DNA of 64,000 nt from Maribacter sp. MJ134 (GTDB lineage Bacteria; Bacteroidota; Bacteroidia; Flavobacteriales; Flavobacteriaceae). Where the stretch lies: contig NZ_CP034570.1 of NCBI RefSeq assembly GCF_003970695.1, positions 2,480,001 through 2,544,000 of the forward strand, in the 5' to 3' direction. The number at the start of each line of letters is the position of its first letter. The stretch's first letter is position 1. The notes beneath the pieces were generated by a model that saw only the letters and a list, made by a program, of their open reading frames with translations, was not told the origin of the DNA and did not search any database. The position numbers and the translations under genes are program-made. This document shows, piece by piece, positions 1-64,000 of this stretch.

Positions 1-588
1 CAAGGCGGTATTAGGCTCAACGGTCAGGGCATAGCTAGATATATGCGGAATTTTGAACGTTAGGGCCTTTGCGATGTTCTCTTTCCACCGTTCATTGGTC
101 ATGTTGGGCATTCCGTAAATGAGGTCAATAGAAATATTATCGAAATAACGGCTCGCTCGGGCAATGCAGTCTTCAGCTTCTTTGGCATTATGTGCCCGGT
201 TCATCAACTTTAAATCTTCCTCAAAAAAAGATTGAATCCCAATACTTAATCGATTAATAGGACTTCTTGAAAGTGCTACTAATTTCTCTTCCGACAAATC
301 ATCAGGATTCGCTTCCAAGGTAATCTCTGGAGATGCCGCAACCGAATAATTATCATAAACCGCTTTTATAATACGATCTATTTCTTCTGTTTCCAGAACG
401 GACGGTGTTCCACCTCCGAAATAAATCGTTGCTACAAGCTCATCTTCAAATTCTTTCTTCCTAAGCTCCAACTCTTTGCACAAAGCATGTACCATAATTT
501 CTTTCTTCATCATACGCGTAGAAAAATGAAAATCGCAGTAATGACAAGCTTGTTTGCAAAAAGGGATGTGGATGTAGATTCCCGACAT
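1..588 (-). CDS. hemW: HemW-type radical SAM protein (partial, 3' end outside window)
   Basis: The frame opens at the ATG at 588-586 and runs off the left edge, so only about 196 N-terminal residues are visible. The start MSGIYIHIPFCKQACHYCDF has the radical SAM CxxxCxxC motif (C11, C15, C18) that binds a 4Fe-4S cluster, followed by a FGGGTPS motif near residue 60. The residue two after the third Cys is Phe, not Cys, which is the usual difference between HemW (haem chaperone, formerly called HemN-like) and true coproporphyrinogen III dehydrogenase. A real HemN is present separately at 33965-35326. The start codon lies 3 bp from the repeat that flanks the next gene. Confidence 0.88.
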   Translation of the reverse strand, partial: MSGIYIHIPFCKQACHYCDFHFSTRMMKKEIMVHALCKELELRKKEFEDELVATIYFGGGTPSVLETEEIDRIIKAVYDNYSVAASPEITLEANPDDLSEEKLVALSRSPINRLSIGIQSFFEEDLKLMNRAHNAKEAEDCIARASRYFDNISIDLIYGMPNMTNERWKENIAKALTFKIPHISSYALTVEPNTAL

Positions 589-590
589 TT

Positions 591-621
591 AGTAAACAGT
601 TAGCTGTTGGCAGTTGGCAGT
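591..621. repeat. left inverted repeat of the four-helix-bundle cassette
   Basis: Reads AGTAAACAGT, then TAGCTGTTGGCAGTTGGCAGT. The same AGTAAACAGT followed by CAGTTGGCAGT is found in inverted orientation at 1029-1066, on the other side of the four-helix-bundle gene. Both copies carry internal repeats of TTGGCAGT. It starts 3 bp outside the hemW start codon. Confidence 0.7.
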
Positions 622-632
622 TTTTTTATGGT

Positions 633-998
633 TCATTTTGCTCCAAATTTGCCAGGGTTATTTATCATATAATAAATTAACCTTCCAACCTCGTCACTCA
701 CTTTTATGAGCTCTTCAAAAGTAGGTTGGTCGATATAATTACATGCAAGAGAAAATTCTAGCCAACCTTGTGTTTCAGAATTTTCAGAATCACTATCCGT
801 AAGCTTACTTACAAAATGCTTAGGATAGCTCCTTTTTCTATAAGCTTCCGAAATATTAATAGAAACACTCCTGGATGATCTTCTTACCTGGTCTGTTAAA
901 GAATACCTTTCTTCTTTTGGAAAAGATTTAGTCAATTCGAAAATTCGCATGGCAAGATCAAATGATTTTCGATATGCCAATAAATCTTGAAACTTCAT
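633..998 (-). CDS. four-helix bundle protein (S23/IVP-like, Avd-related family)
   Basis: 121 residues, starting MKFQDLLAYRKSFDLAMRIF, matching the small four-helix bundle family first seen in intervening sequences of 23S rRNA genes and related to Avd accessory proteins of diversity-generating retroelements. The RRSSRSVSINISEAY stretch in the middle is typical of the family. No molecular activity is established for stand-alone members; a nucleic-acid-binding role has been suggested. No rRNA gene or reverse transcriptase is nearby. The gene sits alone between hemW and ruvC, and imperfect inverted repeats flank it, which suggests it arrived as a small inserted unit. The start at 998 is the only good one. 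Confidence 0.8.
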   Translation of the reverse strand: MKFQDLLAYRKSFDLAMRIFELTKSFPKEERYSLTDQVRRSSRSVSINISEAYRKRSYPKHFVSKLTDSDSENSETQGWLEFSLACNYIDQPTFEELIKVSDEVGRLIYYMINNPGKFGAK

Positions 999-1028
999 AA
1001 ATACTCGTATTTTTATAAGTTATTTTTT

Positions 1029-1066
1029 ATGCCAACTCAATACTGCCAACTGAACACTGTTTACTT
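1029..1066. repeat. right inverted repeat of the four-helix-bundle cassette
   Basis: Read on the minus strand it starts AGTAAACAGTGTTCAGTTGG and continues CAGT, ATTGAGTTGGCAT. Its outer end contains the ruvC stop codon (TAA, complement of 1061-1063), so the repeat and the end of ruvC overlap. It pairs with the copy at 591-621. Confidence 0.7.
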
Positions 1067-1615
1067 TTTAACCCGTTGACTATTCTGCTTCACAAAGGCA
1101 CTCCAACCCGTATACGATTTACCGACCTCTACCCTACCTTCATTATAAAAATGACAAACTGCTGCCGCAAGACCATCGGTACTGTCCAAATTTTTTGGTA
1201 AGGTCTTAAGGCCCAAAACGCTTTGCAACATTCTGGCCACCTGTTCCTTACTAGCATTACCATTACCTGTAATAGCCATTTTGATTTTTTTAGGCAAATA
1301 TTCCGTGATAGGAATCTGTCTGGAGAGTCCCGCTGCCATGGCCACGCCTTGCGCTCTACCCAGTTTAAGCATGGACTGTACGTTCTTTCCGAAAAAGGGC
1401 GCCTCTATCGCTATTTCATCAGGGTGATAGGTGTCTATCAGCTCTATGGTCCGTTCAAAAATGAGCTTCAATTTAGTATAGGGATCGCTATATTTTTGAA
1501 GTAAGAGTTCGTTCATTTGGATGAACTCCATTTTTTTTCCGACTACCCTTATGAGACCAAAGCCCATTATCGTTGTTCCGGGGTCTATTCCTAAAATTAT
1601 CTTTTCGTTCGCCAA
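1061..1615 (-). CDS. ruvC: crossover junction endodeoxyribonuclease RuvC
   Basis: 184 residues, normal RuvC length. RuvC resolves Holliday junctions with RuvAB during recombinational repair. Visible acidic catalytic residues are D11 in GIDPGTT, E71 in IAIEAPFFGKN, and D144/D147 in NLDSTDGLAAAVCHF, matching the RNase H-fold active site. The stop codon lies inside the right inverted repeat of the neighbouring cassette. Only 4 bp separate it from the lipoprotein gene upstream (1620-2096), so it may be co-transcribed with the BlaI operon, which would be an unusual setting for a repair gene. Confidence 0.95.
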   Translation of the reverse strand: MANEKIILGIDPGTTIMGFGLIRVVGKKMEFIQMNELLLQKYSDPYTKLKLIFERTIELIDTYHPDEIAIEAPFFGKNVQSMLKLGRAQGVAMAAGLSRQIPITEYLPKKIKMAITGNGNASKEQVARMLQSVLGLKTLPKNLDSTDGLAAAVCHFYNEGRVEVGKSYTGWSAFVKQNSQRVKK

Positions 1616-1619
1616 ATTC

Positions 1620-2096
1620 TTACTTGGTATTTAATTGAATAGGAATCCTAAACTTGGTGCTCACCGGTATTCCTCTTTTTAATGCCGGGGCAATTGCCGG
1701 AACGTTCTTTAAGCTCTGGCTAATAATACCATCAAATTCTGGCATTTGTTTTACAATGTCCGCATCCTTCTCAATGTCAACAATGGTAATCCTACCCTCG
1801 GTGTCAATAACAAAGATAACTGCTACAACGGGGTTTTTGGCTGAATCTACGGTAAATTCAAACTCGTTCAAAGTTGCTTCAAAATGCGTGATTAGTTTAT
1901 TTTCGAAACACAAACGCTGATTTTCCTTTGAAGCGGTCTCGTCACAGGATAGAAAAAGCGGATAAGAATCAATGGAATTCCAGTCAATTTCGCGTAGTTC
2001 GGCGTTGATAAGCTCTTGGGTTCTTTTTTCTTTGGATTCAAAGAAACTACAAGAAGCCAAGTTGCAACAAATCAGAACTATAAAAAACCGTTTCAT
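1620..2096 (-). CDS. lipoprotein with TonB C-terminal-like domain
   Basis: 158 residues. The N-terminus MKRFFIVLICCNLASCSF is a lipoprotein signal with lipobox LASC (Cys16), so the mature protein is probably membrane anchored. The C-terminal half (about 80-155; VVAVIFVIDTEGRI, then PALKRGIPVSTKFRIPI) resembles the TonB C-terminal fold that ends the M56 protein upstream, but there is no N-terminal transmembrane anchor of the TonB type. It lies 41 bp after the TPR gene and 4 bp before ruvC in the same direction. Function unknown; it may belong to the M56/TonB signalling unit. Confidence 0.65.
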   Translation of the reverse strand: MKRFFIVLICCNLASCSFFESKEKRTQELINAELREIDWNSIDSYPLFLSCDETASKENQRLCFENKLITHFEATLNEFEFTVDSAKNPVVAVIFVIDTEGRITIVDIEKDADIVKQMPEFDGIISQSLKNVPAIAPALKRGIPVSTKFRIPIQLNTK

Positions 2097-2137
2097 GCCA
2101 CCAAAAGTATGGTGGAAATTACGAATTTTTACCTAGT

Positions 2138-3274
2138 TTAATCCGCTTCAAAATGTATTTGTTCCTTTAATTCCGAAACCCGTTTTACTACTATTTCTGA
2201 TAAATAGGGTTGTGCTTTACCGTATAACCGGATGAAATTTTCATAGTGCTCTAATTTCTTATCCGCATTTTCCGATAACCGATCGTATACGGTACATATT
2301 TGAAAATAATGGCGCGGTTCAGTTGGCATTTCCTTGTGAGCAAGGGTATAGTATGCCAAGGCCTTTTTTAAATCTTTTCTTTCTCGTGCCAAACCTGCTA
2401 GAGCACTGTAGCCCTGTCCAAAAATGGGTCTTTTGACGTCCATAGCGGTTTTAATAAAAATCGCTGCACTATCTAACTGTTTATTCTTTCGGTATACCTC
2501 AGCCAAACTAAAATAGGCTTCCGAATTGGTCTCGTTCTTTCCGATTAAAGTTTGGTACATTTTCTTGGCCTTGTCAAAATCCCAATTCTTATAATAGCTA
2601 TAACCTAATTTTTCATATACGTATGCTTTGCGCTCCCCTAGTTCCAGCACCCGCTCAAACCAAGGAATGGATTTTTCATATTGCCCATCGTTAAAATAAA
2701 TCAGCGCCTTTAAGTTTATTAGGGAAACGTCGTTTTCATAAAATCGCAATCCGGCATCAACATACCGCAAGGCATTGTCACGTTCTTGCTTAATCGTAAA
2801 ATATTTCCCCAATTGAAAAAGACTTCTTAGGTGCGTACTATCTATTCTAACGGCGTTCTTAAAAGCTACCAAACTACTTGCTGGCTGCTCCAGTTCCCGA
2901 AAAGATTCGCCCAAGTAGTAGAAATATTCCGGATTCTGATTATTAGTAGCAATGAGATCAGTAAACAGCTTCCTAGCCTCGTTAAAGTCTTTGACTTTGA
3001 ACCTAAGTTTCCCCAACTCAAAACATGCTATCTGCAATTCAGGGTGCTCCTTGACCAGATTCTGGTACTGCACCATAGCCTTTTCAAAATCCCCAATAGC
3101 TTTATAGCATCGTGCAATTTGCAAACCAGAAGATATACTCCCTTCAGAAGCATAAGCATTAATAGCTTTCGTGTAATTTCCTAGCGCATAAAGACTATCT
3201 GCAAGTGACAATGTAGAGGATTGGGCTATGCCATTGAAAACTATAAGTAATACCAGCAAGAAAATCCTCTTCAC
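2138..3274 (-). CDS. exported tetratricopeptide repeat protein
   Basis: 378 residues. MKRIFLLVLLIVFNGIAQS is a signal peptide, so the protein is exported to the periplasm or outer membrane side. The rest is a run of TPR helices from about residue 22 to 350, with classic repeats such as PEYFYYLGESFRELEQPASS and ALIYFNDGQYEKSIPWFERV. TPRs bind partner proteins; no enzyme domain is present. It starts 11 bp after the M56 peptidase gene, so the two are very likely co-transcribed, and it may be a partner or substrate of the M56/TonB protein. That role is inference. Confidence 0.8.
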   Translation of the reverse strand: MKRIFLLVLLIVFNGIAQSSTLSLADSLYALGNYTKAINAYASEGSISSGLQIARCYKAIGDFEKAMVQYQNLVKEHPELQIACFELGKLRFKVKDFNEARKLFTDLIATNNQNPEYFYYLGESFRELEQPASSLVAFKNAVRIDSTHLRSLFQLGKYFTIKQERDNALRYVDAGLRFYENDVSLINLKALIYFNDGQYEKSIPWFERVLELGERKAYVYEKLGYSYYKNWDFDKAKKMYQTLIGKNETNSEAYFSLAEVYRKNKQLDSAAIFIKTAMDVKRPIFGQGYSALAGLARERKDLKKALAYYTLAHKEMPTEPRHYFQICTVYDRLSENADKKLEHYENFIRLYGKAQPYLSEIVVKRVSELKEQIHFEAD

Positions 3275-3285
3275 AATTCTAAGAA

Positions 3286-4668
3286 CTATTTTAGTTTAAA
3301 AGTAACTGGAATTGAAAAGGGAACATCCACTGATTCTCCTTTATGTTGACCTGCTGTCATTTTAGGTAATCTTTTGATAATACGCGCTACCTCATTTTCC
3401 AATAACCTATCAGGACCTCTCATCTTAACATTTCCGATACTTCCATCTTTTTGAATGGTAAAAACAACATTGACCCTACCCTGAATGCCTTTATCCTGTG
3501 CTTCCTGGGGATAATTAAAGTTCTTACTGATATGTTTTTGTATCCGTTCATTAAAACAAGCTCTTTTATCCGCTAAGTTTTCGCATCCTGGAAAAACTGG
3601 AACTTCATCCACTACGGCGAATGGAATTCCACTATATGTAATTTCTCCCTTCTCTCCAGATAGACCCTTAAGATCTCTCGGAAATGTATTGTAGATCAAT
3701 TTTGCCAATTGATCTTTCTCATCTTGTGTAAGTGAGTCCTTATTATTTATTTCCAGTTCAAGAGCCTCAATTTTTTTAGATAGCGGTGATTTTTTCTTTT
3801 CTTCGGACGATATTTCAGTTTGGCAAGAGGTATACAACAACATCCCAAGTAACACAGGTACTATTGTTAAATATTTTAATTGCCAGATTTTCTTCGATTT
3901 TGATTTTTGTAACATGACGATTCGTTTTTTGATTAATGAGGTTTTAAAAAATTGGTTGACAAAAGAGATATGTTGGGTTTGAAAAACCTGAGATAATAAA
4001 AGTTCATAATGAGCTTTCCGTTCTTCCTTGGGTACATGGGCATCCGCAATAAATTCGTGTAACTCGGCTATTCTATGCTGATATACATACACCAAAGGAT
4101 TGAACCAGCCTCCGATGCGCATCAGCTCAAAAAAGAGCAAATCCAACGAATGCCTTTGTTTTATATGTACTAATTCGTGAGAGATGATAGCATTATACTC
4201 TTTATGGGGCAATTGATCTCCCAAAAAAATAGATTTGAAAAACGAGAAGGCCACATGACTGTCCTGGACTAATATTTGAGTGAAATTCTTGAAATAATCA
4301 ATAGTTCCTTTTGACCTAAGTTGATGCAGACGCCACAATTTGGAGAGAAACCAAAGAAAGGAGAACAAAGCACCTATTATGAAGACCCACTCTTGCCAAG
4401 CGAGGGAAAACCCTTGGCTTACTTCCGCATTCAACAAAATTGGTTTTTGGTCCAAATTCCAAAGAAATTCAGAATAACCTTGAAATGTTCGTGGTACTTC
4501 GCTACTAAAGGCATCTATCTTAATCCACGGTAACAGTAACGACAGGCTATATGTAGCTATTAAATAAACCCTGTTCCACTGAAAGAAGGTCTCGCGTTTC
4601 AAAAAGAAATCATAGATGACGAGAAACACCAATTGAAAGGCGATGCACTCTAGAATATACTGTATCAT
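3286..4668 (-). CDS. M56 (BlaR1-like) metallopeptidase with TonB C-terminal domain
   Basis: 460 residues. N-terminal membrane helices (about 1-20, 35-50, 92-110 and one near 265-285) surround a zinc peptidase motif HELVH (H164, E165, H168) with FNPLVY downstream, as in BlaR1/MecR1 sensors. The far C-terminus (about 365-460; INVVFTIQKDGSIGNVKMRGPD type region ending in VPFSIPVTFKLK) is a TonB C-terminal domain instead of a penicillin-binding sensor. It begins 4 bp after the blaI stop, the standard sensor-repressor pairing: the peptidase is expected to trigger BlaI cleavage. The signal is unknown; the domain mix suggests an envelope or transport cue and not beta-lactam. Confidence 0.88.
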   Translation of the reverse strand: MIQYILECIAFQLVFLVIYDFFLKRETFFQWNRVYLIATYSLSLLLPWIKIDAFSSEVPRTFQGYSEFLWNLDQKPILLNAEVSQGFSLAWQEWVFIIGALFSFLWFLSKLWRLHQLRSKGTIDYFKNFTQILVQDSHVAFSFFKSIFLGDQLPHKEYNAIISHELVHIKQRHSLDLLFFELMRIGGWFNPLVYVYQHRIAELHEFIADAHVPKEERKAHYELLLSQVFQTQHISFVNQFFKTSLIKKRIVMLQKSKSKKIWQLKYLTIVPVLLGMLLYTSCQTEISSEEKKKSPLSKKIEALELEINNKDSLTQDEKDQLAKLIYNTFPRDLKGLSGEKGEITYSGIPFAVVDEVPVFPGCENLADKRACFNERIQKHISKNFNYPQEAQDKGIQGRVNVVFTIQKDGSIGNVKMRGPDRLLENEVARIIKRLPKMTAGQHKGESVDVPFSIPVTFKLK

Positions 4669-4672
4669 GCCA

Positions 4673-5065
4673 TTATTCTTTATCAGGTTTTCTATTTACC
4701 GCCTTAGGCTCGGCAGTCTTTATTTCGTTCAGGATAGACTCCAGTTCGGACAAACTCATATCGTTCTTCTTCATAAAAAACGACACCATACTTTTAAAAG
4801 AACCCTGAAAATACCCGTCTACCAATTTATTGATGGATTGATGACTATAGTCCGATTTCTTTAGTAATGGAAAATACAAATAGCCCTTTCCTTCCTGCTC
4901 ATGATCTACAAATCCTTTATTCTCTAATATTCGCACAATAGTAGATACCGTATTGTAAGCCGGTTTAGGTTCTGGAAGCTGCGCAATAATCGCAGCAACG
5001 TTGCCTTTTTCCAACTTCCAAAGAACCTGCATTACCTCCTCTTCCGCTTTTGTTAATTGTTTCAT
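4673..5065 (-). CDS. BlaI/MecI/CopY family transcriptional repressor
   Basis: 130 residues with the family's N-terminal winged helix (MKQLTKAEEEVMQVLWKLEK, then AYNTVSTIVRILENKGFVDHE) and a C-terminal dimerisation part. These repressors bind palindromes and are inactivated by cleavage by the partner M56 protease, encoded 4 bp downstream. Three palindromic operator candidates lie directly upstream (5068-5135), one next to the start codon, so the operon should be autorepressed. A -7 element TATATTTG (complement of 5095-5102) lies between operators 1 and 2. Confidence 0.92.
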   Translation of the reverse strand: MKQLTKAEEEVMQVLWKLEKGNVAAIIAQLPEPKPAYNTVSTIVRILENKGFVDHEQEGKGYLYFPLLKKSDYSHQSINKLVDGYFQGSFKSMVSFFMKKNDMSLSELESILNEIKTAEPKAVNRKPDKE

Positions 5066-5067
5066 TC

Positions 5068-5083
5068 AACTAAAATTTTAGTT
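5068..5083. promoter_or_regulatory. BlaI operator 1
   Basis: Perfect 16-bp palindrome AACTAAAATTTTAGTT, 3 bp upstream of the blaI start codon. It would lie just downstream of the inferred transcription start near 5088, a position where a bound repressor blocks elongation or initiation. Confidence 0.75.
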
Positions 5084-5094
5084 CATTTCTGAAA

Positions 5095-5102
5095 CAAATA
5101 TA
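5095..5102 (-). promoter_or_regulatory. -7 element of the blaI operon promoter
   Basis: The minus strand reads TATATTTG, an exact match to the Bacteroidota -7 consensus TAnnTTTG. It lies between operators 1 and 2 and shares its last base with operator 2. No clear -33 TTG is seen at the usual distance. Confidence 0.6.
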
Positions 5103-5117
5103 ACTAAATATTTAGTT
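5102..5117. promoter_or_regulatory. BlaI operator 2
   Basis: Perfect 16-bp palindrome AACTAAATATTTAGTT directly upstream of the -7 element, with the same AACTAAA/TTTAGTT arms as operator 1. Its centre is 34 bp from that of operator 1. Confidence 0.75.
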
Positions 5118-5119
5118 TA

Positions 5120-5135
5120 AACTAACTTTTTAGTT
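5120..5135. promoter_or_regulatory. BlaI operator 3 (imperfect)
   Basis: AACTAACTTTTTAGTT: the outer six bases of each arm (AACTAA/TTAGTT) match operators 1 and 2, the central four do not pair. Its centre is 18 bp from operator 2, which would place two repressor dimers on nearby helical faces. Confidence 0.6.
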
Positions 5136-5225
5136 CAAAATTGAAGTCATCAGGAAGACTCTTCCTGTATTTGTAACAAAATGATGCTATCTTCGTCCCA
5201 TAAACAGTCTATTAGCGTACATAGT

Positions 5226-5741
5226 ATGGATATTGCACTACTTATTATTGGGTTTATTTTTATGATTATTGGAATTCTAGGTAGTTTTTTGCCCGTACTA
5301 CCCGGGCCGCCCATTAGCTGGATCGGGCTTTTACTCCTCTATCTGACCAACGCGGTTCCAAACAACTGGTGGATACTGGGGGTGACCCTCGCGGTAGCCC
5401 TTGTCGTCTTTGCTTTGGATTACATTATACCAGCAATGGGCACGAAAAAATTCGGAGGTACAAAAGCGGGTATGATCGGAACTACCATTGGGTTATTGGT
5501 AGCTATATTCTTTCCGATTCTAGGTCCGTTAGGAATTATTATCTGGCCATTTGTTGGTGCGCTTGTAGGAGAATTACTGAACAAGGCCGACAAAAAAACC
5601 GCTACTAAAGCGGCTTTTGGTTCCTTTCTAGGTTTTTTGACAGGAACTTTCCTGAAATTTATGGTTACCATCGTATTCCTAGGACTTTTTATTACAACGG
5701 CTTGGGAGTATAAAGCGGCTCTTTTTCCCTATTTTGATTAG
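5226..5741 (+). CDS. DUF456 family membrane protein
   Basis: 171 residues from ATG 5226; an in-frame ATG at 5181 exists, but the 15 extra residues are polar and precede the natural N-terminal helix MDIALLIIGFIFMIIGILGS, so the later start is preferred. The protein is mostly hydrophobic helices with a conserved LPVLPGPPISWIGLLLLYL segment and glycine-rich helices (GTTIGLLVAIFFPILGPLG), typical of DUF456 proteins. The function of the family is unknown. Its 3' end overlaps the convergent nitroreductase gene by 4 bp. Confidence 0.85.
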   Translation: MDIALLIIGFIFMIIGILGSFLPVLPGPPISWIGLLLLYLTNAVPNNWWILGVTLAVALVVFALDYIIPAMGTKKFGGTKAGMIGTTIGLLVAIFFPILGPLGIIIWPFVGALVGELLNKADKKTATKAAFGSFLGFLTGTFLKFMVTIVFLGLFITTAWEYKAALFPYFD

Positions 5742-6292
5742 TCTAACCACACCACTTTCTCAGAAATAGGTTTTCTTGTTCTTTCCAGTAATTCGCCCTC
5801 GTAGTAGCCCATATAGAAGAATCCCAAGCATTTCTCACCTTCCTCCATGGGAAGAAATTCGTCCATATATGTAATGAGCCCCGGAGAACTCCAATAACAA
5901 CCAATACCTAGCTCCGTACAACAAAGCCACATATTCTGCACCGCCATGGCAGTCGCTGCAATCTCTTCCCATTCCGGAATACTTTCCAAAGGGTCTCGTT
6001 GCATACAAATAGCGATAATAGCCCCAGCTTTTTTTGGGTTTTCAATGAGCTTCTTCGCTTTTATTTGCTTGGGTTTTGGCGTAATATCAATGTAGGTGTT
6101 CGATAAAAACTCGCCCAACTCGGCCTTTTTTGTTCCTTGTATTACCTTAAACCGCCAGGGTTCTGTTTTCTTGTGATTGGGTGCCCAATTAGCGGCTTCC
6201 AATATTAGCTCAATATCCCTTTTTACAATAGGCTTTTCAATATACTGCGCTGGGAATATGGAGCGTCTCTCCTTTATCAAATCAAATATCAT
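5738..6292 (-). CDS. nitroreductase family FMN oxidoreductase
   Basis: 184 residues. The N-terminal RRSIFPAQY (R9-R10-S11) and the APNHKKTEPWRFKVI segment (about 37-52) are FMN-phosphate and substrate-site motifs of the nitroreductase fold; TAMAVQNMWLCCTELGIGCYW (split here as the middle helix) is also typical. These enzymes use NAD(P)H to reduce nitro compounds, quinones or other electrophiles as dimers; the true substrate cannot be told. It follows the LysR gene by 11 bp on the same strand, so the two are probably co-transcribed. Confidence 0.88.
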   Translation of the reverse strand: MIFDLIKERRSIFPAQYIEKPIVKRDIELILEAANWAPNHKKTEPWRFKVIQGTKKAELGEFLSNTYIDITPKPKQIKAKKLIENPKKAGAIIAICMQRDPLESIPEWEEIAATAMAVQNMWLCCTELGIGCYWSSPGLITYMDEFLPMEEGEKCLGFFYMGYYEGELLERTRKPISEKVVWLD

Positions 6293-6303
6293 AATAAGTA
6301 ATT

Positions 6304-7200
6304 TTAGGATGAAGATCTACCTAAAAGTAAATCCATACAATTTTTTAACACGGGATTAGCGTTTTCCTTCCTCCATATCACCGAAAGTAGCGCACGCTGT
6401 TTTAAAGTCTTCAACTCAATAAACTTCACTTTCATCTGAAATCCGGCTTGTAGGGCCGTTGGTACAATGGCAATACCCAAGTTGTTCTCCACCAATTTAA
6501 ATATCGTATGCGCGTGTACCGACTTATGTGATACTTTAGGAACAAAACCGGCATCGGAGCAAATACTCATAATCGTTTCAAAATAGTAAGGACTATACGC
6601 TTGACTGAACAGTATAAAATTATCTTCTGAAAACTGATACATGCCTTTATAATCCCTTGTAAGCATAGGATAACTCTCTGGTAGCACCAAAGAAAACGTA
6701 TCCTCAAAAATGGTTTGCATATGCAAAGCTGCAGGCACTCTGGCCAATCGCACAAAACCAATATCCAATTCGTCTTTCAACACCGCGTCTACTTGGTCTT
6801 GATTGGCACGCTCCTCTAGGGAAGTTTTTATTTTAGGGTAGTTATCCCGCAACTGCAAAAGCAAATTAGGAATTACGTTCTGCATAGCGGAGCCTAGAAA
6901 TCCAATACGGATTTCACCAGTGTCACCTTCCCCTATCAACTGCAACTGTCTCTTTGTCTCTTTTAACTGTTTTAATATGGCTTCCGTTTGCGTTTTCAAA
7001 TAATGTCCCGCTGGTGTAAGCGCCACCTTCTTCTTATTTCGCACAAATAGTTCTACCTGCAGAAGGTTCTCCATCTGTTTAATTTGCCGACTTAGGCCAG
7101 GTTGAGAAATAAATAATTTTTCCGCAGCCTTTCTAAAGTGCAGTTCTTCCGCTACCGCCAAGAAATAGGATAGATGTCGCAATTCTATTTGAGAACTCAT
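6304..7200 (-). CDS. LysR-type transcriptional regulator
   Basis: 298 residues, standard for LysR proteins. N-terminal winged helix (HFRKAAEKLFISQPGLSRQI, about residues 21-40) followed by a linker helix and a two-lobed effector domain from about 90 onward. It is divergent from hutH with a 78-bp gap, the usual arrangement in which a LysR protein controls both itself and the divergent operon, and is co-directional with the nitroreductase. It may therefore regulate the hut operon, the nitroreductase, or both. HutC or other regulators are more common for hut, so this assignment is inference. Confidence 0.9.
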   Translation of the reverse strand: MSSQIELRHLSYFLAVAEELHFRKAAEKLFISQPGLSRQIKQMENLLQVELFVRNKKKVALTPAGHYLKTQTEAILKQLKETKRQLQLIGEGDTGEIRIGFLGSAMQNVIPNLLLQLRDNYPKIKTSLEERANQDQVDAVLKDELDIGFVRLARVPAALHMQTIFEDTFSLVLPESYPMLTRDYKGMYQFSEDNFILFSQAYSPYYFETIMSICSDAGFVPKVSHKSVHAHTIFKLVENNLGIAIVPTALQAGFQMKVKFIELKTLKQRALLSVIWRKENANPVLKNCMDLLLGRSSS

Positions 7201-7216
7201 AGTTATTAATTATATA

Positions 7217-7224
7217 CAAAAATA
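7217..7224 (-). promoter_or_regulatory. -7 element for the LysR gene
   Basis: The minus strand reads TATTTTTG, an exact TAnnTTTG match, giving a start of transcription close to 7210 and a very short leader before the ATG at 7200. Confidence 0.5.
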
Positions 7225-7227
7225 GTA

Positions 7228-7241
7228 TTGGTAATTATCAA
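7228..7241. promoter_or_regulatory. candidate LysR binding site in the lysR-hutH gap
   Basis: TTGGTAATTATCAA is a 14-bp near-palindrome (one mismatch pair) and contains the T-N11-A pattern of LysR boxes. It lies upstream of both the lysR -7 element (7217-7224) and a likely hutH -7 element TAAATTTA at 7252-7259. Confidence 0.45.
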
Positions 7242-7278
7242 ACTTAATAAATAAATTTATAGAACTAAAACATAGATA

Positions 7279-8859
7279 ATGGTTACCGCACCAAAAACAT
7301 TTAGATTAGGAGAGGATTGGCTTACCGCAAGTATCGCCATAAGCATCTCAAAGGGTATTACTGACCTCACGATAAGTCAAAAAACCAGAGATAATGTAAT
7401 AACCAGCTGGGGAATTGTGCAGAACATTGTGGATAAGGGACATCCGGTATATGGAATCAACACCGGTTTTGGTCCGCTCTGCACTACAAAAATCTCTTCT
7501 TCTGAAACCAATGTACTACAAACCAACATTCTTCAAAGCCATAGCGTAGGCGTGGGCAAACCCATTTCTAAATCCATTGCGAAGCTGATGCTGGTCTTAA
7601 AGGCCCATTCTTTGGCAAAAGGTTATTCCGGTATTGCCGAAGCTACGCTGAACAGAATAGTTTGGCATATAGAAAATGATGCTATTCCCATAGTACCTTC
7701 TAAAGGCTCGGTAGGAGCTTCGGGTGATTTAGCACCCTTATCACACCTGTTCCTTCCACTAATAGGCCTTGGAGAAGTGCGGTATAAAAACGAGACGATA
7801 AGCACTAAAGAATTATTTAAGAAAACTGACCTCGAAGCACTTGACCTTGGACCAAAAGAGGGTCTGGCACTTATTAACGGAACACAGTTTATAGCCGCCC
7901 ACGCCGTTAAAGTTGTAGAAAAATTACACTCCGTTCTTTCCCAGGCCGATATTATTGGGGCTATGATGATTGAAGGGCTTCAAGGTTCTGTAAAACCCTT
8001 CTATAATGAACTACACGCCTTACGACCTTACAAGGGTAACATTCATGTTGCCAAACGCGTGAAACGATTATTAAAGGGTTCCGAAATTATGGAGGACCAT
8101 ATTGACTGCGAGCGTGTACAAGACCCCTATTCACTGCGGTGTATTCCGCAAGTACATGGTGCGTCTAGAAATGCCTGGTTACATCTCAAAGAGTTGTTGG
8201 AAGTAGAATTAAACTCCGTCACCGATAATCCCGTAATAATTGATGAGGAACTTACGATTAGTGGAGGTAATTTTCACGGGCAGCCCTTGGCAATGGCTTT
8301 GGATTATGCCTGTTTGGCGGCATCGGAGATTGGAAATATTTCGGATCGGCGAATTTATTTAGCACTAGAAGGCAATAGCCCCGGAGTTCCTAAATTGTTG
8401 ATGAAGGATACGGGCATCAATTCTGGCTATATGATTCTTCAGTATACTACGGCTGCCCTCGCCAGCGAAAATAAGGGACTTTGCTTTCCGTCCAGTGCGG
8501 ATAGTATTCCCACGTCATTGGGTCAAGAAGACCATGTAAGCATGGGCTCCATTGGCGGGCGTAAGGCCCTACAGGTCATTGGAAACGTAGAAAAGATATT
8601 GGCCATAGAACTATTGACCGCCGCCCAAGCTTTCGAATTCAGGAAACCTATGAAGTCCGGTATTTTTCTGGATGAAATCCATAAAGAAATTCGAAAAAAA
8701 GTTGCCTTTGCCGATAAGGATAGGGTATTTGCCGATGATATTGAAAAGGGAATTAAGATGATAAAAAACAACACAATTAGTAAACTGATTGAGCGTATTG
8801 GAGCAAAAGAAGGGATATCTTTAAAGACAAAGTATTCCAATGAATTTGAAACCTACTAA
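7279..8859 (+). CDS. hutH: histidine ammonia-lyase
   Basis: 526 residues. Converts L-histidine to urocanate and ammonia, the first step of histidine degradation. The GSVGASGDLAPLSHL segment holds A147-S148-G149, the tripeptide that cyclises to the MIO electrophile. Y58 in YGINTGFG and H88 in QSHSVG are typical active-site positions, the His favouring histidine over aromatic amino acids. FGPL and the NPVI/SGGNFHGQP region are also conserved. It is about 15-20 residues longer than most HutH proteins. It heads an operon with hutI 12 bp downstream, then hutU and hutG, which settles the substrate. A tyrosine or phenylalanine lyase is much less likely. Confidence 0.95.
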   Translation: MVTAPKTFRLGEDWLTASIAISISKGITDLTISQKTRDNVITSWGIVQNIVDKGHPVYGINTGFGPLCTTKISSSETNVLQTNILQSHSVGVGKPISKSIAKLMLVLKAHSLAKGYSGIAEATLNRIVWHIENDAIPIVPSKGSVGASGDLAPLSHLFLPLIGLGEVRYKNETISTKELFKKTDLEALDLGPKEGLALINGTQFIAAHAVKVVEKLHSVLSQADIIGAMMIEGLQGSVKPFYNELHALRPYKGNIHVAKRVKRLLKGSEIMEDHIDCERVQDPYSLRCIPQVHGASRNAWLHLKELLEVELNSVTDNPVIIDEELTISGGNFHGQPLAMALDYACLAASEIGNISDRRIYLALEGNSPGVPKLLMKDTGINSGYMILQYTTAALASENKGLCFPSSADSIPTSLGQEDHVSMGSIGGRKALQVIGNVEKILAIELLTAAQAFEFRKPMKSGIFLDEIHKEIRKKVAFADKDRVFADDIEKGIKMIKNNTISKLIERIGAKEGISLKTKYSNEFETY

Positions 8860-8871
8860 ATAGTTTTTACA

Positions 8872-10122
8872 ATGAAAAAATTAAAGCTTCTTGGCCCCAT
8901 TAAGCAAATAGTTCCCATGACCGGTCTTTCCCTAAAAGGGGCACTGTTGGACGAACAGCTCCTTGTTTTAAAAGATGCCGGCATCCTACTTGAAGAAGAA
9001 AAGATAAAATCCGTAGGTAATTTTGATACGTTACGAACACAGTATAAGGAGGCAGAACTTCATGAGCTAAAAGGAGACCATACCTGTCTTCCGGGCTTTA
9101 TCGATGCTCACACGCATATTTGTTTTGGAGGCTCAAGGGCCAATGACTATGCCATGCGAAATGCAGGCAAAACCTATTTAGAAATTGCAAAAGCCGGTGG
9201 TGGTATTTGGGATACCGTTATGCAAACGCGGAAAGCCACAAAAGAAACCTTGGTAAAAAGCACTAAAAAAAGAGCCAATAGACATTTAAAAAATGGTGTA
9301 ACCACCATTGAAGTAAAAAGCGGCTATGGTTTATCCGTTGCGGAGGAAATTAAAATGTTACGCGCAATACAAGAGGCAAACGAAACCATTGCTAGCGATT
9401 TAATAGCCACGTGCCTAGCGGCGCATATGGTTCCCAAGGATTATAAAGGTAGCGCGGAAGCCTATCTGAAAGAAATCAGCACTGAGCTTTTTCCAATTTT
9501 AAAAGCTAAAAAATTAACCAATCGCATAGATGCCTTTATTGAGGAAAGTGCTTTCTCAGCAGCACAGATTACAGCCTATTTTGAAAAAGCAAGGCAAATG
9601 GGTTTTGACATCACGGTTCATGCCGACCAATTTTCTACCGGAGGGAGTAAAGTGGCTATAGATTTTGAAGCCCTAAGTGCAGACCATTTAGAGGCCAGTA
9701 CCAATACCGAAATAGGACAATTATCAAATAGTAATGTTATCGCAACCGCTTTACCAGGAGCATCCATAGGACTGGGATGCGCTTTTACACCTGCCAGAAA
9801 AATTTTGGACGCTGGCGGTGCATTGGCCATTGCCAGTGACCACAATCCAGGTTCTGCTCCAATGGGTGATCTCTTAACACAGGCAGCCATATTGGGAACC
9901 TTTGAAAAATTATCCAATGCCGAGGTATTGGCCGGAATAACCTTTAGGGCGGCGGCGGCTTTAAAGCTAGAGGACAGAGGCCGATTGGAAGAAGGTCTTT
10001 TAGCGGATTTTAGCCTTTTCCATACTGGAAATTATCAAGAAATCTTATACAATCAAGGCAATCTGAAACCCTGCATGGTTTGGAAAAAAGGAATATTGGT
10101 TTTTGATAAGCATAAAGGTTGA
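8872..10122 (+). CDS. hutI: imidazolonepropionase
   Basis: 416 residues, amidohydrolase family. Hydrolyses imidazolone-5-propionate to N-formimidoyl-L-glutamate, the third step of the pathway. Metal and substrate motifs seen: DAHTHICFGGSRANDYAMR (about 79-98), AGGGIWDTV, TTIEVKSGYGL, ITVHADQF and the C-terminal SDHNPGSAPMGDL. Length is normal for the family. It follows hutH by 12 bp. After the stop there is a 64-bp gap before hutU that contains a short GC-richer repeat-like segment (10123-10148). Confidence 0.95.
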   Translation: MKKLKLLGPIKQIVPMTGLSLKGALLDEQLLVLKDAGILLEEEKIKSVGNFDTLRTQYKEAELHELKGDHTCLPGFIDAHTHICFGGSRANDYAMRNAGKTYLEIAKAGGGIWDTVMQTRKATKETLVKSTKKRANRHLKNGVTTIEVKSGYGLSVAEEIKMLRAIQEANETIASDLIATCLAAHMVPKDYKGSAEAYLKEISTELFPILKAKKLTNRIDAFIEESAFSAAQITAYFEKARQMGFDITVHADQFSTGGSKVAIDFEALSADHLEASTNTEIGQLSNSNVIATALPGASIGLGCAFTPARKILDAGGALAIASDHNPGSAPMGDLLTQAAILGTFEKLSNAEVLAGITFRAAAALKLEDRGRLEEGLLADFSLFHTGNYQEILYNQGNLKPCMVWKKGILVFDKHKG

Positions 10123-10148
10123 TTCCTTCGGCTACGCTCGGGACAAGG
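10123..10148. repeat. short GC-rich intergenic repeat-like segment
   Basis: Begins at once after the hutI stop: TTCCTTCGGCTACGCTCGGG then ACAAGG. It is richer in GC than its surroundings and resembles the dispersed CTTCGRCTNCGCTCRG-type intergenic segments I recall from other flavobacterial genomes. No second copy is visible in this window, so its repeat status is from memory only. Confidence 0.3.
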
Positions 10149-10186
10149 GTTGAAAATTAAAAAAAGACAGTGTAATTAAGCATAAA

Positions 10187-12229
10187 ATGGATTTTAAATC
10201 ACAAGTAGTACAAGGTATTCCACAAGAACTTCCTTCAAAAAAAGAGCGTTCAATAGCAGTGAGTCACGCTCCTAAACGAAAAGAGATTTTATCGCTCGAT
10301 GAAAAAAAGCTGGCCATCAGAAATGCGCTACGCTATTTTCCCAAAGCTTGGCATACGGAACTATCAAAGGAATTTGCCGTAGAGCTTAAGGAGCATGGTA
10401 GGATATACATGTACAGATTTATGCCAGATTATGATATGTACGCGCGTCCCGTTCAAGAATACCCTGCTAAATCTTCACAGGCCGCCGCTTTAATGCTAAT
10501 GATACAGAACAACCTTGATCCCGCTGTAGCCCAACATCCTGAAGAACTTATCACCTACGGAGGTAATGGAGCGGTATTTCAAAACTGGGCGCAGTACCTG
10601 GTAACCATGAAGTATTTGGCCACCATGATTGATGAGCAAACGCTACATATCTATTCGGGGCACCCAATGGGCCTCTTTCCATCGTCGAAAGAAGCACCAC
10701 GCGTAGTAGTCACCAATGGCATGATGATTCCCAACTACTCCAAACCGGACGATTGGGAAAAATACAATGCGCTTGGGGTTACACAATATGGTCAAATGAC
10801 CGCAGGTTCCTATATGTATATTGGTCCACAAGGCATTGTTCACGGGACTGCCATTACGGTAATGAACGCCTTTAGAAAAGTGCTGGAGAAAGACGAAACC
10901 CCGGCAGGGAAAATATTTCTTACGGCAGGTTTGGGCGGTATGAGTGGTGCACAACCCAAGGCTGGAAATATTGCGGGCTGCATTACCATTTGTGCAGAAG
11001 TGAATGCCGTCGCAGCGTTAAAGAGACATGAGCAAGGATGGGTAGATGAGCTATTAGATGATATTGATGCACTAGTACATCGCACTAAAAAGGCAATTCA
11101 AAAAAAAGAAGTCGTTTCGCTCGCCTTTATCGGGAACGTGGTTGCCGTTTGGGAACGCTTCTATCAAGAGAACATATTTATTCATCTAGGCTCCGACCAA
11201 ACCTCTTTACATAATCCATGGGCGGGCGGCTATTATCCCGTGGACTTATCCTTTGAAGAATCGAACGTCTTAATGAGTTCCGACCCGGAAACATTTAAAG
11301 AAAGTGTTCAGGAATCTTTACGAAGACACATAAATGCCATTAACAAACATGCGAAGAAAGGCACCTACTTTTTCGATTACGGAAACGCTTTTCTACTGGA
11401 AGCCTCAAGAGCCCGTGCCGCTGTATACAAAGATGCAAAAGGAAACTTTTTAGACTCCCCTTCTAAAGACCAAGGAGAAAAGAATTGGGCCTACCCAAGT
11501 TATGTCCAAGATATTCTAGGCCCAATGTGTTTTGATTACGGTTTTGGACCGTTTAGGTGGGTTTGTGCTTCTGGAAAACCAGAGGACTTGCGAAAAACAG
11601 ATGCAATAGCCCTAGAAACAATGCAGGATATCAAAAAAACTGCTCCCAAGGAAATTCAGCAACAGATGCAAGACAATATCAAATGGATCGAGGAAGCTGA
11701 AGAGAATAGACTGGTCATAGGTTCACAGGCACGTATTTTATATGCGGATGCAGAGGGTAGGGCTAAAATTGCAGCGGCATTTAACCAGGCTATCGCTAGC
11801 GGAGAACTTTCGGCTGCGGTAATTTTAGGTAGGGACCATCATGATGTAAGTGGAACAGATTCGCCTTTCAGAGAAACAAGCAATATTTACGACGGCAGCA
11901 AATTCACCGCAGATATGGCCATACACAATGTAATTGGCGACAGTTTCAGGGGCGCCACATGGGTTTCCATTCACAATGGCGGAGGTGTAGGGTGGGGAGA
12001 AGTAATCAATGGCGGTTTTGGCTTGGTGCTGGACGGGTCCGAAGAGGCATCCCGAAAGCTGAGGAATATGCTGTTCTACGATGTCAACAATGGCATCTCC
12101 CGAAGAAGTTGGGCCCGTAACAAAGAAGCTATTTTTGCCATTGAACGAGAAATGGCACGGACACCGCAACTTAAAGTTACTTTACCTAACTTAGTGGAAG
12201 ATGAGTTGTTAAACGGATTATTTATCTGA
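10187..12229 (+). CDS. hutU: urocanate hydratase (long form)
   Basis: 680 residues. Adds water to urocanate to give imidazolone propionate, using tightly bound NAD+. Recognised by YGGNGAVFQNWAQYLVTMKYL, the NAD-binding GLGGMSGAQPKA region, GPFRWVCASGKPEDLRKTD and the C-terminal HNVIGDSFRGATWVSIHNGG segment. Most bacterial HutU proteins are near 550-560 residues, so this is a long form, similar in length to the animal enzyme; the extra sequence is mainly in the N-terminal 60 residues and the middle (about 360-450). It sits between hutI and hutG (5-bp gap to hutG). Confidence 0.94.
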   Translation: MDFKSQVVQGIPQELPSKKERSIAVSHAPKRKEILSLDEKKLAIRNALRYFPKAWHTELSKEFAVELKEHGRIYMYRFMPDYDMYARPVQEYPAKSSQAAALMLMIQNNLDPAVAQHPEELITYGGNGAVFQNWAQYLVTMKYLATMIDEQTLHIYSGHPMGLFPSSKEAPRVVVTNGMMIPNYSKPDDWEKYNALGVTQYGQMTAGSYMYIGPQGIVHGTAITVMNAFRKVLEKDETPAGKIFLTAGLGGMSGAQPKAGNIAGCITICAEVNAVAALKRHEQGWVDELLDDIDALVHRTKKAIQKKEVVSLAFIGNVVAVWERFYQENIFIHLGSDQTSLHNPWAGGYYPVDLSFEESNVLMSSDPETFKESVQESLRRHINAINKHAKKGTYFFDYGNAFLLEASRARAAVYKDAKGNFLDSPSKDQGEKNWAYPSYVQDILGPMCFDYGFGPFRWVCASGKPEDLRKTDAIALETMQDIKKTAPKEIQQQMQDNIKWIEEAEENRLVIGSQARILYADAEGRAKIAAAFNQAIASGELSAAVILGRDHHDVSGTDSPFRETSNIYDGSKFTADMAIHNVIGDSFRGATWVSIHNGGGVGWGEVINGGFGLVLDGSEEASRKLRNMLFYDVNNGISRRSWARNKEAIFAIEREMARTPQLKVTLPNLVEDELLNGLFI

Positions 12230-12234
12230 ACTAA

Positions 12235-13188
12235 ATGGCGATTTTCAAAACTACCAAATCGGATTTCTACAGTGGGAGAACATCGGAAGCACAGCACTAT
12301 CTGCACGAGAAAATTACCTGCGTTGGACTCCCCGAACTTAGCGAAACTACCAATAAGGCCATTGGCCTGTTGGGATATGCCTGTGATGAAGGTGTAGAAA
12401 GAAATCAAGGGCGGATCGGTGCTAAAAAAGGGCCCGACGCTATTCGTAAACAATTGGGTAAACTCCCAAATCACCTGAGTAGGGACACCTCGCTCTTAGA
12501 CATGGGAACAATCATCTGTGACGATGCCGATTTAGAAGCCGCGCAAGGACTTCTGTCCAAAAAAATAACATCAATCTTAGAACAAAATACATTTCCTATT
12601 ATCCTAGGTGGCGGACATGATATAGCCTATGGAACTTTCAACGCTATTAAGAATTATTTGAAGAATTCTAAAACAATAGGCATTATTAATTTTGACGCCC
12701 ATTTTGATTTACGTTCAACGGAAAATGGCACCAATTCGGGAACCCCATTCTATCAAATTGCACAGGACTGCAAGAACACTGAAAATCCTTTTCATTACTT
12801 ATGTCTGGGTATCAGGGAAGATGCGAACGACCGTAAATTGTTTCGGACAGCAAAGGAGCTCGATGTAAAGTATATTCTACGGGATACGTTCAGAATTCAG
12901 TTTCATACGGAGATCAATGCCTGGATCAATGCCTTCATACAAAATGTAGATGCGGTTTATGTGACCATAGACCTTGACGGATTTTCATCTGCTTATGCGC
13001 CTGGGGTAAGTGCCCCTTCTCCTATGGGATTTACGCCAGACGTCGTATTGGAGTCCTTAAAAACCATCATAAGTTCCGGTAAATTATGTACTTTGGACAT
13101 TGCTGAATTAAATCCCGAATTTGATGTGGACAACCAAACTGCAAAGTTAGCTGCATCCCTAATCCATGCTGTTATGCAGAATATTTAA
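12235..13188 (+). CDS. hutG: formimidoylglutamase (arginase family)
   Basis: 317 residues of the ureohydrolase fold. Manganese-binding motifs are clear: GGGHDIAYG, NFDAHFDLRS and IDLDGFSSAYAPGVSAPSPMG. In this operon the expected reaction is hydrolysis of N-formimidoyl-glutamate to glutamate and formamide, completing a four-enzyme histidine pathway. By sequence alone it could be an agmatinase or arginase, but the gene order after hutH-I-U makes HutG far more likely. It starts 5 bp after hutU and ends 2 bp before a small unknown gene. Confidence 0.92.
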   Translation: MAIFKTTKSDFYSGRTSEAQHYLHEKITCVGLPELSETTNKAIGLLGYACDEGVERNQGRIGAKKGPDAIRKQLGKLPNHLSRDTSLLDMGTIICDDADLEAAQGLLSKKITSILEQNTFPIILGGGHDIAYGTFNAIKNYLKNSKTIGIINFDAHFDLRSTENGTNSGTPFYQIAQDCKNTENPFHYLCLGIREDANDRKLFRTAKELDVKYILRDTFRIQFHTEINAWINAFIQNVDAVYVTIDLDGFSSAYAPGVSAPSPMGFTPDVVLESLKTIISSGKLCTLDIAELNPEFDVDNQTAKLAASLIHAVMQNI

Positions 13189-13190
13189 TT

Positions 13191-13535
13191 ATGGAAGAGT
13201 TTATTATCAGAGAAAATCCGCAAATTAAGATTGTTCTATTCAATGATAGATTAGAACTCCATGAAAAAGATAAGGAAAAAACAGAATATGTATTAAAAGA
13301 AATCGATTCTTTTCAAATTGGAAAAAGAGTCAATTGGGTTGTAAGCATACTTTCTTTCATTGTGGGAGTTTTTACTGAAACTTCAGGAGATGTTTACAAA
13401 GAACGAGATAAACTCAAATTTAATTATGAAGGAAAGTTAATAGTGATTTCGTTAAAAGGTGGCGACCAAGGCATAGCAATGGCAGCAGCCAATAGGATAA
13501 ATCAATTTATAAGAGAAGCCTACAAAACGAAATAA
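13191..13535 (+). CDS. small protein of unknown function at the end of the hut operon
   Basis: 114 residues, start 2 bp after the hutG stop, so translationally close to it. Charged N-terminal half (EEFIIRENPQIKIVLFNDRL) followed by one hydrophobic stretch (VNWVVSILSFIVGVFT, about 47-62) and a C-terminal half that looks like beta strands plus a helix. The shape recalls a PH-like domain with a hydrophobic insertion, but I do not recognise the family. Its base composition is more AT-rich than the hut genes. A link to histidine use is only positional. Confidence 0.6.
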   Translation: MEEFIIRENPQIKIVLFNDRLELHEKDKEKTEYVLKEIDSFQIGKRVNWVVSILSFIVGVFTETSGDVYKERDKLKFNYEGKLIVISLKGGDQGIAMAAANRINQFIREAYKTK

Positions 13536-13880
13536 AACAAAAAAAGCCTCCCTTTATGGAAAGCCTTTCATTGGTTAAAATCGATAACAAATCGATTAAC
13601 ACTAGTTGCTCCAAACGTTGTCTGAAGCACAACACAACAAAGCAAAGATACTAAAGCTTTTCAACAATTTAGAACTGGAATTTTTTTCTTATCGACGAAA
13701 TAAACGTATTCCTCTGTAAAACGAGTTATGGGGGTTTGTATCGTTATCGACTAAACGTCGGTTATATCGGCAATACACTATCCCTGTTACGCTTATCGAT
13801 AAACTGTGCGGGTGGTCGTGATGCCTTTAAAAACCTTTAATGCTGGTGTAAATTTGGTAGCCCCAAAGAAAACCAAACCG
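13536..13880. other. 345-bp intergenic region with four TTATCGA motifs
   Basis: No gene is seen. The 7-mer TTATCGA occurs four times: at 13581-13587 (minus strand), 13689-13695, 13744-13750 and 13793-13799. The three plus-strand copies are followed by similar bases (CGAAATAAACG, CTAAACG, TAAACTG). The region separates the hut operon from the lipoprotein gene at 13881 and may hold operator sites for it. No convincing terminator was found after 13535. Confidence 0.4.
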
Positions 13881-15086
13881 ATGAACTACCGACACCTGCA
13901 CGTTAAATTATATCTCTTACTCTTCATAGTTCTCCTCTTCGGCTCCTGTCAAAAAGACGAAATACTTTACAATGAGGAAATTGAAGTAATCCTTGATGAA
14001 ACTATAGATGAAGTCTCTAAAAATGATTTGGATACAAAGCCTGCGGACCTAGATGCCCACCTTAATTGGATCTATGAAATGCAGGGAACTTCAGGGTTAT
14101 TGGAAAGTGCCGAGAACACAGATTTTGTATCACTTTACGATAATGCGCTGGCAGCCATTCTATTCATTCAGCAAGGCAATCCGGAAAGAGCAGAAAAAAT
14201 ATTCGATTTTTACCATACCAAGAAGGAAACGGAACTTATAACCAATGGCGGTTTTTATCAATCCAGGAATAGCTCTGGGGAAGAAGGAGAAAGAATATGG
14301 ATGGGCGATAACGCCTGGCTATTGATTGCCTTGAACCATTATGAAGCAACCTATCAATCTAATAAATACGAATCCCTATCCAATGCTTTGGACAATTGGC
14401 TCCGTTCCATGCAAAATGAAGACGGGAGCATAAAAGGAGGTGTCAATAGCGACGGCAGTATAATTCCTAAGGTAACCGAGGGCATTCTAATGGCCTTTAA
14501 CGCGGTTAAGGGGTACGACGATTTCCATAAAGGAATTTTAAATTTTCTACATAAGAATAGATGGGATAATACGCTTGGAGTTTTGACCTCTTGGCCAGAG
14601 AATCCGCAATACAAATATGCCATGGATCTTCATCCTCTTGGCAATGGTGTTTTTCAAGATATGCCCGATGATGTGCTTTTTCAGGCAAACAGGTATCTTA
14701 ACAGTCAGAACGTAACGGTGACCGGCGAAGAAATTACGGGGTATTGTTTTGATGATGATAAGGATGTAATCTGGTTAGAAGGCACCGCACAAATGGCGGT
14801 TGCTTTTGCTAGTATTGGAAGGTTTGACAAATCCGAAACGCTCATAGTAACATTAGAAAAAACATTGCTCAACAGCACAACGGTGGTAAATGCCCAAGGC
14901 ATACCTTATGCATCAAATCATGGAACATCCTACGGAAATAGCATGTTATGGAACCACGCCGACATTGCCCCGGCACTGTCCTCTACCATCTGGTATTCCT
15001 TTGCCAAATTAGGTTTTAATCCGCTACATCTGGGAAGAAAATATGACATCCCTGACGGAGATATGTTTTGGATTGCAAACAACTAG
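13881..15086 (+). CDS. lipoprotein resembling six-hairpin glycosidases
   Basis: 401 residues from ATG 13881. An upstream in-frame GTG at 13806 would bury the signal peptide, so the later start is chosen. MNYRHLHVKLYLLLFIVLLFGSCQK is a lipoprotein signal (Cys23). The mature part has repeated helix pairs with glycosidase-like phrases such as GGFYQSRNSSGEEGERIWMGD, NAWLLIALNHYEATY, EDGSIKGGVNSDG and DVIWLEGTAQMAVAFA, suggesting an (alpha/alpha)6 barrel seen in several carbohydrate-active families. I cannot assign a GH family or the catalytic acids. Stand-alone gene. Confidence 0.6.
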   Translation: MNYRHLHVKLYLLLFIVLLFGSCQKDEILYNEEIEVILDETIDEVSKNDLDTKPADLDAHLNWIYEMQGTSGLLESAENTDFVSLYDNALAAILFIQQGNPERAEKIFDFYHTKKETELITNGGFYQSRNSSGEEGERIWMGDNAWLLIALNHYEATYQSNKYESLSNALDNWLRSMQNEDGSIKGGVNSDGSIIPKVTEGILMAFNAVKGYDDFHKGILNFLHKNRWDNTLGVLTSWPENPQYKYAMDLHPLGNGVFQDMPDDVLFQANRYLNSQNVTVTGEEITGYCFDDDKDVIWLEGTAQMAVAFASIGRFDKSETLIVTLEKTLLNSTTVVNAQGIPYASNHGTSYGNSMLWNHADIAPALSSTIWYSFAKLGFNPLHLGRKYDIPDGDMFWIANN

Positions 15087-15149
15087 CACAAATTTTAAAA
15101 ATATTTTAACGGACAAGGCCATCTGTTTGAGGTAATTTTAAAATTAAAA

Positions 15150-15377
15150 ATGAAAACCACAGTTTCTTTTTGGGTCGTACTCACCAGTTTTTTATTAGTG
15201 ACCTTGGTAATAATGGTGGCTATGAACTTGCCCTTTAATTGGATTTTTTATGTGACTGTTGTAGGTCAGGGCTTACTTATTGCCATGGTCTATAGCATAT
15301 TGACCGATAATTATAAAACGGCGAAAACTTTTGACGATTTTTATGAGGACCATCCTATTGGCAAACGTTCTACTTAA
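15150..15377 (+). CDS. small two-helix membrane protein
   Basis: 75 residues. Two transmembrane helices (about 7-27 and 31-50) followed by a charged, probably cytoplasmic tail TDNYKTAKTFDDFYEDHPIG. No recognised family. The 3' end overlaps the convergent universal stress protein gene by 4 bp. The location next to stress and low-oxygen regulators may be meaningful but proves nothing. Confidence 0.65.
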   Translation: MKTTVSFWVVLTSFLLVTLVIMVAMNLPFNWIFYVTVVGQGLLIAMVYSILTDNYKTAKTFDDFYEDHPIGKRST

Positions 15378-16273
15378 TCAGAAAAAGATAGTGCTTTTGA
15401 ATTTTTCTTATTGGAAGTGCCCATGCCCAATTCCGGTATAACCAACAACGGAATACGGGTATGAAATGCAACCCTTTTCACTACAGGCGCTCTGGTTAAG
15501 CGTTCCATATAACTATGAGGGTAATGCAACATGGCCAAAAGATGAATGTCCAGTTCTTGCGCGAATAACTCTAGCGTTTCCGAGACCGAGTTACATTCAG
15601 AAACCGTATGCACGTAATGCGCTACTTCTCCCAAATACTTTCGCAACATACCTAAATTAAAGCGTTGTAATTCCGTTAGCGCCTTGATTTTATGCTGCAC
15701 ATGAACAATACGCACGGCTGCCCCGAACGAAACCGCCAAATCTATCACAGGTTTTAGTTCGGAAATTGTATAAAAACGATTAAAATCCGTCGCAAATGAA
15801 ATTTCGGACGGTTTTATGAACTCATAGTTTTGGGGGATTGCCAAAACAGGACAATTTTTAACCGCCTTTATTATTCTCACGGTATTACTACCCATAAAAA
15901 CCTCTTCCAGGCCACTAGCTCCTTTAGTTCCCACCAAAACCAAATCTATGCCATGGTCGGCGACAATTTCAACAATTTCATCTACCAACAAACTAAAGGA
16001 AGAGATGGTCTTAAGAGTGTGCTTGTCATTTGGATATTGCCTTGCTATTGCAGAAAGGACATTTTTTAATCCCATTTTTGAAGCGCTGTGCGCAGAATTT
16101 GCCAAATGCCCTCCTTCTAAAGAAGCGGCTATAAATCTGCTACTAGAAATAGCCGGCGTATAGGTGTTAAGCAAATAGAACGTGCACTCCTCATCTTGTA
16201 AAAGCTTTAAGGCGTATTGTATAGCGTTCCATGCGTTGCTAGAAAAGTCTGTCGGAATTAAGATATACTTCAT
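15374..16273 (-). CDS. tandem-domain universal stress protein
   Basis: 299 residues with two UspA-like domains. Domain 1 (about 1-150) starts MKYILIPTDFSSNAWNAIQYA and has the ATP-binding type motif GTKGASGLEEVFMGSNT; domain 2 (about 155-285) is divergent and lacks the full glycine motif. Usp proteins are cytoplasmic stress proteins often induced under low oxygen. A strong FNR-type box with correctly spaced -7 element lies directly upstream (16296-16338), giving a leader of about 20 nt. The gene is next to an FNR-like regulator and was probably placed in its regulon. Confidence 0.88.
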   Translation of the reverse strand: MKYILIPTDFSSNAWNAIQYALKLLQDEECTFYLLNTYTPAISSSRFIAASLEGGHLANSAHSASKMGLKNVLSAIARQYPNDKHTLKTISSFSLLVDEIVEIVADHGIDLVLVGTKGASGLEEVFMGSNTVRIIKAVKNCPVLAIPQNYEFIKPSEISFATDFNRFYTISELKPVIDLAVSFGAAVRIVHVQHKIKALTELQRFNLGMLRKYLGEVAHYVHTVSECNSVSETLELFAQELDIHLLAMLHYPHSYMERLTRAPVVKRVAFHTRIPLLVIPELGMGTSNKKNSKALSFSD

Positions 16274-16295
16274 CTAAAATTGGTATTGTATACCG

Positions 16296-16338
16296 TAAAA
16301 GTAGCCCTGTTCAACCCTTGGAACTATGATAAATGTCA
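16296..16338 (-). promoter_or_regulatory. FNR-type class II promoter of the usp gene
   Basis: Box TGATAAATGTCA at 16327-16338, -7 element TACTTTTA on the minus strand (complement of 16296-16303). Box centre to -7 centre is 33 bp, the same as at four other promoters in this window. On the minus strand the box is preceded by AAAACC, also shared with the other sites. Confidence 0.75.
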
Positions 16339-16355
16339 GGTTTTATACAAGACGA

Positions 16356-17060
16356 TTAAAATCCATCGACCAAATTTTGAAGCGCTTTTTGGTCTAGAAT
16401 GGCAATTTTTTTTCCAGATGCCTTAATGAACCCTTTCTTTTTGAATTCGGAAATGATTCTGATGCAAGACTCCGTGGCCGTGCCTACAACATTTGATATA
16501 TCTTCCCTGGAAAGTGTCAACTTTAGGAAACCCTCCTCATCTTCACCAAAATTGTTCTTTAGATAAAGAAGGGCCTCTCCAATGCGTTGCTTTACCGTTT
16601 TTTGAGACATGTTTACGATAACATCATCGGCTTCTTTTAAATCATGTGCCATATGGCGCAGTACTTCTAAGGTAAAGTTAGGATTGGTATGTAGTGTATT
16701 TACGATTCCCTCTTTGGGTATAAAGCAAACCTCCATATCGTTAACCGCTACTGCACTTAAGTTAACGGACTCCTCTGCTACCACCGATCGCTGACCTATA
16801 ACTTCGCCTTTACTGGCCAATTTTACAATCTGGTCTTTCCCATTCGCACTCAGTTTTGATAATTTAGAAACCCCAGCTCTTACGCAATATACGCCATCTA
16901 GCTTTTCTCCTTCTTCAAAAATAGCTTCTCCCTTCTTTATGGTTTTGCTCACTTTAGAATCGGATACTCGTTTCAATTCTTCCTTGTTCATAGCGCGCAA
17001 AGCATTGAATTTTCGTACAATACAATTTTCACAGCGGGTTTCCATTTCTTCACGTTCCAT
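16356..17060 (-). CDS. FNR-like Crp/Fnr transcriptional regulator
   Basis: 234 residues. A short N-terminus with a Cys pair C10-x2-C13 (TRCENCIVRKFNALRAM) resembles the cluster-binding region of FNR proteins; further Cys residues lie at GVYCVRAG, MEVCFIP and TESCIR. The cyclic-nucleotide-binding fold follows, then a C-terminal helix-turn-helix whose recognition helix reads GTATESCIRIISEF, keeping the Glu and Arg of the FNR E-xx-S-R pattern but with Ile for Ser. Best candidate to bind the TGAYA-NN-TRTCA boxes nearby. The start could also be the ATG at 17045. Whether it carries an oxygen-sensitive 4Fe-4S cluster is inference. Confidence 0.85.
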   Translation of the reverse strand: MEREEMETRCENCIVRKFNALRAMNKEELKRVSDSKVSKTIKKGEAIFEEGEKLDGVYCVRAGVSKLSKLSANGKDQIVKLASKGEVIGQRSVVAEESVNLSAVAVNDMEVCFIPKEGIVNTLHTNPNFTLEVLRHMAHDLKEADDVIVNMSQKTVKQRIGEALLYLKNNFGEDEEGFLKLTLSREDISNVVGTATESCIRIISEFKKKGFIKASGKKIAILDQKALQNLVDGF

Positions 17061-17104
17061 AACTACCGTTTGTTTACCTGACCCAGTAAAAATACAAGTT
17101 AACC

Positions 17105-17142
17105 AAAAACTAAAACCTTTAAAATTAAAGGTTTTAGTTTTT
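17105..17142. terminator. bidirectional-looking intrinsic terminator after the second crp gene
   Basis: An 18-bp perfect stem AAAAACTAAAACCTTTAA pairs with its complement across a 2-nt loop. The stem ends are A-rich and T-rich so both strands give a U tract. It lies 5 bp after the stop of the 17147-17827 gene and shields the FNR-like gene from read-through. Confidence 0.8.
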
Positions 17143-17146
17143 TATT

Positions 17147-17827
17147 TCACAAAAATGTACGGAGTTGATTATCAGAGATAATGGTAATCTTGCCTTTCTT
17201 TAAGGCTACTAAATGTGCTTTCTTAAAACGGGTTAGTATTGTTATGATATATTCACTGGATGTTCCTAAAATATTGGCCATATCCTCTCGCTTTAAGGTA
17301 ATTCTTAGACTACCATCAGCATTTAACCCAAATTTAGTCCTCATATAAAGTAAAAGTCCTGCTAAACGTTTCTGAATACTCTGTCGGTTTTGATATACTT
17401 TCATTTTAAACTCTTGGTCCTCAAAGTCACTCAAAAATCCTCTTAATACATCAATACAAAAATTATTATTTCTTTCTAGATTCTTTAGTAGCGCACTTTT
17501 ATCCAAACAACACAGTGTAGTATCGCTAATTGCGGTAGCAGTTACTAAAGCGCCTTTTTTTGTTATTAAGGAACGACGTCCCATAAGGTCACCTTTTCCA
17601 AGTAATCTGGTAATATGTTCTTTGCCTTTATCATCAAAAACAGAAAACTTACAGGCACCCTCATTAATGAAAAATAATTTTTGAAGTTGTTCGTTTTCAA
17701 CAAAAACTACAGACCCTTTCCTTATTTGGCACATCTCGCTATTGGCGTTCAGTTTTTCTTTTTCTTTTATGGAAAGACTGTTCAAAAAATTCAACTGCTT
17801 TGCCTTACTAAGATTACAAGTTGTCAT
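17147..17827 (-). CDS. Crp/Fnr family regulator, without FNR cysteine pattern
   Basis: 226 residues. Nucleotide-binding beta roll (about 30-115), long dimer helix and C-terminal winged helix (LKREDMANILGTSSEYIITILTRFKKA). Scattered cysteines do not form an N-terminal FNR cluster motif. In the recognition helix the Glu is kept (SSEYIIT) but the Arg of the FNR/CRP pattern is replaced by Thr, so its DNA specificity probably differs from that of the 16356-17060 protein. It is divergent from ccoI and has its own correctly spaced -7 element on the shared FNR box (17881-17892). Signal unknown; redox, NO or haem are possible. Confidence 0.85.
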   Translation of the reverse strand: MTTCNLSKAKQLNFLNSLSIKEKEKLNANSEMCQIRKGSVVFVENEQLQKLFFINEGACKFSVFDDKGKEHITRLLGKGDLMGRRSLITKKGALVTATAISDTTLCCLDKSALLKNLERNNNFCIDVLRGFLSDFEDQEFKMKVYQNRQSIQKRLAGLLLYMRTKFGLNADGSLRITLKREDMANILGTSSEYIITILTRFKKAHLVALKKGKITIISDNQLRTFL

Positions 17828-17849
17828 AAGTATTCAATTAAATTCTCCA

Positions 17850-17892
17850 CAAAATTAATCTAGACTACCATCTTAAAACCTGACATATGTCA
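17850..17892 (-). promoter_or_regulatory. FNR-type promoter of the second crp gene (shared box)
   Basis: The box TGACATATGTCA (17881-17892, perfect palindrome) is 33 bp centre to centre from TAATTTTG on the minus strand (complement of 17850-17857), an exact -7 consensus. Predicted leader about 17 nt. Confidence 0.72.
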
Positions 17893-17923
17893 TGTTTTAA
17901 AGTGCCCACAAACAAGAACTTTG
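17881..17923 (+). promoter_or_regulatory. FNR-type promoter of ccoI (shared box)
   Basis: The same box TGACATATGTCA drives the plus direction: -7 element GAACTTTG at 17916-17923 (one mismatch to TAnnTTTG), again 33 bp centre to centre. Inferred transcription start near 17930, 17 nt before the ccoI ATG at 17947. Confidence 0.75.
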
Positions 17924-17946
17924 TTTTAGGTATAAGCAAAGTTATT

Positions 17947-20343
17947 ATGGATAAACAAAGTTGTTATCATTGCGGTGACGATTGTGAGCAGGTTTCAGTA
18001 ACGTATGATGAAAAATGTTTTTGTTGCACGGGATGCAAGACGGTATACGAGATTTTTGCTTCTAACGATTTGTCCTATTATTATGATTTACAAGAAAGTG
18101 CTGGGGCTAGTCCTATCGAAGTTGAAGGAAAATATGATTTTCTCGATACTCCTACTATTGTTGAAAGATTAACGGACTTTAACGATAGTGATTTACAAAT
18201 CGCAAATCTCTATGTACCACATATCCATTGCAGCTCCTGTATATGGGTCTTGGAAAATCTGAACAAGCTAAACCCCTTAATTAATAGCTCACAAGTAGAT
18301 TTTCCGAAAAAAACAGTACGCATACATTATAACCCTACCCAAATTTCTTTAAAAGAAATGGTGCTGCTATTGGCTAAGATAGGCTATGAACCAACTATTT
18401 CCTTAGATGATTTTGATAACAAGAAAAAGGTAACGGATCGCAGTCTCACCTATAAATTAGGTGTTGCCGGCTTTGCTTTTGGTAATGTGATGTTCCTGTC
18501 GTTTCCGGACTATTTTGATCTTTCCTCGAGCGCCTCTACTGGCGGTGAGTTTTGGCTCAACGAATATGAAATTTTGTTCCGTTGGCTCATGTTCGCTTTT
18601 TCCTTACCAGTAGTAGGCTACGCAGGAAAAGACTACTTTACATCTGCTTTTAAAGGGCTTCGTTCGGGCATATTAAACATAGATGTACCTATTACGCTTG
18701 GCATTTTAGTCCTTTTTTTACGTAGTACCTTCGAGATTACATTTAATTTGGGAAGTGGTTTTTTTGATTCACTTACCGGATTGGTTTTCTTTCTTTTGTT
18801 AGGTAAATTTTTTCAGCAAAAAACCTATTCCTTTTTGTCCTTTGAGCGCGATTACAAATCCTATTTCCCGATAGCCGTAACAAAGATAAATCCCTCGGGC
18901 AAGGAAGAAACGACCCAGGTGCATGATATTGAATCGGGTGACAGGTTATTAATAAGGAACGAGGAATTGATTCCTGCAGATGGCATACTCCTTAAAGGGA
19001 ATGCGATGATAGATTACAGTTTTGTTACCGGAGAATCGGAACCGCAACAAAAGCAATCTGGCGATAAACTTTTTGCTGGCGGAAAGCAGGTAAACGGGGT
19101 CATTGAAATGGAAGCTATGAAGTCGGTTTCTCAAAGTTATCTTACCCAGCTGTGGAGCAATGCTATTTTTAAAACCGATAAATCTAGTAGGTTTCAAACC
19201 TTAACGGATAGTATTGGGAAAAGATTTACGGTTACCGTATTATCCATTGCAGTCTTGGCCTCTTGTTTTTGGCTGTATTATGAACCTTCAAAGGCAATGA
19301 ATGTTTTCACCGCAGTGCTCATCATTGCTTGCCCCTGCGCCATAGCATTGGCAGCACCATTTACCTTGGGCAATATGCTTCGGATTTTTGGTCGAAAAAA
19401 ATTCTATCTAAAAGACACCCTGACCATTGAGCTACTTGCACAAATTGACACCGCAATTTTTGATAAAACAGGTACCATAACCAGCACAAAAACAAGTACA
19501 GCGACCTACGAGGGCATGCCCTTAAACCATGAAGAAGCGTCACTTCTAAAGAATACCCTACGTTCTTCTAACCATCCTTTAAGTAGAACCTTATATAATT
19601 TATTGGCAGAACAGGATATCTATCCCTTGGACGACTACGACGAGTATTTAGGCAAAGGTTTAATGGCGCGTAAGGGAGAAAACCGTATGAAAATAGGTTC
19701 TGCGGATTTTGTAGGCAATACTGATGTCAAAGGGCTTCTGGACACCGCTGTTCATGTCGCCAATAATGACAGTTATAAAGGTAGGTACATTTTTCATAAT
19801 CAGTATAGGGAAGGTATAAGCGAAACCTTCAAAGCCATGTCCAAAAATTTGAGATTGGCCATTCTTTCCGGAGATAATGAAGGAGAAAAATCTAGACTGG
19901 AAAAACTCCTCCCAAAATTGACACCGCTCTATTTTAATCAAAAACCTGAGGATAAGCTCAAGTTTATTAAATCCCTACAAGAACAAGGACAAAAGGTGCT
20001 TATGGTTGGAGACGGGCTTAATGATGCCGGTGCTTTGGCCCAAGCCCATGTAGGTATTGCGATTTCAGAGAATACAAACGTATTTTCTCCTGCGTGCGAC
20101 GGAATTATGGATGCCATAAAATTTAAAGAACTATACCAGTACATACAAGCCTCAAAAAAGGCCCTAAAAATTATAAGGCTCAGTTTTCTACTCTCGCTAC
20201 TCTATAATAGTATAGGGCTGTATTTTGCGGTAACTGGTCAGTTAGAGCCTGTGATTGCGGCGATTTTAATGCCTTTGAGTTCTATTAGCGTCGTGGTTTT
20301 CGCTACCGTAACAACCAATCTTTTAGGAAGAAAATTAAAATAA
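17947..20343 (+). CDS. ccoI: copper-translocating P-type ATPase for cbb3 oxidase assembly
   Basis: 798 residues from ATG 17947. An earlier in-frame ATG at 17887 lies inside the FNR box and upstream of the predicted transcript start, so it is rejected. The N-terminus has a Cys-rich FixI-type domain (CYHCGDDC, CFCCTGC) and a metal-binding HIHCSSCIW (C95, C98). Then come transmembrane helices, the ion-path motif CPC (ACPCAIALA), the phosphorylation site DKTGT and the MVGDGLNDAGAL hinge motif. CcoI/FixI exports copper needed for the CuB centre of cbb3 oxidase. The ccoS gene follows 70 bp downstream, with its own FNR promoter. Confidence 0.93.
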   Translation: MDKQSCYHCGDDCEQVSVTYDEKCFCCTGCKTVYEIFASNDLSYYYDLQESAGASPIEVEGKYDFLDTPTIVERLTDFNDSDLQIANLYVPHIHCSSCIWVLENLNKLNPLINSSQVDFPKKTVRIHYNPTQISLKEMVLLLAKIGYEPTISLDDFDNKKKVTDRSLTYKLGVAGFAFGNVMFLSFPDYFDLSSSASTGGEFWLNEYEILFRWLMFAFSLPVVGYAGKDYFTSAFKGLRSGILNIDVPITLGILVLFLRSTFEITFNLGSGFFDSLTGLVFFLLLGKFFQQKTYSFLSFERDYKSYFPIAVTKINPSGKEETTQVHDIESGDRLLIRNEELIPADGILLKGNAMIDYSFVTGESEPQQKQSGDKLFAGGKQVNGVIEMEAMKSVSQSYLTQLWSNAIFKTDKSSRFQTLTDSIGKRFTVTVLSIAVLASCFWLYYEPSKAMNVFTAVLIIACPCAIALAAPFTLGNMLRIFGRKKFYLKDTLTIELLAQIDTAIFDKTGTITSTKTSTATYEGMPLNHEEASLLKNTLRSSNHPLSRTLYNLLAEQDIYPLDDYDEYLGKGLMARKGENRMKIGSADFVGNTDVKGLLDTAVHVANNDSYKGRYIFHNQYREGISETFKAMSKNLRLAILSGDNEGEKSRLEKLLPKLTPLYFNQKPEDKLKFIKSLQEQGQKVLMVGDGLNDAGALAQAHVGIAISENTNVFSPACDGIMDAIKFKELYQYIQASKKALKIIRLSFLLSLLYNSIGLYFAVTGQLEPVIAAILMPLSSISVVVFATVTTNLLGRKLK

Positions 20344-20351
20344 TAAAAACC

Positions 20352-20394
20352 TGACAAATGTCATATTTATTCATTGCTAGTCCATTTAGTTTTA
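20352..20394 (+). promoter_or_regulatory. FNR-type promoter of the ccoS-NO-Q-P operon
   Basis: Box TGACAAATGTCA at 20352-20363 and -7 element TAGTTTTA at 20387-20394, 33 bp centre to centre. The box begins 8 bp after the ccoI stop. Predicted transcription start near 20400, about 14 nt before ccoS. Confidence 0.75.
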
Positions 20395-20413
20395 CATCAG
20401 AATTCAGGTAGGT

Positions 20414-20617
20414 ATGAGTGTAATTTATGTGTTATTGGCCATCAGCATCAGTGTCGCTGTACTTTTTTTCATGGCTTTCATTTTTTCGGTAAAAAGTGGT
20501 CAGTATGACGATGCCTACACGCCATCGGTACGTATGCTGTTTGAAGATGAACTAGTAAAATCACAGGTTGGCGAACTACCGCCCGATATGGATATAAACA
20601 CAGAACAAAATAACTAA
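20414..20617 (+). CDS. ccoS: cbb3 oxidase maturation protein CcoS
   Basis: 67 residues, normal for CcoS. One N-terminal transmembrane helix (MSVIYVLLAISISVAVLFFM) followed by the conserved FIFSVKSGQYDD motif, with a short acidic tail. CcoS is needed to insert cofactors into the catalytic subunit. It precedes ccoNO by 6 bp and has its own FNR-type promoter. Confidence 0.92.
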   Translation: MSVIYVLLAISISVAVLFFMAFIFSVKSGQYDDAYTPSVRMLFEDELVKSQVGELPPDMDINTEQNN

Positions 20618-20623
20618 TCAACT

Positions 20624-22825
20624 ATGGAAGTACAACAGTTTTATTACGATAACAAAATCGTAAAAAAGTTCATCTATGCTACAATGCTTTGGGGTATTGT
20701 AGGAATGTCCGTTGGCCTTTTACTGGCCTTTATGTTTATGTTTCCAAACATTACCGACGGTATATCTTGGCTAAGTTTTGGTCGTCTAAGACCTTTACAC
20801 ACCAATGCCGTCATTTTCGCGTTTGTAGGGAATGCCATTTTCGCTGGGGTGTACTACTCCACACAGCGCTTGTTAAAAGCTAGAATGTTCAGTGATTTCC
20901 TAAGCAACTTCAATTTTTGGGGTTGGCAATTAATTATCGTTGCCGCGGCGATAACGCTTCCATTAGGCTATACGACCTCTAAAGAGTATGCAGAACTAGA
21001 ATGGCCCATTGATATTGCCATTGCCTTGGTTTGGGTAGCTTTTGGAGCAAATCTCATAGGCACAATGATCAAAAGAAGACAGCGCCATTTATATGTCGCT
21101 ATTTGGTTCTATTTGGCCACATTCGTTACCGTTGCAGTGCTCCATATTTTCAATAGTCTAGAGCTTCCCGTAAGCGCGTTAAAAAGCTACTCGGTATATG
21201 CCGGCGTTCAAGATGCATTGGTACAATGGTGGTACGGACATAATGCCGTAGCGTTCTTTTTAACCACACCGTTCTTAGGTTTAATGTACTATTTTGTGCC
21301 TAAAGCCGCCAACAGACCGGTATACTCTTACAAATTATCCATTGTTCACTTCTGGTCCTTAATATTTATTTACATCTGGGCAGGACCGCACCATTTGTTG
21401 TATTCTTCTTTACCGGATTGGGCACAGAACTTGGGAGTCGCTTTCTCCATCATGTTAATAGCACCTTCTTGGGGAGGTATGATCAATGGGCTACTTACCT
21501 TACGAGGAGCTTGGGACAAGGTACGTACGGACGCTACTTTAAAATTTATGGTAGTGGCCATTACCGGCTATGGTATGGCAACGTTTGAAGGACCTATGTT
21601 GTCCTTGAAAAACGTAAACGCTATTGCTCATTTCAGTGATTGGATTATTGCCCATGTGCATGTTGGAGCCTTAGCTTGGAACGGGTTTATGACCTTTGGA
21701 ATGATCTACTGGCTGGTTCCCAAAATGTTCAAAACAAGACTTGCCTCAACAGGTTTGGCAAATTTCCACTTTTGGATAGGTACCCTTGGTATTATATTAT
21801 ATGCACTTCCCATGTACGTAGCCGGGTTTACACAGGCACTCATGTGGAAAGACTTTAATCCTGATGGCACATTGGTCTATGGTAATTTCTTGGAAACCGT
21901 AAATGAAATTATGCCCATGTACTGGATGCGTGCCATTGGTGGCAGCATGTATATTATTGGTGCATTGGTCATGGTATATAATATTGTAATTACCATAAGA
22001 TCAGGGAAAACCGTGGAGGATGAGTTAGCGGAGGCTGCGCCTTTGACTAGGGTATCCAAAAGAAGAACAGCCGGAGAAACCTTTCACACTTGGTTAGAGC
22101 GTAAACCTATACAACTAACTATTTTGGCTACCGTTGCCATTCTTATAGGAGGTATCATCCAAATTGTACCAACCATCCTAGTAAAATCTAACATTCCAAC
22201 AATTACGAGTGTTACGCCCTATACACCACTAGAACTAGAAGGTAGGGACCTCTATATTAGAGAAGGTTGTGTGGGTTGCCACTCTCAAATGGTACGGCCG
22301 TTCCGTAGTGAAGTAGAACGTTATGGAGAATACGCCAAAGCAGGAGAATTTGTTTATGACCATCCATTTCTATGGGGTAGTAAACGTACTGGCCCGGATT
22401 TACTTAGGGTCGGAGGTAAATATTCCGATAACTGGCACTTAAACCATATGTATGATCCGCAGAGTACCTCATCAGGCTCCATAATGCCCTCCTACTCGTG
22501 GCTCGTACGAAACGAACATGACCGTAATGATGTAGCGAAAAAAATGGAAGCCATGGTCGCTTTGGGCGTTCCCTACACAGATGAGGATATTGCCAATGCG
22601 CAACAGCATATGAACGAACAAGCTACTCAAATTGAAAAGAACTTGTACACCGATCCCGATTTTGCCAAAAGTTATGAGGCAGACAAAAAATCGGCCGCTG
22701 CAAATGGTGAGCAATTTGTGGAAATGCGCAATAGGGAAATCGTGGCCATGATTGCCTACCTGCAACGTTTGGGGACAGATATTAAAATAAAAGGAACCAA
22801 CGAGTTACTGTCAGAAAACAATTAA
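20624..22825 (+). CDS. ccoNO: fused cbb3 cytochrome c oxidase subunits I and II
   Basis: 733 residues. Residues 1 to about 460 are CcoN: twelve or so membrane helices with haem and copper ligands H59 (RLRPLHTN), H206 (WYGHNAV), H256-H257 (AGPHHLLY) and H344/H346 ([10 protein letters not shown]). Residues about 495-733 are CcoO: one helix, then a haem c motif CVGCH (C549, C552, H553) with the CcoO hallmark [18 protein letters not shown]. CcoN and CcoO are separate genes in proteobacteria; the fusion is common in Bacteroidota. This is the oxygen-reducing core of a high-affinity proton-pumping terminal oxidase. Confidence 0.95.
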
Positions 22826-22921
22826 ACAACGTAATGGACCAAGGATTTAAGATGTTAGATAAAACGCAGAATTTATGTTACAGCTCAAATCCAATGTCAA
22901 CACTTTAAACAAGATACCGTT

Positions 22922-23113
22922 ATGCTAAAATTTGTAAAAGGATATATGGAAAGTATAGATGGGATAGCCACCTACCCCATGTTATCACTGTTAATTTTCT
23001 TCATTTTTTTTGTCGTGCTTTTCGCTTGGGTGTTTACCGCATCAAAGGAGTACATAAAAGAAGTTAGTGAATTGCCATTGGACCAAACGAACCAACAGAA
23101 CATAGAGTTATGA
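22922..23113 (+). CDS. ccoQ: small cbb3 oxidase subunit CcoQ
   Basis: 63 residues with one transmembrane helix (LSLLIFFIFFVVLFAWVFTAS, two overlapping parts) and a short polar tail KEYIKEVSELPLDQ. It has the size and place of CcoQ/FixQ, between ccoNO and ccoP, though CcoQ sequences are poorly conserved. About 95 bp separate it from ccoNO with no promoter noticed. Confidence 0.8.
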   Translation: MLKFVKGYMESIDGIATYPMLSLLIFFIFFVVLFAWVFTASKEYIKEVSELPLDQTNQQNIEL

Positions 23114-23193
23114 AATGAGGCTTGGCACTTTAAGACCTTTCTGTTTTACGATGCCTCTTTTCATTACAACTAGAAACTTTAAAACAAATACAG

Positions 23194-24075
23194 ATGAAAA
23201 ATATGTCACCTTGGTGGATTAGAATTCCACTTCTCTTCTTTACCATTTTTGGATTGATGGAGTATTTTATAGATTCCGGTGAGCAACCCGCCTTCATAGC
23301 TTTTCCTATGGCAGCCGCCTTCTTGGTTTTTATATTAATTCTATTGATCGCCATAGAGCTTATTCTTGCATCTATAGAGAACGTTATGTTCCAAACCTTA
23401 TCGGATGAAGCTAAAGAGAAATATCTAGCGGCATCATCCAAAAGATGGGAATGGACTTGGGGCAAAAAGACCTACAAGAAGTTGTTGGGATCAAAACCTA
23501 TTGAAGCAGAAGGAGAAATAATTCTTGACCATAACTATGACGGCATACGCGAGTTGGATAACAAACTACCGCCTTGGTGGGTGTACATGTTCTATGCTAC
23601 CATCATTTTTGGGTTTATCTATTTGGCGCGCTTCCATGTATTCAATGGCTATGACCAAGACTTAGAATACGAACAGGAGGTGGCTGCTGCACAATTAGCG
23701 ATTGAAGAGTACAAGAGAACCGCTAAAGACCTTGTGGATGTAAATACCGTTGAACTCTTAACTGATGCTTCTGATATAAACGCCGGAAAGACCATATTTC
23801 AGAACAACTGTGTAGCCTGTCATATGGCCGATGGTGGCGGTGGTATTGGTCCTAATCTCACAGACCAGAACTGGATTCTTGGTGGTGGCATCAAAAATGT
23901 GTTCAACACCATATCCGAAGGAGGTAGAGATGGTAAGGGAATGGTGGCATGGAAACAGATTTTAAAGCCTGCGGAAATAGCGCAGGTATCTAGCTATATC
24001 CTCACAGAAATTAACGGAACCACACCAGCCAATCCAAAAGCACCGGAAGGAGATATTTGGGTAGAAACTCCTTAG
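23194..24075 (+). CDS. ccoP: cbb3 oxidase subunit CcoP, one haem c motif
   Basis: 293 residues. Two N-terminal helices (about 9-25 and 38-60), a loop, the conserved IRELDNKLPPWWVYMFYAT segment leading into a further helix (about 128-146), and a C-terminal cytochrome c domain with CVACH (C206, C209, H210) and Met in GKGMVAW. Typical CcoP carries two haem c groups; here only one CxxCH exists. The extra N-terminal helices are seen in Bacteroidota CcoP-like proteins. It should pass electrons from periplasmic donors to CcoNO. Confidence 0.9.
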   Translation: MKNMSPWWIRIPLLFFTIFGLMEYFIDSGEQPAFIAFPMAAAFLVFILILLIAIELILASIENVMFQTLSDEAKEKYLAASSKRWEWTWGKKTYKKLLGSKPIEAEGEIILDHNYDGIRELDNKLPPWWVYMFYATIIFGFIYLARFHVFNGYDQDLEYEQEVAAAQLAIEEYKRTAKDLVDVNTVELLTDASDINAGKTIFQNNCVACHMADGGGGIGPNLTDQNWILGGGIKNVFNTISEGGRDGKGMVAWKQILKPAEIAQVSSYILTEINGTTPANPKAPEGDIWVETP

Positions 24076-24144
24076 ATGTTTTACGAGAAGACACTATTAG
24101 GCTCTTCAAAGAGCTATGTAATCGTAGTTAATGCAAATTAGGTA

Positions 24145-25563
24145 ATGGCACAAGGTCAAGAAAATTTTAGGGACTCCATCGGAACTATAAACGAGGAGGG
24201 AAAACGCGCTTGGGTGTTCCCTAAAAAACCTAGTGGTAAATTCTATACCTATCGCAAATATGTTAGTTATGTGCTATTGATTTTTCTTTTGGCGGCCCCA
24301 TTCGTGAAAATCAATGGTAACCAGTTTCTAATGTTCAATGTACTGGAAAGGCGTTTCAATATATTCGGTTTTCCATTTTGGCCGCAAGATTTTCACTTGT
24401 TTGTAATTTCCATGATCATCGGTGTTATTTTCATTGCGCTATTCACGGTTGCCTTTGGCCGTATTTTTTGTGGGTGGATGTGTCCACAGACCATTTTCAT
24501 GGAAATGGTGTTCCGTAGGATTGAATATTGGATAGATGGCGACCGCGGCGCCCAAATAAAATTGGACAGACAACCCTGGAATGCGGAAAAAATAAAAAAA
24601 AGGACCCTTAAAGGTCTGATTTTCTTTATCATTTCCTTCCTCATCGCAAACGTCTTTTTAGCCTATTTAATAGGGAGTGACAAGCTTATGAGCTACATCA
24701 TTGATGGCCCTTTTAAGCATTGGAGCACACTTATCTCCTTATTGATTTTTACCGCAGTGTTCTATTTCGTTTTCGCATGGTTTAGAGAACAAGTCTGCAT
24801 CATTGCTTGCCCTTACGGAAGGATGCAGGGCGTTTTATTGGATAATAAATCTATAGTCGTCGCCTACGACCATAAAAGGGGCGAAGCGGAAAAGGGGCGG
24901 AAAAAATGGCGTAAAAACGAAGATAGGGAGGCATTAGGACACGGCGACTGTATTGACTGTTTTCAATGTGTCAATGTTTGTCCTACAGGGATAGATATTA
25001 GAAATGGAACACAGTTAGAATGTGTAAACTGTACCGCCTGTATTGACGAGTGCGACACGATTATGGAAAAAGTAAACCTTCCAAAAGGCCTGATCAGGTA
25101 TGCAAGTGAAGATGAAATCACCAAAAAGGAAAAGTTTAAATTTTCGCCCAGACTTAAAGGATATACCGCTGTTCTATTCATATTAATAGGCGTTCTGGCA
25201 GGAATGCTGTTTCTCCGGAATGATTTAGAAGCCAATATATTACGCTTGCCAGGACAATTGTATGAGCACAAAGAAGGAGATATTATTAGTAATGTATATA
25301 CATACAAACTAATGAACAAGACTACAGAGGCCGTCCCCGATGTTAACTTTAGGCTCCTTTCACATGAAGGAATTGTAAAAGTAGTACGCACCAAAAACTT
25401 TGTAGTACCTGCTCAGGATCTAGCAGAGGGCACTCTCTTTATAGAAATTGATAATGCCGCGGTTAAAAGCGATAAGGAAAAAGTTAAGGTAGGCGTTTAC
25501 AGCGGTGATAAGTTGATTGAAACCACACTATGCGCCTTTATGGCACCAAGGAGTTACAAATAA
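24145..25563 (+). CDS. ccoG: cbb3 oxidase accessory ferredoxin-like protein CcoG
   Basis: 472 residues. Four to five membrane helices, a CGWMCPQTIFMEM motif, a CIIACPYGRMQG motif and two 4Fe-4S binding Cys runs (GDCIDCFQCVNVCPTGID and CVNCTACIDECD). The C-terminal 130 residues form a periplasmic Ig-like domain. Matches CcoG/FixG (RdxA), which is linked to copper reduction for oxidase assembly. It follows ccoP by 69 bp and precedes ccoH by 13 bp. Confidence 0.93.
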   Translation: MAQGQENFRDSIGTINEEGKRAWVFPKKPSGKFYTYRKYVSYVLLIFLLAAPFVKINGNQFLMFNVLERRFNIFGFPFWPQDFHLFVISMIIGVIFIALFTVAFGRIFCGWMCPQTIFMEMVFRRIEYWIDGDRGAQIKLDRQPWNAEKIKKRTLKGLIFFIISFLIANVFLAYLIGSDKLMSYIIDGPFKHWSTLISLLIFTAVFYFVFAWFREQVCIIACPYGRMQGVLLDNKSIVVAYDHKRGEAEKGRKKWRKNEDREALGHGDCIDCFQCVNVCPTGIDIRNGTQLECVNCTACIDECDTIMEKVNLPKGLIRYASEDEITKKEKFKFSPRLKGYTAVLFILIGVLAGMLFLRNDLEANILRLPGQLYEHKEGDIISNVYTYKLMNKTTEAVPDVNFRLLSHEGIVKVVRTKNFVVPAQDLAEGTLFIEIDNAAVKSDKEKVKVGVYSGDKLIETTLCAFMAPRSYK

Positions 25564-25576
25564 ATAAAATAATATT

Positions 25577-26020
25577 ATGAAAATTAATTGGGGAACCGGA
25601 GTAGTATTGGCCTTTATTGGTTTTATCTCGTTCATACTTTTTTTCGTTTTTAAAATGAATATGGACAACAGATCTAACCATGATTTGGTCACAGAAGATT
25701 ATTACAAGGATGCATTGAATCATCAAACTGAAATAAATGCGCAAGTAAATGCGAATAATGCCGATAAAATCTTAATTGAAAAAACAGCGGAAGGCTTACT
25801 TCTGATATTTCCGGAAACCATAGACCTAAAGGAACTAGAAGGAACAGTGTCCCTATACAGACCATCTAATAAACAATTGGATTTTGACTTACCCATAAGT
25901 TTATCCAATACACATTTGCTCATACCTGACAAACGTTTGTTAGATGGTCGCTGGGACATTAAAATAAATTGGAAAATCAATGAAGATTCCTATTTGCAAA
26001 AAGAAAAAATAACCTACTAA
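25577..26020 (+). CDS. ccoH: FixH/CcoH family protein
   Basis: 147 residues. One N-terminal transmembrane helix (about 7-24) followed by the conserved DNRSNHDLVTEDYYKDALNH segment and a beta-rich periplasmic domain ending in a DGRWDIKINW strand. FixH/CcoH supports assembly or stability of cbb3 oxidase. It sits 13 bp after ccoG and 3 bp before the SafE-like gene, in the standard order. Confidence 0.9.
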   Translation: MKINWGTGVVLAFIGFISFILFFVFKMNMDNRSNHDLVTEDYYKDALNHQTEINAQVNANNADKILIEKTAEGLLLIFPETIDLKELEGTVSLYRPSNKQLDFDLPISLSNTHLLIPDKRLLDGRWDIKINWKINEDSYLQKEKITY

Positions 26021-26023
26021 AAA

Positions 26024-26728
26024 ATGCTCTTAACAGCCATTTTATTGGGTTTTATGGGAAGTTTGCACTGTATTGGAATGTGTGGGCCCATCGCTTTTAT
26101 GCTTCCTGTGGAAAGAAATAACCCGATAAAGAAGTTTAGTCAAATCTTACTGTATCATACGGGAAGACTACTTGCATATGGGTTAATTGGCCTCCTGTTC
26201 GGACTTTTAGGAAAAGGCCTTTATGTCTTTGGCTTACAACAGAAATTGTCTATTGGCATTGGCGTTCTAATGATTGTCCTAGTACTGATACCCACAAGAA
26301 CATTAGCCAACTATAATCTTTCTAAACCGGTTTATAGATGGATATCAAAAGTAAAAACAAGATTAGGCAAAGAACTGCAAAAGAAGACCGCGGACACTTT
26401 TTTAACCATAGGCATCCTAAACGGTTTTCTTCCCTGCGGGCTGGTGTACATGGCAGTGTTCGGAGCAATAGCCATGGGAGATATCGCCAAAGGAAGTGTA
26501 TTCATGATCCTATTCGGAGTGGGTACCATACCTTTAATGACTACAGCCATATATTTTAGTGGTTTTTTAAAAGGTGGAGTAAAAAAACGTGTTCAAAAAC
26601 TCATTCCGGTTTTTATTATCGCTATGGGAATCTTATTTATTCTGAGAGGACTGGGACTTGGTATTCCTTATGTTTCCCCAGAACCTGTGTCAGCACTAGT
26701 TTCTTCTCAAATAGAATGTCATCCTTGA
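26024..26728 (+). CDS. TauE/SafE-like (UreH domain) membrane protein
   Basis: 234 residues, about six membrane helices. The first helix has the conserved GSLHCIGMCGPIAF motif with two Cys spaced by three residues, and the fourth has LPCGLVYMA, both typical of the UreH/DsbD-like transporters often found at the end of cco operons. Likely role is copper or thiol transport for oxidase maturation; family annotation as sulfite exporter is only by fold. It starts 3 bp after ccoH. Confidence 0.85.
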   Translation: MLLTAILLGFMGSLHCIGMCGPIAFMLPVERNNPIKKFSQILLYHTGRLLAYGLIGLLFGLLGKGLYVFGLQQKLSIGIGVLMIVLVLIPTRTLANYNLSKPVYRWISKVKTRLGKELQKKTADTFLTIGILNGFLPCGLVYMAVFGAIAMGDIAKGSVFMILFGVGTIPLMTTAIYFSGFLKGGVKKRVQKLIPVFIIAMGILFILRGLGLGIPYVSPEPVSALVSSQIECHP

Positions 26729-26736
26729 ACTAGGTC

Positions 26737-27228
26737 ATGAGCGTATTACCCAACGATATTGTTTTACGTCCAAGATTTCAATTGGAACTATCCCATCCTA
26801 AGGACAACGTACTTTCCAATTTTGAGCAATCTAAAAAGCCACCGTTTTTGGTAAAACGTGTAGATGAGCATCTATTTATAAAATTCAACCAAGAACAGCA
26901 TCATTTTTGGTCGCCTCAGCTACATCTAGAAATTGATGAAATAGATAAAAACAACTGTAAACTCTACGGGGTATTTGGTCCCAATCCCACACTTTGGACC
27001 TTCTTTATGTTTCTGCATTTTGCAGTAGCAACCGTATTTGTCATTTTGGCGATATGGGCTTATTCTAGTGCCGCTTTGAATAAACCATATGACTTACAAA
27101 TAGGATTAATGGTCTTTATGGTCTTTTTATGGTTTGTACTCTATGTACTGGGTAGGGTGGGAAAACGAAAGGGGAAACCTCAAATGCAGGAATTATATGG
27201 GTTTATGATGAATGTATTAACGATTTAA
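26737..27228 (+). CDS. unknown membrane protein at the end of the cco locus
   Basis: 163 residues, 8 bp after the SafE-like gene. The N-terminal about 85 residues are soluble with no Cys pairs (PRFQLELSHPKDNVLSNFEQ), then two helices (about 90-110 and 123-142) and a short basic tail. I do not recognise the family. Its place in the oxidase operon suggests an accessory role, but it may be a passenger. The 3' end faces ackA with only 9 bp between stops. Confidence 0.65.
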   Translation: MSVLPNDIVLRPRFQLELSHPKDNVLSNFEQSKKPPFLVKRVDEHLFIKFNQEQHHFWSPQLHLEIDEIDKNNCKLYGVFGPNPTLWTFFMFLHFAVATVFVILAIWAYSSAALNKPYDLQIGLMVFMVFLWFVLYVLGRVGKRKGKPQMQELYGFMMNVLTI

Positions 27229-27237
27229 AAGAAGCGC

Positions 27238-28425
27238 TTAGGCATTCATTAATTCAAACGCCTGTTTAGCAATTTCTAATTCCTCATTTGTGGGCACGAC
27301 CAAAATCTTTACCCGGGAGTCTTCATGCTGTATTTCCTGAATACCATCGGTACGTTTTTGATTCTTTTTTAAATCGATTTTAATTCCTAGGCCATCCATA
27401 TTTTCGCAGACCATGGCACGGAGTAAACTGGAATTTTCACCGATACCCGCTGTAAATAACAGGGTATCAACACCGTTAAGGACTGCTATATAACTACCAA
27501 TAAATTTCTTGATACGATAGGCCATCATATCCAATGCCAATTGACAGTCTTGGTTGCCGTTTGCTGCTTGCGTTTGTACGTCCCTTAAATCGGAATATCC
27601 TGTAATTCCTAACAGGCCGCTTTGCTTTTGCAACAGCTCGTTTGCTTCTTGGGAAGTCATTTTAAGACTGTCCATCAGGAAAAAAACTACGGATTGGTCA
27701 ATATCACCACTGCGTGTTCCCATTAGGAGTCCGTTGGTGGGTCCAAAACCTAAGGAATGGTCCACACTCTTTCCATCCTTAACAGCGGTAATACTACAGC
27801 CATTTCCTAAATGAATACTTATTATTCTAGAAGCTGATTTGTTCAGATAATCAATTGCCTTTTCAGAAACATAGTGGTGACTTGTGCCATGAAAACCATA
27901 TACCCGAATATGCTCCCTATCGGCAAGCGCTTTGGGTATGGCATACCGGTACGCTTTTTCGGGTAGCGTTTGATGAAAGGCCGTATCAAACACCGCAACT
28001 TGAAGGGCGTTCTTAAAGATTTCTGCCGCTACTTTTATTCCCGTGGCGTTAGCGGGATTGTGTAATGGCGCCAATATTGACAAACGTTCAATTTCGGCAA
28101 GAACAGATGCATCAATCTTGGCGGGTTTATTAAAATGTTCCCCACCATGTACCACACGATGGGCGACAAGAGCAATTTCTTCCGCCGTGTTCAATACTCC
28201 ATTATCCGCATCCATCAAAAGCGTAGTTATCGCTTCTAATCCCTCCTTATGACTAAAAACCGCTTTCTCCTTGGACAACGAAATAGCCTTGGTTGTATAA
28301 TGTATCTTCGCATTTTTGTGCCCAATACGTTCCACCAGACCTTTACACATAATTATTTCGGAAGGCATTTCAATAATCTGAAACTTAATGGACGAACTTC
28401 CTGAATTTAAGACCAGTATCTGCAT
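27238..28425 (-). CDS. ackA: acetate kinase
   Basis: 395 residues. Interconverts acetyl phosphate plus ADP with acetate plus ATP. Family motifs: N-terminal LVLNSGSSSIKFQI, VVHGGEHF, FDTAFHQTLP, GFHGTSHHYV and HLGNGCSI, and a C-terminal TAGIGENSSLLR. Length is normal. The pta gene ends 6 bp upstream, so pta-ackA is one operon that can make ATP from acetyl-CoA, useful when oxygen is low. No FNR box was found before pta. Confidence 0.95.
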   Translation of the reverse strand: MQILVLNSGSSSIKFQIIEMPSEIIMCKGLVERIGHKNAKIHYTTKAISLSKEKAVFSHKEGLEAITTLLMDADNGVLNTAEEIALVAHRVVHGGEHFNKPAKIDASVLAEIERLSILAPLHNPANATGIKVAAEIFKNALQVAVFDTAFHQTLPEKAYRYAIPKALADREHIRVYGFHGTSHHYVSEKAIDYLNKSASRIISIHLGNGCSITAVKDGKSVDHSLGFGPTNGLLMGTRSGDIDQSVVFFLMDSLKMTSQEANELLQKQSGLLGITGYSDLRDVQTQAANGNQDCQLALDMMAYRIKKFIGSYIAVLNGVDTLLFTAGIGENSSLLRAMVCENMDGLGIKIDLKKNQKRTDGIQEIQHEDSRVKILVVPTNEELEIAKQAFELMNA

Positions 28426-28431
28426 AGGATT

Positions 28432-30519
28432 TTAACTTTCTTGTGCTTGGATGGCGGTAACGATTACCGTGTTAAAAACATCGTCCACGGAACAACCGCG
28501 ACTTAAATCGTTTACCGGTTTATTAAGACCTTGAAGCATTGGCCCAATAGCTAGGGCACCTGTTTCTCGCTGCACTGCCTTGTAGGTATTGTTCCCCGTA
28601 TTCAAATCCGGAAATATGAGTACAGAGGCCTGACCGGCCACCAAAGAATCCGGCAACTTACTTTTACCTACCAAGGGGTCTACTGCCGCATCATATTGTA
28701 TGGGACCCTCTATCTGTAAATTAGGATGTTCACTTTTTACGATTTCGGTTGCCTTTCTTACCTTGTCTACATCTTCGCCCTTTCCAGAACTTCCCGAGGA
28801 GTAGGATAGCATGGCAATTTTTGCTTTAATACCAAATCTTTCGGCAGAAGCAGCTGAAGAGATTGCAATTTCAGCCAATTGCTCCGCAGTTGGGTTAGGG
28901 TTTATGGCACAATCACCAAAGACGGACACCCTATTTTCCAAACACATAAAAAATACGGAAGAAACTACCTTTATGCCCGGTTTGGTCTTTACGAATTGTA
29001 ACGCCGGCCTTATGGTATGCTGGGTGGTATGTACGGCACCGGATACCATTCCGTCCGCATGTCCTTGATACACCATCATAGTCCCAAAATAGGAGACATC
29101 TAGCATGGTGTCCCTTGCGACGTCCATATTGACACCTTTGTGCTTTCTAAGCTCACAAAAGGTTTCCGCATAATTTTCAAAGTTTGGCGAGCGTGCCGGG
29201 TCAATACAATTAAGGTGAGAAATATCTATCCCCAATTGCATAGCCTTTTTCTCTATTTTTTCTGGATCTCCCAAAAGCGTTATCTCTACGATTCCTAAAC
29301 CGCCTAGTTCACTGGCTGCTTCCAATATGCGAGCGTCCTCTCCCTCTGGCAATACAATATGTTTCTTTTGTGTCTTGGCCCGTTGTAATAGATTGTATTG
29401 AAACATTCTTGGTGTAATGCTTTTAGGCTCAAAAGTTTTCAGTCGTTCTAGTAATACCTCACCATTAATATGGGTGTTGAAAAGTGCTATTGATGTAGCA
29501 ATCTTTTGCTTACTTTTCGCATAGATTTTTGATTTAATATTACCTACGGAATTGGTAGTCTCAAAAGTTCCCTGCTGCACGGAGATGATAGGAACATGGG
29601 TTTCAAAACCTTCCAAAAGCTTTATGATAGATGGTTCCGGCAAAATGCCTCCGGTAAGCACAATACCAGAGATGGTAGGATAATTATCCGAAAGGTTGGC
29701 CTGCAAAGCACCAAGAATGATATCTGACCGATCTCCCGGGGTAATGACCAAACTATTATCCCTAAGATGCGTTAAGTAATTATGTAACTGCATGGCCCCT
29801 ACTCCAAAACTTCCCGTCTGGTTATCTAAATTCTCTTTTCCAAAAAGCACTTTCCCGTCAAGGGATTCTAAAATCTCGTGTAATGTTGGGTGCGATAGAT
29901 TTTTAACCCTCGGAACTGTAAACGGAATCGTTTTATCCTTCAATTCTTCAAGTAGCCTTTCGTGAACTACATCCGTATTTTCCGGACGCACCTTATTGGC
30001 CACTACGCCTAGAATTTCTATTCCTTTTTGAATATAGGTATTTACCGCAGATTCTAGATTTCCGCAAAACTCTTCAAGAGCTTTACCCTTGGCATTATCT
30101 ATTAAAATAACGGGCGTGCCCAGATTTTTTGCGATATCTATGTTCAAATCGAATTCGATAATACTACCGTCACTAGAAAAATCACTTCCTTCTACAAGAA
30201 TAAAATCAAACCTTTCTTCCAGCTGTTTGAACTTTGCTATAATAATGTCTAGAATATCGCCTTGTCTACCATCATTGAACATATCTACAACCTGACTTTG
30301 CGTTAAAGCATAGGCATCTTCGGCATTAATATCCAAATCAAAATGAGAGATTACCGTGTTGATATGATTGTCAATTTTTCCTTTTGCCACATCATCAATA
30401 ACAGGTCTGAAATAGCCTACTTTAGCCATCTTACCAAGCAAAAGTTGCATTAAACCGAGAACAACTAAAGATTTACCGCTATGGGATTCTAATGTGGCAA
30501 CATAAAGGGCTTTTGTCAT
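28432..30519 (-). CDS. pta: phosphate acetyltransferase (long form with DRTGG domain)
   Basis: 695 residues from ATG 30519 (MTKALYVATLESHSGKS). A longer frame to 30591 exists but its start is unlike the family. The N-terminal domain has a P-loop-like ATLESHSGKS and a DRTGG-type middle region (about 200-340); the C-terminal PTA catalytic domain covers about 375-690 (IVLPEGEDARIL, and GEDVDKVRKATEIV). It converts acetyl-CoA and phosphate to acetyl phosphate. Co-transcribed with ackA (6 bp gap). Confidence 0.94.
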   Translation of the reverse strand: MTKALYVATLESHSGKSLVVLGLMQLLLGKMAKVGYFRPVIDDVAKGKIDNHINTVISHFDLDINAEDAYALTQSQVVDMFNDGRQGDILDIIIAKFKQLEERFDFILVEGSDFSSDGSIIEFDLNIDIAKNLGTPVILIDNAKGKALEEFCGNLESAVNTYIQKGIEILGVVANKVRPENTDVVHERLLEELKDKTIPFTVPRVKNLSHPTLHEILESLDGKVLFGKENLDNQTGSFGVGAMQLHNYLTHLRDNSLVITPGDRSDIILGALQANLSDNYPTISGIVLTGGILPEPSIIKLLEGFETHVPIISVQQGTFETTNSVGNIKSKIYAKSKQKIATSIALFNTHINGEVLLERLKTFEPKSITPRMFQYNLLQRAKTQKKHIVLPEGEDARILEAASELGGLGIVEITLLGDPEKIEKKAMQLGIDISHLNCIDPARSPNFENYAETFCELRKHKGVNMDVARDTMLDVSYFGTMMVYQGHADGMVSGAVHTTQHTIRPALQFVKTKPGIKVVSSVFFMCLENRVSVFGDCAINPNPTAEQLAEIAISSAASAERFGIKAKIAMLSYSSGSSGKGEDVDKVRKATEIVKSEHPNLQIEGPIQYDAAVDPLVGKSKLPDSLVAGQASVLIFPDLNTGNNTYKAVQRETGALAIGPMLQGLNKPVNDLSRGCSVDDVFNTVIVTAIQAQES

Positions 30520-30652
30520 TATTCGAAGGTGCTGATTTGAAAAAATAAAGATATGGTTTTTGCCACACTGCAGTACAACAATCAGAATCAAAACAAGTAA
30601 AAAGCCAGTAGGTAATTAAAGCTTATAGATTTACATAGTTGATTACCTACTA

Positions 30653-31012
30653 CTATTTTACATCTACTACAGGTGCATTCAAGTTTTCAAAAATCTGCCG
30701 TTTCTCTTCTAAAGTAAACTCTTTGGAAGCAAACCATTCATGGATTTTAATTTTTTCGTTTTCTATTTGGGCATTTCTAATAGCTTGTAAGGAAACGATA
30801 TGCCAATGCGTACCCTTTTTTCTGGAAACGGAATAACCTACATCTTCTATGATGTAGGATGGTTTAGGTCTATTCACCAATCGTACTCCATTTTTTAAAA
30901 CGGCCAAAGTTTCTGTTAGTGCCACAACCTCCGAAAAAGAATACCGTGCAAAATCATCGAACCCATCTTTAGCGACATTATAGACTTTATCTCCTATCTT
31001 AAGTTTATACAT
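30653..31012 (-). CDS. protein of unknown function
   Basis: 119 residues from ATG 31012 (MYKLKIGDKVYNVAKDGFDD). An in-frame ATG 19 codons earlier is possible but adds a sequence that runs into poorly coding DNA. The N-terminal IGDKVYNVAKDGFDDFARYS looks like a small beta-barrel with a VLKNGVRLVNRPKPSY strand region; the C-terminal third is helical (FTLEEKRQIFENL). No family recognised. Single gene between pta and a small export protein gene. Confidence 0.6.
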   Translation of the reverse strand: MYKLKIGDKVYNVAKDGFDDFARYSFSEVVALTETLAVLKNGVRLVNRPKPSYIIEDVGYSVSRKKGTHWHIVSLQAIRNAQIENEKIKIHEWFASKEFTLEEKRQIFENLNAPVVDVK

Positions 31013-31110
31013 ATATAAAAAAGATGCTAAACTAAAAACAGTGTAGGGTTCTTGGAAGAAAGACCGCACTTACTTATTCACAAAATTTATAAAGTCAAAA
31101 TTTCTGGGTA

Positions 31111-31569
31111 TTAGCCCATACCTTTCATGGTAAGCAAGGTAGTTGACCAGACAATGACCGACGAAAAGAATATTCCGATAGCATTGGCCGCAAAAGCTTT
31201 TTTCTTCTCTATTTTGAACAAATAACTAGCGATACTACCAGCGTATACTCCAGTTCCAGGTACCGGGAGCATCACAAAGAAAATAAGGCCATAAAAGCCG
31301 TATTTTTTAATCTTATCCCCAGAACCAACTTTTGCTTTTCTGGCCACGTAAATGGCAGATTTTTTGTAAAAATCCCATTTAAGCATTGACTTGTTCAGGT
31401 ATTTTAAAAAAAAGTGCATAATTGGGAATACCAATAAATTAGCCACAAAACATACTAGGAATACAGCATAACTATTCACCCCTTTTAAAAGACCATAGGG
31501 AATACCCACCTTAGCTTCTCCAAAAGGGGAAATACTCCACAACGCAGCTATTATAAGATCAAGTATCAC
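31111..31569 (-). CDS. small multidrug export family membrane protein
   Basis: 152 residues with four hydrophobic segments. The SPFGEAKVGIPYGLLKGV segment near residue 15 and the loop KKYGFYGLIFFVMLPVPGTGVYAGS (motif PVPGTG) are typical of the COG2426 / Sm_multidrug_ex family. The name is historic; transport activity is not proven for most members. Stand-alone gene. Confidence 0.8.
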   Translation of the reverse strand: MILDLIIAALWSISPFGEAKVGIPYGLLKGVNSYAVFLVCFVANLLVFPIMHFFLKYLNKSMLKWDFYKKSAIYVARKAKVGSGDKIKKYGFYGLIFFVMLPVPGTGVYAGSIASYLFKIEKKKAFAANAIGIFFSSVIVWSTTLLTMKGMG

Positions 31570-31731
31570 TAGTGTTGTTTTAGGAATCGGTAAAATTACG
31601 TCTCAAATCACTTAAAACAGCTTATAAAATCATAAATAATCTTTAAAAGAAACCGTGTATAGCCAATACTTTTAAATTCCCTATTTTAGAACTATCTACA
31701 GTACAGTAGTATTCCACCTAATTCGCTTGAT

Positions 31732-33123
31732 ATGAAAAAAAATAATTCTAGAAGATCTTTCTTAAAAAAAGCATCACTCACCTCCGCTGCGCTAACAGCA
31801 TCACCTTTTATTCTTACTTCACAAGAGGATGAAAAAATACTGCTCTCAAGAAATTACAATGAACCTAAATACACAGCGAACGACCATATTAATCTTGCAT
31901 TAATCGGGGCCGGAATTCAAGGCATATATGATACGCAAGCAGCACTTGGAGTTCAAGGTATTAAGCTAGTTGTGGCCTGTGACCTCTATTTAGGAAGACT
32001 TGACAGGGCGAAAGAATTGTGGGGAGATGCCATCTTTGTAACGCAGGACTACAGAAAAATTTTAGAAAGAAAAGATATTGACGCTGTTATTGTAGCAACA
32101 CCAGACCACTGGCACCAAAAAATTACAATCGACGCACTAAATGCAGGGAAACACGTCTATTGTGAAAAACCGATGGTACAAAAATTTGAAGAAGGGCAGG
32201 CGATTATCGAGGCTCAGAAGAAAAGTGGTAAAATATGTCAGGTAGGTAGTCAAGGAATGTCGTCCTTAGGAAACGAAAAGGCAAAACAGTTATATGAGGA
32301 TGGCGCCATAGGCGATATTGTTATGTTGGATATGTACAACGACCGTTATTCCGCAGAAGGTGCATGGCAGTATCCCATTCCGCCAGATGCTAATAAAACC
32401 ACCATAGATTATGATACTTTTTTGGGAACCGCTCCAAAAGTACCTTATGAGCTAAAACGCTTTTTTAGATGGCGGAATTATCAGGATTATGGCACGGGTG
32501 TCGCCGGTGATTTATTCGTTCATGCCTTTTCCACATTAAACCACGTAATTAGTTCACACGGACCAAATAGGGCACTCGCCACAGGTGGCCTACGCTACTG
32601 GAAAGACGGAAGAGATGTACCCGACGTGACCATTACCCTTTATGATTATCCCAAAACGGAAACACATGCGGCATTCAATGCAGCTTTTAGAATAAACTTC
32701 ATTGCTGGAAACGGCGGTGGAGGTGGTTTTAAGTTAATTGGCACGGAAGGTGAAATGGAGGTAGGCCAGAATCAGGTTAAATTAACCCGTTCTAAGCTAG
32801 GCAGAGTCCCCGGAAGTTACTCCCTTATTGCCTATACGGAAGAAACGCAAGAGAAAATCAAAACCGCTTATGCCAATAAAAATTTAGAGTCACGTAAGAA
32901 CAACCTAAGTACGGGCACTACCACTTGGGAGGCGCCCCATAATTATAAGGGAGGCCATTATGACCATTTTTATAACTTTTTTTCGGCTATTCGCACTAAC
33001 GGAGCGGTAATACAAGACCCTACCTTTGGTCTTAGAGCTGCAGGGGCGGCACTACTTGCAAACAAGAGTTATTTTAAAAACAGACCGGTAGATTGGGACC
33101 CAACAAAAATGAAATTGTTATAA
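31732..33123 (+). CDS. Tat-exported Gfo/Idh/MocA family oxidoreductase
   Basis: 463 residues. N-terminal Tat signal SRRSFLKKASLTSAALTASP, so the enzyme folds with its NAD(P) in the cytoplasm before export. A dinucleotide-binding motif ALIGAGIQGIYDTQ (about 56-70), the conserved VYCEKPMVQ motif and a large C-terminal alpha/beta domain follow. Family members oxidise sugars or, as in GH109, use NAD+ for glycoside cleavage. The substrate is unknown. It ends 2 bp from the convergent usp gene. Confidence 0.87.
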   Translation: MKKNNSRRSFLKKASLTSAALTASPFILTSQEDEKILLSRNYNEPKYTANDHINLALIGAGIQGIYDTQAALGVQGIKLVVACDLYLGRLDRAKELWGDAIFVTQDYRKILERKDIDAVIVATPDHWHQKITIDALNAGKHVYCEKPMVQKFEEGQAIIEAQKKSGKICQVGSQGMSSLGNEKAKQLYEDGAIGDIVMLDMYNDRYSAEGAWQYPIPPDANKTTIDYDTFLGTAPKVPYELKRFFRWRNYQDYGTGVAGDLFVHAFSTLNHVISSHGPNRALATGGLRYWKDGRDVPDVTITLYDYPKTETHAAFNAAFRINFIAGNGGGGGFKLIGTEGEMEVGQNQVKLTRSKLGRVPGSYSLIAYTEETQEKIKTAYANKNLESRKNNLSTGTTTWEAPHNYKGGHYDHFYNFFSAIRTNGAVIQDPTFGLRAAGAALLANKSYFKNRPVDWDPTKMKLL

Positions 33124-33125
33124 CA

Positions 33126-33947
33126 TCAGATTTTGAATGTTACCACCGGTAAAACGGAATGATTGGCTACATCTTCACCAATACTTCCCATGAAGAAGTG
33201 GGATAGCCCTTTACGACCATGAGTGGGTATTCCGATAAGGTCCGCATTACTCATCGCGGTAAAATTGAGAATTCCGCGTTCTACGTTATAGTCATTATAA
33301 ATCGCTATCAACACATCATGGCCAACAGTACTACAGAACGAGGCTATTTTCTCTTGAATTTCCGCAGTACTTAAAAAATCATCTCCTGGAGTATTAATGT
33401 ATACCAATTTCAATTCTGCTGAAAAGGTATCCGCTATATATTTTGCACGTTGAAAAGCATGAATGTTTTCCTCTTTTAAATCACAGGCGAAGACCATTTC
33501 TTTTGGACTAAAATGTTCTATTTTGGTTTTAATGACCATTACCGGAATATCCGAATGACGCACTACCTTTTCGGTATTTGACCCAATGAAGATCTCTTTT
33601 AACCCATCACTTCCCGTACTACCCATGACAATTAAGTCCGCATTATGATCTTCCGCCACCTGACTTACTTCACTGAACACCTTAAAATGTTTTATGATGG
33701 GCACCACTTTAATAGGCTGTAAATAGGTTTTATCTAAAAAATCGCTTAATCGTTTCTCGGCCAGTTTAATTAGAAATACGGTCTGTTCAGGATGAAAACC
33801 TTCACTGGAAGATAAAATAGCCTCGTTCAGTTCTAACATATGCAGCGCATAGACCGTTGCGTCATTTTTTTCTGCAATACTAGCGGCCACCTGTAAGGCA
33901 TTATCCGATTGGTCCGAGAAATCTATAGGAACAATTATGTTTTTCAT
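33126..33947 (-). CDS. tandem-domain universal stress protein
   Basis: 273 residues with two UspA domains, both keeping the glycine-rich nucleotide motif: GSTGSDGLKEIFIGSNTEKV in domain 1 and IPTHGRKGLSHFFMGSIGED in domain 2. It begins 17 bp after hemN and is probably transcribed from the FNR-type promoter of hemN. It is the second Usp protein in the window tied to an FNR box. Confidence 0.9.
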   Translation of the reverse strand: MKNIIVPIDFSDQSDNALQVAASIAEKNDATVYALHMLELNEAILSSSEGFHPEQTVFLIKLAEKRLSDFLDKTYLQPIKVVPIIKHFKVFSEVSQVAEDHNADLIVMGSTGSDGLKEIFIGSNTEKVVRHSDIPVMVIKTKIEHFSPKEMVFACDLKEENIHAFQRAKYIADTFSAELKLVYINTPGDDFLSTAEIQEKIASFCSTVGHDVLIAIYNDYNVERGILNFTAMSNADLIGIPTHGRKGLSHFFMGSIGEDVANHSVLPVVTFKI

Positions 33948-33964
33948 AGGTCAATTATTTAAAA

Positions 33965-35326
33965 TTAGATGGTCATAGAAAATAATCGCGTTTCCGGTTT
34001 TCTTTCATGAAGTTTACGGTCAAATGCCATACAAATATTGCGTATAAAGGGTTGGCCTGCTTCATTTACCCTAAGTTGTCTCGGCGTTATCTCTATTAAT
34101 CTGTCATGCTCCAGCTCCTTCAATTCATCCAAAACAAAGGGTAAGTCGGCAAAAAACATCTCCTCGTTAAACCAGGAGGTTTCAAAATTGCACATGAGAT
34201 TAAGGATATGTTTTCGTATTACCTGGTCTTCCTTGGTAAGAAGATGGCCCTTGAAAATTGGGATCACATTATTTGCCACCAAGTGTTGGTACTCTTCCAC
34301 ACTTTTTACATTTTGAGCGAAGCCGTACCAACTATCGCTAATACTTGAGGCGCCCAGACCTATCATCAATTTTGTTCTAGAGGCCGTATATCCCATAAAA
34401 TTTCGGTGCAATCTTCCTTCAACGGAAGATGCATACAAACTATCTGTTTTTAAGGCGAAATGATCCATACCCACTTCCTCATAACCCAAATAGCCTAGCA
34501 AGTTCTTACCGTCTTCATATTGTCTACGTTTTTCTTCTGGTGATGGTAAATCAGAATCCTTATAACCTCTTTGTCCATTTCCCTTTAGCCAAGGTACATG
34601 AGCGTAGCTGTAAAAGGCCAATCTATCGGGCATTAAGGATTTTGTCTTCAGTATAGTTTTAGCCACATGGGCCATGGTTTGATATGGCAGACCAAAAATG
34701 ATATCATGGCCTACGGAGGTATATCCTATCTCTCTTGCCCAATTCGTTACGTTAGCTACATTCTCAAAAGGCTGTACCCTATTGATGGCTTTTTGAACAG
34801 TTTCATTGTAATCCTGTACGCCATAACTCACGCGCTTAAAGCCTACGTCATGTAATGCCTGTAAATGCTCCTTCGTGGTATTATTTGGATGCCCTTCAAA
34901 ACTAAACTCATAATTTTCTGCTCTATCTGCCTTTTTAAAGATTTCGTTGATGAGCAATTTTAGATTCTCGGGACTAAAAAAAGTTGGTGTCCCCCCACCC
35001 AAATGAAGTTCCTTGACCTTGGGTTTTTCTTCAAGGAGGTCCAAATAGAGGGACCATTCCTTTAAAAGCGATTTAATATAGGGCAACTCTACATCGTGTC
35101 TTTTTGTAATTCTTTTATGACAGCCACAAAAAGTACACATATTCTCACAAAAAGGTAGATGAATATATAAACTTATCCCTTCTTTAGAATTTGACTCCCC
35201 AAAGCTTCCTTGAACTGATGCCGACCACTTCTTACCAGAAAACTCCTTTATGTTCCAGTAAGGTACCGTTGGATAACTTGTATATCTGGGTCCGGGAACA
35301 TTGTATTTTTGAACAAGACTGCACAT
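33965..35326 (-). CDS. hemN: oxygen-independent coproporphyrinogen III dehydrogenase
   Basis: 453 residues. Radical SAM enzyme that decarboxylates coproporphyrinogen III to protoporphyrinogen IX without oxygen. The motif HLPFCENMCTFCGC has the four Cys CxxxCxxCxC (C60, C64, C67, C69) of genuine HemN, and YTSYPT near the N-terminus is also diagnostic. Length is normal. A perfect TAGATTTG -7 element and FNR box lie upstream, with a leader of about 14 nt. Haem supply for the haem-rich cbb3 oxidase at low oxygen is a clear rationale. Confidence 0.95.
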   Translation of the reverse strand: MCSLVQKYNVPGPRYTSYPTVPYWNIKEFSGKKWSASVQGSFGESNSKEGISLYIHLPFCENMCTFCGCHKRITKRHDVELPYIKSLLKEWSLYLDLLEEKPKVKELHLGGGTPTFFSPENLKLLINEIFKKADRAENYEFSFEGHPNNTTKEHLQALHDVGFKRVSYGVQDYNETVQKAINRVQPFENVANVTNWAREIGYTSVGHDIIFGLPYQTMAHVAKTILKTKSLMPDRLAFYSYAHVPWLKGNGQRGYKDSDLPSPEEKRRQYEDGKNLLGYLGYEEVGMDHFALKTDSLYASSVEGRLHRNFMGYTASRTKLMIGLGASSISDSWYGFAQNVKSVEEYQHLVANNVIPIFKGHLLTKEDQVIRKHILNLMCNFETSWFNEEMFFADLPFVLDELKELEHDRLIEITPRQLRVNEAGQPFIRNICMAFDRKLHERKPETRLFSMTI

Positions 35327-35345
35327 ATGACTATAAAATTTTATA

Positions 35346-35388
35346 CAAATCTATAGGCTGTGCTTGTTAGAAAATATGATAAATGTCA
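35346..35388 (-). promoter_or_regulatory. FNR-type class II promoter of hemN-usp
   Basis: Box TGATAAATGTCA at 35377-35388, identical to the box before the other usp gene, and -7 element TAGATTTG (complement of 35346-35353), an exact consensus match. Centres are 33 bp apart. Confidence 0.78.
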
Positions 35389-35399
35389 GTCTAATAATA

Positions 35400-35861
35400 C
35401 TATCCGGACAAATCGATATGGCGAGTCAAATTCTGTTCGACCGATATAAAGGAATCAACACCTTTAATTCCCTCAACGGTAAGAATAGCATCCTGATAAA
35501 TTTCTCGGTAGTGGATACTGTCCCTCGTATGCATTTTAATAAATATATCATACTTACCGGTTACATGGTGTACTTTAACTACCTCCCTTATTTTAATAAG
35601 GTTTTCTATGACCTGCTTGTACAAAGTAATTTTAGTAAGGTAGATTCCTAAAAAAGCAGTAAAATTCCAACCCATAACGGTGTAATCTAAATTTAAAGAG
35701 GCCCCAAGTATTAGGCCCATCTCACGCATTTTTTTTATGCGGGTGTGTACTGTTCCAGGAGATATGATTAACGTCTTAGCAACTTCAGTGTAAGGAGTCT
35801 GCGCATCTTCAGCAAGGATGGACAGAATATTGAAATCTACTTGGTCTAATTTATTCTTCAC
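35400..35861 (-). CDS. Lrp/AsnC family transcriptional regulator
   Basis: 153 residues. N-terminal helix-turn-helix (DFNILSILAEDAQTPYTEVA, then SPGTVHTRIKKMREMGLI) and a C-terminal RAM domain for effector binding and oligomerisation (VVKVHHVTGKYDIFIKMHT). It lies 550 bp from the divergent TonB-receptor/aminotransferase locus, which makes that locus a plausible target, and it ends 12 bp past the hemN FNR box. A tandem repeat sits just upstream of its start. The effector, presumably an amino acid, is unknown. Confidence 0.9.
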   Translation of the reverse strand: MKNKLDQVDFNILSILAEDAQTPYTEVAKTLIISPGTVHTRIKKMREMGLILGASLNLDYTVMGWNFTAFLGIYLTKITLYKQVIENLIKIREVVKVHHVTGKYDIFIKMHTRDSIHYREIYQDAILTVEGIKGVDSFISVEQNLTRHIDLSG

Positions 35862-35885
35862 ATCTAAAGGTTAATTAGGAATTTT

Positions 35886-35917
35886 GAACATCACTTTGTT
35901 TGAACATCACTTTGTTT
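35886..35917. repeat. 16-bp tandem direct repeat upstream of lrp
   Basis: GAACATCACTTTGTTT occurs twice in direct tandem, followed by a partial third copy GAACA. It begins 25 bp upstream of the lrp start codon. Confidence 0.75.
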
Positions 35918-36127
35918 GAACAATTATCAATTTAACTAAACTTATTTTTGTTTTAGTAAATTTAATTTAACCAAATTTAATTTTTAGTTATTATTTGATA
36001 ATATAAATGTCATTTTAATGATAATATTTTAAAATAATCTTCTCAAAATATAAATGTCATAAAAATGTCTTTGCCCAAAATTTTATCAAAAAAACAGCTT
36101 TCTAAAATTGAAAATGTATGAATTTGC

Positions 36128-36164
36128 CATATCGATAGAAAAAATGAAAAAAGTTATCGATATG
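36128..36164. repeat. inverted repeat CATATCGATA / TATCGATATG
   Basis: Perfect 10-bp arms at 36128-36137 and 36155-36164 with a 17-nt A-rich spacer. Each arm contains the palindrome ATCGAT. It could be a pair of operator half-sites or a hairpin. Confidence 0.55.
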
Positions 36165-36254
36165 ATAGGTTTTAAATCAATAATCTTAATGAAATCGGAA
36201 CTTCCCAGAGGTTATCAGTTTTATTTTATGATGAAGTCTTATTAATATTGTTCG

Positions 36255-36287
36255 TGACAGAATTGAAACTTAAAATCAATTCTGTCA
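36255..36287. repeat. inverted repeat TGACAGAATTGA / TCAATTCTGTCA
   Basis: Perfect 12-bp arms (36255-36266 and 36276-36287) around a 9-nt loop, about 124 bp upstream of the receptor start. No U run follows, so it is not a standard terminator. Confidence 0.6.
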
Positions 36288-36410
36288 TAGTAAAGTGTCC
36301 GGAACTTTTCTTTTAACATACACCAAAAAAATCATTCTTAATTGTATTACGCTTTTATGAACGGTAAGGGTATGGAAATTTGAGTAATAACTGACTAAAC
36401 CTCAAGACTT

Positions 36411-39371
36411 ATGAAGAAAGTTTTATTTGTATCATTTTTTTTAAGTGCAATTATAAATGTATATGCACAAGAAATTACAGTATCCGGAAAGATTTCAGAT
36501 GCAACGGGTGCCTTACCCGGAGTTAATGTTAGGGTAAAGGGAACTACCAAAGGTGTAATCTCGGATTTTGATGGTAACTATACTATTGATGCTTCCGGTA
36601 CGGGAACTTTGATTTTTTCCTATTTGGGATATGCCACCAAAAATATTGCGGTCAATAATCAGACCAACATAGATGTAACATTGCAAGAGGCGGCAGAACA
36701 ACTTACGGAAACCATAGTTGTTGGATCAAGAGGGCAATCACGTACCAAATTGGAAACTGCTGCTCCAGTAGATGTTATCAGTGTAAGTAAACAGGCCGTT
36801 AATATGCCGCAATTAGACATTGCATCACTCTTGGTAGCGTCCGTACCCTCATTTACTGCTGTGCAATCCCAAGGCGGTGACCTTAGTGCATCCGTAAATC
36901 CACCAACTCTAAGGGGATTGGGACCAAACCAACTTCTGGTACTCATTGATGGAAAAAGAAGACACAGTGGCGCGCAGTTGATAGCCTCACCGAACGGCTC
37001 ACAAGCAAACTCTGTAGATTTGTCCTTTATACCGCTAGATGCCATAGATCGTGTGGAAGTTTTAAGAGACGGTGCTTCGGCCCAATATGGTTCAGATGCT
37101 ATAGCTGGTGTAATGAATTTTATCACCAGAAAAGGAACTAATAGATTTACAGCGAATTACACTGCGGGTTTCTATTCTAACACCACGCCTAACACCGAGG
37201 GAACCAGCATTAGTGAGTCTGACCAGGCGTTATTAGAGGATAATGGAGGTGTTGACGGTATAACCCATCAATTGGGTGCAAATTATGGAGTAACCTTTGA
37301 GAATGGTGGCTATCTTAACGTATCGGGTACTTACAGACAAAATGAAATAGCAATCCGCCCTAATATTAGTGGTTCTACACCTTACGGAGATTCATATCTG
37401 AACAATGAAAGAACGGATGAACGGGGCAATATCATCATTACCAACCCTGAGCTACTGGCCGCCCAAACTGCAGGGAATACGGCTTTGGCCGCTGAACTTC
37501 AGACAAATGATGGTTTACTTTCGGCCAGAGGCCTTACCGCTAGAGATATTTCTACCTTTGCAGGACTGCCCGCCAGCCAGTTAGGTGTAGTAAATTATAG
37601 TTTAGCATTACCATTATCCGCTGACTCGGAAACCAGTTTCTATTCTTTTGGAGATTTCGGATATAAAAATTCAGACCTTCTAAGTTGTTTTTACAGAAGA
37701 CCGGCACAAACTGATCGTTTCAACTTTGACCTATATCCCAATGGGTTTAGGCCTCAGATGGTAAATACTCAGACCAATATTGGATTTACCGCAGGTATCG
37801 AAGGGAAACTTGGAGATTGGGACTTTGATTTCAGTAACACCTACGGTAAAAATAAACAAGTTTATACTCAGTTCAATACCTTTAATGCCAGTCTACAGTC
37901 AGAATCGCCTACAGAGATGGATCTTGGCACGCATAGCTTTTTTCAAAATACGGCCAATTTTGACATGAGCAAGTACTATGATGATTTTCTTTCTGGATTT
38001 AACATCGCTGTCGGAGCCGAGTTTAGAGTTGAGAATTATATCATAGAAGCTGGTCAGTCAGAGAGTTTTGAAGCAGGCGATGCAGGTTTATTCACTGCTA
38101 CAGAGGATAACCAAGCCCTTATTGGACCAGATGGTTTTCCTTTGACAGATTTGAACGGGAATCCTATACTTGGTAACGATGGTAATGCATTAGTGCTTCC
38201 CTTTGGAGGCGTTAGTTCTTTTCCTGTCCATCAGCATAGTCCAAATTCTCAGTGTTTTAGAGGATTTGCCCCTGAAAATGAGGCAAACGAATTTAGATCG
38301 GTTACGGCCCTTTATTTGGATACGGAACTTGACGTGACCGATAAGTGGTTCGTAAGCGGAGCTTTGCGAACGGAACAATACACAGATTTTGGTGGTGTTT
38401 TCACTGGAAAATTCGCCACACGTTATAAAATTACAGATAATTTTGCTCTTAGAGGTTCACTAAGTTCGGGATTCAGGGCTCCATCCTTGCAAGAGCTCAA
38501 CTATTCGCACACTTTTACCTTTTTCGTTGATTTGGTACCGTTCGATGGCACCGTATTTCCTAATGGAAGTTCCGCTGCACAGGCGATTGGGATTACAGCT
38601 CTACAAGAAGAAAAATCCACAAACTTTGGCGTAGGTTTTACCGCAAAACTTTTCAACAAAATAGACCTGACCGTAGATTATTTTGATATACAGATTTCGG
38701 ACCGTTTGTTTGACACTGGGAATTTCAGTGCTACCGATGCTCCAGCTTTAGAACCCATTATTGGTTCGGGTTTGGCCAGCTTTCGCATAAACGGAGGTGA
38801 CATTAGCACAAAGGGTCTTGAAGTTGTAGCAAATTATAATGAGCGTATTGGTGATGGATTTTTAGGTGTTATGTTCTCAGGAACATTTATGGACAGAACT
38901 TTTGAAGGAGCCAACATTCCTAATTTAAATACGGTCCTTTCTGATGAAGATCTTGAAGCTAGGTATATAGATAGAGCGGTGATAGGACAATACGAAGTTG
39001 GTAACCCGAACACGACTATGATTGCTTCTGTGTCTTATTCCCTAGGAAGGTGGTCTGCCAATTTAAGAGGTACTTATTTTGGAGAAGTATCCCGACTTGA
39101 TGACGGCCTAGGCACCCTAGTAGACGAAAATTTTCCTAATGCGGGAACTCAAGGATTTTCAGATCAAACATTTTCGGCTCAGTTCGTAAACGATATCGGC
39201 GTAACCTATCAATTTTCGGAAAACTTAGCTTTCACCCTTACAGGTCAAAATATTTTTAATCAATATCCTGATATACGAAGACAAGAGGAAAGAGGCTTTC
39301 TCCTCTATAATGGTGGGCAACAAGGTGCGTTAGGCGCTTTTTATTCAGCAAGAGCAACTTTTAGTTTCTAA
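36411..39371 (+). CDS. TonB-dependent outer membrane receptor
   Basis: 986 residues. Signal peptide (about 1-20), a carboxypeptidase-regulatory-like domain (about 22-95: VSGKISDATGALPGVNVRVK and SDFDGNYTID), a plug domain (about 105-240: PPTLRGLGPNQLLVLIDGKR and DGASAQYGSDAIAGVMNF), then a long beta barrel ending in ARATFSF with a terminal Phe. It is a non-SusC type TonB receptor: no SusD follows. The downstream genes are a small lipoprotein, a Tat-exported aminotransferase and a permease, so it may import an amine or amino-acid compound. The ligand is unknown. Confidence 0.9.
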   Translation: MKKVLFVSFFLSAIINVYAQEITVSGKISDATGALPGVNVRVKGTTKGVISDFDGNYTIDASGTGTLIFSYLGYATKNIAVNNQTNIDVTLQEAAEQLTETIVVGSRGQSRTKLETAAPVDVISVSKQAVNMPQLDIASLLVASVPSFTAVQSQGGDLSASVNPPTLRGLGPNQLLVLIDGKRRHSGAQLIASPNGSQANSVDLSFIPLDAIDRVEVLRDGASAQYGSDAIAGVMNFITRKGTNRFTANYTAGFYSNTTPNTEGTSISESDQALLEDNGGVDGITHQLGANYGVTFENGGYLNVSGTYRQNEIAIRPNISGSTPYGDSYLNNERTDERGNIIITNPELLAAQTAGNTALAAELQTNDGLLSARGLTARDISTFAGLPASQLGVVNYSLALPLSADSETSFYSFGDFGYKNSDLLSCFYRRPAQTDRFNFDLYPNGFRPQMVNTQTNIGFTAGIEGKLGDWDFDFSNTYGKNKQVYTQFNTFNASLQSESPTEMDLGTHSFFQNTANFDMSKYYDDFLSGFNIAVGAEFRVENYIIEAGQSESFEAGDAGLFTATEDNQALIGPDGFPLTDLNGNPILGNDGNALVLPFGGVSSFPVHQHSPNSQCFRGFAPENEANEFRSVTALYLDTELDVTDKWFVSGALRTEQYTDFGGVFTGKFATRYKITDNFALRGSLSSGFRAPSLQELNYSHTFTFFVDLVPFDGTVFPNGSSAAQAIGITALQEEKSTNFGVGFTAKLFNKIDLTVDYFDIQISDRLFDTGNFSATDAPALEPIIGSGLASFRINGGDISTKGLEVVANYNERIGDGFLGVMFSGTFMDRTFEGANIPNLNTVLSDEDLEARYIDRAVIGQYEVGNPNTTMIASVSYSLGRWSANLRGTYFGEVSRLDDGLGTLVDENFPNAGTQGFSDQTFSAQFVNDIGVTYQFSENLAFTLTGQNIFNQYPDIRRQEERGFLLYNGGQQGALGAFYSARATFSF

Positions 39372-39404
39372 AACAATAGTATGATATTCAAAAATAAAAA
39401 AATT

Positions 39405-39905
39405 ATGAAAACCTATATAGCAAGAATAATTTTAGTGGTAGTTGCATTGTCCCTTACTACTTCCTGTGATTTAGAGCGATTAGAATCAGCTCAAGAGGTT
39501 GCTCCTGGCGGAGGCACGTTGGATACATTTACTGCCTATACCATAGATTCTACCGACCCAGATGGTTCAAATGTATATGGAAGAATAGTTTTTTGGGAAA
39601 CCAGCTTAAACCAAACGCTCGTGCAAATCTCGCTATTCAATACCATACCCGGTACTTTACATCCCGCATTGGTTTTAGATGGCGCTGTTGAGTCGGCGGG
39701 TGCCACAATGCTGACCTTAGATGACGTATCCGGTGATACAGGAGAGCTAAATAGCAATAAGCTTTTCCTAATAGCCGACACTAACTTTTATGATTCGATA
39801 TTAACTATGGATTCGCATGTTAACATTTACCTAAGTGAAACGGACAATACAGTTGTGGCGTCAGGAAATTTAGGAATTAATGCGGATCCAGTGGATTCTA
39901 ATTAA
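39405..39905 (+). CDS. small lipoprotein, CHRD-like
   Basis: 166 residues from ATG 39405 (MKTYIARIILVVVALSLTTSC); an ATG 8 codons earlier would disturb the signal peptide. Lipobox TTSC (Cys21). The mature part is beta-rich (NVYGRIVFWETSLNQTLVQI, HPALVLDG, HVNIYLSETDNTVVASGNLG) and weakly recalls CHRD-type domains of other Bacteroidota lipoproteins. Binding of a ligand at the cell surface beside the receptor is possible. It lies 33 bp after the receptor gene and 26 bp before the aminotransferase gene. Confidence 0.65.
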   Translation: MKTYIARIILVVVALSLTTSCDLERLESAQEVAPGGGTLDTFTAYTIDSTDPDGSNVYGRIVFWETSLNQTLVQISLFNTIPGTLHPALVLDGAVESAGATMLTLDDVSGDTGELNSNKLFLIADTNFYDSILTMDSHVNIYLSETDNTVVASGNLGINADPVDSN

Positions 39906-39931
39906 ATTTTATAACTTAAATATAGCGCACA

Positions 39932-41122
39932 ATGAAAACAACAGTAAACAGAAGAGATTGGCTCAAAAGAGGCGTTCTCACAGCTGCCGGGGTAATGGCG
40001 GCACCTTATTTGACTTACGGAGCATTTCCGTCGCAACCTATTAAAATGGATGCGCAAGGAAATATCCCCTATACCCCATTTTTTAAAGAGTATTTACCGT
40101 ATGCCCCAACCGAACCTGTTGAGTTGGCCGCTAAAATCAATGCCAACGAAAATCCTTATGGACCGTCTCCCATGGCTGTTGATGCAATGCAAAAATACGC
40201 TCCAATGGGCAACCGTTACGCATGGAAGGAATTATACCAACTAATGGATAAAATTGCCTTAGAAGAGGGTGTAAAACAAAGTAATATAATGATGGGTCCC
40301 GGGTCGTCAGATCTTTTGGAAAAGACCGCTATGGTATTTTTTAAAGATGGAGGAAACATTGTTTCTGCCGATCCAGCATACATGTCCTTAATCAAAGTTG
40401 CTGAAGCCACAGGGGCGACTTGGAAACCCGTTGCACTAAAAAAAGATTGGTCTCACGATTTGGCAGCTATGGAAGCTGCGATTGATTCCGATACCAAATT
40501 AGTGTACATCTGTAATCCAAATAACCCAACAGGAAGTATGACAGATCATGCGGAACTAGTGGATTTTTGTTCTAGAGTTTCGGCCAAAGTTCCAATTTTT
40601 GTTGATGAAGCATATTTAGGTTTCCTAGAGGACGGTGCAAAAAAGAGTATGGTGTCCCTTATCAACGAAGGTAATAACGTGATCATCGCGCGTACTTTTT
40701 CTAAAATTCAGGGAATGGCAGGTTTACGTGTAGGTTATGTCGTTGCTCAACCAGCAACCCTAGAGGTCATTCAAAAAGTTACTCGCGGCGGTATGGGTAT
40801 CACCTTACCATCTGTATATGCAGCAATGGCCAGTATGGATGATGTTGCCTTTAAGAACAAATCAAGAACATTGAACAAAGAATGTAGAGAATATGTTTAC
40901 GCAAACCTAAAACGCATGGGTTTTGATTACGTGCCATCTTCTACAAGCTTTATATTATTCCCAATTGAGATGGAGGGTAAACCCTTCTTGGAAAAAATGA
41001 CTGCTTTAGGTGTTGGGGTCAGGGCGTTTGAAATCTATAATAAAAACTGGTGCAGAGTAAGCATGGGTACTATGGATGAAATGAAGCTGTTTACAGCTGC
41101 CCTTGAAAAAGTGCTAGTTTAA
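39932..41122 (+). CDS. Tat-exported PLP-dependent aminotransferase (HisC-like)
   Basis: 396 residues. Twin-arginine signal NRRDWLKRGVLTAAGVMAAP (R7-R8). The rest is a class I/II aminotransferase: NENPYG, PNNPTG (195-201), D225 in VDEAYLGF and the PLP lysine K258 in RTFSKIQGMAGLRVGYV, with R266. It resembles histidinol-phosphate aminotransferase, but periplasmic export excludes a normal histidine biosynthesis role. Tat export suits an enzyme that binds its cofactor before transport. The substrate is unknown, presumably an amine delivered by the upstream receptor. Confidence 0.85.
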   Translation: MKTTVNRRDWLKRGVLTAAGVMAAPYLTYGAFPSQPIKMDAQGNIPYTPFFKEYLPYAPTEPVELAAKINANENPYGPSPMAVDAMQKYAPMGNRYAWKELYQLMDKIALEEGVKQSNIMMGPGSSDLLEKTAMVFFKDGGNIVSADPAYMSLIKVAEATGATWKPVALKKDWSHDLAAMEAAIDSDTKLVYICNPNNPTGSMTDHAELVDFCSRVSAKVPIFVDEAYLGFLEDGAKKSMVSLINEGNNVIIARTFSKIQGMAGLRVGYVVAQPATLEVIQKVTRGGMGITLPSVYAAMASMDDVAFKNKSRTLNKECREYVYANLKRMGFDYVPSSTSFILFPIEMEGKPFLEKMTALGVGVRAFEIYNKNWCRVSMGTMDEMKLFTAALEKVLV

Positions 41123-41131
41123 GTTTGAATT

Positions 41132-41195
41132 AGCCCTGGAGTTGGATTTTCAGACAATTGCTCGATAATCATATTTTATTCAGCTCCTTAGGGCT
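41132..41195. other. inverted repeat between aminotransferase and permease genes
   Basis: AGCCCTGGAG (41132-41141) pairs with CTCC-tt-AGGGCT (41184-41195), with a 2-nt bulge and a loop of about 42 nt. It may fold in the mRNA and tune expression of the permease; a terminator is less likely because no U tract follows. Confidence 0.35.
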
Positions 41196-41249
41196 ATTCT
41201 ATTAGCTTCCTTCCTAAATAATTAAACCACCTTTTTATTTATAAATCTT

Positions 41250-42392
41250 ATGAACTTTGCACTTCAAAAAACTTTAGAGCTTCTTATAATTATTGGGTTA
41301 GGGCTTTTCTTGCAAAAGAAAGTAGCAAAGCAAGATTTAAAGGGGGTTAAGGTAATAATCCTAAGTGTTGCACTTCCTGCGACCATTTTCGTTGCATTGT
41401 TAAAAATAGAATTAAAAGGAACCTTATTAGTTTTTCCGTTATTGGCATTAACGTTTAACCTTTTAATGCTTCTTGCTTCAAAATACTTTCTTTCTGTTAC
41501 CCTTCCGACTAAGGAGAATGCAAAAAAACGCACCTTGACGATGCTCTTACCATCATTGGCTCCAGGCCTTTCATGTTTCCCTTTTATCGTAGCTTATTTG
41601 GGAGATGATTCCCTCGCACTAGCGGCAATTACCGATGTAGGTAACAAAATATTCGTACTCATTCTCCTCTACATATTGGCCATGCGTTGGTATCGTCAAA
41701 GAACCCTAGAACAAAACGAAGTCTCTTCCAAAAACAAATTAAAAGGCTTGCTTTTCTCATTGCTCAATGAACCAATCAATATGGTGATTTTGATTGAGCT
41801 TGTTTTATTGGGCTTTAGTATAAATCTTTCTTCATTACCTGGTTTTATTCAGAACACTATTTTAAGCATGTCTACACTTATGACTCCTTTAGTATTGCTG
41901 TTCATCGGAATGGCCGTGCGAATTAAATCGGGCGAGTTTGGAGTTATATTCTCTATGTTATTGCGCAGAGCTGGATTATCTTTCTGTTTGTCCAGCACCT
42001 TTATTTTTCTGTTTCCCTCATTAACACCAGCACTTCTCTTACTAGTAGTGGTTTTTCCACAAAGCTCCTGCAGCTTCTGGCCTTTTGCCCATATGAGCGC
42101 CATCAACTCCTTGGAGGAAAAAGATAATCACCCAGAACCTACTTTTGATATTAATTTTGCGGTAAACGTAATGGCATGTTCCCTACCTTTTTCTACTCTG
42201 TTAATTATAGGGATTTTTTCTTTTAGTGACTTTTTTATCAGCGCGCCTGCCTTGCTAGGTATTGGTCTAACTGCCCTTGGAATTTCATATGCCCCCCATA
42301 TTTTCAAATCAAAGAGCTTTTTAAGAGATCGGGAAAAAGAAAAGTTCAATTCGCCAAGCGTAAAAGGCAGCTTCAAATCTAAAAATTCTTGA
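41250..42392 (+). CDS. AEC-like (auxin efflux carrier type) permease
   Basis: 380 residues with eight to ten hydrophobic helices and no signal peptide. The pattern VIILSVALPATIFVALLKIE near the N-terminus and the split-helix layout recall AEC/malate-permease transporters in the inner membrane. It follows the aminotransferase by 127 bp and probably moves the deaminated product or the substrate across the inner membrane. The C-terminal tail is basic (KSKSFLRDREKEKFNS). Direction of transport is unknown. Confidence 0.7.
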   Translation: MNFALQKTLELLIIIGLGLFLQKKVAKQDLKGVKVIILSVALPATIFVALLKIELKGTLLVFPLLALTFNLLMLLASKYFLSVTLPTKENAKKRTLTMLLPSLAPGLSCFPFIVAYLGDDSLALAAITDVGNKIFVLILLYILAMRWYRQRTLEQNEVSSKNKLKGLLFSLLNEPINMVILIELVLLGFSINLSSLPGFIQNTILSMSTLMTPLVLLFIGMAVRIKSGEFGVIFSMLLRRAGLSFCLSSTFIFLFPSLTPALLLLVVVFPQSSCSFWPFAHMSAINSLEEKDNHPEPTFDINFAVNVMACSLPFSTLLIIGIFSFSDFFISAPALLGIGLTALGISYAPHIFKSKSFLRDREKEKFNSPSVKGSFKSKNS

Positions 42393-42450
42393 TAGTGCAC
42401 CTTAGAAAGGTTAGACCGTTAAAAAAGAGAAAGCAAGTTAACCTTTTAAG

Positions 42451-43803
42451 TCAATAAGTTTCCTTTAACCATTTGTACGGCTTACGGTTAATCCATAAGC
42501 CTCTGGTAAAGTCCGGAAAATCTTGAGGTTCACCATTATTGGCAAGGGAAAGTTCCGAAAGCGGTGTTACCGCACTCCAGGCTGCCGCATCATAGGCATC
42601 CATAGGTGGGGCAATGTTGGCTTTGGCAGATTCAACGAAAGAATTCAATACAAAGAAGTCCATTCCGCCATGTCCTGCATCCAGAGCATATTCACCGTAC
42701 TTTTTCCATAAAGGATGATCATACTTGTTCAACCAATCGGTAGCCTCGTCCCATTGGTGCGATTCCGATTTACCTTCTACGTAAATTCTATTACCATCAA
42801 CCTCCCATAATCCGTTAGCACCTTGCACTCTAAACCCTAAGGAATAGGGTCTAGGTAAATTACAATCGTGGGTAATAATTATCGTTTCTCCGTTTGCGGT
42901 ATCTATGGTAGTCGTAATAACATCTCCTTGCTTAAACTTAACCTTAGCGTTTGGGTGGTCCTTTCCACCAACTTGAACAATGTAGTTGTGCAGACCAATT
43001 GCTTTCGTAGCATGCGATGTTAAGGACATAAATCTATTGCCACGGTTTATATCTGCCATTACCGCAATAGGACCCAACCCATGCGTGGGATATACATCGG
43101 CGTTTCTCTTTACGGAGTGATGGGTACGCCATTTAGATTCTGAAATTCCCTTTTCACCAAATTCTGCCCCTTTGCCGTAGGCAGTTTTTCCGTCGTTGAA
43201 TTTTACGTGGCGTAAATCATGTTGATACCCGCATCTAAAATGCACCAGTTCGCCAAAAACATTCCCTTTCACCATATTAAGAACGGCCAAGATGTCCCTT
43301 CTATAATTTACATTCTCAAGAATCATTAAATGTGAACCAGTGGCCTCGTGCGTATTGACCAAATCCCAACACTCTTCCATGGTGTTTGAAGCTGAAACCT
43401 CGACCCCGGTATATTTACCCGCTTTCATGGAGTCTACTGCCATACGTGTGTGCCATAACCAAGGTGTAGAAATCACCACAGCGTCTATCTCCTTAAGCTC
43501 CAATAGGTTCCTATAATCATAATCGTTCGCTCCAAATATCAAGGGGTCTTTTGCTCCTTCTTTTGTGATAAGGTCTTTCGCAATGGAAATCCTCTTTGGG
43601 TCAATATCGCAAATAGCCTCCACGTTGATATCTTTACGAAGCAACAAGTTTTGAAGATGGTTCGTTCCCCTTAATCCAACTCCTATCAAGGCTACATTCA
43701 ATTTATCAGCAGGACTATAAAGTTTGCTCGCAAAGCTTGGAACCGCAAATAAACCTGCTCCCGCGATTGATGTATTTCTGATAAAATTTCGTCTCGTGCC
43801 CAT
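42451..43803 (-). CDS. GH109-like alpha-N-acetylgalactosaminidase (Tat-exported Gfo/Idh fold)
   Basis: 450 residues. Tat signal TRRNFIRNTSIAGAGLFAVPS. NAD-binding VALIGVGLRGTNHLQN, then YRRDILAVLNMVKGNVFGEL, FRCGYQHDLRHVKFND, GEKGISESKWRTHHSVKRNA and YPTHGLGPIAVMADINRGNRF, which match the GH109 family as I recall it. GH109 enzymes use NAD+ in an oxidation-elimination mechanism to remove alpha-linked GalNAc. The divergent genes downstream encode an amino-sugar kinase and nucleotidyltransferase, which fits GalNAc salvage. Substrate is inferred. Confidence 0.8.
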   Translation of the reverse strand: MGTRRNFIRNTSIAGAGLFAVPSFASKLYSPADKLNVALIGVGLRGTNHLQNLLLRKDINVEAICDIDPKRISIAKDLITKEGAKDPLIFGANDYDYRNLLELKEIDAVVISTPWLWHTRMAVDSMKAGKYTGVEVSASNTMEECWDLVNTHEATGSHLMILENVNYRRDILAVLNMVKGNVFGELVHFRCGYQHDLRHVKFNDGKTAYGKGAEFGEKGISESKWRTHHSVKRNADVYPTHGLGPIAVMADINRGNRFMSLTSHATKAIGLHNYIVQVGGKDHPNAKVKFKQGDVITTTIDTANGETIIITHDCNLPRPYSLGFRVQGANGLWEVDGNRIYVEGKSESHQWDEATDWLNKYDHPLWKKYGEYALDAGHGGMDFFVLNSFVESAKANIAPPMDAYDAAAWSAVTPLSELSLANNGEPQDFPDFTRGLWINRKPYKWLKETY

Positions 43804-43924
43804 ATTAAAACAGTGTTGTTGGTTTGGATTAGTAAATTATGAAAAACTTAGGGATCCTTTTACAAGATTACCCTAATTTCGTTGCCGTACAACCAAAATA
43901 AAATTGATTTAGCCAAGCAATTCT

Positions 43925-43932
43925 TATTTTTG
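43925..43932 (+). promoter_or_regulatory. -7 element of the nucleotidyltransferase operon
   Basis: TATTTTTG, an exact TAnnTTTG match, with TTG at 43904-43906 and an 18-bp spacer. It sits 18 bp upstream of ATG 43951, supporting that start over the earlier in-frame ATG at 43882. Confidence 0.6.
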
Positions 43933-43950
43933 CACCCTAAAACAGTAACC

Positions 43951-44829
43951 ATGACACTACTTTTAATGGCTGCCGGAAGCGGTAGCAGATATGGAAAATT
44001 AAAACAGTTTGACGAGTTAGGACCAAAGGAGGAATTCCTCATGGAATTTGCCATCTATGACGCCATCAAAAATGATTTCAGTCAGATTGTCGTCATTACG
44101 AAGGCGGCCAATGTCACTTTCTTGAACGACTACCTCAGCGCCCGACTCCCTAAAAACATTAGACTAGATGTTCTAGCACAGGAAATTACGGATTTACCTT
44201 CTGGGGTTACCTTTACCGGGGAGCGTAAAAAACCTTGGGGAACCGCACATGCGGTATGGACGGCGAGAAACGTAATAAACGGACCTTTTGTAGTCATCAA
44301 TGCCGATGATTTTTATGGGCAATCTGCCTACAAAAGGGCAGCCGATTTTATGAAATCTAATGAAAATGACTATTGCTTATTGGGCTATACCTTAAAAGAC
44401 ACCTTATCTGAACATGGATCGGTCTCTAGAGGGGTCTGTAAAGTTTCTGGTGATAATTTACTTTCGGTAGAAGAGCGATTAAAATTGATTCAAAAAGGCG
44501 ATGTGGTTCTTGATGAAGACACAGGATTAGAATTTTCGGGAGAGGAGCAGGCCAGTATGAATTTTTGGGTCTGTAGACCATCAATTTTTGACAAAATAGA
44601 ATCCGAATTCAGAATCTTCTTAAAGGACGAAGACCGTATAGCAAACAGCGAACTTTATATTCCGCTAATGATCCAAGAAATGCTCCAGGGCAAGGAAATA
44701 AACGTAAAATGTATCCCTTCTGGTAGTGAATGGTTCGGCGTTACCTATGCCAGCGACAAGGAGAAGGCTATGGGAAGTCTTCTGAAAAAAACCAAGGAAG
44801 GTCAGTACACATCTCCCTTATGGAACTAG
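43951..44829 (+). CDS. sugar-1-phosphate nucleotidyltransferase
   Basis: 292 residues from ATG 43951; the earlier ATG lies upstream of the promoter. The N-terminus MTLLLMAAGSGSRYGKLKQF has the G-x-G-S-R nucleotide-binding loop of NTP-transferases, and VVINADDFYGQSAY holds the metal-binding Asp pair. Its stop overlaps the start of the kinase gene by 10 bp, so the two act together. The partner and the nearby GH109 gene suggest activation of an N-acetylhexosamine-1-phosphate to UDP-sugar. Specificity is inference. Confidence 0.82.
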   Translation: MTLLLMAAGSGSRYGKLKQFDELGPKEEFLMEFAIYDAIKNDFSQIVVITKAANVTFLNDYLSARLPKNIRLDVLAQEITDLPSGVTFTGERKKPWGTAHAVWTARNVINGPFVVINADDFYGQSAYKRAADFMKSNENDYCLLGYTLKDTLSEHGSVSRGVCKVSGDNLLSVEERLKLIQKGDVVLDEDTGLEFSGEEQASMNFWVCRPSIFDKIESEFRIFLKDEDRIANSELYIPLMIQEMLQGKEINVKCIPSGSEWFGVTYASDKEKAMGSLLKKTKEGQYTSPLWN

Positions 44830-45905
44830 AGAATAGCAATTATACCCTAGAAGAATTACATATTGTTCTAGGGTATTTTTCTATTGACGCGGCTTCTTTT
44901 CATGTAAAGACCTTAACTGCTGGATACATCAACGACACCTTTCTGGTATCCAAAACCGATAGACCCCTATATATTTTTCAACGTATTAACCATACTGTTT
45001 TCGCGGATATTGATGGTTTAATGCAAAACGTATCAAGCGCTCTTAAGGTACTCAATGCTCGTGACTACACTCAAATAAAGCTTGTCTCGACACCCTCCGG
45101 CCAATACCATATCAAAGTTATGAATGGATACTGGCGTTTAATGACTTTTATTCCGAATAGCACCACATTTAATACCACTACTAAAGCTACAATAGCTTTT
45201 GAAGCAGGGCGAATAGTGGGTAAATTCCATGATTTGTTACAACATGAAAAACCTTCGGCATATGCTGATACTATTCCTAGATTTCATGATTTATCCTATA
45301 GGTCCGCTGCGTTTAACAGTGCCCTCGAAAATGCTCATTCATCTAAGCTGGAAATAGCCCAAGAAGACATTAGTTATGCGCGGACTACCTTACAAAAACT
45401 AAAGGCTATTGAAGTGGATAAACTCAAGGTTCGCATTTGCCATAACGATACCAAACTAAACAATATCCTTTTCTCCAAAAAAACCAATAAAGCCCTTTCT
45501 CTGATAGACTTGGATACTATTATGAAGGGTTATTTCTTTTATGATTTTGGAGATGCCGTACGCACTATTGTCAATACGGCACCCGAAGACGAACAGGACC
45601 ACAGTAAAATTACATTTTGTTTAGATCTCTTTGAAGCTTTTGTAAAGGGCCTCTCGGACAATTCATCTTTTCTCACAAAGGAGGAGTTGAAATCTTTGCC
45701 TTTAGGAGTTGTTTTTATGCCCTTTATCCATGGTTTAAGAGCCTTGACCGATTACTTGAACAACAATAAATATTATAAAGTTTCTTATGAGAATCAAAAT
45801 TTAGACCGTTGTAGGAGTCTGTTTTCTTTTTCTGAAAAAGCATGGGGCAATCAGAAAGAAATACAGCGTATTCTAGCCAGTCATTTTCCGGCACTACAGG
45901 CATAG
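44820..45905 (+). CDS. phosphotransferase resembling N-acetylhexosamine 1-kinase (NahK)
   Basis: 361 residues from ATG 44820, which overlaps the upstream stop by 10 bp; an earlier ATG at 44730 is inside the upstream gene and its product is not family-like. Aminoglycoside-phosphotransferase fold: catalytic loop ICHNDTKLNNILF and metal-binding SLIDLDTIMKGYFFYDFGD. That pattern is as in NahK/LnpB, which make GlcNAc-1-P or GalNAc-1-P. With the nucleotidyltransferase it would form a Leloir-like amino-sugar salvage pair. Confidence 0.78.
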   Translation: MELENSNYTLEELHIVLGYFSIDAASFHVKTLTAGYINDTFLVSKTDRPLYIFQRINHTVFADIDGLMQNVSSALKVLNARDYTQIKLVSTPSGQYHIKVMNGYWRLMTFIPNSTTFNTTTKATIAFEAGRIVGKFHDLLQHEKPSAYADTIPRFHDLSYRSAAFNSALENAHSSKLEIAQEDISYARTTLQKLKAIEVDKLKVRICHNDTKLNNILFSKKTNKALSLIDLDTIMKGYFFYDFGDAVRTIVNTAPEDEQDHSKITFCLDLFEAFVKGLSDNSSFLTKEELKSLPLGVVFMPFIHGLRALTDYLNNNKYYKVSYENQNLDRCRSLFSFSEKAWGNQKEIQRILASHFPALQA

Positions 45906-45985
45906 TGATACCAGAAAAGTTTACCAAACACTTTTCGTAGAATGATAATTATCAAATGAGAATGCCCTAAAAACCTTCCTAAACT

Positions 45986-46020
45986 AAAAAGAGTCCGATT
46001 AATTAAAATCAGACTCTTTT
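45986..46020 (+). terminator. intrinsic terminator of the nucleotidyltransferase-kinase operon
   Basis: AAAAAGAGTC-c-GATT pairs with AATC-a-GACTCTTTT with one C/A mismatch and a 6-nt loop; the T run of the right arm provides the U tract. It lies about 80 bp after the kinase stop. Confidence 0.7.
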
Positions 46021-46207
46021 ACGAGAACACTATATGAAAATGAAAAATTATAATTCGCTTTTATTGTCATAGTGAAGGTACTTTCTTTCCTTACTATTTT
46101 AAACTAATTGTTGTGAACTTGAAGAAAAATGTGGTGAAAACCATCTTTTTTGATATCTAGACATCTTTTGAGCGACATATACCCTTTTTTAATAAAGAGG
46201 ATACAAA

Positions 46208-46231
46208 AGAGCCGATGCGAACATCGGCTCT
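46208..46231 (-). terminator. intrinsic terminator of the acyl-CoA dehydrogenase gene
   Basis: Perfect 10-bp stem AGAGCCGATG/CATCGGCTCT with a 4-nt loop that reads TTCG on the minus strand, followed on that strand by TTTTGTAT. It lies 100 bp after the stop at 46331. Confidence 0.75.
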
Positions 46232-46330
46232 AACTAACTCAAAAAATATGAACGTATGTTCTGCAGAACAGTTCAAAAGTACGTTCTCTTTATAGGTTCA
46301 GTGTTAAGAGAATCTAAGGAGTGTGTTATC

Positions 46331-47509
46331 TTATTTAAATGCCTGATGCCCCGTAATGTCGGCACCTGTGATAAGAAGGTGAATATCATGAGTCCCCTCA
46401 TAGGTTATAACACTCTCTAGATTCATCATATGGCGCATGATGCTATATTCTCCGGTTATGCCCATACCGCCAAGCACTTGTCTTGCCTCTCGAGCAATTT
46501 TAATGGCCATGTCCACATTGTTCCGTTTGGCCATGGATATTTGTGCAGTGGTGGCGCTACCTTCATTTTTTAACTGACCTAACCTAAAGGCAAGCAATTG
46601 TGCTTTTGTAATCTCCGTAATCATTTCCGCCAGCTTTTTTTGTTGTAGTTGCATAGCCGCTATGGGCTTGCCGAACTGCACTCTTTCCTTTGCATAGCGC
46701 AGTGCCGTATCATAACAGTCCATAGCCGCTCCGATAGCTCCCCAAGCAATACCGTACCTTGCAGAATCTAAACATCCCAAAGGAGCACCAAGACCCGTTT
46801 TGTTCGGCAACAAATTTTCTTTAGGCACCTTAACGTTGTCAAAAATCAACTCTCCCGTGGCAGATGCCCTAAGTGACCATTTGTTATGGGTTTCTGGGGT
46901 TGAAAATCCTTCCATTCCTCTTTCTACGATTAAACCGTGTATTCTACCCTCTTCATTTTTGGCCCATACCACGGCAATATCAGCGAAAGGAGAGTTAGAT
47001 ATCCAAAGTTTGGCACCGTTTAAAAGATAATGGTCGCCCATATCCTTGTATTTTGTTTCCATACCGCCTGGGTTAGACCCGTGATTAGGTTCCGTAAGAC
47101 CAAAACAGCCCATCATCTCTCCGCTCGCCAATTTTGGTAAATATTTTTTTCGCTGCTCCTCCGTACCATAAGTATAAATGGGGTACATCACTAAAGAAGA
47201 TTGCACGGAAGCGGTAGATCGCACACCGCTATCGCCACGTTCAATTTCCTGCATGATAAGTCCGTAACTTATTTGGTCCAATCCCGCACCACCATATTCC
47301 ACAGGAATGTAAGGTCCAAATGCCCCTATTTCCGCAAGACCATCTATAATTTGATTAGGGAATTCCGCCTTTTGAGCATATTCCTCTATAATGGGAGAAA
47401 TGTCTCTCTTTACCCATTGACGGGCTGCATCCCTAACAAGAAGGTGCTCTTCAGAAAGTAAATCGTCTAGGTTATAATAATCAGGAGCTTCAAATAAATC
47501 AGGTCTCAT
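46331..47509 (-). CDS. acyl-CoA dehydrogenase, glutaryl-CoA dehydrogenase-like
   Basis: 392 residues from ATG 47509 (MRPDLFEAPDYYNLDDLL); an ATG 6 codons earlier is possible. The sequence ERGDSGVRSTASVQSSLVMYPI, the FAD/substrate segment CFGLTEPNHGSNPGG and the C-terminal YEGTHDIHLLITG, which supplies the catalytic Glu, match glutaryl-CoA dehydrogenases of lysine and tryptophan breakdown. Other acyl-CoA dehydrogenases cannot be ruled out. It stands alone with its own terminator. Confidence 0.88.
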   Translation of the reverse strand: MRPDLFEAPDYYNLDDLLSEEHLLVRDAARQWVKRDISPIIEEYAQKAEFPNQIIDGLAEIGAFGPYIPVEYGGAGLDQISYGLIMQEIERGDSGVRSTASVQSSLVMYPIYTYGTEEQRKKYLPKLASGEMMGCFGLTEPNHGSNPGGMETKYKDMGDHYLLNGAKLWISNSPFADIAVVWAKNEEGRIHGLIVERGMEGFSTPETHNKWSLRASATGELIFDNVKVPKENLLPNKTGLGAPLGCLDSARYGIAWGAIGAAMDCYDTALRYAKERVQFGKPIAAMQLQQKKLAEMITEITKAQLLAFRLGQLKNEGSATTAQISMAKRNNVDMAIKIAREARQVLGGMGITGEYSIMRHMMNLESVITYEGTHDIHLLITGADITGHQAFK

Positions 47510-47565
47510 AAGCAATATTTTTATCAAAGGTAATTAAAGAAATATAACGATTCAACACGCTATTG

Positions 47566-48279
47566 TTACATTTTTAAGTAAAACGCATTGGTCAGCGCTT
47601 TGTACTCCAACGTGTATTCGTGTCTTTTTATTTCAATATATAACTCCTTGATAGTCGGGTTGACCTTAGTAAAACTAAACTCAAGCAGTGACCTTTTTGT
47701 TTTGGATATACTATTACCCTTTACATGTAGTATGCGTGTCGGATATAACCCATAGTCATGAGCCAATTCTAAAAATTTCCGCTCTTCCTTAAACGGTATA
47801 ACGACCGAGAAGATGCCCGCCGGTGAAAGAAGTTTTGAAATGCTTTCTACCAATTCGTCAAACGGTAGCGAACTGTTTTGTCTAGCGGTATCCCTAGAAC
47901 TGTTTCCACTAGAAACATCCTCTTTGTAAAATGGCGGGTTAGAAACAATTAAATCGTATTGCTCTTCGATTTCATCAACCATTTCATCTAGACCGGCATG
48001 ATAACAGAAAAGACGATCTCCCCAGGGAGATGCTTCAAAATTATCTACACATTGTTCGTAAGCGTCCGCATCAATTTCTATGGCATCGATAGTGTCGGCA
48101 TTACTTCTTTGAGCCAGCATTAAGGCAATAAGTCCGGTCCCTGCTCCAATATCCAGAATAGAGCTAGGGTTATTCTCTACAGAGACCCACGCGCCAAGTA
48201 GTACGCCGTCCGTGCCAATTTTCATGGCACAACGGTCTTGATTTACGGTAAACTCTTTAAATCTAAAAGGTTCGCTCAT
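47566..48279 (-). CDS. trmN6: tRNA1(Val) (adenine(37)-N6)-methyltransferase
   Basis: 237 residues. SAM-dependent methyltransferase: motif I LDIGAGTGLIALMLAQ, the Asp/Glu at IDAIEIDADAYEQC, and the amino-methylase motif NPPFYKED near residue 110. N-terminal FKEFTVNQDRCAMKIGTDGVLLGAW is diagnostic of TrmN6 (YfiC). It modifies A37 of tRNA-Val. The start overlaps the sulfatase stop by 4 bp, so this housekeeping gene is translated from the two-component/sulfatase transcript or from an internal promoter. Confidence 0.9.
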   Translation of the reverse strand: MSEPFRFKEFTVNQDRCAMKIGTDGVLLGAWVSVENNPSSILDIGAGTGLIALMLAQRSNADTIDAIEIDADAYEQCVDNFEASPWGDRLFCYHAGLDEMVDEIEEQYDLIVSNPPFYKEDVSSGNSSRDTARQNSSLPFDELVESISKLLSPAGIFSVVIPFKEERKFLELAHDYGLYPTRILHVKGNSISKTKRSLLEFSFTKVNPTIKELYIEIKRHEYTLEYKALTNAFYLKM

Positions 48280-49742
48280 TCTAACTGTCCCGCCATTCTG
48301 GTTTCAGAACCTTCCAACTCCAATAAAGCATCTCCTAGACGGTAGCGCATATTATTGGCCAATACTTTTATTTTATTAACGACTTCAGGATTCTGCTCGG
48401 CCACATTTTTGGTTTCGCTTTTATCGATTGCCAAGTCATAAAGTTCAATTTCCTCCATGTCGACCATTCTATAATCACCGGGCAGACCGTCCTTTCCTAA
48501 TTCTTGCCCATCCATGGTTCTATAGCGATGTGGAAAATACAATTTCCATTTTCCATAGCGAACCCCAAAGAGTTCATTAACCCTATAGTAAAAGAAATAG
48601 GCCTCCTGAGGACTTTTATTTTCTTCGCCTGTTAAAACTTTCAATACGCTTTTGCCATCAATGATTTGTTCAGGCAAGGTAGCTCCCGTCTCTTCTGCTA
48701 AAGTGGGAAGAATGTCTATTGCCATAACAGGAACATCAATTGTACTCCCTGCGGGTATAGCCTTTGGATATTTTATGATAAACGGTTCTCGTTGACCGCC
48801 TTCCCAAGCGGTTCCCTTACCCTCTCTAAGCGGAAAAGCACTACCCGCATGATTACCATAAGATAGCCATGGTCCGTTATCCGATGTGAAAATGACTATG
48901 GTATTTTCTTCTAAATTATTAACTTTCAATTCGTTCATTATCTGGCCAACAGACCAATCTATTTCCATAATCACATCTCCATATAGCCCCCTACTGGATT
49001 TACCTTTGAATTTATCCGAAACGAACAAGGGCACATGTGGTTGCGGATGGGGAACGTAAAGAAAGAAGGGATTGTCTTTATTCTTTTTAATGAAAGAAAC
49101 GCTACGTTCTGTTATTTGAGTGGTTAATTGTGATTGTTCTTCCAAAGTATCTATAACCGTCTCGTTCTCATATAGAGGTAAGTCTGGAAAATTAAAAATA
49201 GGCCCTTGCTGTGGATGGTAAGGCCACATATCATTAGAGTACGGAATTCCGAACCACTCATCAAAACCATGTCTGGTAGGCAAAAACTTTTCATGGTGTC
49301 CCAAATGCCATTTTCCAAAAATTGCGGTGGCATATCCTTTTGCTTTCAACATTTCCGCCAAGGTAGTTTCCGAAGCGTTAATACCGTGCGTATTCCCTGG
49401 ACCCAAAGCATTATGTATACCGATACGATTAGGGTAGCAGCCTGTTAAGATTCCCGCTCTAGACGCAGAACATACGGCCTGTGCCGCATAGTAACTTGTG
49501 AGCATAGCGCCCTCTCTTGCCATCTGGTCCAAGTTTGGCGTGGCTATATCTTTGGCACCAAAAACACCCACATCGTTATAGCCTTGGTCATCCGTAAAAA
49601 TGAGAACTACATTAGGAGGCCTTTCTTTGGTTTCTTGTTTTGGTTTCTTATCCGCACAACCTATACTAGAGCCCGTTAAAAATATGAGGACAAGAGCGGA
49701 TAGCAAGTATTTTCTTCCCGGTTTGGTTAATTTATCCAGCAT
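48276..49742 (-). CDS. sulfatase lipoprotein (formylglycine type)
   Basis: 488 residues from ATG 49742 (MLDKLTKPGRKYLLSALVLI); an ATG 11 codons earlier is possible. Lipobox SIGC (Cys29). Type I sulfatase: D51-D52 metal site in FTDDQGYNDVG, the active-site C91-S-A-S-R95 converted to formylglycine, FGKWHLGHHEKF, and FTSDNGPWLSYG. It is a periplasmic or surface enzyme removing sulfate from glycans. A maturase is not in the window. It overlaps the LytTR gene by 11 bp and the trmN6 start by 4 bp, so it belongs to the lytS-lytR transcript. The sulfated sugar is unknown. Confidence 0.9.
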   Translation of the reverse strand: MLDKLTKPGRKYLLSALVLIFLTGSSIGCADKKPKQETKERPPNVVLIFTDDQGYNDVGVFGAKDIATPNLDQMAREGAMLTSYYAAQAVCSASRAGILTGCYPNRIGIHNALGPGNTHGINASETTLAEMLKAKGYATAIFGKWHLGHHEKFLPTRHGFDEWFGIPYSNDMWPYHPQQGPIFNFPDLPLYENETVIDTLEEQSQLTTQITERSVSFIKKNKDNPFFLYVPHPQPHVPLFVSDKFKGKSSRGLYGDVIMEIDWSVGQIMNELKVNNLEENTIVIFTSDNGPWLSYGNHAGSAFPLREGKGTAWEGGQREPFIIKYPKAIPAGSTIDVPVMAIDILPTLAEETGATLPEQIIDGKSVLKVLTGEENKSPQEAYFFYYRVNELFGVRYGKWKLYFPHRYRTMDGQELGKDGLPGDYRMVDMEEIELYDLAIDKSETKNVAEQNPEVVNKIKVLANNMRYRLGDALLELEGSETRMAGQLE

Positions 49743-50457
49743 TGAAATTCGGTATAATTCTACTCTTTGCATCATTTAAATAGCTCCTGCCGATGGTATA
49801 TCTTATTCCCCCTACCTCAACGCTATTACCTTCAACAACACTTACTTTGTCTATAGCTATGGTATAAGAACGATGAATTCGTAAAAAGAGATCCGATGGC
49901 AGCTCGTCCGTGAAACTACTTAATGTTCTATGAATAATAAACTTTGCCGTAGGAGTAATAATCCTTATGTAATCCTTTAAACTTTCTACCACCATAATCT
50001 CATCTAGATATACCTTTTGGAGTTTCTTCTTATCTACCTTAACAAAAATACTAGGCTTTTCCTTTTTTCTAAGGCTCTTAGATGTAACCATTCCCTGTTT
50101 TAGACCAATAATCCTATCGACCGATTTTAAGAATCTGGGTAGGGAAATGGGTTTGACCAGATAGTCTATTGCCTCTAGTTCAAAACTTTTTAATGCGTGC
50201 TCCTCATGGGCCGTTGTCATAATTACAAAAGGCTTCTTGTGAAGAGTGCTCAAGAATTCTAAACCATCTAAATAAGGCATGTTGATATCAAGGAACATGA
50301 TATCTATGTCATTATCGTTATCCCTTAAAAAAGAGGAGGCGTCCATGGCATTGGAAAATGTGGCGACCAACTCCAACTCCTTTACCTGCAAGATATAATT
50401 CTTTAGTACGTTTATGGCCAAGGGTTCGTCATCTACCACTATTGCTTTTAAATTCAT
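49732..50457 (-). CDS. LytTR family response regulator
   Basis: 241 residues. Receiver domain with phosphoacceptor D57 in MFLDINMPYLDGL and the conserved Lys near 107 (DYLVKPISLPRF), then a LytTR DNA-binding domain (about 140-240; KKLQKVYLDEIMVVESLKDY). The partner kinase overlaps its start by 4 bp. It is likely to control the divergent glycan operon at 51735 and the sulfatase. Confidence 0.92.
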   Translation of the reverse strand: MNLKAIVVDDEPLAINVLKNYILQVKELELVATFSNAMDASSFLRDNDNDIDIMFLDINMPYLDGLEFLSTLHKKPFVIMTTAHEEHALKSFELEAIDYLVKPISLPRFLKSVDRIIGLKQGMVTSKSLRKKEKPSIFVKVDKKKLQKVYLDEIMVVESLKDYIRIITPTAKFIIHRTLSSFTDELPSDLFLRIHRSYTIAIDKVSVVEGNSVEVGGIRYTIGRSYLNDAKSRIIPNFNAG

Positions 50458-51545
50458 ATAACTTTCAGCTTAAGTATAACATTAAACATTTCATTTTCTT
50501 CGAAAATCGACAAATCATAATCCCCATCTTCGTATCCCAGTTCTAGCCGCTTTTTTACGTTAGAAAGTCCAATACCACCAGATCTCGTAGGAAAGTTGGT
50601 AGCCCTATCCGCATTGGGTATATTATTGCATATTTTAAAGGTCATATAACCCTCTACAACTTCAAGGTTAATACTAATCTTCATTTGACCTATGTTTTTA
50701 CTTGCGCCATGTTTAAAACAATTTTCCACTAATGGTACCAAAAGCATTGGCGCTATACTACACCCATTTAGATTACCTGAAATATGAATATCGATTTTCA
50801 AGGAATCGTCAAACCGTATCCGCTCCAAATCAATATAATTCTGGATACATTCTATTTCGTTCGTTAGGTCTTGTCTTCTTTTCTTGGTTGCATATAAAAG
50901 GTATCGCATTAACTCGGATAGCTTTAAGATCACTTCTGGTGCTTTATCCGACTTTTCTAAAGTTAGGGAATAAATGTTATTTAAGGTATTGAAGAAAAAA
51001 TGTGGCGAAACCTGTGAACGTAAGAATCTTAGCTCGGTCTTTAATTGCCTACGCTCCAAATCGTGTAATTTGCTACTTTCCCTTAACCAATCTATTGTTA
51101 ATTTGATAGCCGTAAAAAAAGACATTACGTATACCTCCCCGATCATAGTGGTAACCGAATAGGCGAACGTTATACTATTGGTTTCCCCCTGTCCCTCTGG
51201 CATAACGTCATTACTGACCAAATAATAGGTTAGGTTGAACTTTACAAGTAACATAACTACCAATGAACCAAAAATTCCCAGGGCATAAAGCAAATACTTT
51301 TGCTTGTAGACGAATTTGGGCATTAAATAATACACATTGAAGTAGGCTAGCAACATGTGAATAGGAAAACCGATAAGATTGGTCTTTAAAGAGTAAAGAA
51401 AGTCGTTATGAATACTACTCCATCTAACAGTATTAAAAATAAAATATACCAACCAAAAGACAATATGATGCCAATATTTAATTCCATAATTAGACGAAGA
51501 ATTCGTTTTGCCCAAAAATTCACCGATCTTATTATTAGCGTTCAT
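50454..51545 (-). CDS. LytS-like sensor histidine kinase
   Basis: 363 residues. Four membrane helices (about 27-42, 55-72, 84-103 and 128-150), then a His_kinase domain with the phosphorylated H182 in SQVSPHFFFNTLNNIYSL and an ATPase domain with GGIGLSNVKKRL (about 320-332). No extracellular sensor domain is apparent, so the signal is sensed within or near the membrane. It forms an operon with the LytTR regulator and sulfatase and is divergent from the symporter gene. Confidence 0.9.
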   Translation of the reverse strand: MNANNKIGEFLGKTNSSSNYGIKYWHHIVFWLVYFIFNTVRWSSIHNDFLYSLKTNLIGFPIHMLLAYFNVYYLMPKFVYKQKYLLYALGIFGSLVVMLLVKFNLTYYLVSNDVMPEGQGETNSITFAYSVTTMIGEVYVMSFFTAIKLTIDWLRESSKLHDLERRQLKTELRFLRSQVSPHFFFNTLNNIYSLTLEKSDKAPEVILKLSELMRYLLYATKKRRQDLTNEIECIQNYIDLERIRFDDSLKIDIHISGNLNGCSIAPMLLVPLVENCFKHGASKNIGQMKISINLEVVEGYMTFKICNNIPNADRATNFPTRSGGIGLSNVKKRLELGYEDGDYDLSIFEENEMFNVILKLKVI

Positions 51546-51680
51546 TACAAATGTTCTACAGAGTTTTTTTGACGTTTAGCACTAGCGGAAGGTTGTTGGT
51601 CTAATTTTATTCTACATTAGAAGAAATTTCCCAACATTTTAAAATTATTTACTCTCAATACGTTCCAAAGCCATTGACCA

Positions 51681-51716
51681 TTATCTTAGACTAAAGTACT
51701 GAAAAACCTAAGATAA
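51681..51716. promoter_or_regulatory. inverted repeat before the symporter gene
   Basis: TTATCTTAG (51681-51689) and CTAAGATAA (51708-51716) form perfect 9-bp arms with an 18-nt spacer, 18 bp upstream of the symporter ATG. It could be an operator for the divergent LytTR protein or a leader hairpin. Confidence 0.45.
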
Positions 51717-51734
51717 AAAAGTATAACCAACAGA

Positions 51735-53612
51735 ATGAACATTATTGATACTCTTATTATATTCCTATATGTGCTGCTTACTTTGGCCGTTGGAATATGG
51801 GTATCTAAAAAAGCATCAAAAGGTTTAAAGTCATATTTTCTTGGCGGGAATAATATTAAGTGGTATTACCTTGGACTAAGCAACGGATCGGGCATGTTTG
51901 ATGTTTCCGGAACCGCTTGGATGGTAGGTTTACTCTTCCTCTATGGGGCCAAGAGCTTTATGTTCATGTGGTTATGGCCTATTTGGAATCAAATTTTCAT
52001 AATGATGTTCCTGGCCGTTTGGATACGGCGTTCCAATATAATGACAGGTTCGGAATGGATTCTAACACGTTTTGGAGATGGAAAGGCAGGTAGGGCCTCT
52101 CATAGTATTGTAGCGGTATTTGCCATTGTTGCCGCAGTAGGTTTCATAGCTTACTTTTTTGAAGGTATCGGAAAATTTATGACCATCATCCTTCCATGGG
52201 ATTTAGCTTTAGAAATAGGTAGCACCGCACTATTAAACTCTGAACAAAGTTATGCGCTTATAATTATTTTCTTGACTACGATCTATACCGTTAAAGGCGG
52301 CATGTTTTCCGTTGTAGCCACGGAAGTTTTACAATATGGCATTATGGTCATTGCCGGTATTTTGGTTGCCGGTTATGCATTTTTCACCGTTACGGATGTA
52401 GAAATAAACACCATCATATCCACAGAGTGGAAAAATGTATTTTTCGGAGCCCAATTAGAAACACATTGGAGCGAAAAGTTTCAGGCATTCAATAACTTAA
52501 TAGATTCCGAAGGTTACAAAATGTTTGGAGCCCTAATAGGAATGACCTTATTCAAAGGTTTTTTCGCAAGTGTAGCGGGCCCAACGCCCAGTTATGATCT
52601 TCAACGGATTTTATCTACTAAATCCGTTAAAGAAGCGGCTTACATGAGCGGTTTTACAAATTTGGTACTCTTTATTCCAAGGTACCTCCTAATTGCTGGT
52701 ATTGTTGTTATTGCATTAGTATTTCTTGGCCCGGTAATGGCTTCAAACCCGAATCTTAGTGGTGCGGATTTAGAGATTATTCTCCCCAAGGTCATCAATA
52801 ACCATATTCCTGTAGGCATCAAGGGACTTCTTTTAGCCGGCCTTTTAGCTGCATTTATGTCTACATTCTCTGCGTTTGTAAACGCGGGACCGGCGTATAT
52901 CGTTAATGATATCTACAAAAAATATTTTAAGCCACAAGCAACGGACAAACACTATGTTAAAGTAAGCCATATTGCGTCTTTCTTAATAGTTCTTCTCGGG
53001 GTTTGCATGGGTTTTTTTGCAGACTCCATTAACTCCTTAACACTATGGATCACCAGTGCGTTGTTCGGTGGTTATGTCGCTTCAAATTTCTTGAAATGGA
53101 TATGGTGGCGCTTTAATGGTTGGGGATATTTTTGGGGAATGTTGGCGGGGCTCCTGATTGCCTCATTACAATTTATACTAGACCAAAATAAGGCCAATCT
53201 TACGGAAGGCTCTTTACTGTTTGATCTTTGTAATGTACATGCGATTTATCTATTTCCTATTATTTTCGGCTTTTCTCTTCTGGGTTCGTTTCTAGGCACT
53301 TTCCTAACACAACCAACGGATTTAGCTGTACTTAAGTCTTTTTACAAAAATGTTAGACCATGGGGCTTTTGGAGGCCAGTTTACGAGAGAATTAAACTAG
53401 ACGGCGAGAAAATTACGCCCAATAAAGAATTCTATTGGGATATGATGAACTGTGGTATTGGAATCATATGGCAATCCAGCATGATCGTATTGCCGGTTTA
53501 TTTTATGATACGGGATTACCCTAAGACCCTTATCGCCTTAGCGGTATTTTTAGCGACTTCCATAGTACTCAAATATACCTGGTTAGATAAGGTCAGGAAG
53601 ATGCCCAATTAA
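51735..53612 (+). CDS. sodium:solute symporter family transporter
   Basis: 625 residues with about 13 membrane helices. The SSS signature-like region (FSAFVNAGPAYIVNDIYKKY) and the N-terminal LAVGIWVSKKASKGLKSYFLGG are typical of Na+/sugar or Na+/sialic-acid type symporters. It opens the operon containing GH130, CBM9 and GH92, so it probably brings the released oligosaccharide through the inner membrane. Bacteroides counterparts use other transporter families for this step. It is 33 bp before GH130. Confidence 0.88.
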   Translation: MNIIDTLIIFLYVLLTLAVGIWVSKKASKGLKSYFLGGNNIKWYYLGLSNGSGMFDVSGTAWMVGLLFLYGAKSFMFMWLWPIWNQIFIMMFLAVWIRRSNIMTGSEWILTRFGDGKAGRASHSIVAVFAIVAAVGFIAYFFEGIGKFMTIILPWDLALEIGSTALLNSEQSYALIIIFLTTIYTVKGGMFSVVATEVLQYGIMVIAGILVAGYAFFTVTDVEINTIISTEWKNVFFGAQLETHWSEKFQAFNNLIDSEGYKMFGALIGMTLFKGFFASVAGPTPSYDLQRILSTKSVKEAAYMSGFTNLVLFIPRYLLIAGIVVIALVFLGPVMASNPNLSGADLEIILPKVINNHIPVGIKGLLLAGLLAAFMSTFSAFVNAGPAYIVNDIYKKYFKPQATDKHYVKVSHIASFLIVLLGVCMGFFADSINSLTLWITSALFGGYVASNFLKWIWWRFNGWGYFWGMLAGLLIASLQFILDQNKANLTEGSLLFDLCNVHAIYLFPIIFGFSLLGSFLGTFLTQPTDLAVLKSFYKNVRPWGFWRPVYERIKLDGEKITPNKEFYWDMMNCGIGIIWQSSMIVLPVYFMIRDYPKTLIALAVFLATSIVLKYTWLDKVRKMPN

Positions 53613-53645
53613 CAATCAAATACTAAACTTAAAACCAATCAAGTA

Positions 53646-54611
53646 GTGAATACAATACCATGGCAAGAAAAGCCAAAAGAACATACTGAAGTCCTTTGGA
53701 GATACAGCGAAAACCCTATTATTAAAAGGGATGCCATACCTACATCCAATAGTATTTTTAACAGTGCGGTAGTACCTTTCAATGAAGGGTTTGCCGGTGT
53801 TTTCAGGTGCGACAACAAAGCTGTTCAAATGAACATATTTGCCGGGTTCAGTGCCGATGGTGTCCATTGGGACATTGAACACCAACCCATCAATTTTAAA
53901 AAAGGCAATACGGATATGATTGCCTCTGATTATAAATATGACCCACGCGTTACCTTTATTGAAGACCGTTATTGGATTACTTGGTGTAACGGGTATCACG
54001 GTCCTACTATTGGCATTGGTTACACTTTTGATTTTAAGGAATTTTATCAATGTGAAAATGCATTTTTACCTTTTAACAGAAATGGCGTATTATTTCCAGA
54101 GAAAATAGACGGGAAATTTGCCATCCTGAGCAGACCAAGCGACAATGGCCACACGCCTTTCGGCGATATCTATGTAAGCTATAGTCCGGATATGAAATAT
54201 TGGGGGGAGCACAGATGCGTTATGAAGGTTGCCCCTTTTACCGAGAGCGCATGGCAATGCACAAAGATAGGAGCTGGTTCCGTACCCATTCCAATCAAAG
54301 AAGGGTGGTTAATGTTCTACCACGGGGTAATAAATACCTGTAACGGCTTTCGCTATTCCATGGGTGCCGCAATCCTAGACGCCAATAAACCAGAAATTGT
54401 AAAGTACCGGACCAAACCCTATTTGTTATCTCCACAGACTACTTATGAATGTGTGGGGGATGTTCCTAACGTAGTGTTTCCCTGTGCATCTTTACATTCT
54501 CATGAAGAGGATAAAGTAGCTATTTACTATGGTGCTGCGGATACCGTTGTAGGTTTGGCATTTGGAAAATTGTCCGAAATAATAGAATTTACCAAGAAAA
54601 ATAGTCTGTAA
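53646..54611 (+). CDS. GH130 mannosyl-N-acetylglucosamine phosphorylase-like enzyme
   Basis: 321 residues with a GTG start at 53646 ([18 protein letters not shown]). No signal peptide, so cytoplasmic. Recognised motifs are [83 protein letters not shown] and [14 protein letters not shown]. From memory these closely follow the Bacteroides GH130 enzymes that split beta-1,4-mannosyl-GlcNAc with phosphate. That linkage is the core of N-glycans. It precedes CBM9 by 6 bp. Confidence 0.87.
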
Positions 54612-54617
54612 AGCGTT

Positions 54618-55706
54618 ATGAACAACACATCCCTTAAGACTAAAAAAATAATCGCAATACTTCTATTTGCACTTTATATCGGTTCTATATCATTACTCGC
54701 ACAGAACAAGCCAAATAGCTATGTAGCTCAAAAAACAACCGAGGAAATTCAGGTAGATGGAAAAATGGATGAACTCTCTTGGGAAAAAGCAAAATGGTCG
54801 GAAATTTTCAAAGATATTGAAGGGGAAAAATCCGCTACCTACAATACGCGCTTTAAAATGATTTGGGATCAGCATTATCTCTATTTTCTGGCAGAAATCA
54901 AGGAACCCCATGTTTGGGCAACCTTAAAGAAGAAAGACACCATTATTTTTTATAACAATGATTTTGAAATTTTTATTGATCCGGACGGTGATACGCATAA
55001 CTACTATGAGTATGAGATGAACGCATTGAATACCATTTGGGATCTGTTCTTGTCCAAACCATATCGTAATGGCGGTTATATTCTTGGGGATTGGGATTTT
55101 AAGGGATTAAAATCTGCTGTACATGTTAACGGAACGCTTAACGATTCAAGAGACATTGACGAAGGATGGACGGCAGAAATTGCCATTCCTTGGTCATTTG
55201 TAACACCTCCTGGAGGAACCACCGATGTTCCCGAGAATAAATTCTGGCGCGTCAACTTCTCGAGAGTCAATTGGGAACATGAATTAGACGGAGGTCGTTA
55301 TACTAGAAAGAAAGATGCCTCAGGGAAATACCTTCACGAAAGTAATTGGGTGTGGTCACCACAAGGAGTCATCAATATGCATGAACCAGAGCATTGGGGA
55401 TATGTCTATTTTTCTACCGATAAAGTTGGTGTGGAATCTCATTTTACGATTCCGGAAGATGAACATATAAAATGGTATTTATATGAATTATACCGAGACT
55501 ACGGAGATGAAAATAAGGGCAAAGTGGTTTGGAGAAAAAATGGAAAAGCCTATACCACAGCAGCTAAAATGATACTTGGAAAATCAGTTACTCCTATTCT
55601 GGAAAAAAATACTTTCGGGTTTGATATTTGGGCAACAAGTCCGTTTACCAATAAAAAATTGATTGTTCATGACGATGGGAAATTTGAGAGTTTCCAAGCG
55701 GAATAG
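54618..55706 (+). CDS. CBM9-like carbohydrate-binding protein
   Basis: 362 residues. Signal peptide (IIAILLFALYIGSISLLAQN). The N-terminal about 230 residues form a family 9-like carbohydrate-binding module (EIQVDGKMDELSWEKAKWSE, FYNNDFEIFIDPDGDTHNYY, NPWSF-type PWSFVTPP). The last about 120 residues have no family I recognise. There is no catalytic motif. It lies between GH130 and GH92, so it probably binds released glycans or supports the GH92 enzyme at the surface. Confidence 0.82.
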   Translation: MNNTSLKTKKIIAILLFALYIGSISLLAQNKPNSYVAQKTTEEIQVDGKMDELSWEKAKWSEIFKDIEGEKSATYNTRFKMIWDQHYLYFLAEIKEPHVWATLKKKDTIIFYNNDFEIFIDPDGDTHNYYEYEMNALNTIWDLFLSKPYRNGGYILGDWDFKGLKSAVHVNGTLNDSRDIDEGWTAEIAIPWSFVTPPGGTTDVPENKFWRVNFSRVNWEHELDGGRYTRKKDASGKYLHESNWVWSPQGVINMHEPEHWGYVYFSTDKVGVESHFTIPEDEHIKWYLYELYRDYGDENKGKVVWRKNGKAYTTAAKMILGKSVTPILEKNTFGFDIWATSPFTNKKLIVHDDGKFESFQAE

Positions 55707-55740
55707 GCATTTATAACCAAGGCTTACAAACACGTATTGA

Positions 55741-58011
55741 ATGAAACTTAGGATCACTTATAGGATAGTGGTGCTCGTTCTGGTATTCTGTTCAGAAACT
55801 ACCATACGAGCCCAATCAACTACAACACAGGATTTAATAGAATATGTCAACCCGTTTATTGGTACATCTAATTTTGGCACTACCAATCCCGGGCCCATAG
55901 CAGTTCGTGGTATGGCTAATGTTTCGCCTTTCAATGTAGCAGGTGCCAAAAATTTACCGTTGGAAAAAGACAGTAGATGGCTCTCCACTCCCTATGTCCA
56001 CGAAAATAAATTTCTCACAGGATTCAGCCATGCCAATCTAAGTGGGGTTGGCTGTCCGGAATTAGGTGTCATACTGGCCATGCCAACAACTGGTAAATTG
56101 GAGACCGATCATTTAAAATATGGCTCCGCCTATGGCGACGAAGTATCCAAAGCAGGTTACTATTCCAACAGATTGGAGAAATACGATATAAAAGTTGAAA
56201 CTACCGCATCTACCAGAGTTGGTATATCAAAATATAATTTTCCCAAGGGCAAGGCCAATATTCTTCTGAATCTTGGGTTAGGTTTAACCAATGAGCAGGG
56301 AGCCAGACTAAGGATAGTCTCACCTACCGAAGTAGAAGGTATGCGAACAGTGGGTTCCTTTTGTTATTACAAACCGGAAGAAGCCTACCCACTTTACTTC
56401 GTTGCCCGATTCTCAGAGCCCGCGACCACATACGGAATTTGGAAAAAATCACATAAAACAGAAGGGGTAGAAACACAATGGATGCAGTCCCATGAAGGAA
56501 GTTACAACGGTAAGACCCTTTTGAAAGAAGGGTTTATGCAAGAAGTAGTGGGGGACAGTATCGGAGCCTACATGCGTTATAATTTTGATGCGCCAACAAA
56601 TGTTGAGCTGCGGGTAGGTATTTCTTATGTAAGTGTTGCCAATGCCAGAGAAAACCTAGAAAAAGAAGTCGGTAATAAACCGTTTAAGGAAATTCTAGCG
56701 GAAACTAGAAAAGAATGGAACGAGAATTTATCAAGAATTGAAGTTGAAGGCGGTACCGAAGAAGACAAAATTAAATTCTACACCGCACTGTACCATACAT
56801 TAATTCATCCTAGCACGCTTAATGATTTTAACGGAGAATATCCAAAAATGGGCACTAGAGAGACCTTAAAAACAGATGGGACAAGATATACTGTATTTTC
56901 CTTGTGGGATACCTACAGAAATTTACACCAACTGATGAGTTTGGTATACCCTGAACAACAATCCAATATGATTAATAGTATGCTTCGCATTTATAAAGAA
57001 TCTGGATGGCTACCTAAATGGGAACTCAACGCTACAGAAACTACGACCATGGTGGGCGATCCCGCAGGTATTATAATAGCGGACACCTATTTAAAGGGTA
57101 TACAGGATTTTGATGTGGCATTAGCTTATGAGGCCATGGTCAAAAGTGCGGACCAATTAAAAGACAATCCGCTTAGGCCAGGTTTAGAAGATTATCTTAA
57201 ATACGGCTATCTAACGACAACCACCACCAATAGTGGTTCTGTCTCCACCACCCAAGAATATAACATCAGTGATTATGCCATAGCACAATTGGCTAAAGCA
57301 TTAGGCAAAAAAGAAGATTACCAACGTTTTTCCAAACGTTCAAAATCGTATAGAAAGTTATTGGATAAAAACCTGAATTTACTTCGACCAAGGAACGAAG
57401 ATGGCAGTTGGGTAACTCCATACGATCCTACGGACGGTGCAAACTTTATTAAAAATGTAGGTTTTATAGAAGGAAATGCATGGCAGTATACCTTTATGGC
57501 ACCTCATGATATTCCGGGACTTATAAAATTAATGGGCGGAAAGAAAAAATTTTCGCAACAGTTAGCTAAAGTTTTTAACTCCGGCCAGTTTGATATGGCA
57601 AATGAACCCGATATTATGTATCCCTATCTCTTTAATTATGTAAGCGGGGAAGAATACAAAACACAAGTTAAAGTGAAAGAACTTTTAGAGAAATACTACA
57701 AGAACAAGCCCGAAGGTCTACCTGGAAATGATGACACCGGTACCATGAGTGCGTGGGCCGTCTTTTCAATGATGGGAATTTATCCTATAAATCCTGCAAA
57801 TCCTGTTTACGCCATCACGACACCAAGTTTTGATAAAATCACCATTCATCTGAACCAAAAATATTATAAAGAAAATAAAATTGAAATTAGTAAGGTAGGC
57901 AAGGGTAAAATATCAGAGCTACAAAGTGGGTTAAAAACGCTTACAGAATTCTTTGTGTCACACGAAAATCTAGTGAATAATAAATCATTGAAAATTAAAC
58001 TGAGTCATTAA
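55741..58011 (+). CDS. GH92 family alpha-mannosidase
   Basis: 756 residues with a signal peptide (about 1-25). GH92 hallmarks: YVNPFIGTSNFGTTNPGPIA near the N-terminus, FSLWDTYRNLHQL, EGNAWQYTFMAPHD and GNDDTGTMSAWAVFSMMGIY, the last two containing the proposed catalytic acid Glu and base Asp residues. GH92 enzymes are calcium-dependent exo-alpha-mannosidases acting on high-mannose or fungal mannans. With GH130 next to it, N-glycan trimming is the simplest reading. It follows the CBM9 gene by 34 bp and precedes SusC by about 200 bp. Confidence 0.93.
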   Translation: MKLRITYRIVVLVLVFCSETTIRAQSTTTQDLIEYVNPFIGTSNFGTTNPGPIAVRGMANVSPFNVAGAKNLPLEKDSRWLSTPYVHENKFLTGFSHANLSGVGCPELGVILAMPTTGKLETDHLKYGSAYGDEVSKAGYYSNRLEKYDIKVETTASTRVGISKYNFPKGKANILLNLGLGLTNEQGARLRIVSPTEVEGMRTVGSFCYYKPEEAYPLYFVARFSEPATTYGIWKKSHKTEGVETQWMQSHEGSYNGKTLLKEGFMQEVVGDSIGAYMRYNFDAPTNVELRVGISYVSVANARENLEKEVGNKPFKEILAETRKEWNENLSRIEVEGGTEEDKIKFYTALYHTLIHPSTLNDFNGEYPKMGTRETLKTDGTRYTVFSLWDTYRNLHQLMSLVYPEQQSNMINSMLRIYKESGWLPKWELNATETTTMVGDPAGIIIADTYLKGIQDFDVALAYEAMVKSADQLKDNPLRPGLEDYLKYGYLTTTTTNSGSVSTTQEYNISDYAIAQLAKALGKKEDYQRFSKRSKSYRKLLDKNLNLLRPRNEDGSWVTPYDPTDGANFIKNVGFIEGNAWQYTFMAPHDIPGLIKLMGGKKKFSQQLAKVFNSGQFDMANEPDIMYPYLFNYVSGEEYKTQVKVKELLEKYYKNKPEGLPGNDDTGTMSAWAVFSMMGIYPINPANPVYAITTPSFDKITIHLNQKYYKENKIEISKVGKGKISELQSGLKTLTEFFVSHENLVNNKSLKIKLSH

Positions 58012-58212
58012 TATTTGTTAAATTTTAACATATTATCACAAATTTAAACCCTAATTTAAATGAAATTAAGGATTATTTAACTTTCGTAGCAGTTTCGCAA
58101 ATACGCTCTTTAGCTTTTCACGGCTGTTATTAGTCGAATAATTTTCAACTTTAGTGGTCATCTCATCACTTTTAGTATTCATATTAGTATTACCTAACTA
58201 AACTCAAAATTT

Positions 58213-61200
58213 ATGAACAAAAAAATCTTAAGTTTTCTGACTCTTGTGTCATTACTCTTCTTTCAGGGGGTAGTTGCACAAAACAGCACGGTATCCGGTA
58301 CGGTGTCAGATGATTCTGGCTCACCACTTCCCGGTGTCAATGTTGTAGAAAAAGGCACATCAAATGGTACCTCTACCGATTTTGACGGTAACTATACCAT
58401 TAGTGTGGGAAATAATGCAACCTTAGTTTTCTCATCCTTAGGATACGAAAGAAAAGAAGTTGCAGTGAACGGGCAGAGCACTGTAAACACTTCGCTAGCC
58501 GAAGATGCTAGTGAATTGGACGAAGTTGTAGTTACTGCACTAGGTATTAAGAAGGAAACCAAGGCACTCGGTTATTCCTTAACCGAAGTTGGTGGCGAGG
58601 AAATCGCAACAGTAAAAACACCTAACGCAATCAACTCCCTCCAGGGTAAAATAGCAGGTGTTAACATTTCGCAAAATGCTACCGGGGCGGCAGGTTCCAG
58701 TAGGGTAATCATCAGGGGTTCTAGCTCCCTATCCGGTGAAAACCAACCTCTCTACGTTGTAGACGGTATTCCTATAAGTAATGGCAACAACGGTTCCGCA
58801 AGTCTATGGGGTGGTTCTGATGGTGGAGATGGTATCTCTAGTATCAACCCGGATGATATTGAATCTATTTCAGTATTAAAGGGTGGTGCTGCATCGGCAC
58901 TATACGGCTCCCGTGCAGCCGGTGGTGTAGTAATTATTACTACAAAATCCGGTAAAGGTCAAGAAGGGTTTGGAGTAGAGTTTGGCAGCCAAGTAACTTT
59001 CGACAGAGTAGATACCTCATTAAGGGATTATCAAACAGAATACGGCCAAGGGCTTCTTGGAGCTAAGCCGGCTAATACCGCAGGTGCTTTGGAAGCAGGT
59101 TTTAATTCTTGGGGACCTCGTTTTGATGGTTCTTCTGTTCCTCAGTGGGATGGCGTTTCCAGGCCTTATTCTTACACAGGAAATAATGAGGATAGATTTT
59201 ACAGAACAGGCACCACATTTATCAACACCGTTGCACTTACTTCGGCAAAAGAGAACCTTTCCTATAGAATGTCCGTATCTGACCTTACCAACGAAGATGT
59301 ACTGCCAAATGCAGGTTTCAACAGAAAGTCTTTCTCCTTGAATACTACAGCTGTTTTGGCAGATAAGCTGACGAGTACGGTAAACGCTAAGTATATTATA
59401 GAGAAGGTACAAAACAGACCGAGATTATCCGATAGTCCTGGAAATGCAAACTTCTCTGTAGGTCTTCTTCCTGGAAACTTAAATGAAAGTGATTTTTTAC
59501 CAGCTACGGATGAAAATGGACAAGAACGTCAATTTACAGACAATGTTTTTGTTACCAATCCCTACTTCTCCGCATTTAACTTTAGAAGACAGGATAGAAG
59601 AAATAGAATCATAGCTTCTACTACCCTTCGTTACGACTTTACCGATTGGCTTTCCTTAACGGGTAGAATGGGTATCGATAATGATGTAATACGTAGAACA
59701 GAAGTAACACCTTTCGGTACAGGATTTCAGCCTTTAGGAAGTCTTACTGAATCTGAAAGAAGAACCAATCAGGTAGATGCAGATATCATTTTAGCCGCCG
59801 AGCGTGATATAACGGATAAGTTTGCCATTTCGGCTTTAGTGGGAGCCAACTCAAACCACCTAAGAAGCGAAAACCTCTTTCTGGGAGGTGGTGATTTTAT
59901 CGTTCCTGGCTTAGAGGATATTGGAAATACGGTAACACAGAATAGACGTAGAGAATTTTCAGAACGTAAAATTGGTTCGGTATACGGTTCTTTAGAATTA
60001 TCCTATGATCGCTGGGCCTACATTACCTTTACGGGAAGAAATGACTGGTTCTCCACATTATCATTTCCGGGAAAGACAACACCTAACGATGATTTTTATC
60101 CTTCTGTAAATGCGAGTTTGGTTTTATCGGATGCTTTTGAAATGCCCTCTTTTATTAATTTTTTAAAATTGAGAGGTGGTTATTCTGAAGTAGCAGGTGG
60201 TGCGCAAGATCCTTACACACTAGGATTAACGTATCAAATCTTCGGCAACCCTTTAAATGGTCAACCTACTGGGAACATAAGTAATGGTAGTGTGCCAAAT
60301 GCCAATCTAGTCGCTTTTAGTAAGAATGAATCTGAAATAGGTTTAGATTTAAGAATGTTCGGAAACAGACTTTCCTTTGATTTAGCATACTACAGCAATG
60401 AAACAACAAATGATATTGTAAACGTTGCCACCTCATCATTCTCCGGTTACGGGGGAGCTAGTGCAAATCTAGGTAAGGTATCCAATAAAGGTTTTGAATT
60501 CTTGGTTAGCGGAACGCCTATACGAACCGCGGATTTTAACTGGAACGTCTCTGTGAATGGTGCTTATAACGAAGGTTTGGTTGTAGCTACCGATGACGTA
60601 GGTTCGGATGTTAATTTAGATGAACCACGAACGAGAAACGTTAGGATTACACATCGTGTTGGTGAAAGATACGGTACAATCGTAGGTGTTTCTTATGAGA
60701 GAGATGCCAATGGAGTTATCAAATACGATATTGATGCAGAAGGGGTTCCACGAGCTGTTGAAGGTGAGCGTAAAATCTTAGGTGAAGGTGTTCCTCCATT
60801 AACATTAGGTTTCACTAACTCTTTTACCTACAAGAATTTTAATCTTAATTTCTTGATAGACGGTAAATTCGGCGGTCAAATATTCTCGGGAACAAATACC
60901 TTATTATACGGATTTGGTCTTCATAAAAAAACCGTAGAAGGTAGAGAGACTGGGCTAACCGTATCAGGTATTGACAATGCTACGGACCAGCCTTTTACAA
61001 CCACCGTAGCTCCAGAAAACCTTCAGACCTACTGGGGAGAGATAAACGACATTGCAGAAGAGTTTGTTGAAGACTCGGATTATATTAAATTTAGACAATT
61101 GAGCTTAGGCTATTCCTTACCTCAAAAATCTTTAGAAAATATTTTTCTAACAAGTGTAAATGTTTCGGTTATAGCTTCAAATCTTTTCTATATTTCTAGA

Positions 61201-61317
61201 AGTATAGATAATATAGACCCTGAAAGTTCTTATAATGTTGGAAATTCTCAAGGTTTAGAATACTTTGGTGTTCCAGCATCCAGAAATTACGGCTTGTCCA
61301 TCAATGTTAAGTTTTAA
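58213..61317 (+). CDS. susC: SusC/RagA family TonB-linked outer membrane protein
   Basis: 1034 residues. Signal peptide, a CarboxypepD_reg domain (about 24-100; TVSGTVSDDSGSPLPGVNVV, then DFDGNYTISVG), plug (about 115-235) with the SusC motifs AGVNISQNATGAAGSSRVII and SVLKGGAASALYGSRAAGGV, and a beta barrel ending SINVKF. The SusD gene begins 10 bp after its stop. It moves oligosaccharides through the outer membrane with energy from TonB. Confidence 0.95.
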   Translation: MNKKILSFLTLVSLLFFQGVVAQNSTVSGTVSDDSGSPLPGVNVVEKGTSNGTSTDFDGNYTISVGNNATLVFSSLGYERKEVAVNGQSTVNTSLAEDASELDEVVVTALGIKKETKALGYSLTEVGGEEIATVKTPNAINSLQGKIAGVNISQNATGAAGSSRVIIRGSSSLSGENQPLYVVDGIPISNGNNGSASLWGGSDGGDGISSINPDDIESISVLKGGAASALYGSRAAGGVVIITTKSGKGQEGFGVEFGSQVTFDRVDTSLRDYQTEYGQGLLGAKPANTAGALEAGFNSWGPRFDGSSVPQWDGVSRPYSYTGNNEDRFYRTGTTFINTVALTSAKENLSYRMSVSDLTNEDVLPNAGFNRKSFSLNTTAVLADKLTSTVNAKYIIEKVQNRPRLSDSPGNANFSVGLLPGNLNESDFLPATDENGQERQFTDNVFVTNPYFSAFNFRRQDRRNRIIASTTLRYDFTDWLSLTGRMGIDNDVIRRTEVTPFGTGFQPLGSLTESERRTNQVDADIILAAERDITDKFAISALVGANSNHLRSENLFLGGGDFIVPGLEDIGNTVTQNRRREFSERKIGSVYGSLELSYDRWAYITFTGRNDWFSTLSFPGKTTPNDDFYPSVNASLVLSDAFEMPSFINFLKLRGGYSEVAGGAQDPYTLGLTYQIFGNPLNGQPTGNISNGSVPNANLVAFSKNESEIGLDLRMFGNRLSFDLAYYSNETTNDIVNVATSSFSGYGGASANLGKVSNKGFEFLVSGTPIRTADFNWNVSVNGAYNEGLVVATDDVGSDVNLDEPRTRNVRITHRVGERYGTIVGVSYERDANGVIKYDIDAEGVPRAVEGERKILGEGVPPLTLGFTNSFTYKNFNLNFLIDGKFGGQIFSGTNTLLYGFGLHKKTVEGRETGLTVSGIDNATDQPFTTTVAPENLQTYWGEINDIAEEFVEDSDYIKFRQLSLGYSLPQKSLENIFLTSVNVSVIASNLFYISRSIDNIDPESSYNVGNSQGLEYFGVPASRNYGLSINVKF

Positions 61318-61327
61318 AAAAAAAAGT

Positions 61328-62806
61328 ATGAAAAAATTAATTTATTTATTTATGATGGCGCTTGTAGTAGGCGCTTGTGATGAAGGATTTGACGAACTAA
61401 ACGTAGATCCAACAAAACCACCGCAAATTGCAGCGGCCAATAAGTTGACCGCTGTACAGAAATTTATTTCCAGTGAGCGTTATGATAACTGGAGAGCAGG
61501 TATGATTTATCAATCTACCATGATGCAACATATTGCAACGACCGCCGGTTATTGGGATGGTGACAAATACACCTGGAACAGAGGTTATGCCTCTTCTTTA
61601 ATGGACCGTTATTATGGTAACGCCATAAAAACTATTGAAGATTTACTCTTTCAATTGGATGAAGAAGAAGCTCCCGATGAAATGAAGGCCATAGTGCGTA
61701 TTCTAAGGGTATTCGCTTTTTCACGTTTGACAGACCTATATGGGGACGTTCCCTATAGTGAAGCAGGCAAAGCGGTATTAGAGGGTATTTTTCTACCCAA
61801 GTACGATGCTCAAAGTGAAATCTATCCAGATATGCTGAATGAGCTAGAAGAATCCGCAGCTGCTTTAAGTAGCGGAACTTCAGGTTTTGGTGCTGCAGAT
61901 GTCATTTACAACGGTGATCAGGCAAAATGGAAAAAACTGGCCAATTCGTTAATGCTTCGTTTAGGACTACGTTTAATCAAAGTTGACCCCGCAGCCGCAC
62001 AATCTTGGGCTACCAAGGCAATCGCCGGTGGCGTAATGGAATCAAATGATGACATCTTCTATCTTCAGCATGATAATAATAACAGAAATGGCATCTCCGA
62101 AGTATTTGCTGCTGATGGTAATCCAAGAATGAGTAAGACGTTTATCGACTTTTTACAGGCCGGTAATGATCCAAGGTTACCTATTTTGGCTGCTAGAAGA
62201 GGGGATGGCAGCACAGCTGCAGAAGACTTGATAGGATTCCCTAACGGTTTAAATAGTGCCATGTTATTAGAAATGACAGGTGAAGAAAACACGGACGCTT
62301 ACGCGGAGCCGAACAGGGATATCTTAGCCGCTTTTGAAGCTCCAATGATTTTCCAAACTTATGCTGAAGTACAGTTCATGATTGCAGAGTCAAACGTACG
62401 TTGGGGTATTGGTGGTGATGCTGAAACAGCTTACAACAATGGTGTTAGAGCTGCTATGAAACAACTTTCATTATATACAGATGCTGCTACCATAGCAGAT
62501 GCGGATATTGACACCTATCTAGCGGCTAATCCTTATGACGCTGCAAATGCGATAGAGCAAATTGCGAACCAGTACTGGGTGGCAACATTTCTTAACGAAT
62601 ACGAGACATTTTCTAATTGGAGAAGAGTAGGTTTCCCGACCTTGGTACCCGTAAATTTCCCAGGTAACGAAACTGGCGGAACCATCCCAAGAAGATTAAC
62701 CTGGACAGAAAATGAAGCAGCTGTAAATGCGGATAACTATCAAGCAGCAATAGCGGCTCAAGGTCCGGATATTCTTACTACAAGAGTTTGGTGGGATGTT
62801 GAATAG
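61328..62806 (+). CDS. susD: SusD-like nutrient-binding lipoprotein
   Basis: 492 residues from ATG 61328; an earlier ATG at 61265 is inside susC and is rejected because it would hide the signal MKKLIYLFMMALVVGACDEG (lipobox VGAC). The sequence IVRILRVFAFSRLTDLYGDV and RLWWD-type end (TRVWWD) match the SusD-like-2 family. It is the outer-membrane-associated lid of the SusC channel and binds the glycan. A strong terminator follows (62865-62896). Confidence 0.93.
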   Translation: MKKLIYLFMMALVVGACDEGFDELNVDPTKPPQIAAANKLTAVQKFISSERYDNWRAGMIYQSTMMQHIATTAGYWDGDKYTWNRGYASSLMDRYYGNAIKTIEDLLFQLDEEEAPDEMKAIVRILRVFAFSRLTDLYGDVPYSEAGKAVLEGIFLPKYDAQSEIYPDMLNELEESAAALSSGTSGFGAADVIYNGDQAKWKKLANSLMLRLGLRLIKVDPAAAQSWATKAIAGGVMESNDDIFYLQHDNNNRNGISEVFAADGNPRMSKTFIDFLQAGNDPRLPILAARRGDGSTAAEDLIGFPNGLNSAMLLEMTGEENTDAYAEPNRDILAAFEAPMIFQTYAEVQFMIAESNVRWGIGGDAETAYNNGVRAAMKQLSLYTDAATIADADIDTYLAANPYDAANAIEQIANQYWVATFLNEYETFSNWRRVGFPTLVPVNFPGNETGGTIPRRLTWTENEAAVNADNYQAAIAAQGPDILTTRVWWDVE

Positions 62807-62864
62807 TATTTAAAATACTTAATAAGTAATCTTTATAAAGTTTGAGTTAGTTTTAATTGAGTTG

Positions 62865-62896
62865 ATAAAGGAGGGGAAACTCTCCTTTATTTTTTT
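62865..62896 (+). terminator. intrinsic terminator after susD
   Basis: ATAAAGGAG pairs with CTCCTTTAT across an 8-nt loop, followed by a run of T. It lies about 60 bp after the susD stop and separates susCD from the FG-GAP gene. Confidence 0.8.
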
Positions 62897-62919
62897 ATAC
62901 AAAATAGTATCTTGTACTT

Positions 62920-64000
62920 ATGAAAGCAGGCTATTTACCCTATTTTATATTTATTCTCTTCATATGGTCCTGTAATACGGAAGAGGAACAGCGACCCGCA
63001 CAGACGCACTTTACGCTACTAAAATCATCAGATACGGGTATCGACTTTGTAAACAAGATAAAAGATGACAAGGATAAAAGTATTTTCCTTTATGCAAATT
63101 TCTACGGAGGCGCAGGAGTTGGCGTTGGAGATTTCAATAATGACGGCCTACAAGATCTCTTTTTTGCAGGAAACATGGTTCCGGATAAGTTGTACCTTAA
63201 TAAGGGAAACATGGTTTTTGAAGACCGCACCCTTCAGTCGGGAATTCAAGATATCCCCGGTTGGTCTACAGGAGTAACTGTTGCGGACGTTACTAATGAC
63301 GGTTATTTAGATATTTATGTCAGCCGGGAACTTTATGATGAGAACCCTGCTTGGCGAAAAAACCTACTTTACATCAATAATGGAGATGGGACGTTTAAGG
63401 AGCAGGCCGAAGCTTACAACATTGCCAACGATCAAAGAACCCGTCACGCCACCTTTTTGGATTATGATAAAGATGGGCGTTTAGATCTCTTTTTACTCAC
63501 ACAACCGCCAAATCCGGGCAGTCTATCGCAATATTTTAATACGGACAATCTTTTAATACCCGAATACACTTTACGTTTATATAAGAACGAAGGCAATTCG
63601 TTTAAGGATGTTACAACATCCTCTGGGATAAATAGGACGGGATTTCCTAATGCCGTTTCCGCTAGTGATTTAAACAATGATGGCTGGACAGATTTGTACG
63701 TGGCCAATGACTTTTATGCCCCTGATTTCTTATTTATCAACAATCAGGATGGCACATTTTCTAGCATGGAGAAAGATGCCTTAAAGCAGACATCCTATTA
63801 CAGTATGGGTGTTGATGTAGCGGATATAAATAATGACGCTTTATTGGATGTTTTTGTTCTGGATATGGTTGCCGAAGACAATTTTCGGCTAAAGTCCAAC
63901 ATGAGCGGTATGGACATCAGTTCCTTTTGGAAGGTTGTAGAAGATGGTGGTGGATACCAATACATGTACAACACCTTACAATTGAATAACGGAAATGAAA
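62920..64000 (+). CDS. FG-GAP/VCBS repeat lipoprotein (partial, 3' end outside window)
   Basis: The first 360 residues are visible. MKAGYLPYFIFILFIWSCNTE is a lipoprotein signal (Cys18). The body contains many calcium-binding-like repeats: GDFNNDGLQDL, ADVTNDGYLDI, YDKDGRLDL, SDLNNDGWTDL, ADINNDALLDV. They form the FG-GAP beta-propeller seen in CRTAC1-like proteins that often follow susCD pairs. It probably binds polysaccharide at the surface. The start ATG 62920 has a TATCTTG-type promoter just upstream (about 62908). Confidence 0.85.
   Translation, partial: MKAGYLPYFIFILFIWSCNTEEEQRPAQTHFTLLKSSDTGIDFVNKIKDDKDKSIFLYANFYGGAGVGVGDFNNDGLQDLFFAGNMVPDKLYLNKGNMVFEDRTLQSGIQDIPGWSTGVTVADVTNDGYLDIYVSRELYDENPAWRKNLLYINNGDGTFKEQAEAYNIANDQRTRHATFLDYDKDGRLDLFLLTQPPNPGSLSQYFNTDNLLIPEYTLRLYKNEGNSFKDVTTSSGINRTGFPNAVSASDLNNDGWTDLYVANDFYAPDFLFINNQDGTFSSMEKDALKQTSYYSMGVDVADINNDALLDVFVLDMVAEDNFRLKSNMSGMDISSFWKVVEDGGGYQYMYNTLQLNNGNE

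Follow-up and report, generated by a model that had tools for sequence, protein, structure and literature searches.

Five Maribacter promoters share an FNR-type box 33 bp from the -7 element and are likely activated by an FNR-like protein

Five promoters in a stretch of DNA from Maribacter sp. MJ134 carry a palindromic box, TGAYANNTRTCA, at one fixed distance, 33 bp from centre to centre, from a -7 element. They are probably class II promoters at which an FNR-like protein, FnrA, acts as an activator at low oxygen and works with the RNA polymerase of Bacteroidota. The stretch analysed, here called the window, comprises 64,000 nt of the forward strand (GCF_003970695.1, NZ_CP034570.1, positions 2,480,001-2,544,000).

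Five promoters with one spacing

A scan of the window returned box matches at 16327, 17881, 20352, 35377 and 45943, five against 0.37 expected, and none of 100 shuffles reached at least five. A sequence-only reading of the same DNA had given the first four exactly and omitted the last. This fifth exact box (45943-45954) was excluded from the set, as it lies 3′ of the end of an open reading frame (44730-45905) and is followed by no visible gene start. The same reading had claimed five equal spacings of 33 bp, and this too is exact, corresponding to a gap of 23 bp between box and -7 element in all five promoter directions (Table 1). The gene that it called crp is fnrB.

Four of the -7 elements agree with the pattern T, A, T, T, T, then G or A, at all six positions, and that of ccoI agrees at five of six. 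The motif TAnnTTTG is exact in fnrB and hemN, ends in A in usp and ccoS, and begins with G in ccoI. A gap of 23 bp is the only one common to all five promoters, and shuffling the five downstream stretches 20,000 times never produced a common gap of any size, which bears out the earlier argument that chance hardly yields five equal spacings. Leaders, first predicted at 14-20 nt, come to 15-19 nt on the assumption that the -7 element ends at -5.

Table 1. Boxes, -7 elements and genes, in window positions. Gaps are counted between box and -7 element, leaders from the predicted transcription start.
Feature	Position	Strand	Sequence and remarks
usp, universal stress protein	15374..16273	-	Pfam Usp
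usp -7 element	16296..16303	-	TACTTTTA; gap 23; predicted start ~16291, leader 18 nt (position rule from PMC9723704)
usp box	16327..16338	-	TGACATTTATCA read in gene direction; window scan
fnrA, Crp/Fnr-type regulator, likely box reader	16356..17060	-	cysteines C10, C13, C59, C112
fnrB, second Crp/Fnr-type regulator	17147..17827	-	between fnrA and box 17881
fnrB -7 element	17850..17857	-	TAATTTTG; gap 23; leader 18 nt
fnrB/ccoI shared box	17881..17892	.	TGACATATGTCA; perfect palindrome
ccoI -7 element	17916..17923	+	GAACTTTG; gap 23; leader 19 nt to ATG 17947; non-T first base conserved
ccoI, copper-type P-type ATPase, cbb3 cluster	17947..20343	+	
ccoS box	20352..20363	+	TGACAAATGTCA
ccoS -7 element	20387..20394	+	TAGTTTTA; gap 23; leader 15 nt
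ccoS, 67 aa	20414..20617	+	name from place and length
ccoN-O fusion, ccoP, ccoG, ccoH (remaining cbb3 oxidase cluster)	20624..26020	+	
hemN, oxygen-independent coproporphyrinogen III oxidase	33965..35326	-	NCBIfam hemN above cut-off
hemN -7 element	35346..35353	-	TAGATTTG; gap 23; leader 15 nt
hemN box	35377..35388	-	TGACATTTATCA read in gene direction

A genome scan for the box plus a -7 element at 33 bp had been proposed as a check. Searching the 4.0-Mb genome with YAAANNTA-N23-TGAYANNTRTCA gave four exact matches and one with a single mismatch, and these are the five promoters and nothing else. At two mismatches 36 further matches appear, and a reversed control pattern with up to two mismatches also gives 36 in this genome. 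Strict TAnnTTTG combined with a looser box, TGAYNNNNRTCA, yields 11 matches across all gaps in the same genome and only two pairs at gap 23, fnrB and hemN, because three of the five -7 elements differ by one base. In relatives, each of the genes usp, ccoS and ccoI keeps its own one-base deviation. The high conservation of box and -7 element in this comparison is partly by construction, as parts of both were fixed by the search pattern; the first -7 base was free.

Conservation across Flavobacteriaceae

At gap 23 the strict pair is present at 215 sites in 65 of 80 family genomes, and the reversed pattern in none of the 80. This recurrence supports the bipartite low-oxygen promoter model that had been drawn from the window. 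With the gap left free between 8 and 38 bp, 98 among the 150 family matches listed (34 genomes) fall at gap 23. A weaker peak at the same gap is found outside the family, with 43 among the 139 matches listed, these being what is left of 150 matches listed from 58 genomes after 11 own-family rows were set aside.

Orthologous promoters in the related loci, taken from the best 80 of 444 relatives, keep the gap in 77 of 79 cases for usp, 74 of 74 for ccoS and 75 of 78 for ccoI, and a box precedes the operon-internal ccoN in only 1 of 74. In most of these relatives fnrA and ccoI have one common two-way box. The sequence-only reading had named an equal frequency of pairs in coding DNA and before genes as grounds for giving it up; instead, among 32 family sites taken with as much as 1.5 kb of flanking sequence, 27 lie wholly outside open reading frames of at least 100 aa and two lie mostly inside, in loci with a mean ORF coverage of 0.81.

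Ninety-one of the 215 family sites were traced to genes and 85 entered the family scan, after removal of three sites without a downstream ORF and three with an ORF shorter than 70 aa (L091, L095, L121). Genes downstream of family sites include ccoN, hemN, usp, pflB, pta and fnr. Because the downstream genes are of a low-oxygen kind, we infer a low-oxygen role. Since the spacing recurs in most of the relatives sampled, the gap-23 pair has the appearance of a low-oxygen switch that is general in Flavobacteriaceae. In F. psychrophilum, cbb3 and haem genes are induced under oxygen limitation, according to PMC9723704.

FnrA and other candidate readers of the box

FnrA matches the Pfam models cNMP_binding and HTH_Crp_2 above cut-off, as a member of the Crp/Fnr superfamily does, and scores 109 bits on the NCBIfam Fnr model, under its cut-off of 228. 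Its cysteines C10, C13 and C112 align with cluster cysteines of FNR. The third N-terminal FNR cysteine is absent, with N19 in its place, so FnrA does not have the four cysteines, three N-terminal and one in the beta-roll, of an E. coli-type FNR, a protein with an oxygen-labile [4Fe-4S] cluster, and on its sequence it is classed as an FNR-like variant rather than as that type. An extra cysteine, C59, is invariant in 138 homologues. In a class set of 27 homologues from other families and two from its own, a cysteine also stands within positions 18-24 in 23 of the 27. A structure predicted with 38 relatives (79-87% identical) was poor, with a mean pLDDT of 59.4 at which cysteine distances are not judgeable.

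In the recognition helix, E197 and R201 occur in 138 of 138 homologues and align with the E and R of FNR. Since these residues are invariant and fnrA is the Crp/Fnr gene adjoining the sites, FnrA is the likely reader. Sites are present in 64 of 69 genomes with a Crp/Fnr match and in 1 of 11 without one. Genomes of the FnrA group have them in 45 of 47 cases, no strict site being found in G012 and G016. They also persist in 19 of 22 FnrA-less genomes, which makes it probable that the box is readable by further Crp/Fnr proteins, perhaps including FnrB here.

This persistence bears on another account, in which the box at -41.5 is read by a different Crp/Fnr protein (FnrB, or elsewhere a receiver-Crp fusion) and the signal is something other than oxygen, such as nitric oxide or a phosphorylation cascade. 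We consider it unlikely. FnrB lies next to the box that it shares with ccoI, and its own gene is among the targets, but just 5 of the 80 related loci (the best 80 of 444 relatives) have it, nearly all of these 80 having sites, and by eye it has a threonine where FnrA has R201 (GTSSEYIIT versus GTATESCIR). In 5 of 10 inspected FnrA-less genomes the best homologue is an apparent receiver-Crp fusion with a similar recognition helix, which together with the canonical cysteine that FnrA lacks lends this account some weight; against it stand the near-universal sites of the FnrA group and target genes that are consistent with low oxygen. A literature search on receiver-Crp fusions gave nothing useful.

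Promoter position, mechanism and known systems

Start-site data from another flavobacterium, in PMC9723704, put the TAnnTTTG -7 box at -12 to -5. With a spacing of 33 bp the box centre would therefore fall at -41.5, the class II position as given in PMC7349173, for starts that are predicted here by the rule from that other organism. The earlier estimate of a class II box near -41 is thereby sharpened. The primary sigma promoter of Bacteroidota carries a -33 TTG element; none was seen between box and -7 element in 91 family sites, where the positions are T-rich with 2-15% G.

In the mechanism that we propose, a FnrA dimer active at low oxygen, with an iron-sulphur cluster as its putative sensor, would bind TGAYA-NN-TRTCA centred at -41.5 and replace the -33 element. 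The polymerase would then open the -7 element 33 bp downstream, either TAnnTTTG or a conserved weaker form. The targets of FnrA would be the high-affinity cbb3 oxidase (ccoS-NOPGH, ccoI) and oxygen-free haem synthesis (hemN), and further the stress protein usp and the second regulator fnrB.

A second fixed place for the box, 9-11 bp before the fnrA -7 element, is seen in 28 of 47 family genomes. Here the box lies over the core promoter, which suggests that fnrA may be autorepressed in relatives; the copy of fnrA in the window lacks a box of its own. Such a polymerase-blocking place makes repression elsewhere plausible, and the boxes in general might be repressor sites from which a regulator blocks promoters in air and releases them at low oxygen. 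We regard this as very improbable, because at gap 23 the box sits immediately before the core, the -33 TTG is missing and certain -7 elements stay weak across relatives, all of which fits a need for an activator, and because a repressor does not demand one exact gap. Chance pairing of AT-rich palindromes with a loose -7 pattern has a negligible probability given the shuffles, the family sites against an empty control, the conserved orthologous promoters and the peak among gap-free family matches, even with an imperfect ccoI element, two others ending in A, and 20 box-like palindromes in the Maribacter genome versus 11 for the reversed pattern.

Beyond activation by FnrA, we entertain a broader reading tentatively and with rather more doubt than confidence. 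Bacteroidota may have an oxygen-sensing FNR kind of their own, with a cluster held in Flavobacteriaceae by two N-terminal cysteines (C10, C13) and two of the beta-roll (C59, C112), and a positional code in which a box at -41.5 (23-bp gap) would activate and one at about -27.5 (9-bp gap) would repress the regulator's own gene. In FnrA-less lineages, where operator and spacing persist, a fusion of a two-component receiver with a Crp/Fnr protein seems to read them, the code outliving the sensor. This reading is made less likely by the cysteine at positions 18-24 in other-family homologues.

Like E. coli FNR class II promoters, those described here have a palindrome of the TGAY-N4-RTCA type, the geometry that the sequence-only reading had recognised, serve low-oxygen genes (cytochrome oxidase, hemN) and are centred at -41.5, provided that the flavobacterial start rule applies; unlike them, they have a TAnnTTTG core and no -35/-33 element was seen. 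The E. coli FNR box is TTGAT-N4-ATCAA, whereas the outer bases in 91 family sites are A or C before the box and T behind it. FnrA resembles FNR of E. coli and Aliivibrio fischeri in its Crp-type sensor and HTH domains and in the aligned cysteines and helix residues, and differs in N19 and in C59, which aligns with a beta-roll alanine; it has isoleucine at the place of Ser212. In Proteobacteria, FixK/FNR, a Crp/Fnr protein adjoining the cbb3 oxidase genes, controls these genes and hemN. A Crp/Fnr gene lies beside oxidase genes here too, but in another phylum, with another core promoter and with the fnrA-ccoI two-way box of most relatives. Flavobacterium sigma-A promoters have the same -7 box, which here is coupled to a box 33 bp upstream; Fnr and Crp are not mentioned in the main text describing them (PMC9723704). 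Crp/Fnr homologues of bioreactor Flavobacteriales are placed near MalR, with carbon sensing predicted, in PMC8510549. Searches of the open-licence literature brought up no description of an FNR regulon or an FNR box for Flavobacteria.

The pair amounts to a concrete low-oxygen promoter grammar, one scannable 43-bp pattern with zero control background, for a phylum whose promoters are unlike the E. coli model. Class II geometry, with the activator at -41.5, thus seems to carry over to the Bacteroidota polymerase and TAnnTTTG. An FNR-like protein with an altered cysteine set is singled out for purification and testing, and regulon prediction is made possible in many genomes.

Spacing in one genome and across the class

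The box TGAYANNTRTCA, a 12-bp palindrome, is exact at all four places named by the sequence-only reading. That list was incomplete, because a further exact copy (TGATAATTATCA) lies behind a gene end with no visible gene start after it; it is probably a chance occurrence tied to no promoter. Chance would give 0.37 copies per window, against the four promoter-tied copies and one further copy found. The equal spacing claimed for five promoter directions was confirmed: a gap of 23 bp (centres 33 bp apart) separates the box from a TAnnTTTR-like −7 element before usp (universal stress protein), fnrB (a second Crp/Fnr-type regulator), ccoI, ccoS (both of the cbb3 cluster) and hemN (coproporphyrinogen III oxidase). 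No other gap is shared by the five directions, and a shared gap arose in 0 of 20,000 shuffles.

Features of the window bearing on the box and its regulators
Feature	Position	Remark
Box of usp	16327	exact
fnrA	16356..17060 (-)	Crp/Fnr-type regulator, proposed reader
Hairpin	about 17105-17142	flanking A and T runs; by eye
fnrB	17147..17827 (-)	Crp/Fnr-type regulator
Box of fnrB and ccoI	17881	exact; two-way
ccoI start, ORF caller	17887	ATG inside box
ccoI start, likelier	17947	ATG behind −7 element
Box of ccoS	20352	exact
Box of hemN	35377	exact
Further box	45943-45954	exact

Over the 4,016,247-bp genome, YAAANNTA-N23-TGAYANNTRTCA is matched exactly four times, once with one mismatch and 36 times with two, while the reversed control pattern has 36 at two mismatches or fewer. 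The five promoters, which are the only matches with at most one mismatch, are therefore the genome's only good sites for this arrangement. All lie within ~19 kb.

Among 80 sampled Flavobacteriaceae genomes (79 genera), the strict pair CAAANNTA / TGAYANNTRTCA, searched with the gap free from 8 to 38 bp, is present in 67. Gap 23 accounts for 98 of the 150 listed matches and is seen in 33 of the 34 genomes that these represent; the runner-up gaps have 7 matches each, against an average of 1.7 for the 30 gaps other than 23. Fixing the gap at 23 gives 215 sites, spread over 65 of the 80 genomes, and the reversed pattern at this gap occurs in none of them. Beyond the family but within the class, gap 23 makes up 43 of 139 listed matches (24 of 55 listed genomes), followed by gaps 24 (11) and 33 (9), so the spacing rule extends past the family in a more dilute form. 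The binomial values, 1e-106 and 6e-30, ignore shared descent. The pairs also keep largely outside coding DNA, as the promoter model demands: 27 of 32 family sites, taken with flanks up to 1.5 kb from loci with a mean ORF coverage of 0.81, lie wholly outside ORFs of at least 100 aa, and 2 lie mostly inside.

Orthologous promoters and the transcription start

We compared 80 named loci around fnrA, the best 80 of 444 relatives (Maribacter, Allomuricauda, Flagellimonas and others). These hold 221 boxes, whereas the reversed kind occurs 14 times. A TAnnTTTR element accompanies a box at gap 23 in 189 pairs; gaps 0, 9 and 17 are less frequent, with 29, 12 and 12 pairs, and those at gap 0 probably reflect the T-rich sequence that follows the box. 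Within 130 bp before the gene, a looser box (TGAYN4RTCA) occurs for usp in 77/79 loci, ccoS in 74/74, ccoI in 78/78 and fnrA in 74/80; a −7 element scoring 5/6 or better stands at gap 23 in 77/79, 74/74, 75/78 and 61/80, respectively. For ccoN, which is internal to the operon, 1 of 74 loci shows a box, and hemN is outside the named loci (0/80). The 23 intervening letters of these four promoters are variable (mean modal frequency 0.52-0.61), whereas the box letters reach 0.87-0.93, a level to which the search pattern itself contributed. The imperfections of the −7 elements also recur among relatives: that of usp ends in A in 75/77, that of ccoS in 73/74, and that of ccoI begins with C, A or G, never T, in 75/75. 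Such conservation would fit promoters held weak and hence dependent on an activator.

Tracing 91 of the 215 family sites to genes gave 85 downstream proteins for family scanning, among them CcoN (16), HemN (13), Usp (4), PFL-like (4), phosphate acetyltransferase (3), DeoC, ferredoxin oxidoreductase and Crp/Fnr (2 each), with FeoB among the single cases. Fifteen CcoN frames begin 198-227 nt behind the −7 element, a distance that would accommodate a ccoS gene such as the window has.

Mapped starts of Flavobacterium psychrophilum (PMC9723704) place TAnnTTTG at −12 to −5. By this rule the box centre would lie at −41.5, the most frequent centre of a single activating FNR site in E. coli (PMC7349173, citing Myers 2013). 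No TTG occurs near −33 among the 91 family sites, in which T predominates at most positions after the box and G stands at 2-15%. PMC9723704 reports that F. psychrophilum strongly induces cbb3 oxidase, and also haem synthesis enzymes, under oxygen limitation; its main text mentions neither Fnr nor Crp. Comparative evidence from many promoters supports the sequence-only reading of class II, low-oxygen control.

Proposed readers of the box and control of fnrA

Gap-23 sites occur in 45 of the 47 genomes that encode an FnrA orthologue (E below about 1e-60; 163 sites), in 19 of the 22 with other Crp/Fnr matches only (51 sites), and in 1 of the 11 without any match (1 site; any match versus none, Fisher 1.9e-8). 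That lone site (G023, L095) falls within an ORF. Many of the eleven genomes are small, but three of 3.3-3.4 Mb likewise have no sites. The two FnrA genomes with no strict gap-23 site are G012 and G016.

The best homologue was fetched from ten FnrA-less genomes. In five (G078, G040, G042, G054, G069), with 3-4 gap-23 sites each, it opens by eye with an apparent response-regulator receiver; these proteins (L284, L285, L286, L288, L293; about 350 aa), read as a receiver fused to Crp/Fnr, have the recognition helix TESLIR, PETLIR or TETLIR, against TESCIR in FnrA. The others are a 313-aa protein of another kind (G063), a 255-aa class (G036, G075) and weaker FnrA-like proteins (G043, G020). Across the family, then, more than one protein seems to read the operator. 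FnrA and FnrB are the only two proteins of the window genome to match at E below 0.001. The one congener sampled (G075) lacks an FnrA orthologue (its best match has 33% identity) and carries one gap-23 site, so the system was gained or lost within the genus.

In 28 of the 47 family genomes with FnrA, a box stands 9-11 bp before the −7 element (at least 5/6) of fnrA, 24 of them at 9 (for example L040-L053, L296-L311) and 12 of the 28 with strict TAnnTTTG. Strict TAnnTTTG at gap 23 precedes fnrA in 5/47, and 9/47 have no box within 160 bp. A box at 9-11 bp overlies the core promoter and should therefore block polymerase, an argument also made for a site at −19.5 in PMC7349173. Autoregulation of fnrA would be expected to be negative in these genomes but positive in the Maribacter-like group, where gap 23 is found in 61 of 80 loci.

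Most named relatives have a box before fnrA and before ccoI. In the window and 5 of the 80 loci (L202, L206, L216, L217, L230), fnrB lies between fnrA and the box, and all five have a gap-23 promoter on fnrB and none on fnrA; the arm of the two-way promoter that elsewhere faces fnrA has passed to fnrB. No box lies within 160 bp of the window fnrA. FnrA may thus act on FnrB as a cascade. The hairpin between the two genes is probably a terminator, so fnrA likely has its own box-less promoter.

Cysteines of FnrA

FnrA has Crp-type domains, and its best NCBIfam match is Fnr (109 bits, under the cut-off of 228). Aligned to FNR of known structure, FnrA has C10, C13 and C112 on cluster-ligand positions. 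The third N-terminal ligand of FNR is replaced by N19, and FnrA has an extra cysteine, C59, at the alanine of LYAIRSG. All four cysteines are invariant in 138 homologues (29 from the family genome search, 80 named relatives and 29 more, 2 of these from its own family), none of which has a cysteine at position 19. Comparison with 27 other-family homologues (35-41% identical) leaves just 21 invariant columns out of 234, and these include the four cysteines. Of these 27, 23 carry a cysteine somewhere in positions 18-24 (at position 22 in 19 of them), versus 0 of the 111 others, which limits the reduction to four cysteines to family members; this cysteine is possibly a third N-terminal ligand. Two proteins of the 255-aa class (L289, L290) show, by eye, a third cysteine in the N-terminal part but lack a counterpart of C59, the pattern that a ligand swap would predict. 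The predicted FnrA model is too poor for use on cysteines. The comparisons support a known kind of mechanism in what would be a new setting, with a putative FNR variant that deserves a direct test.
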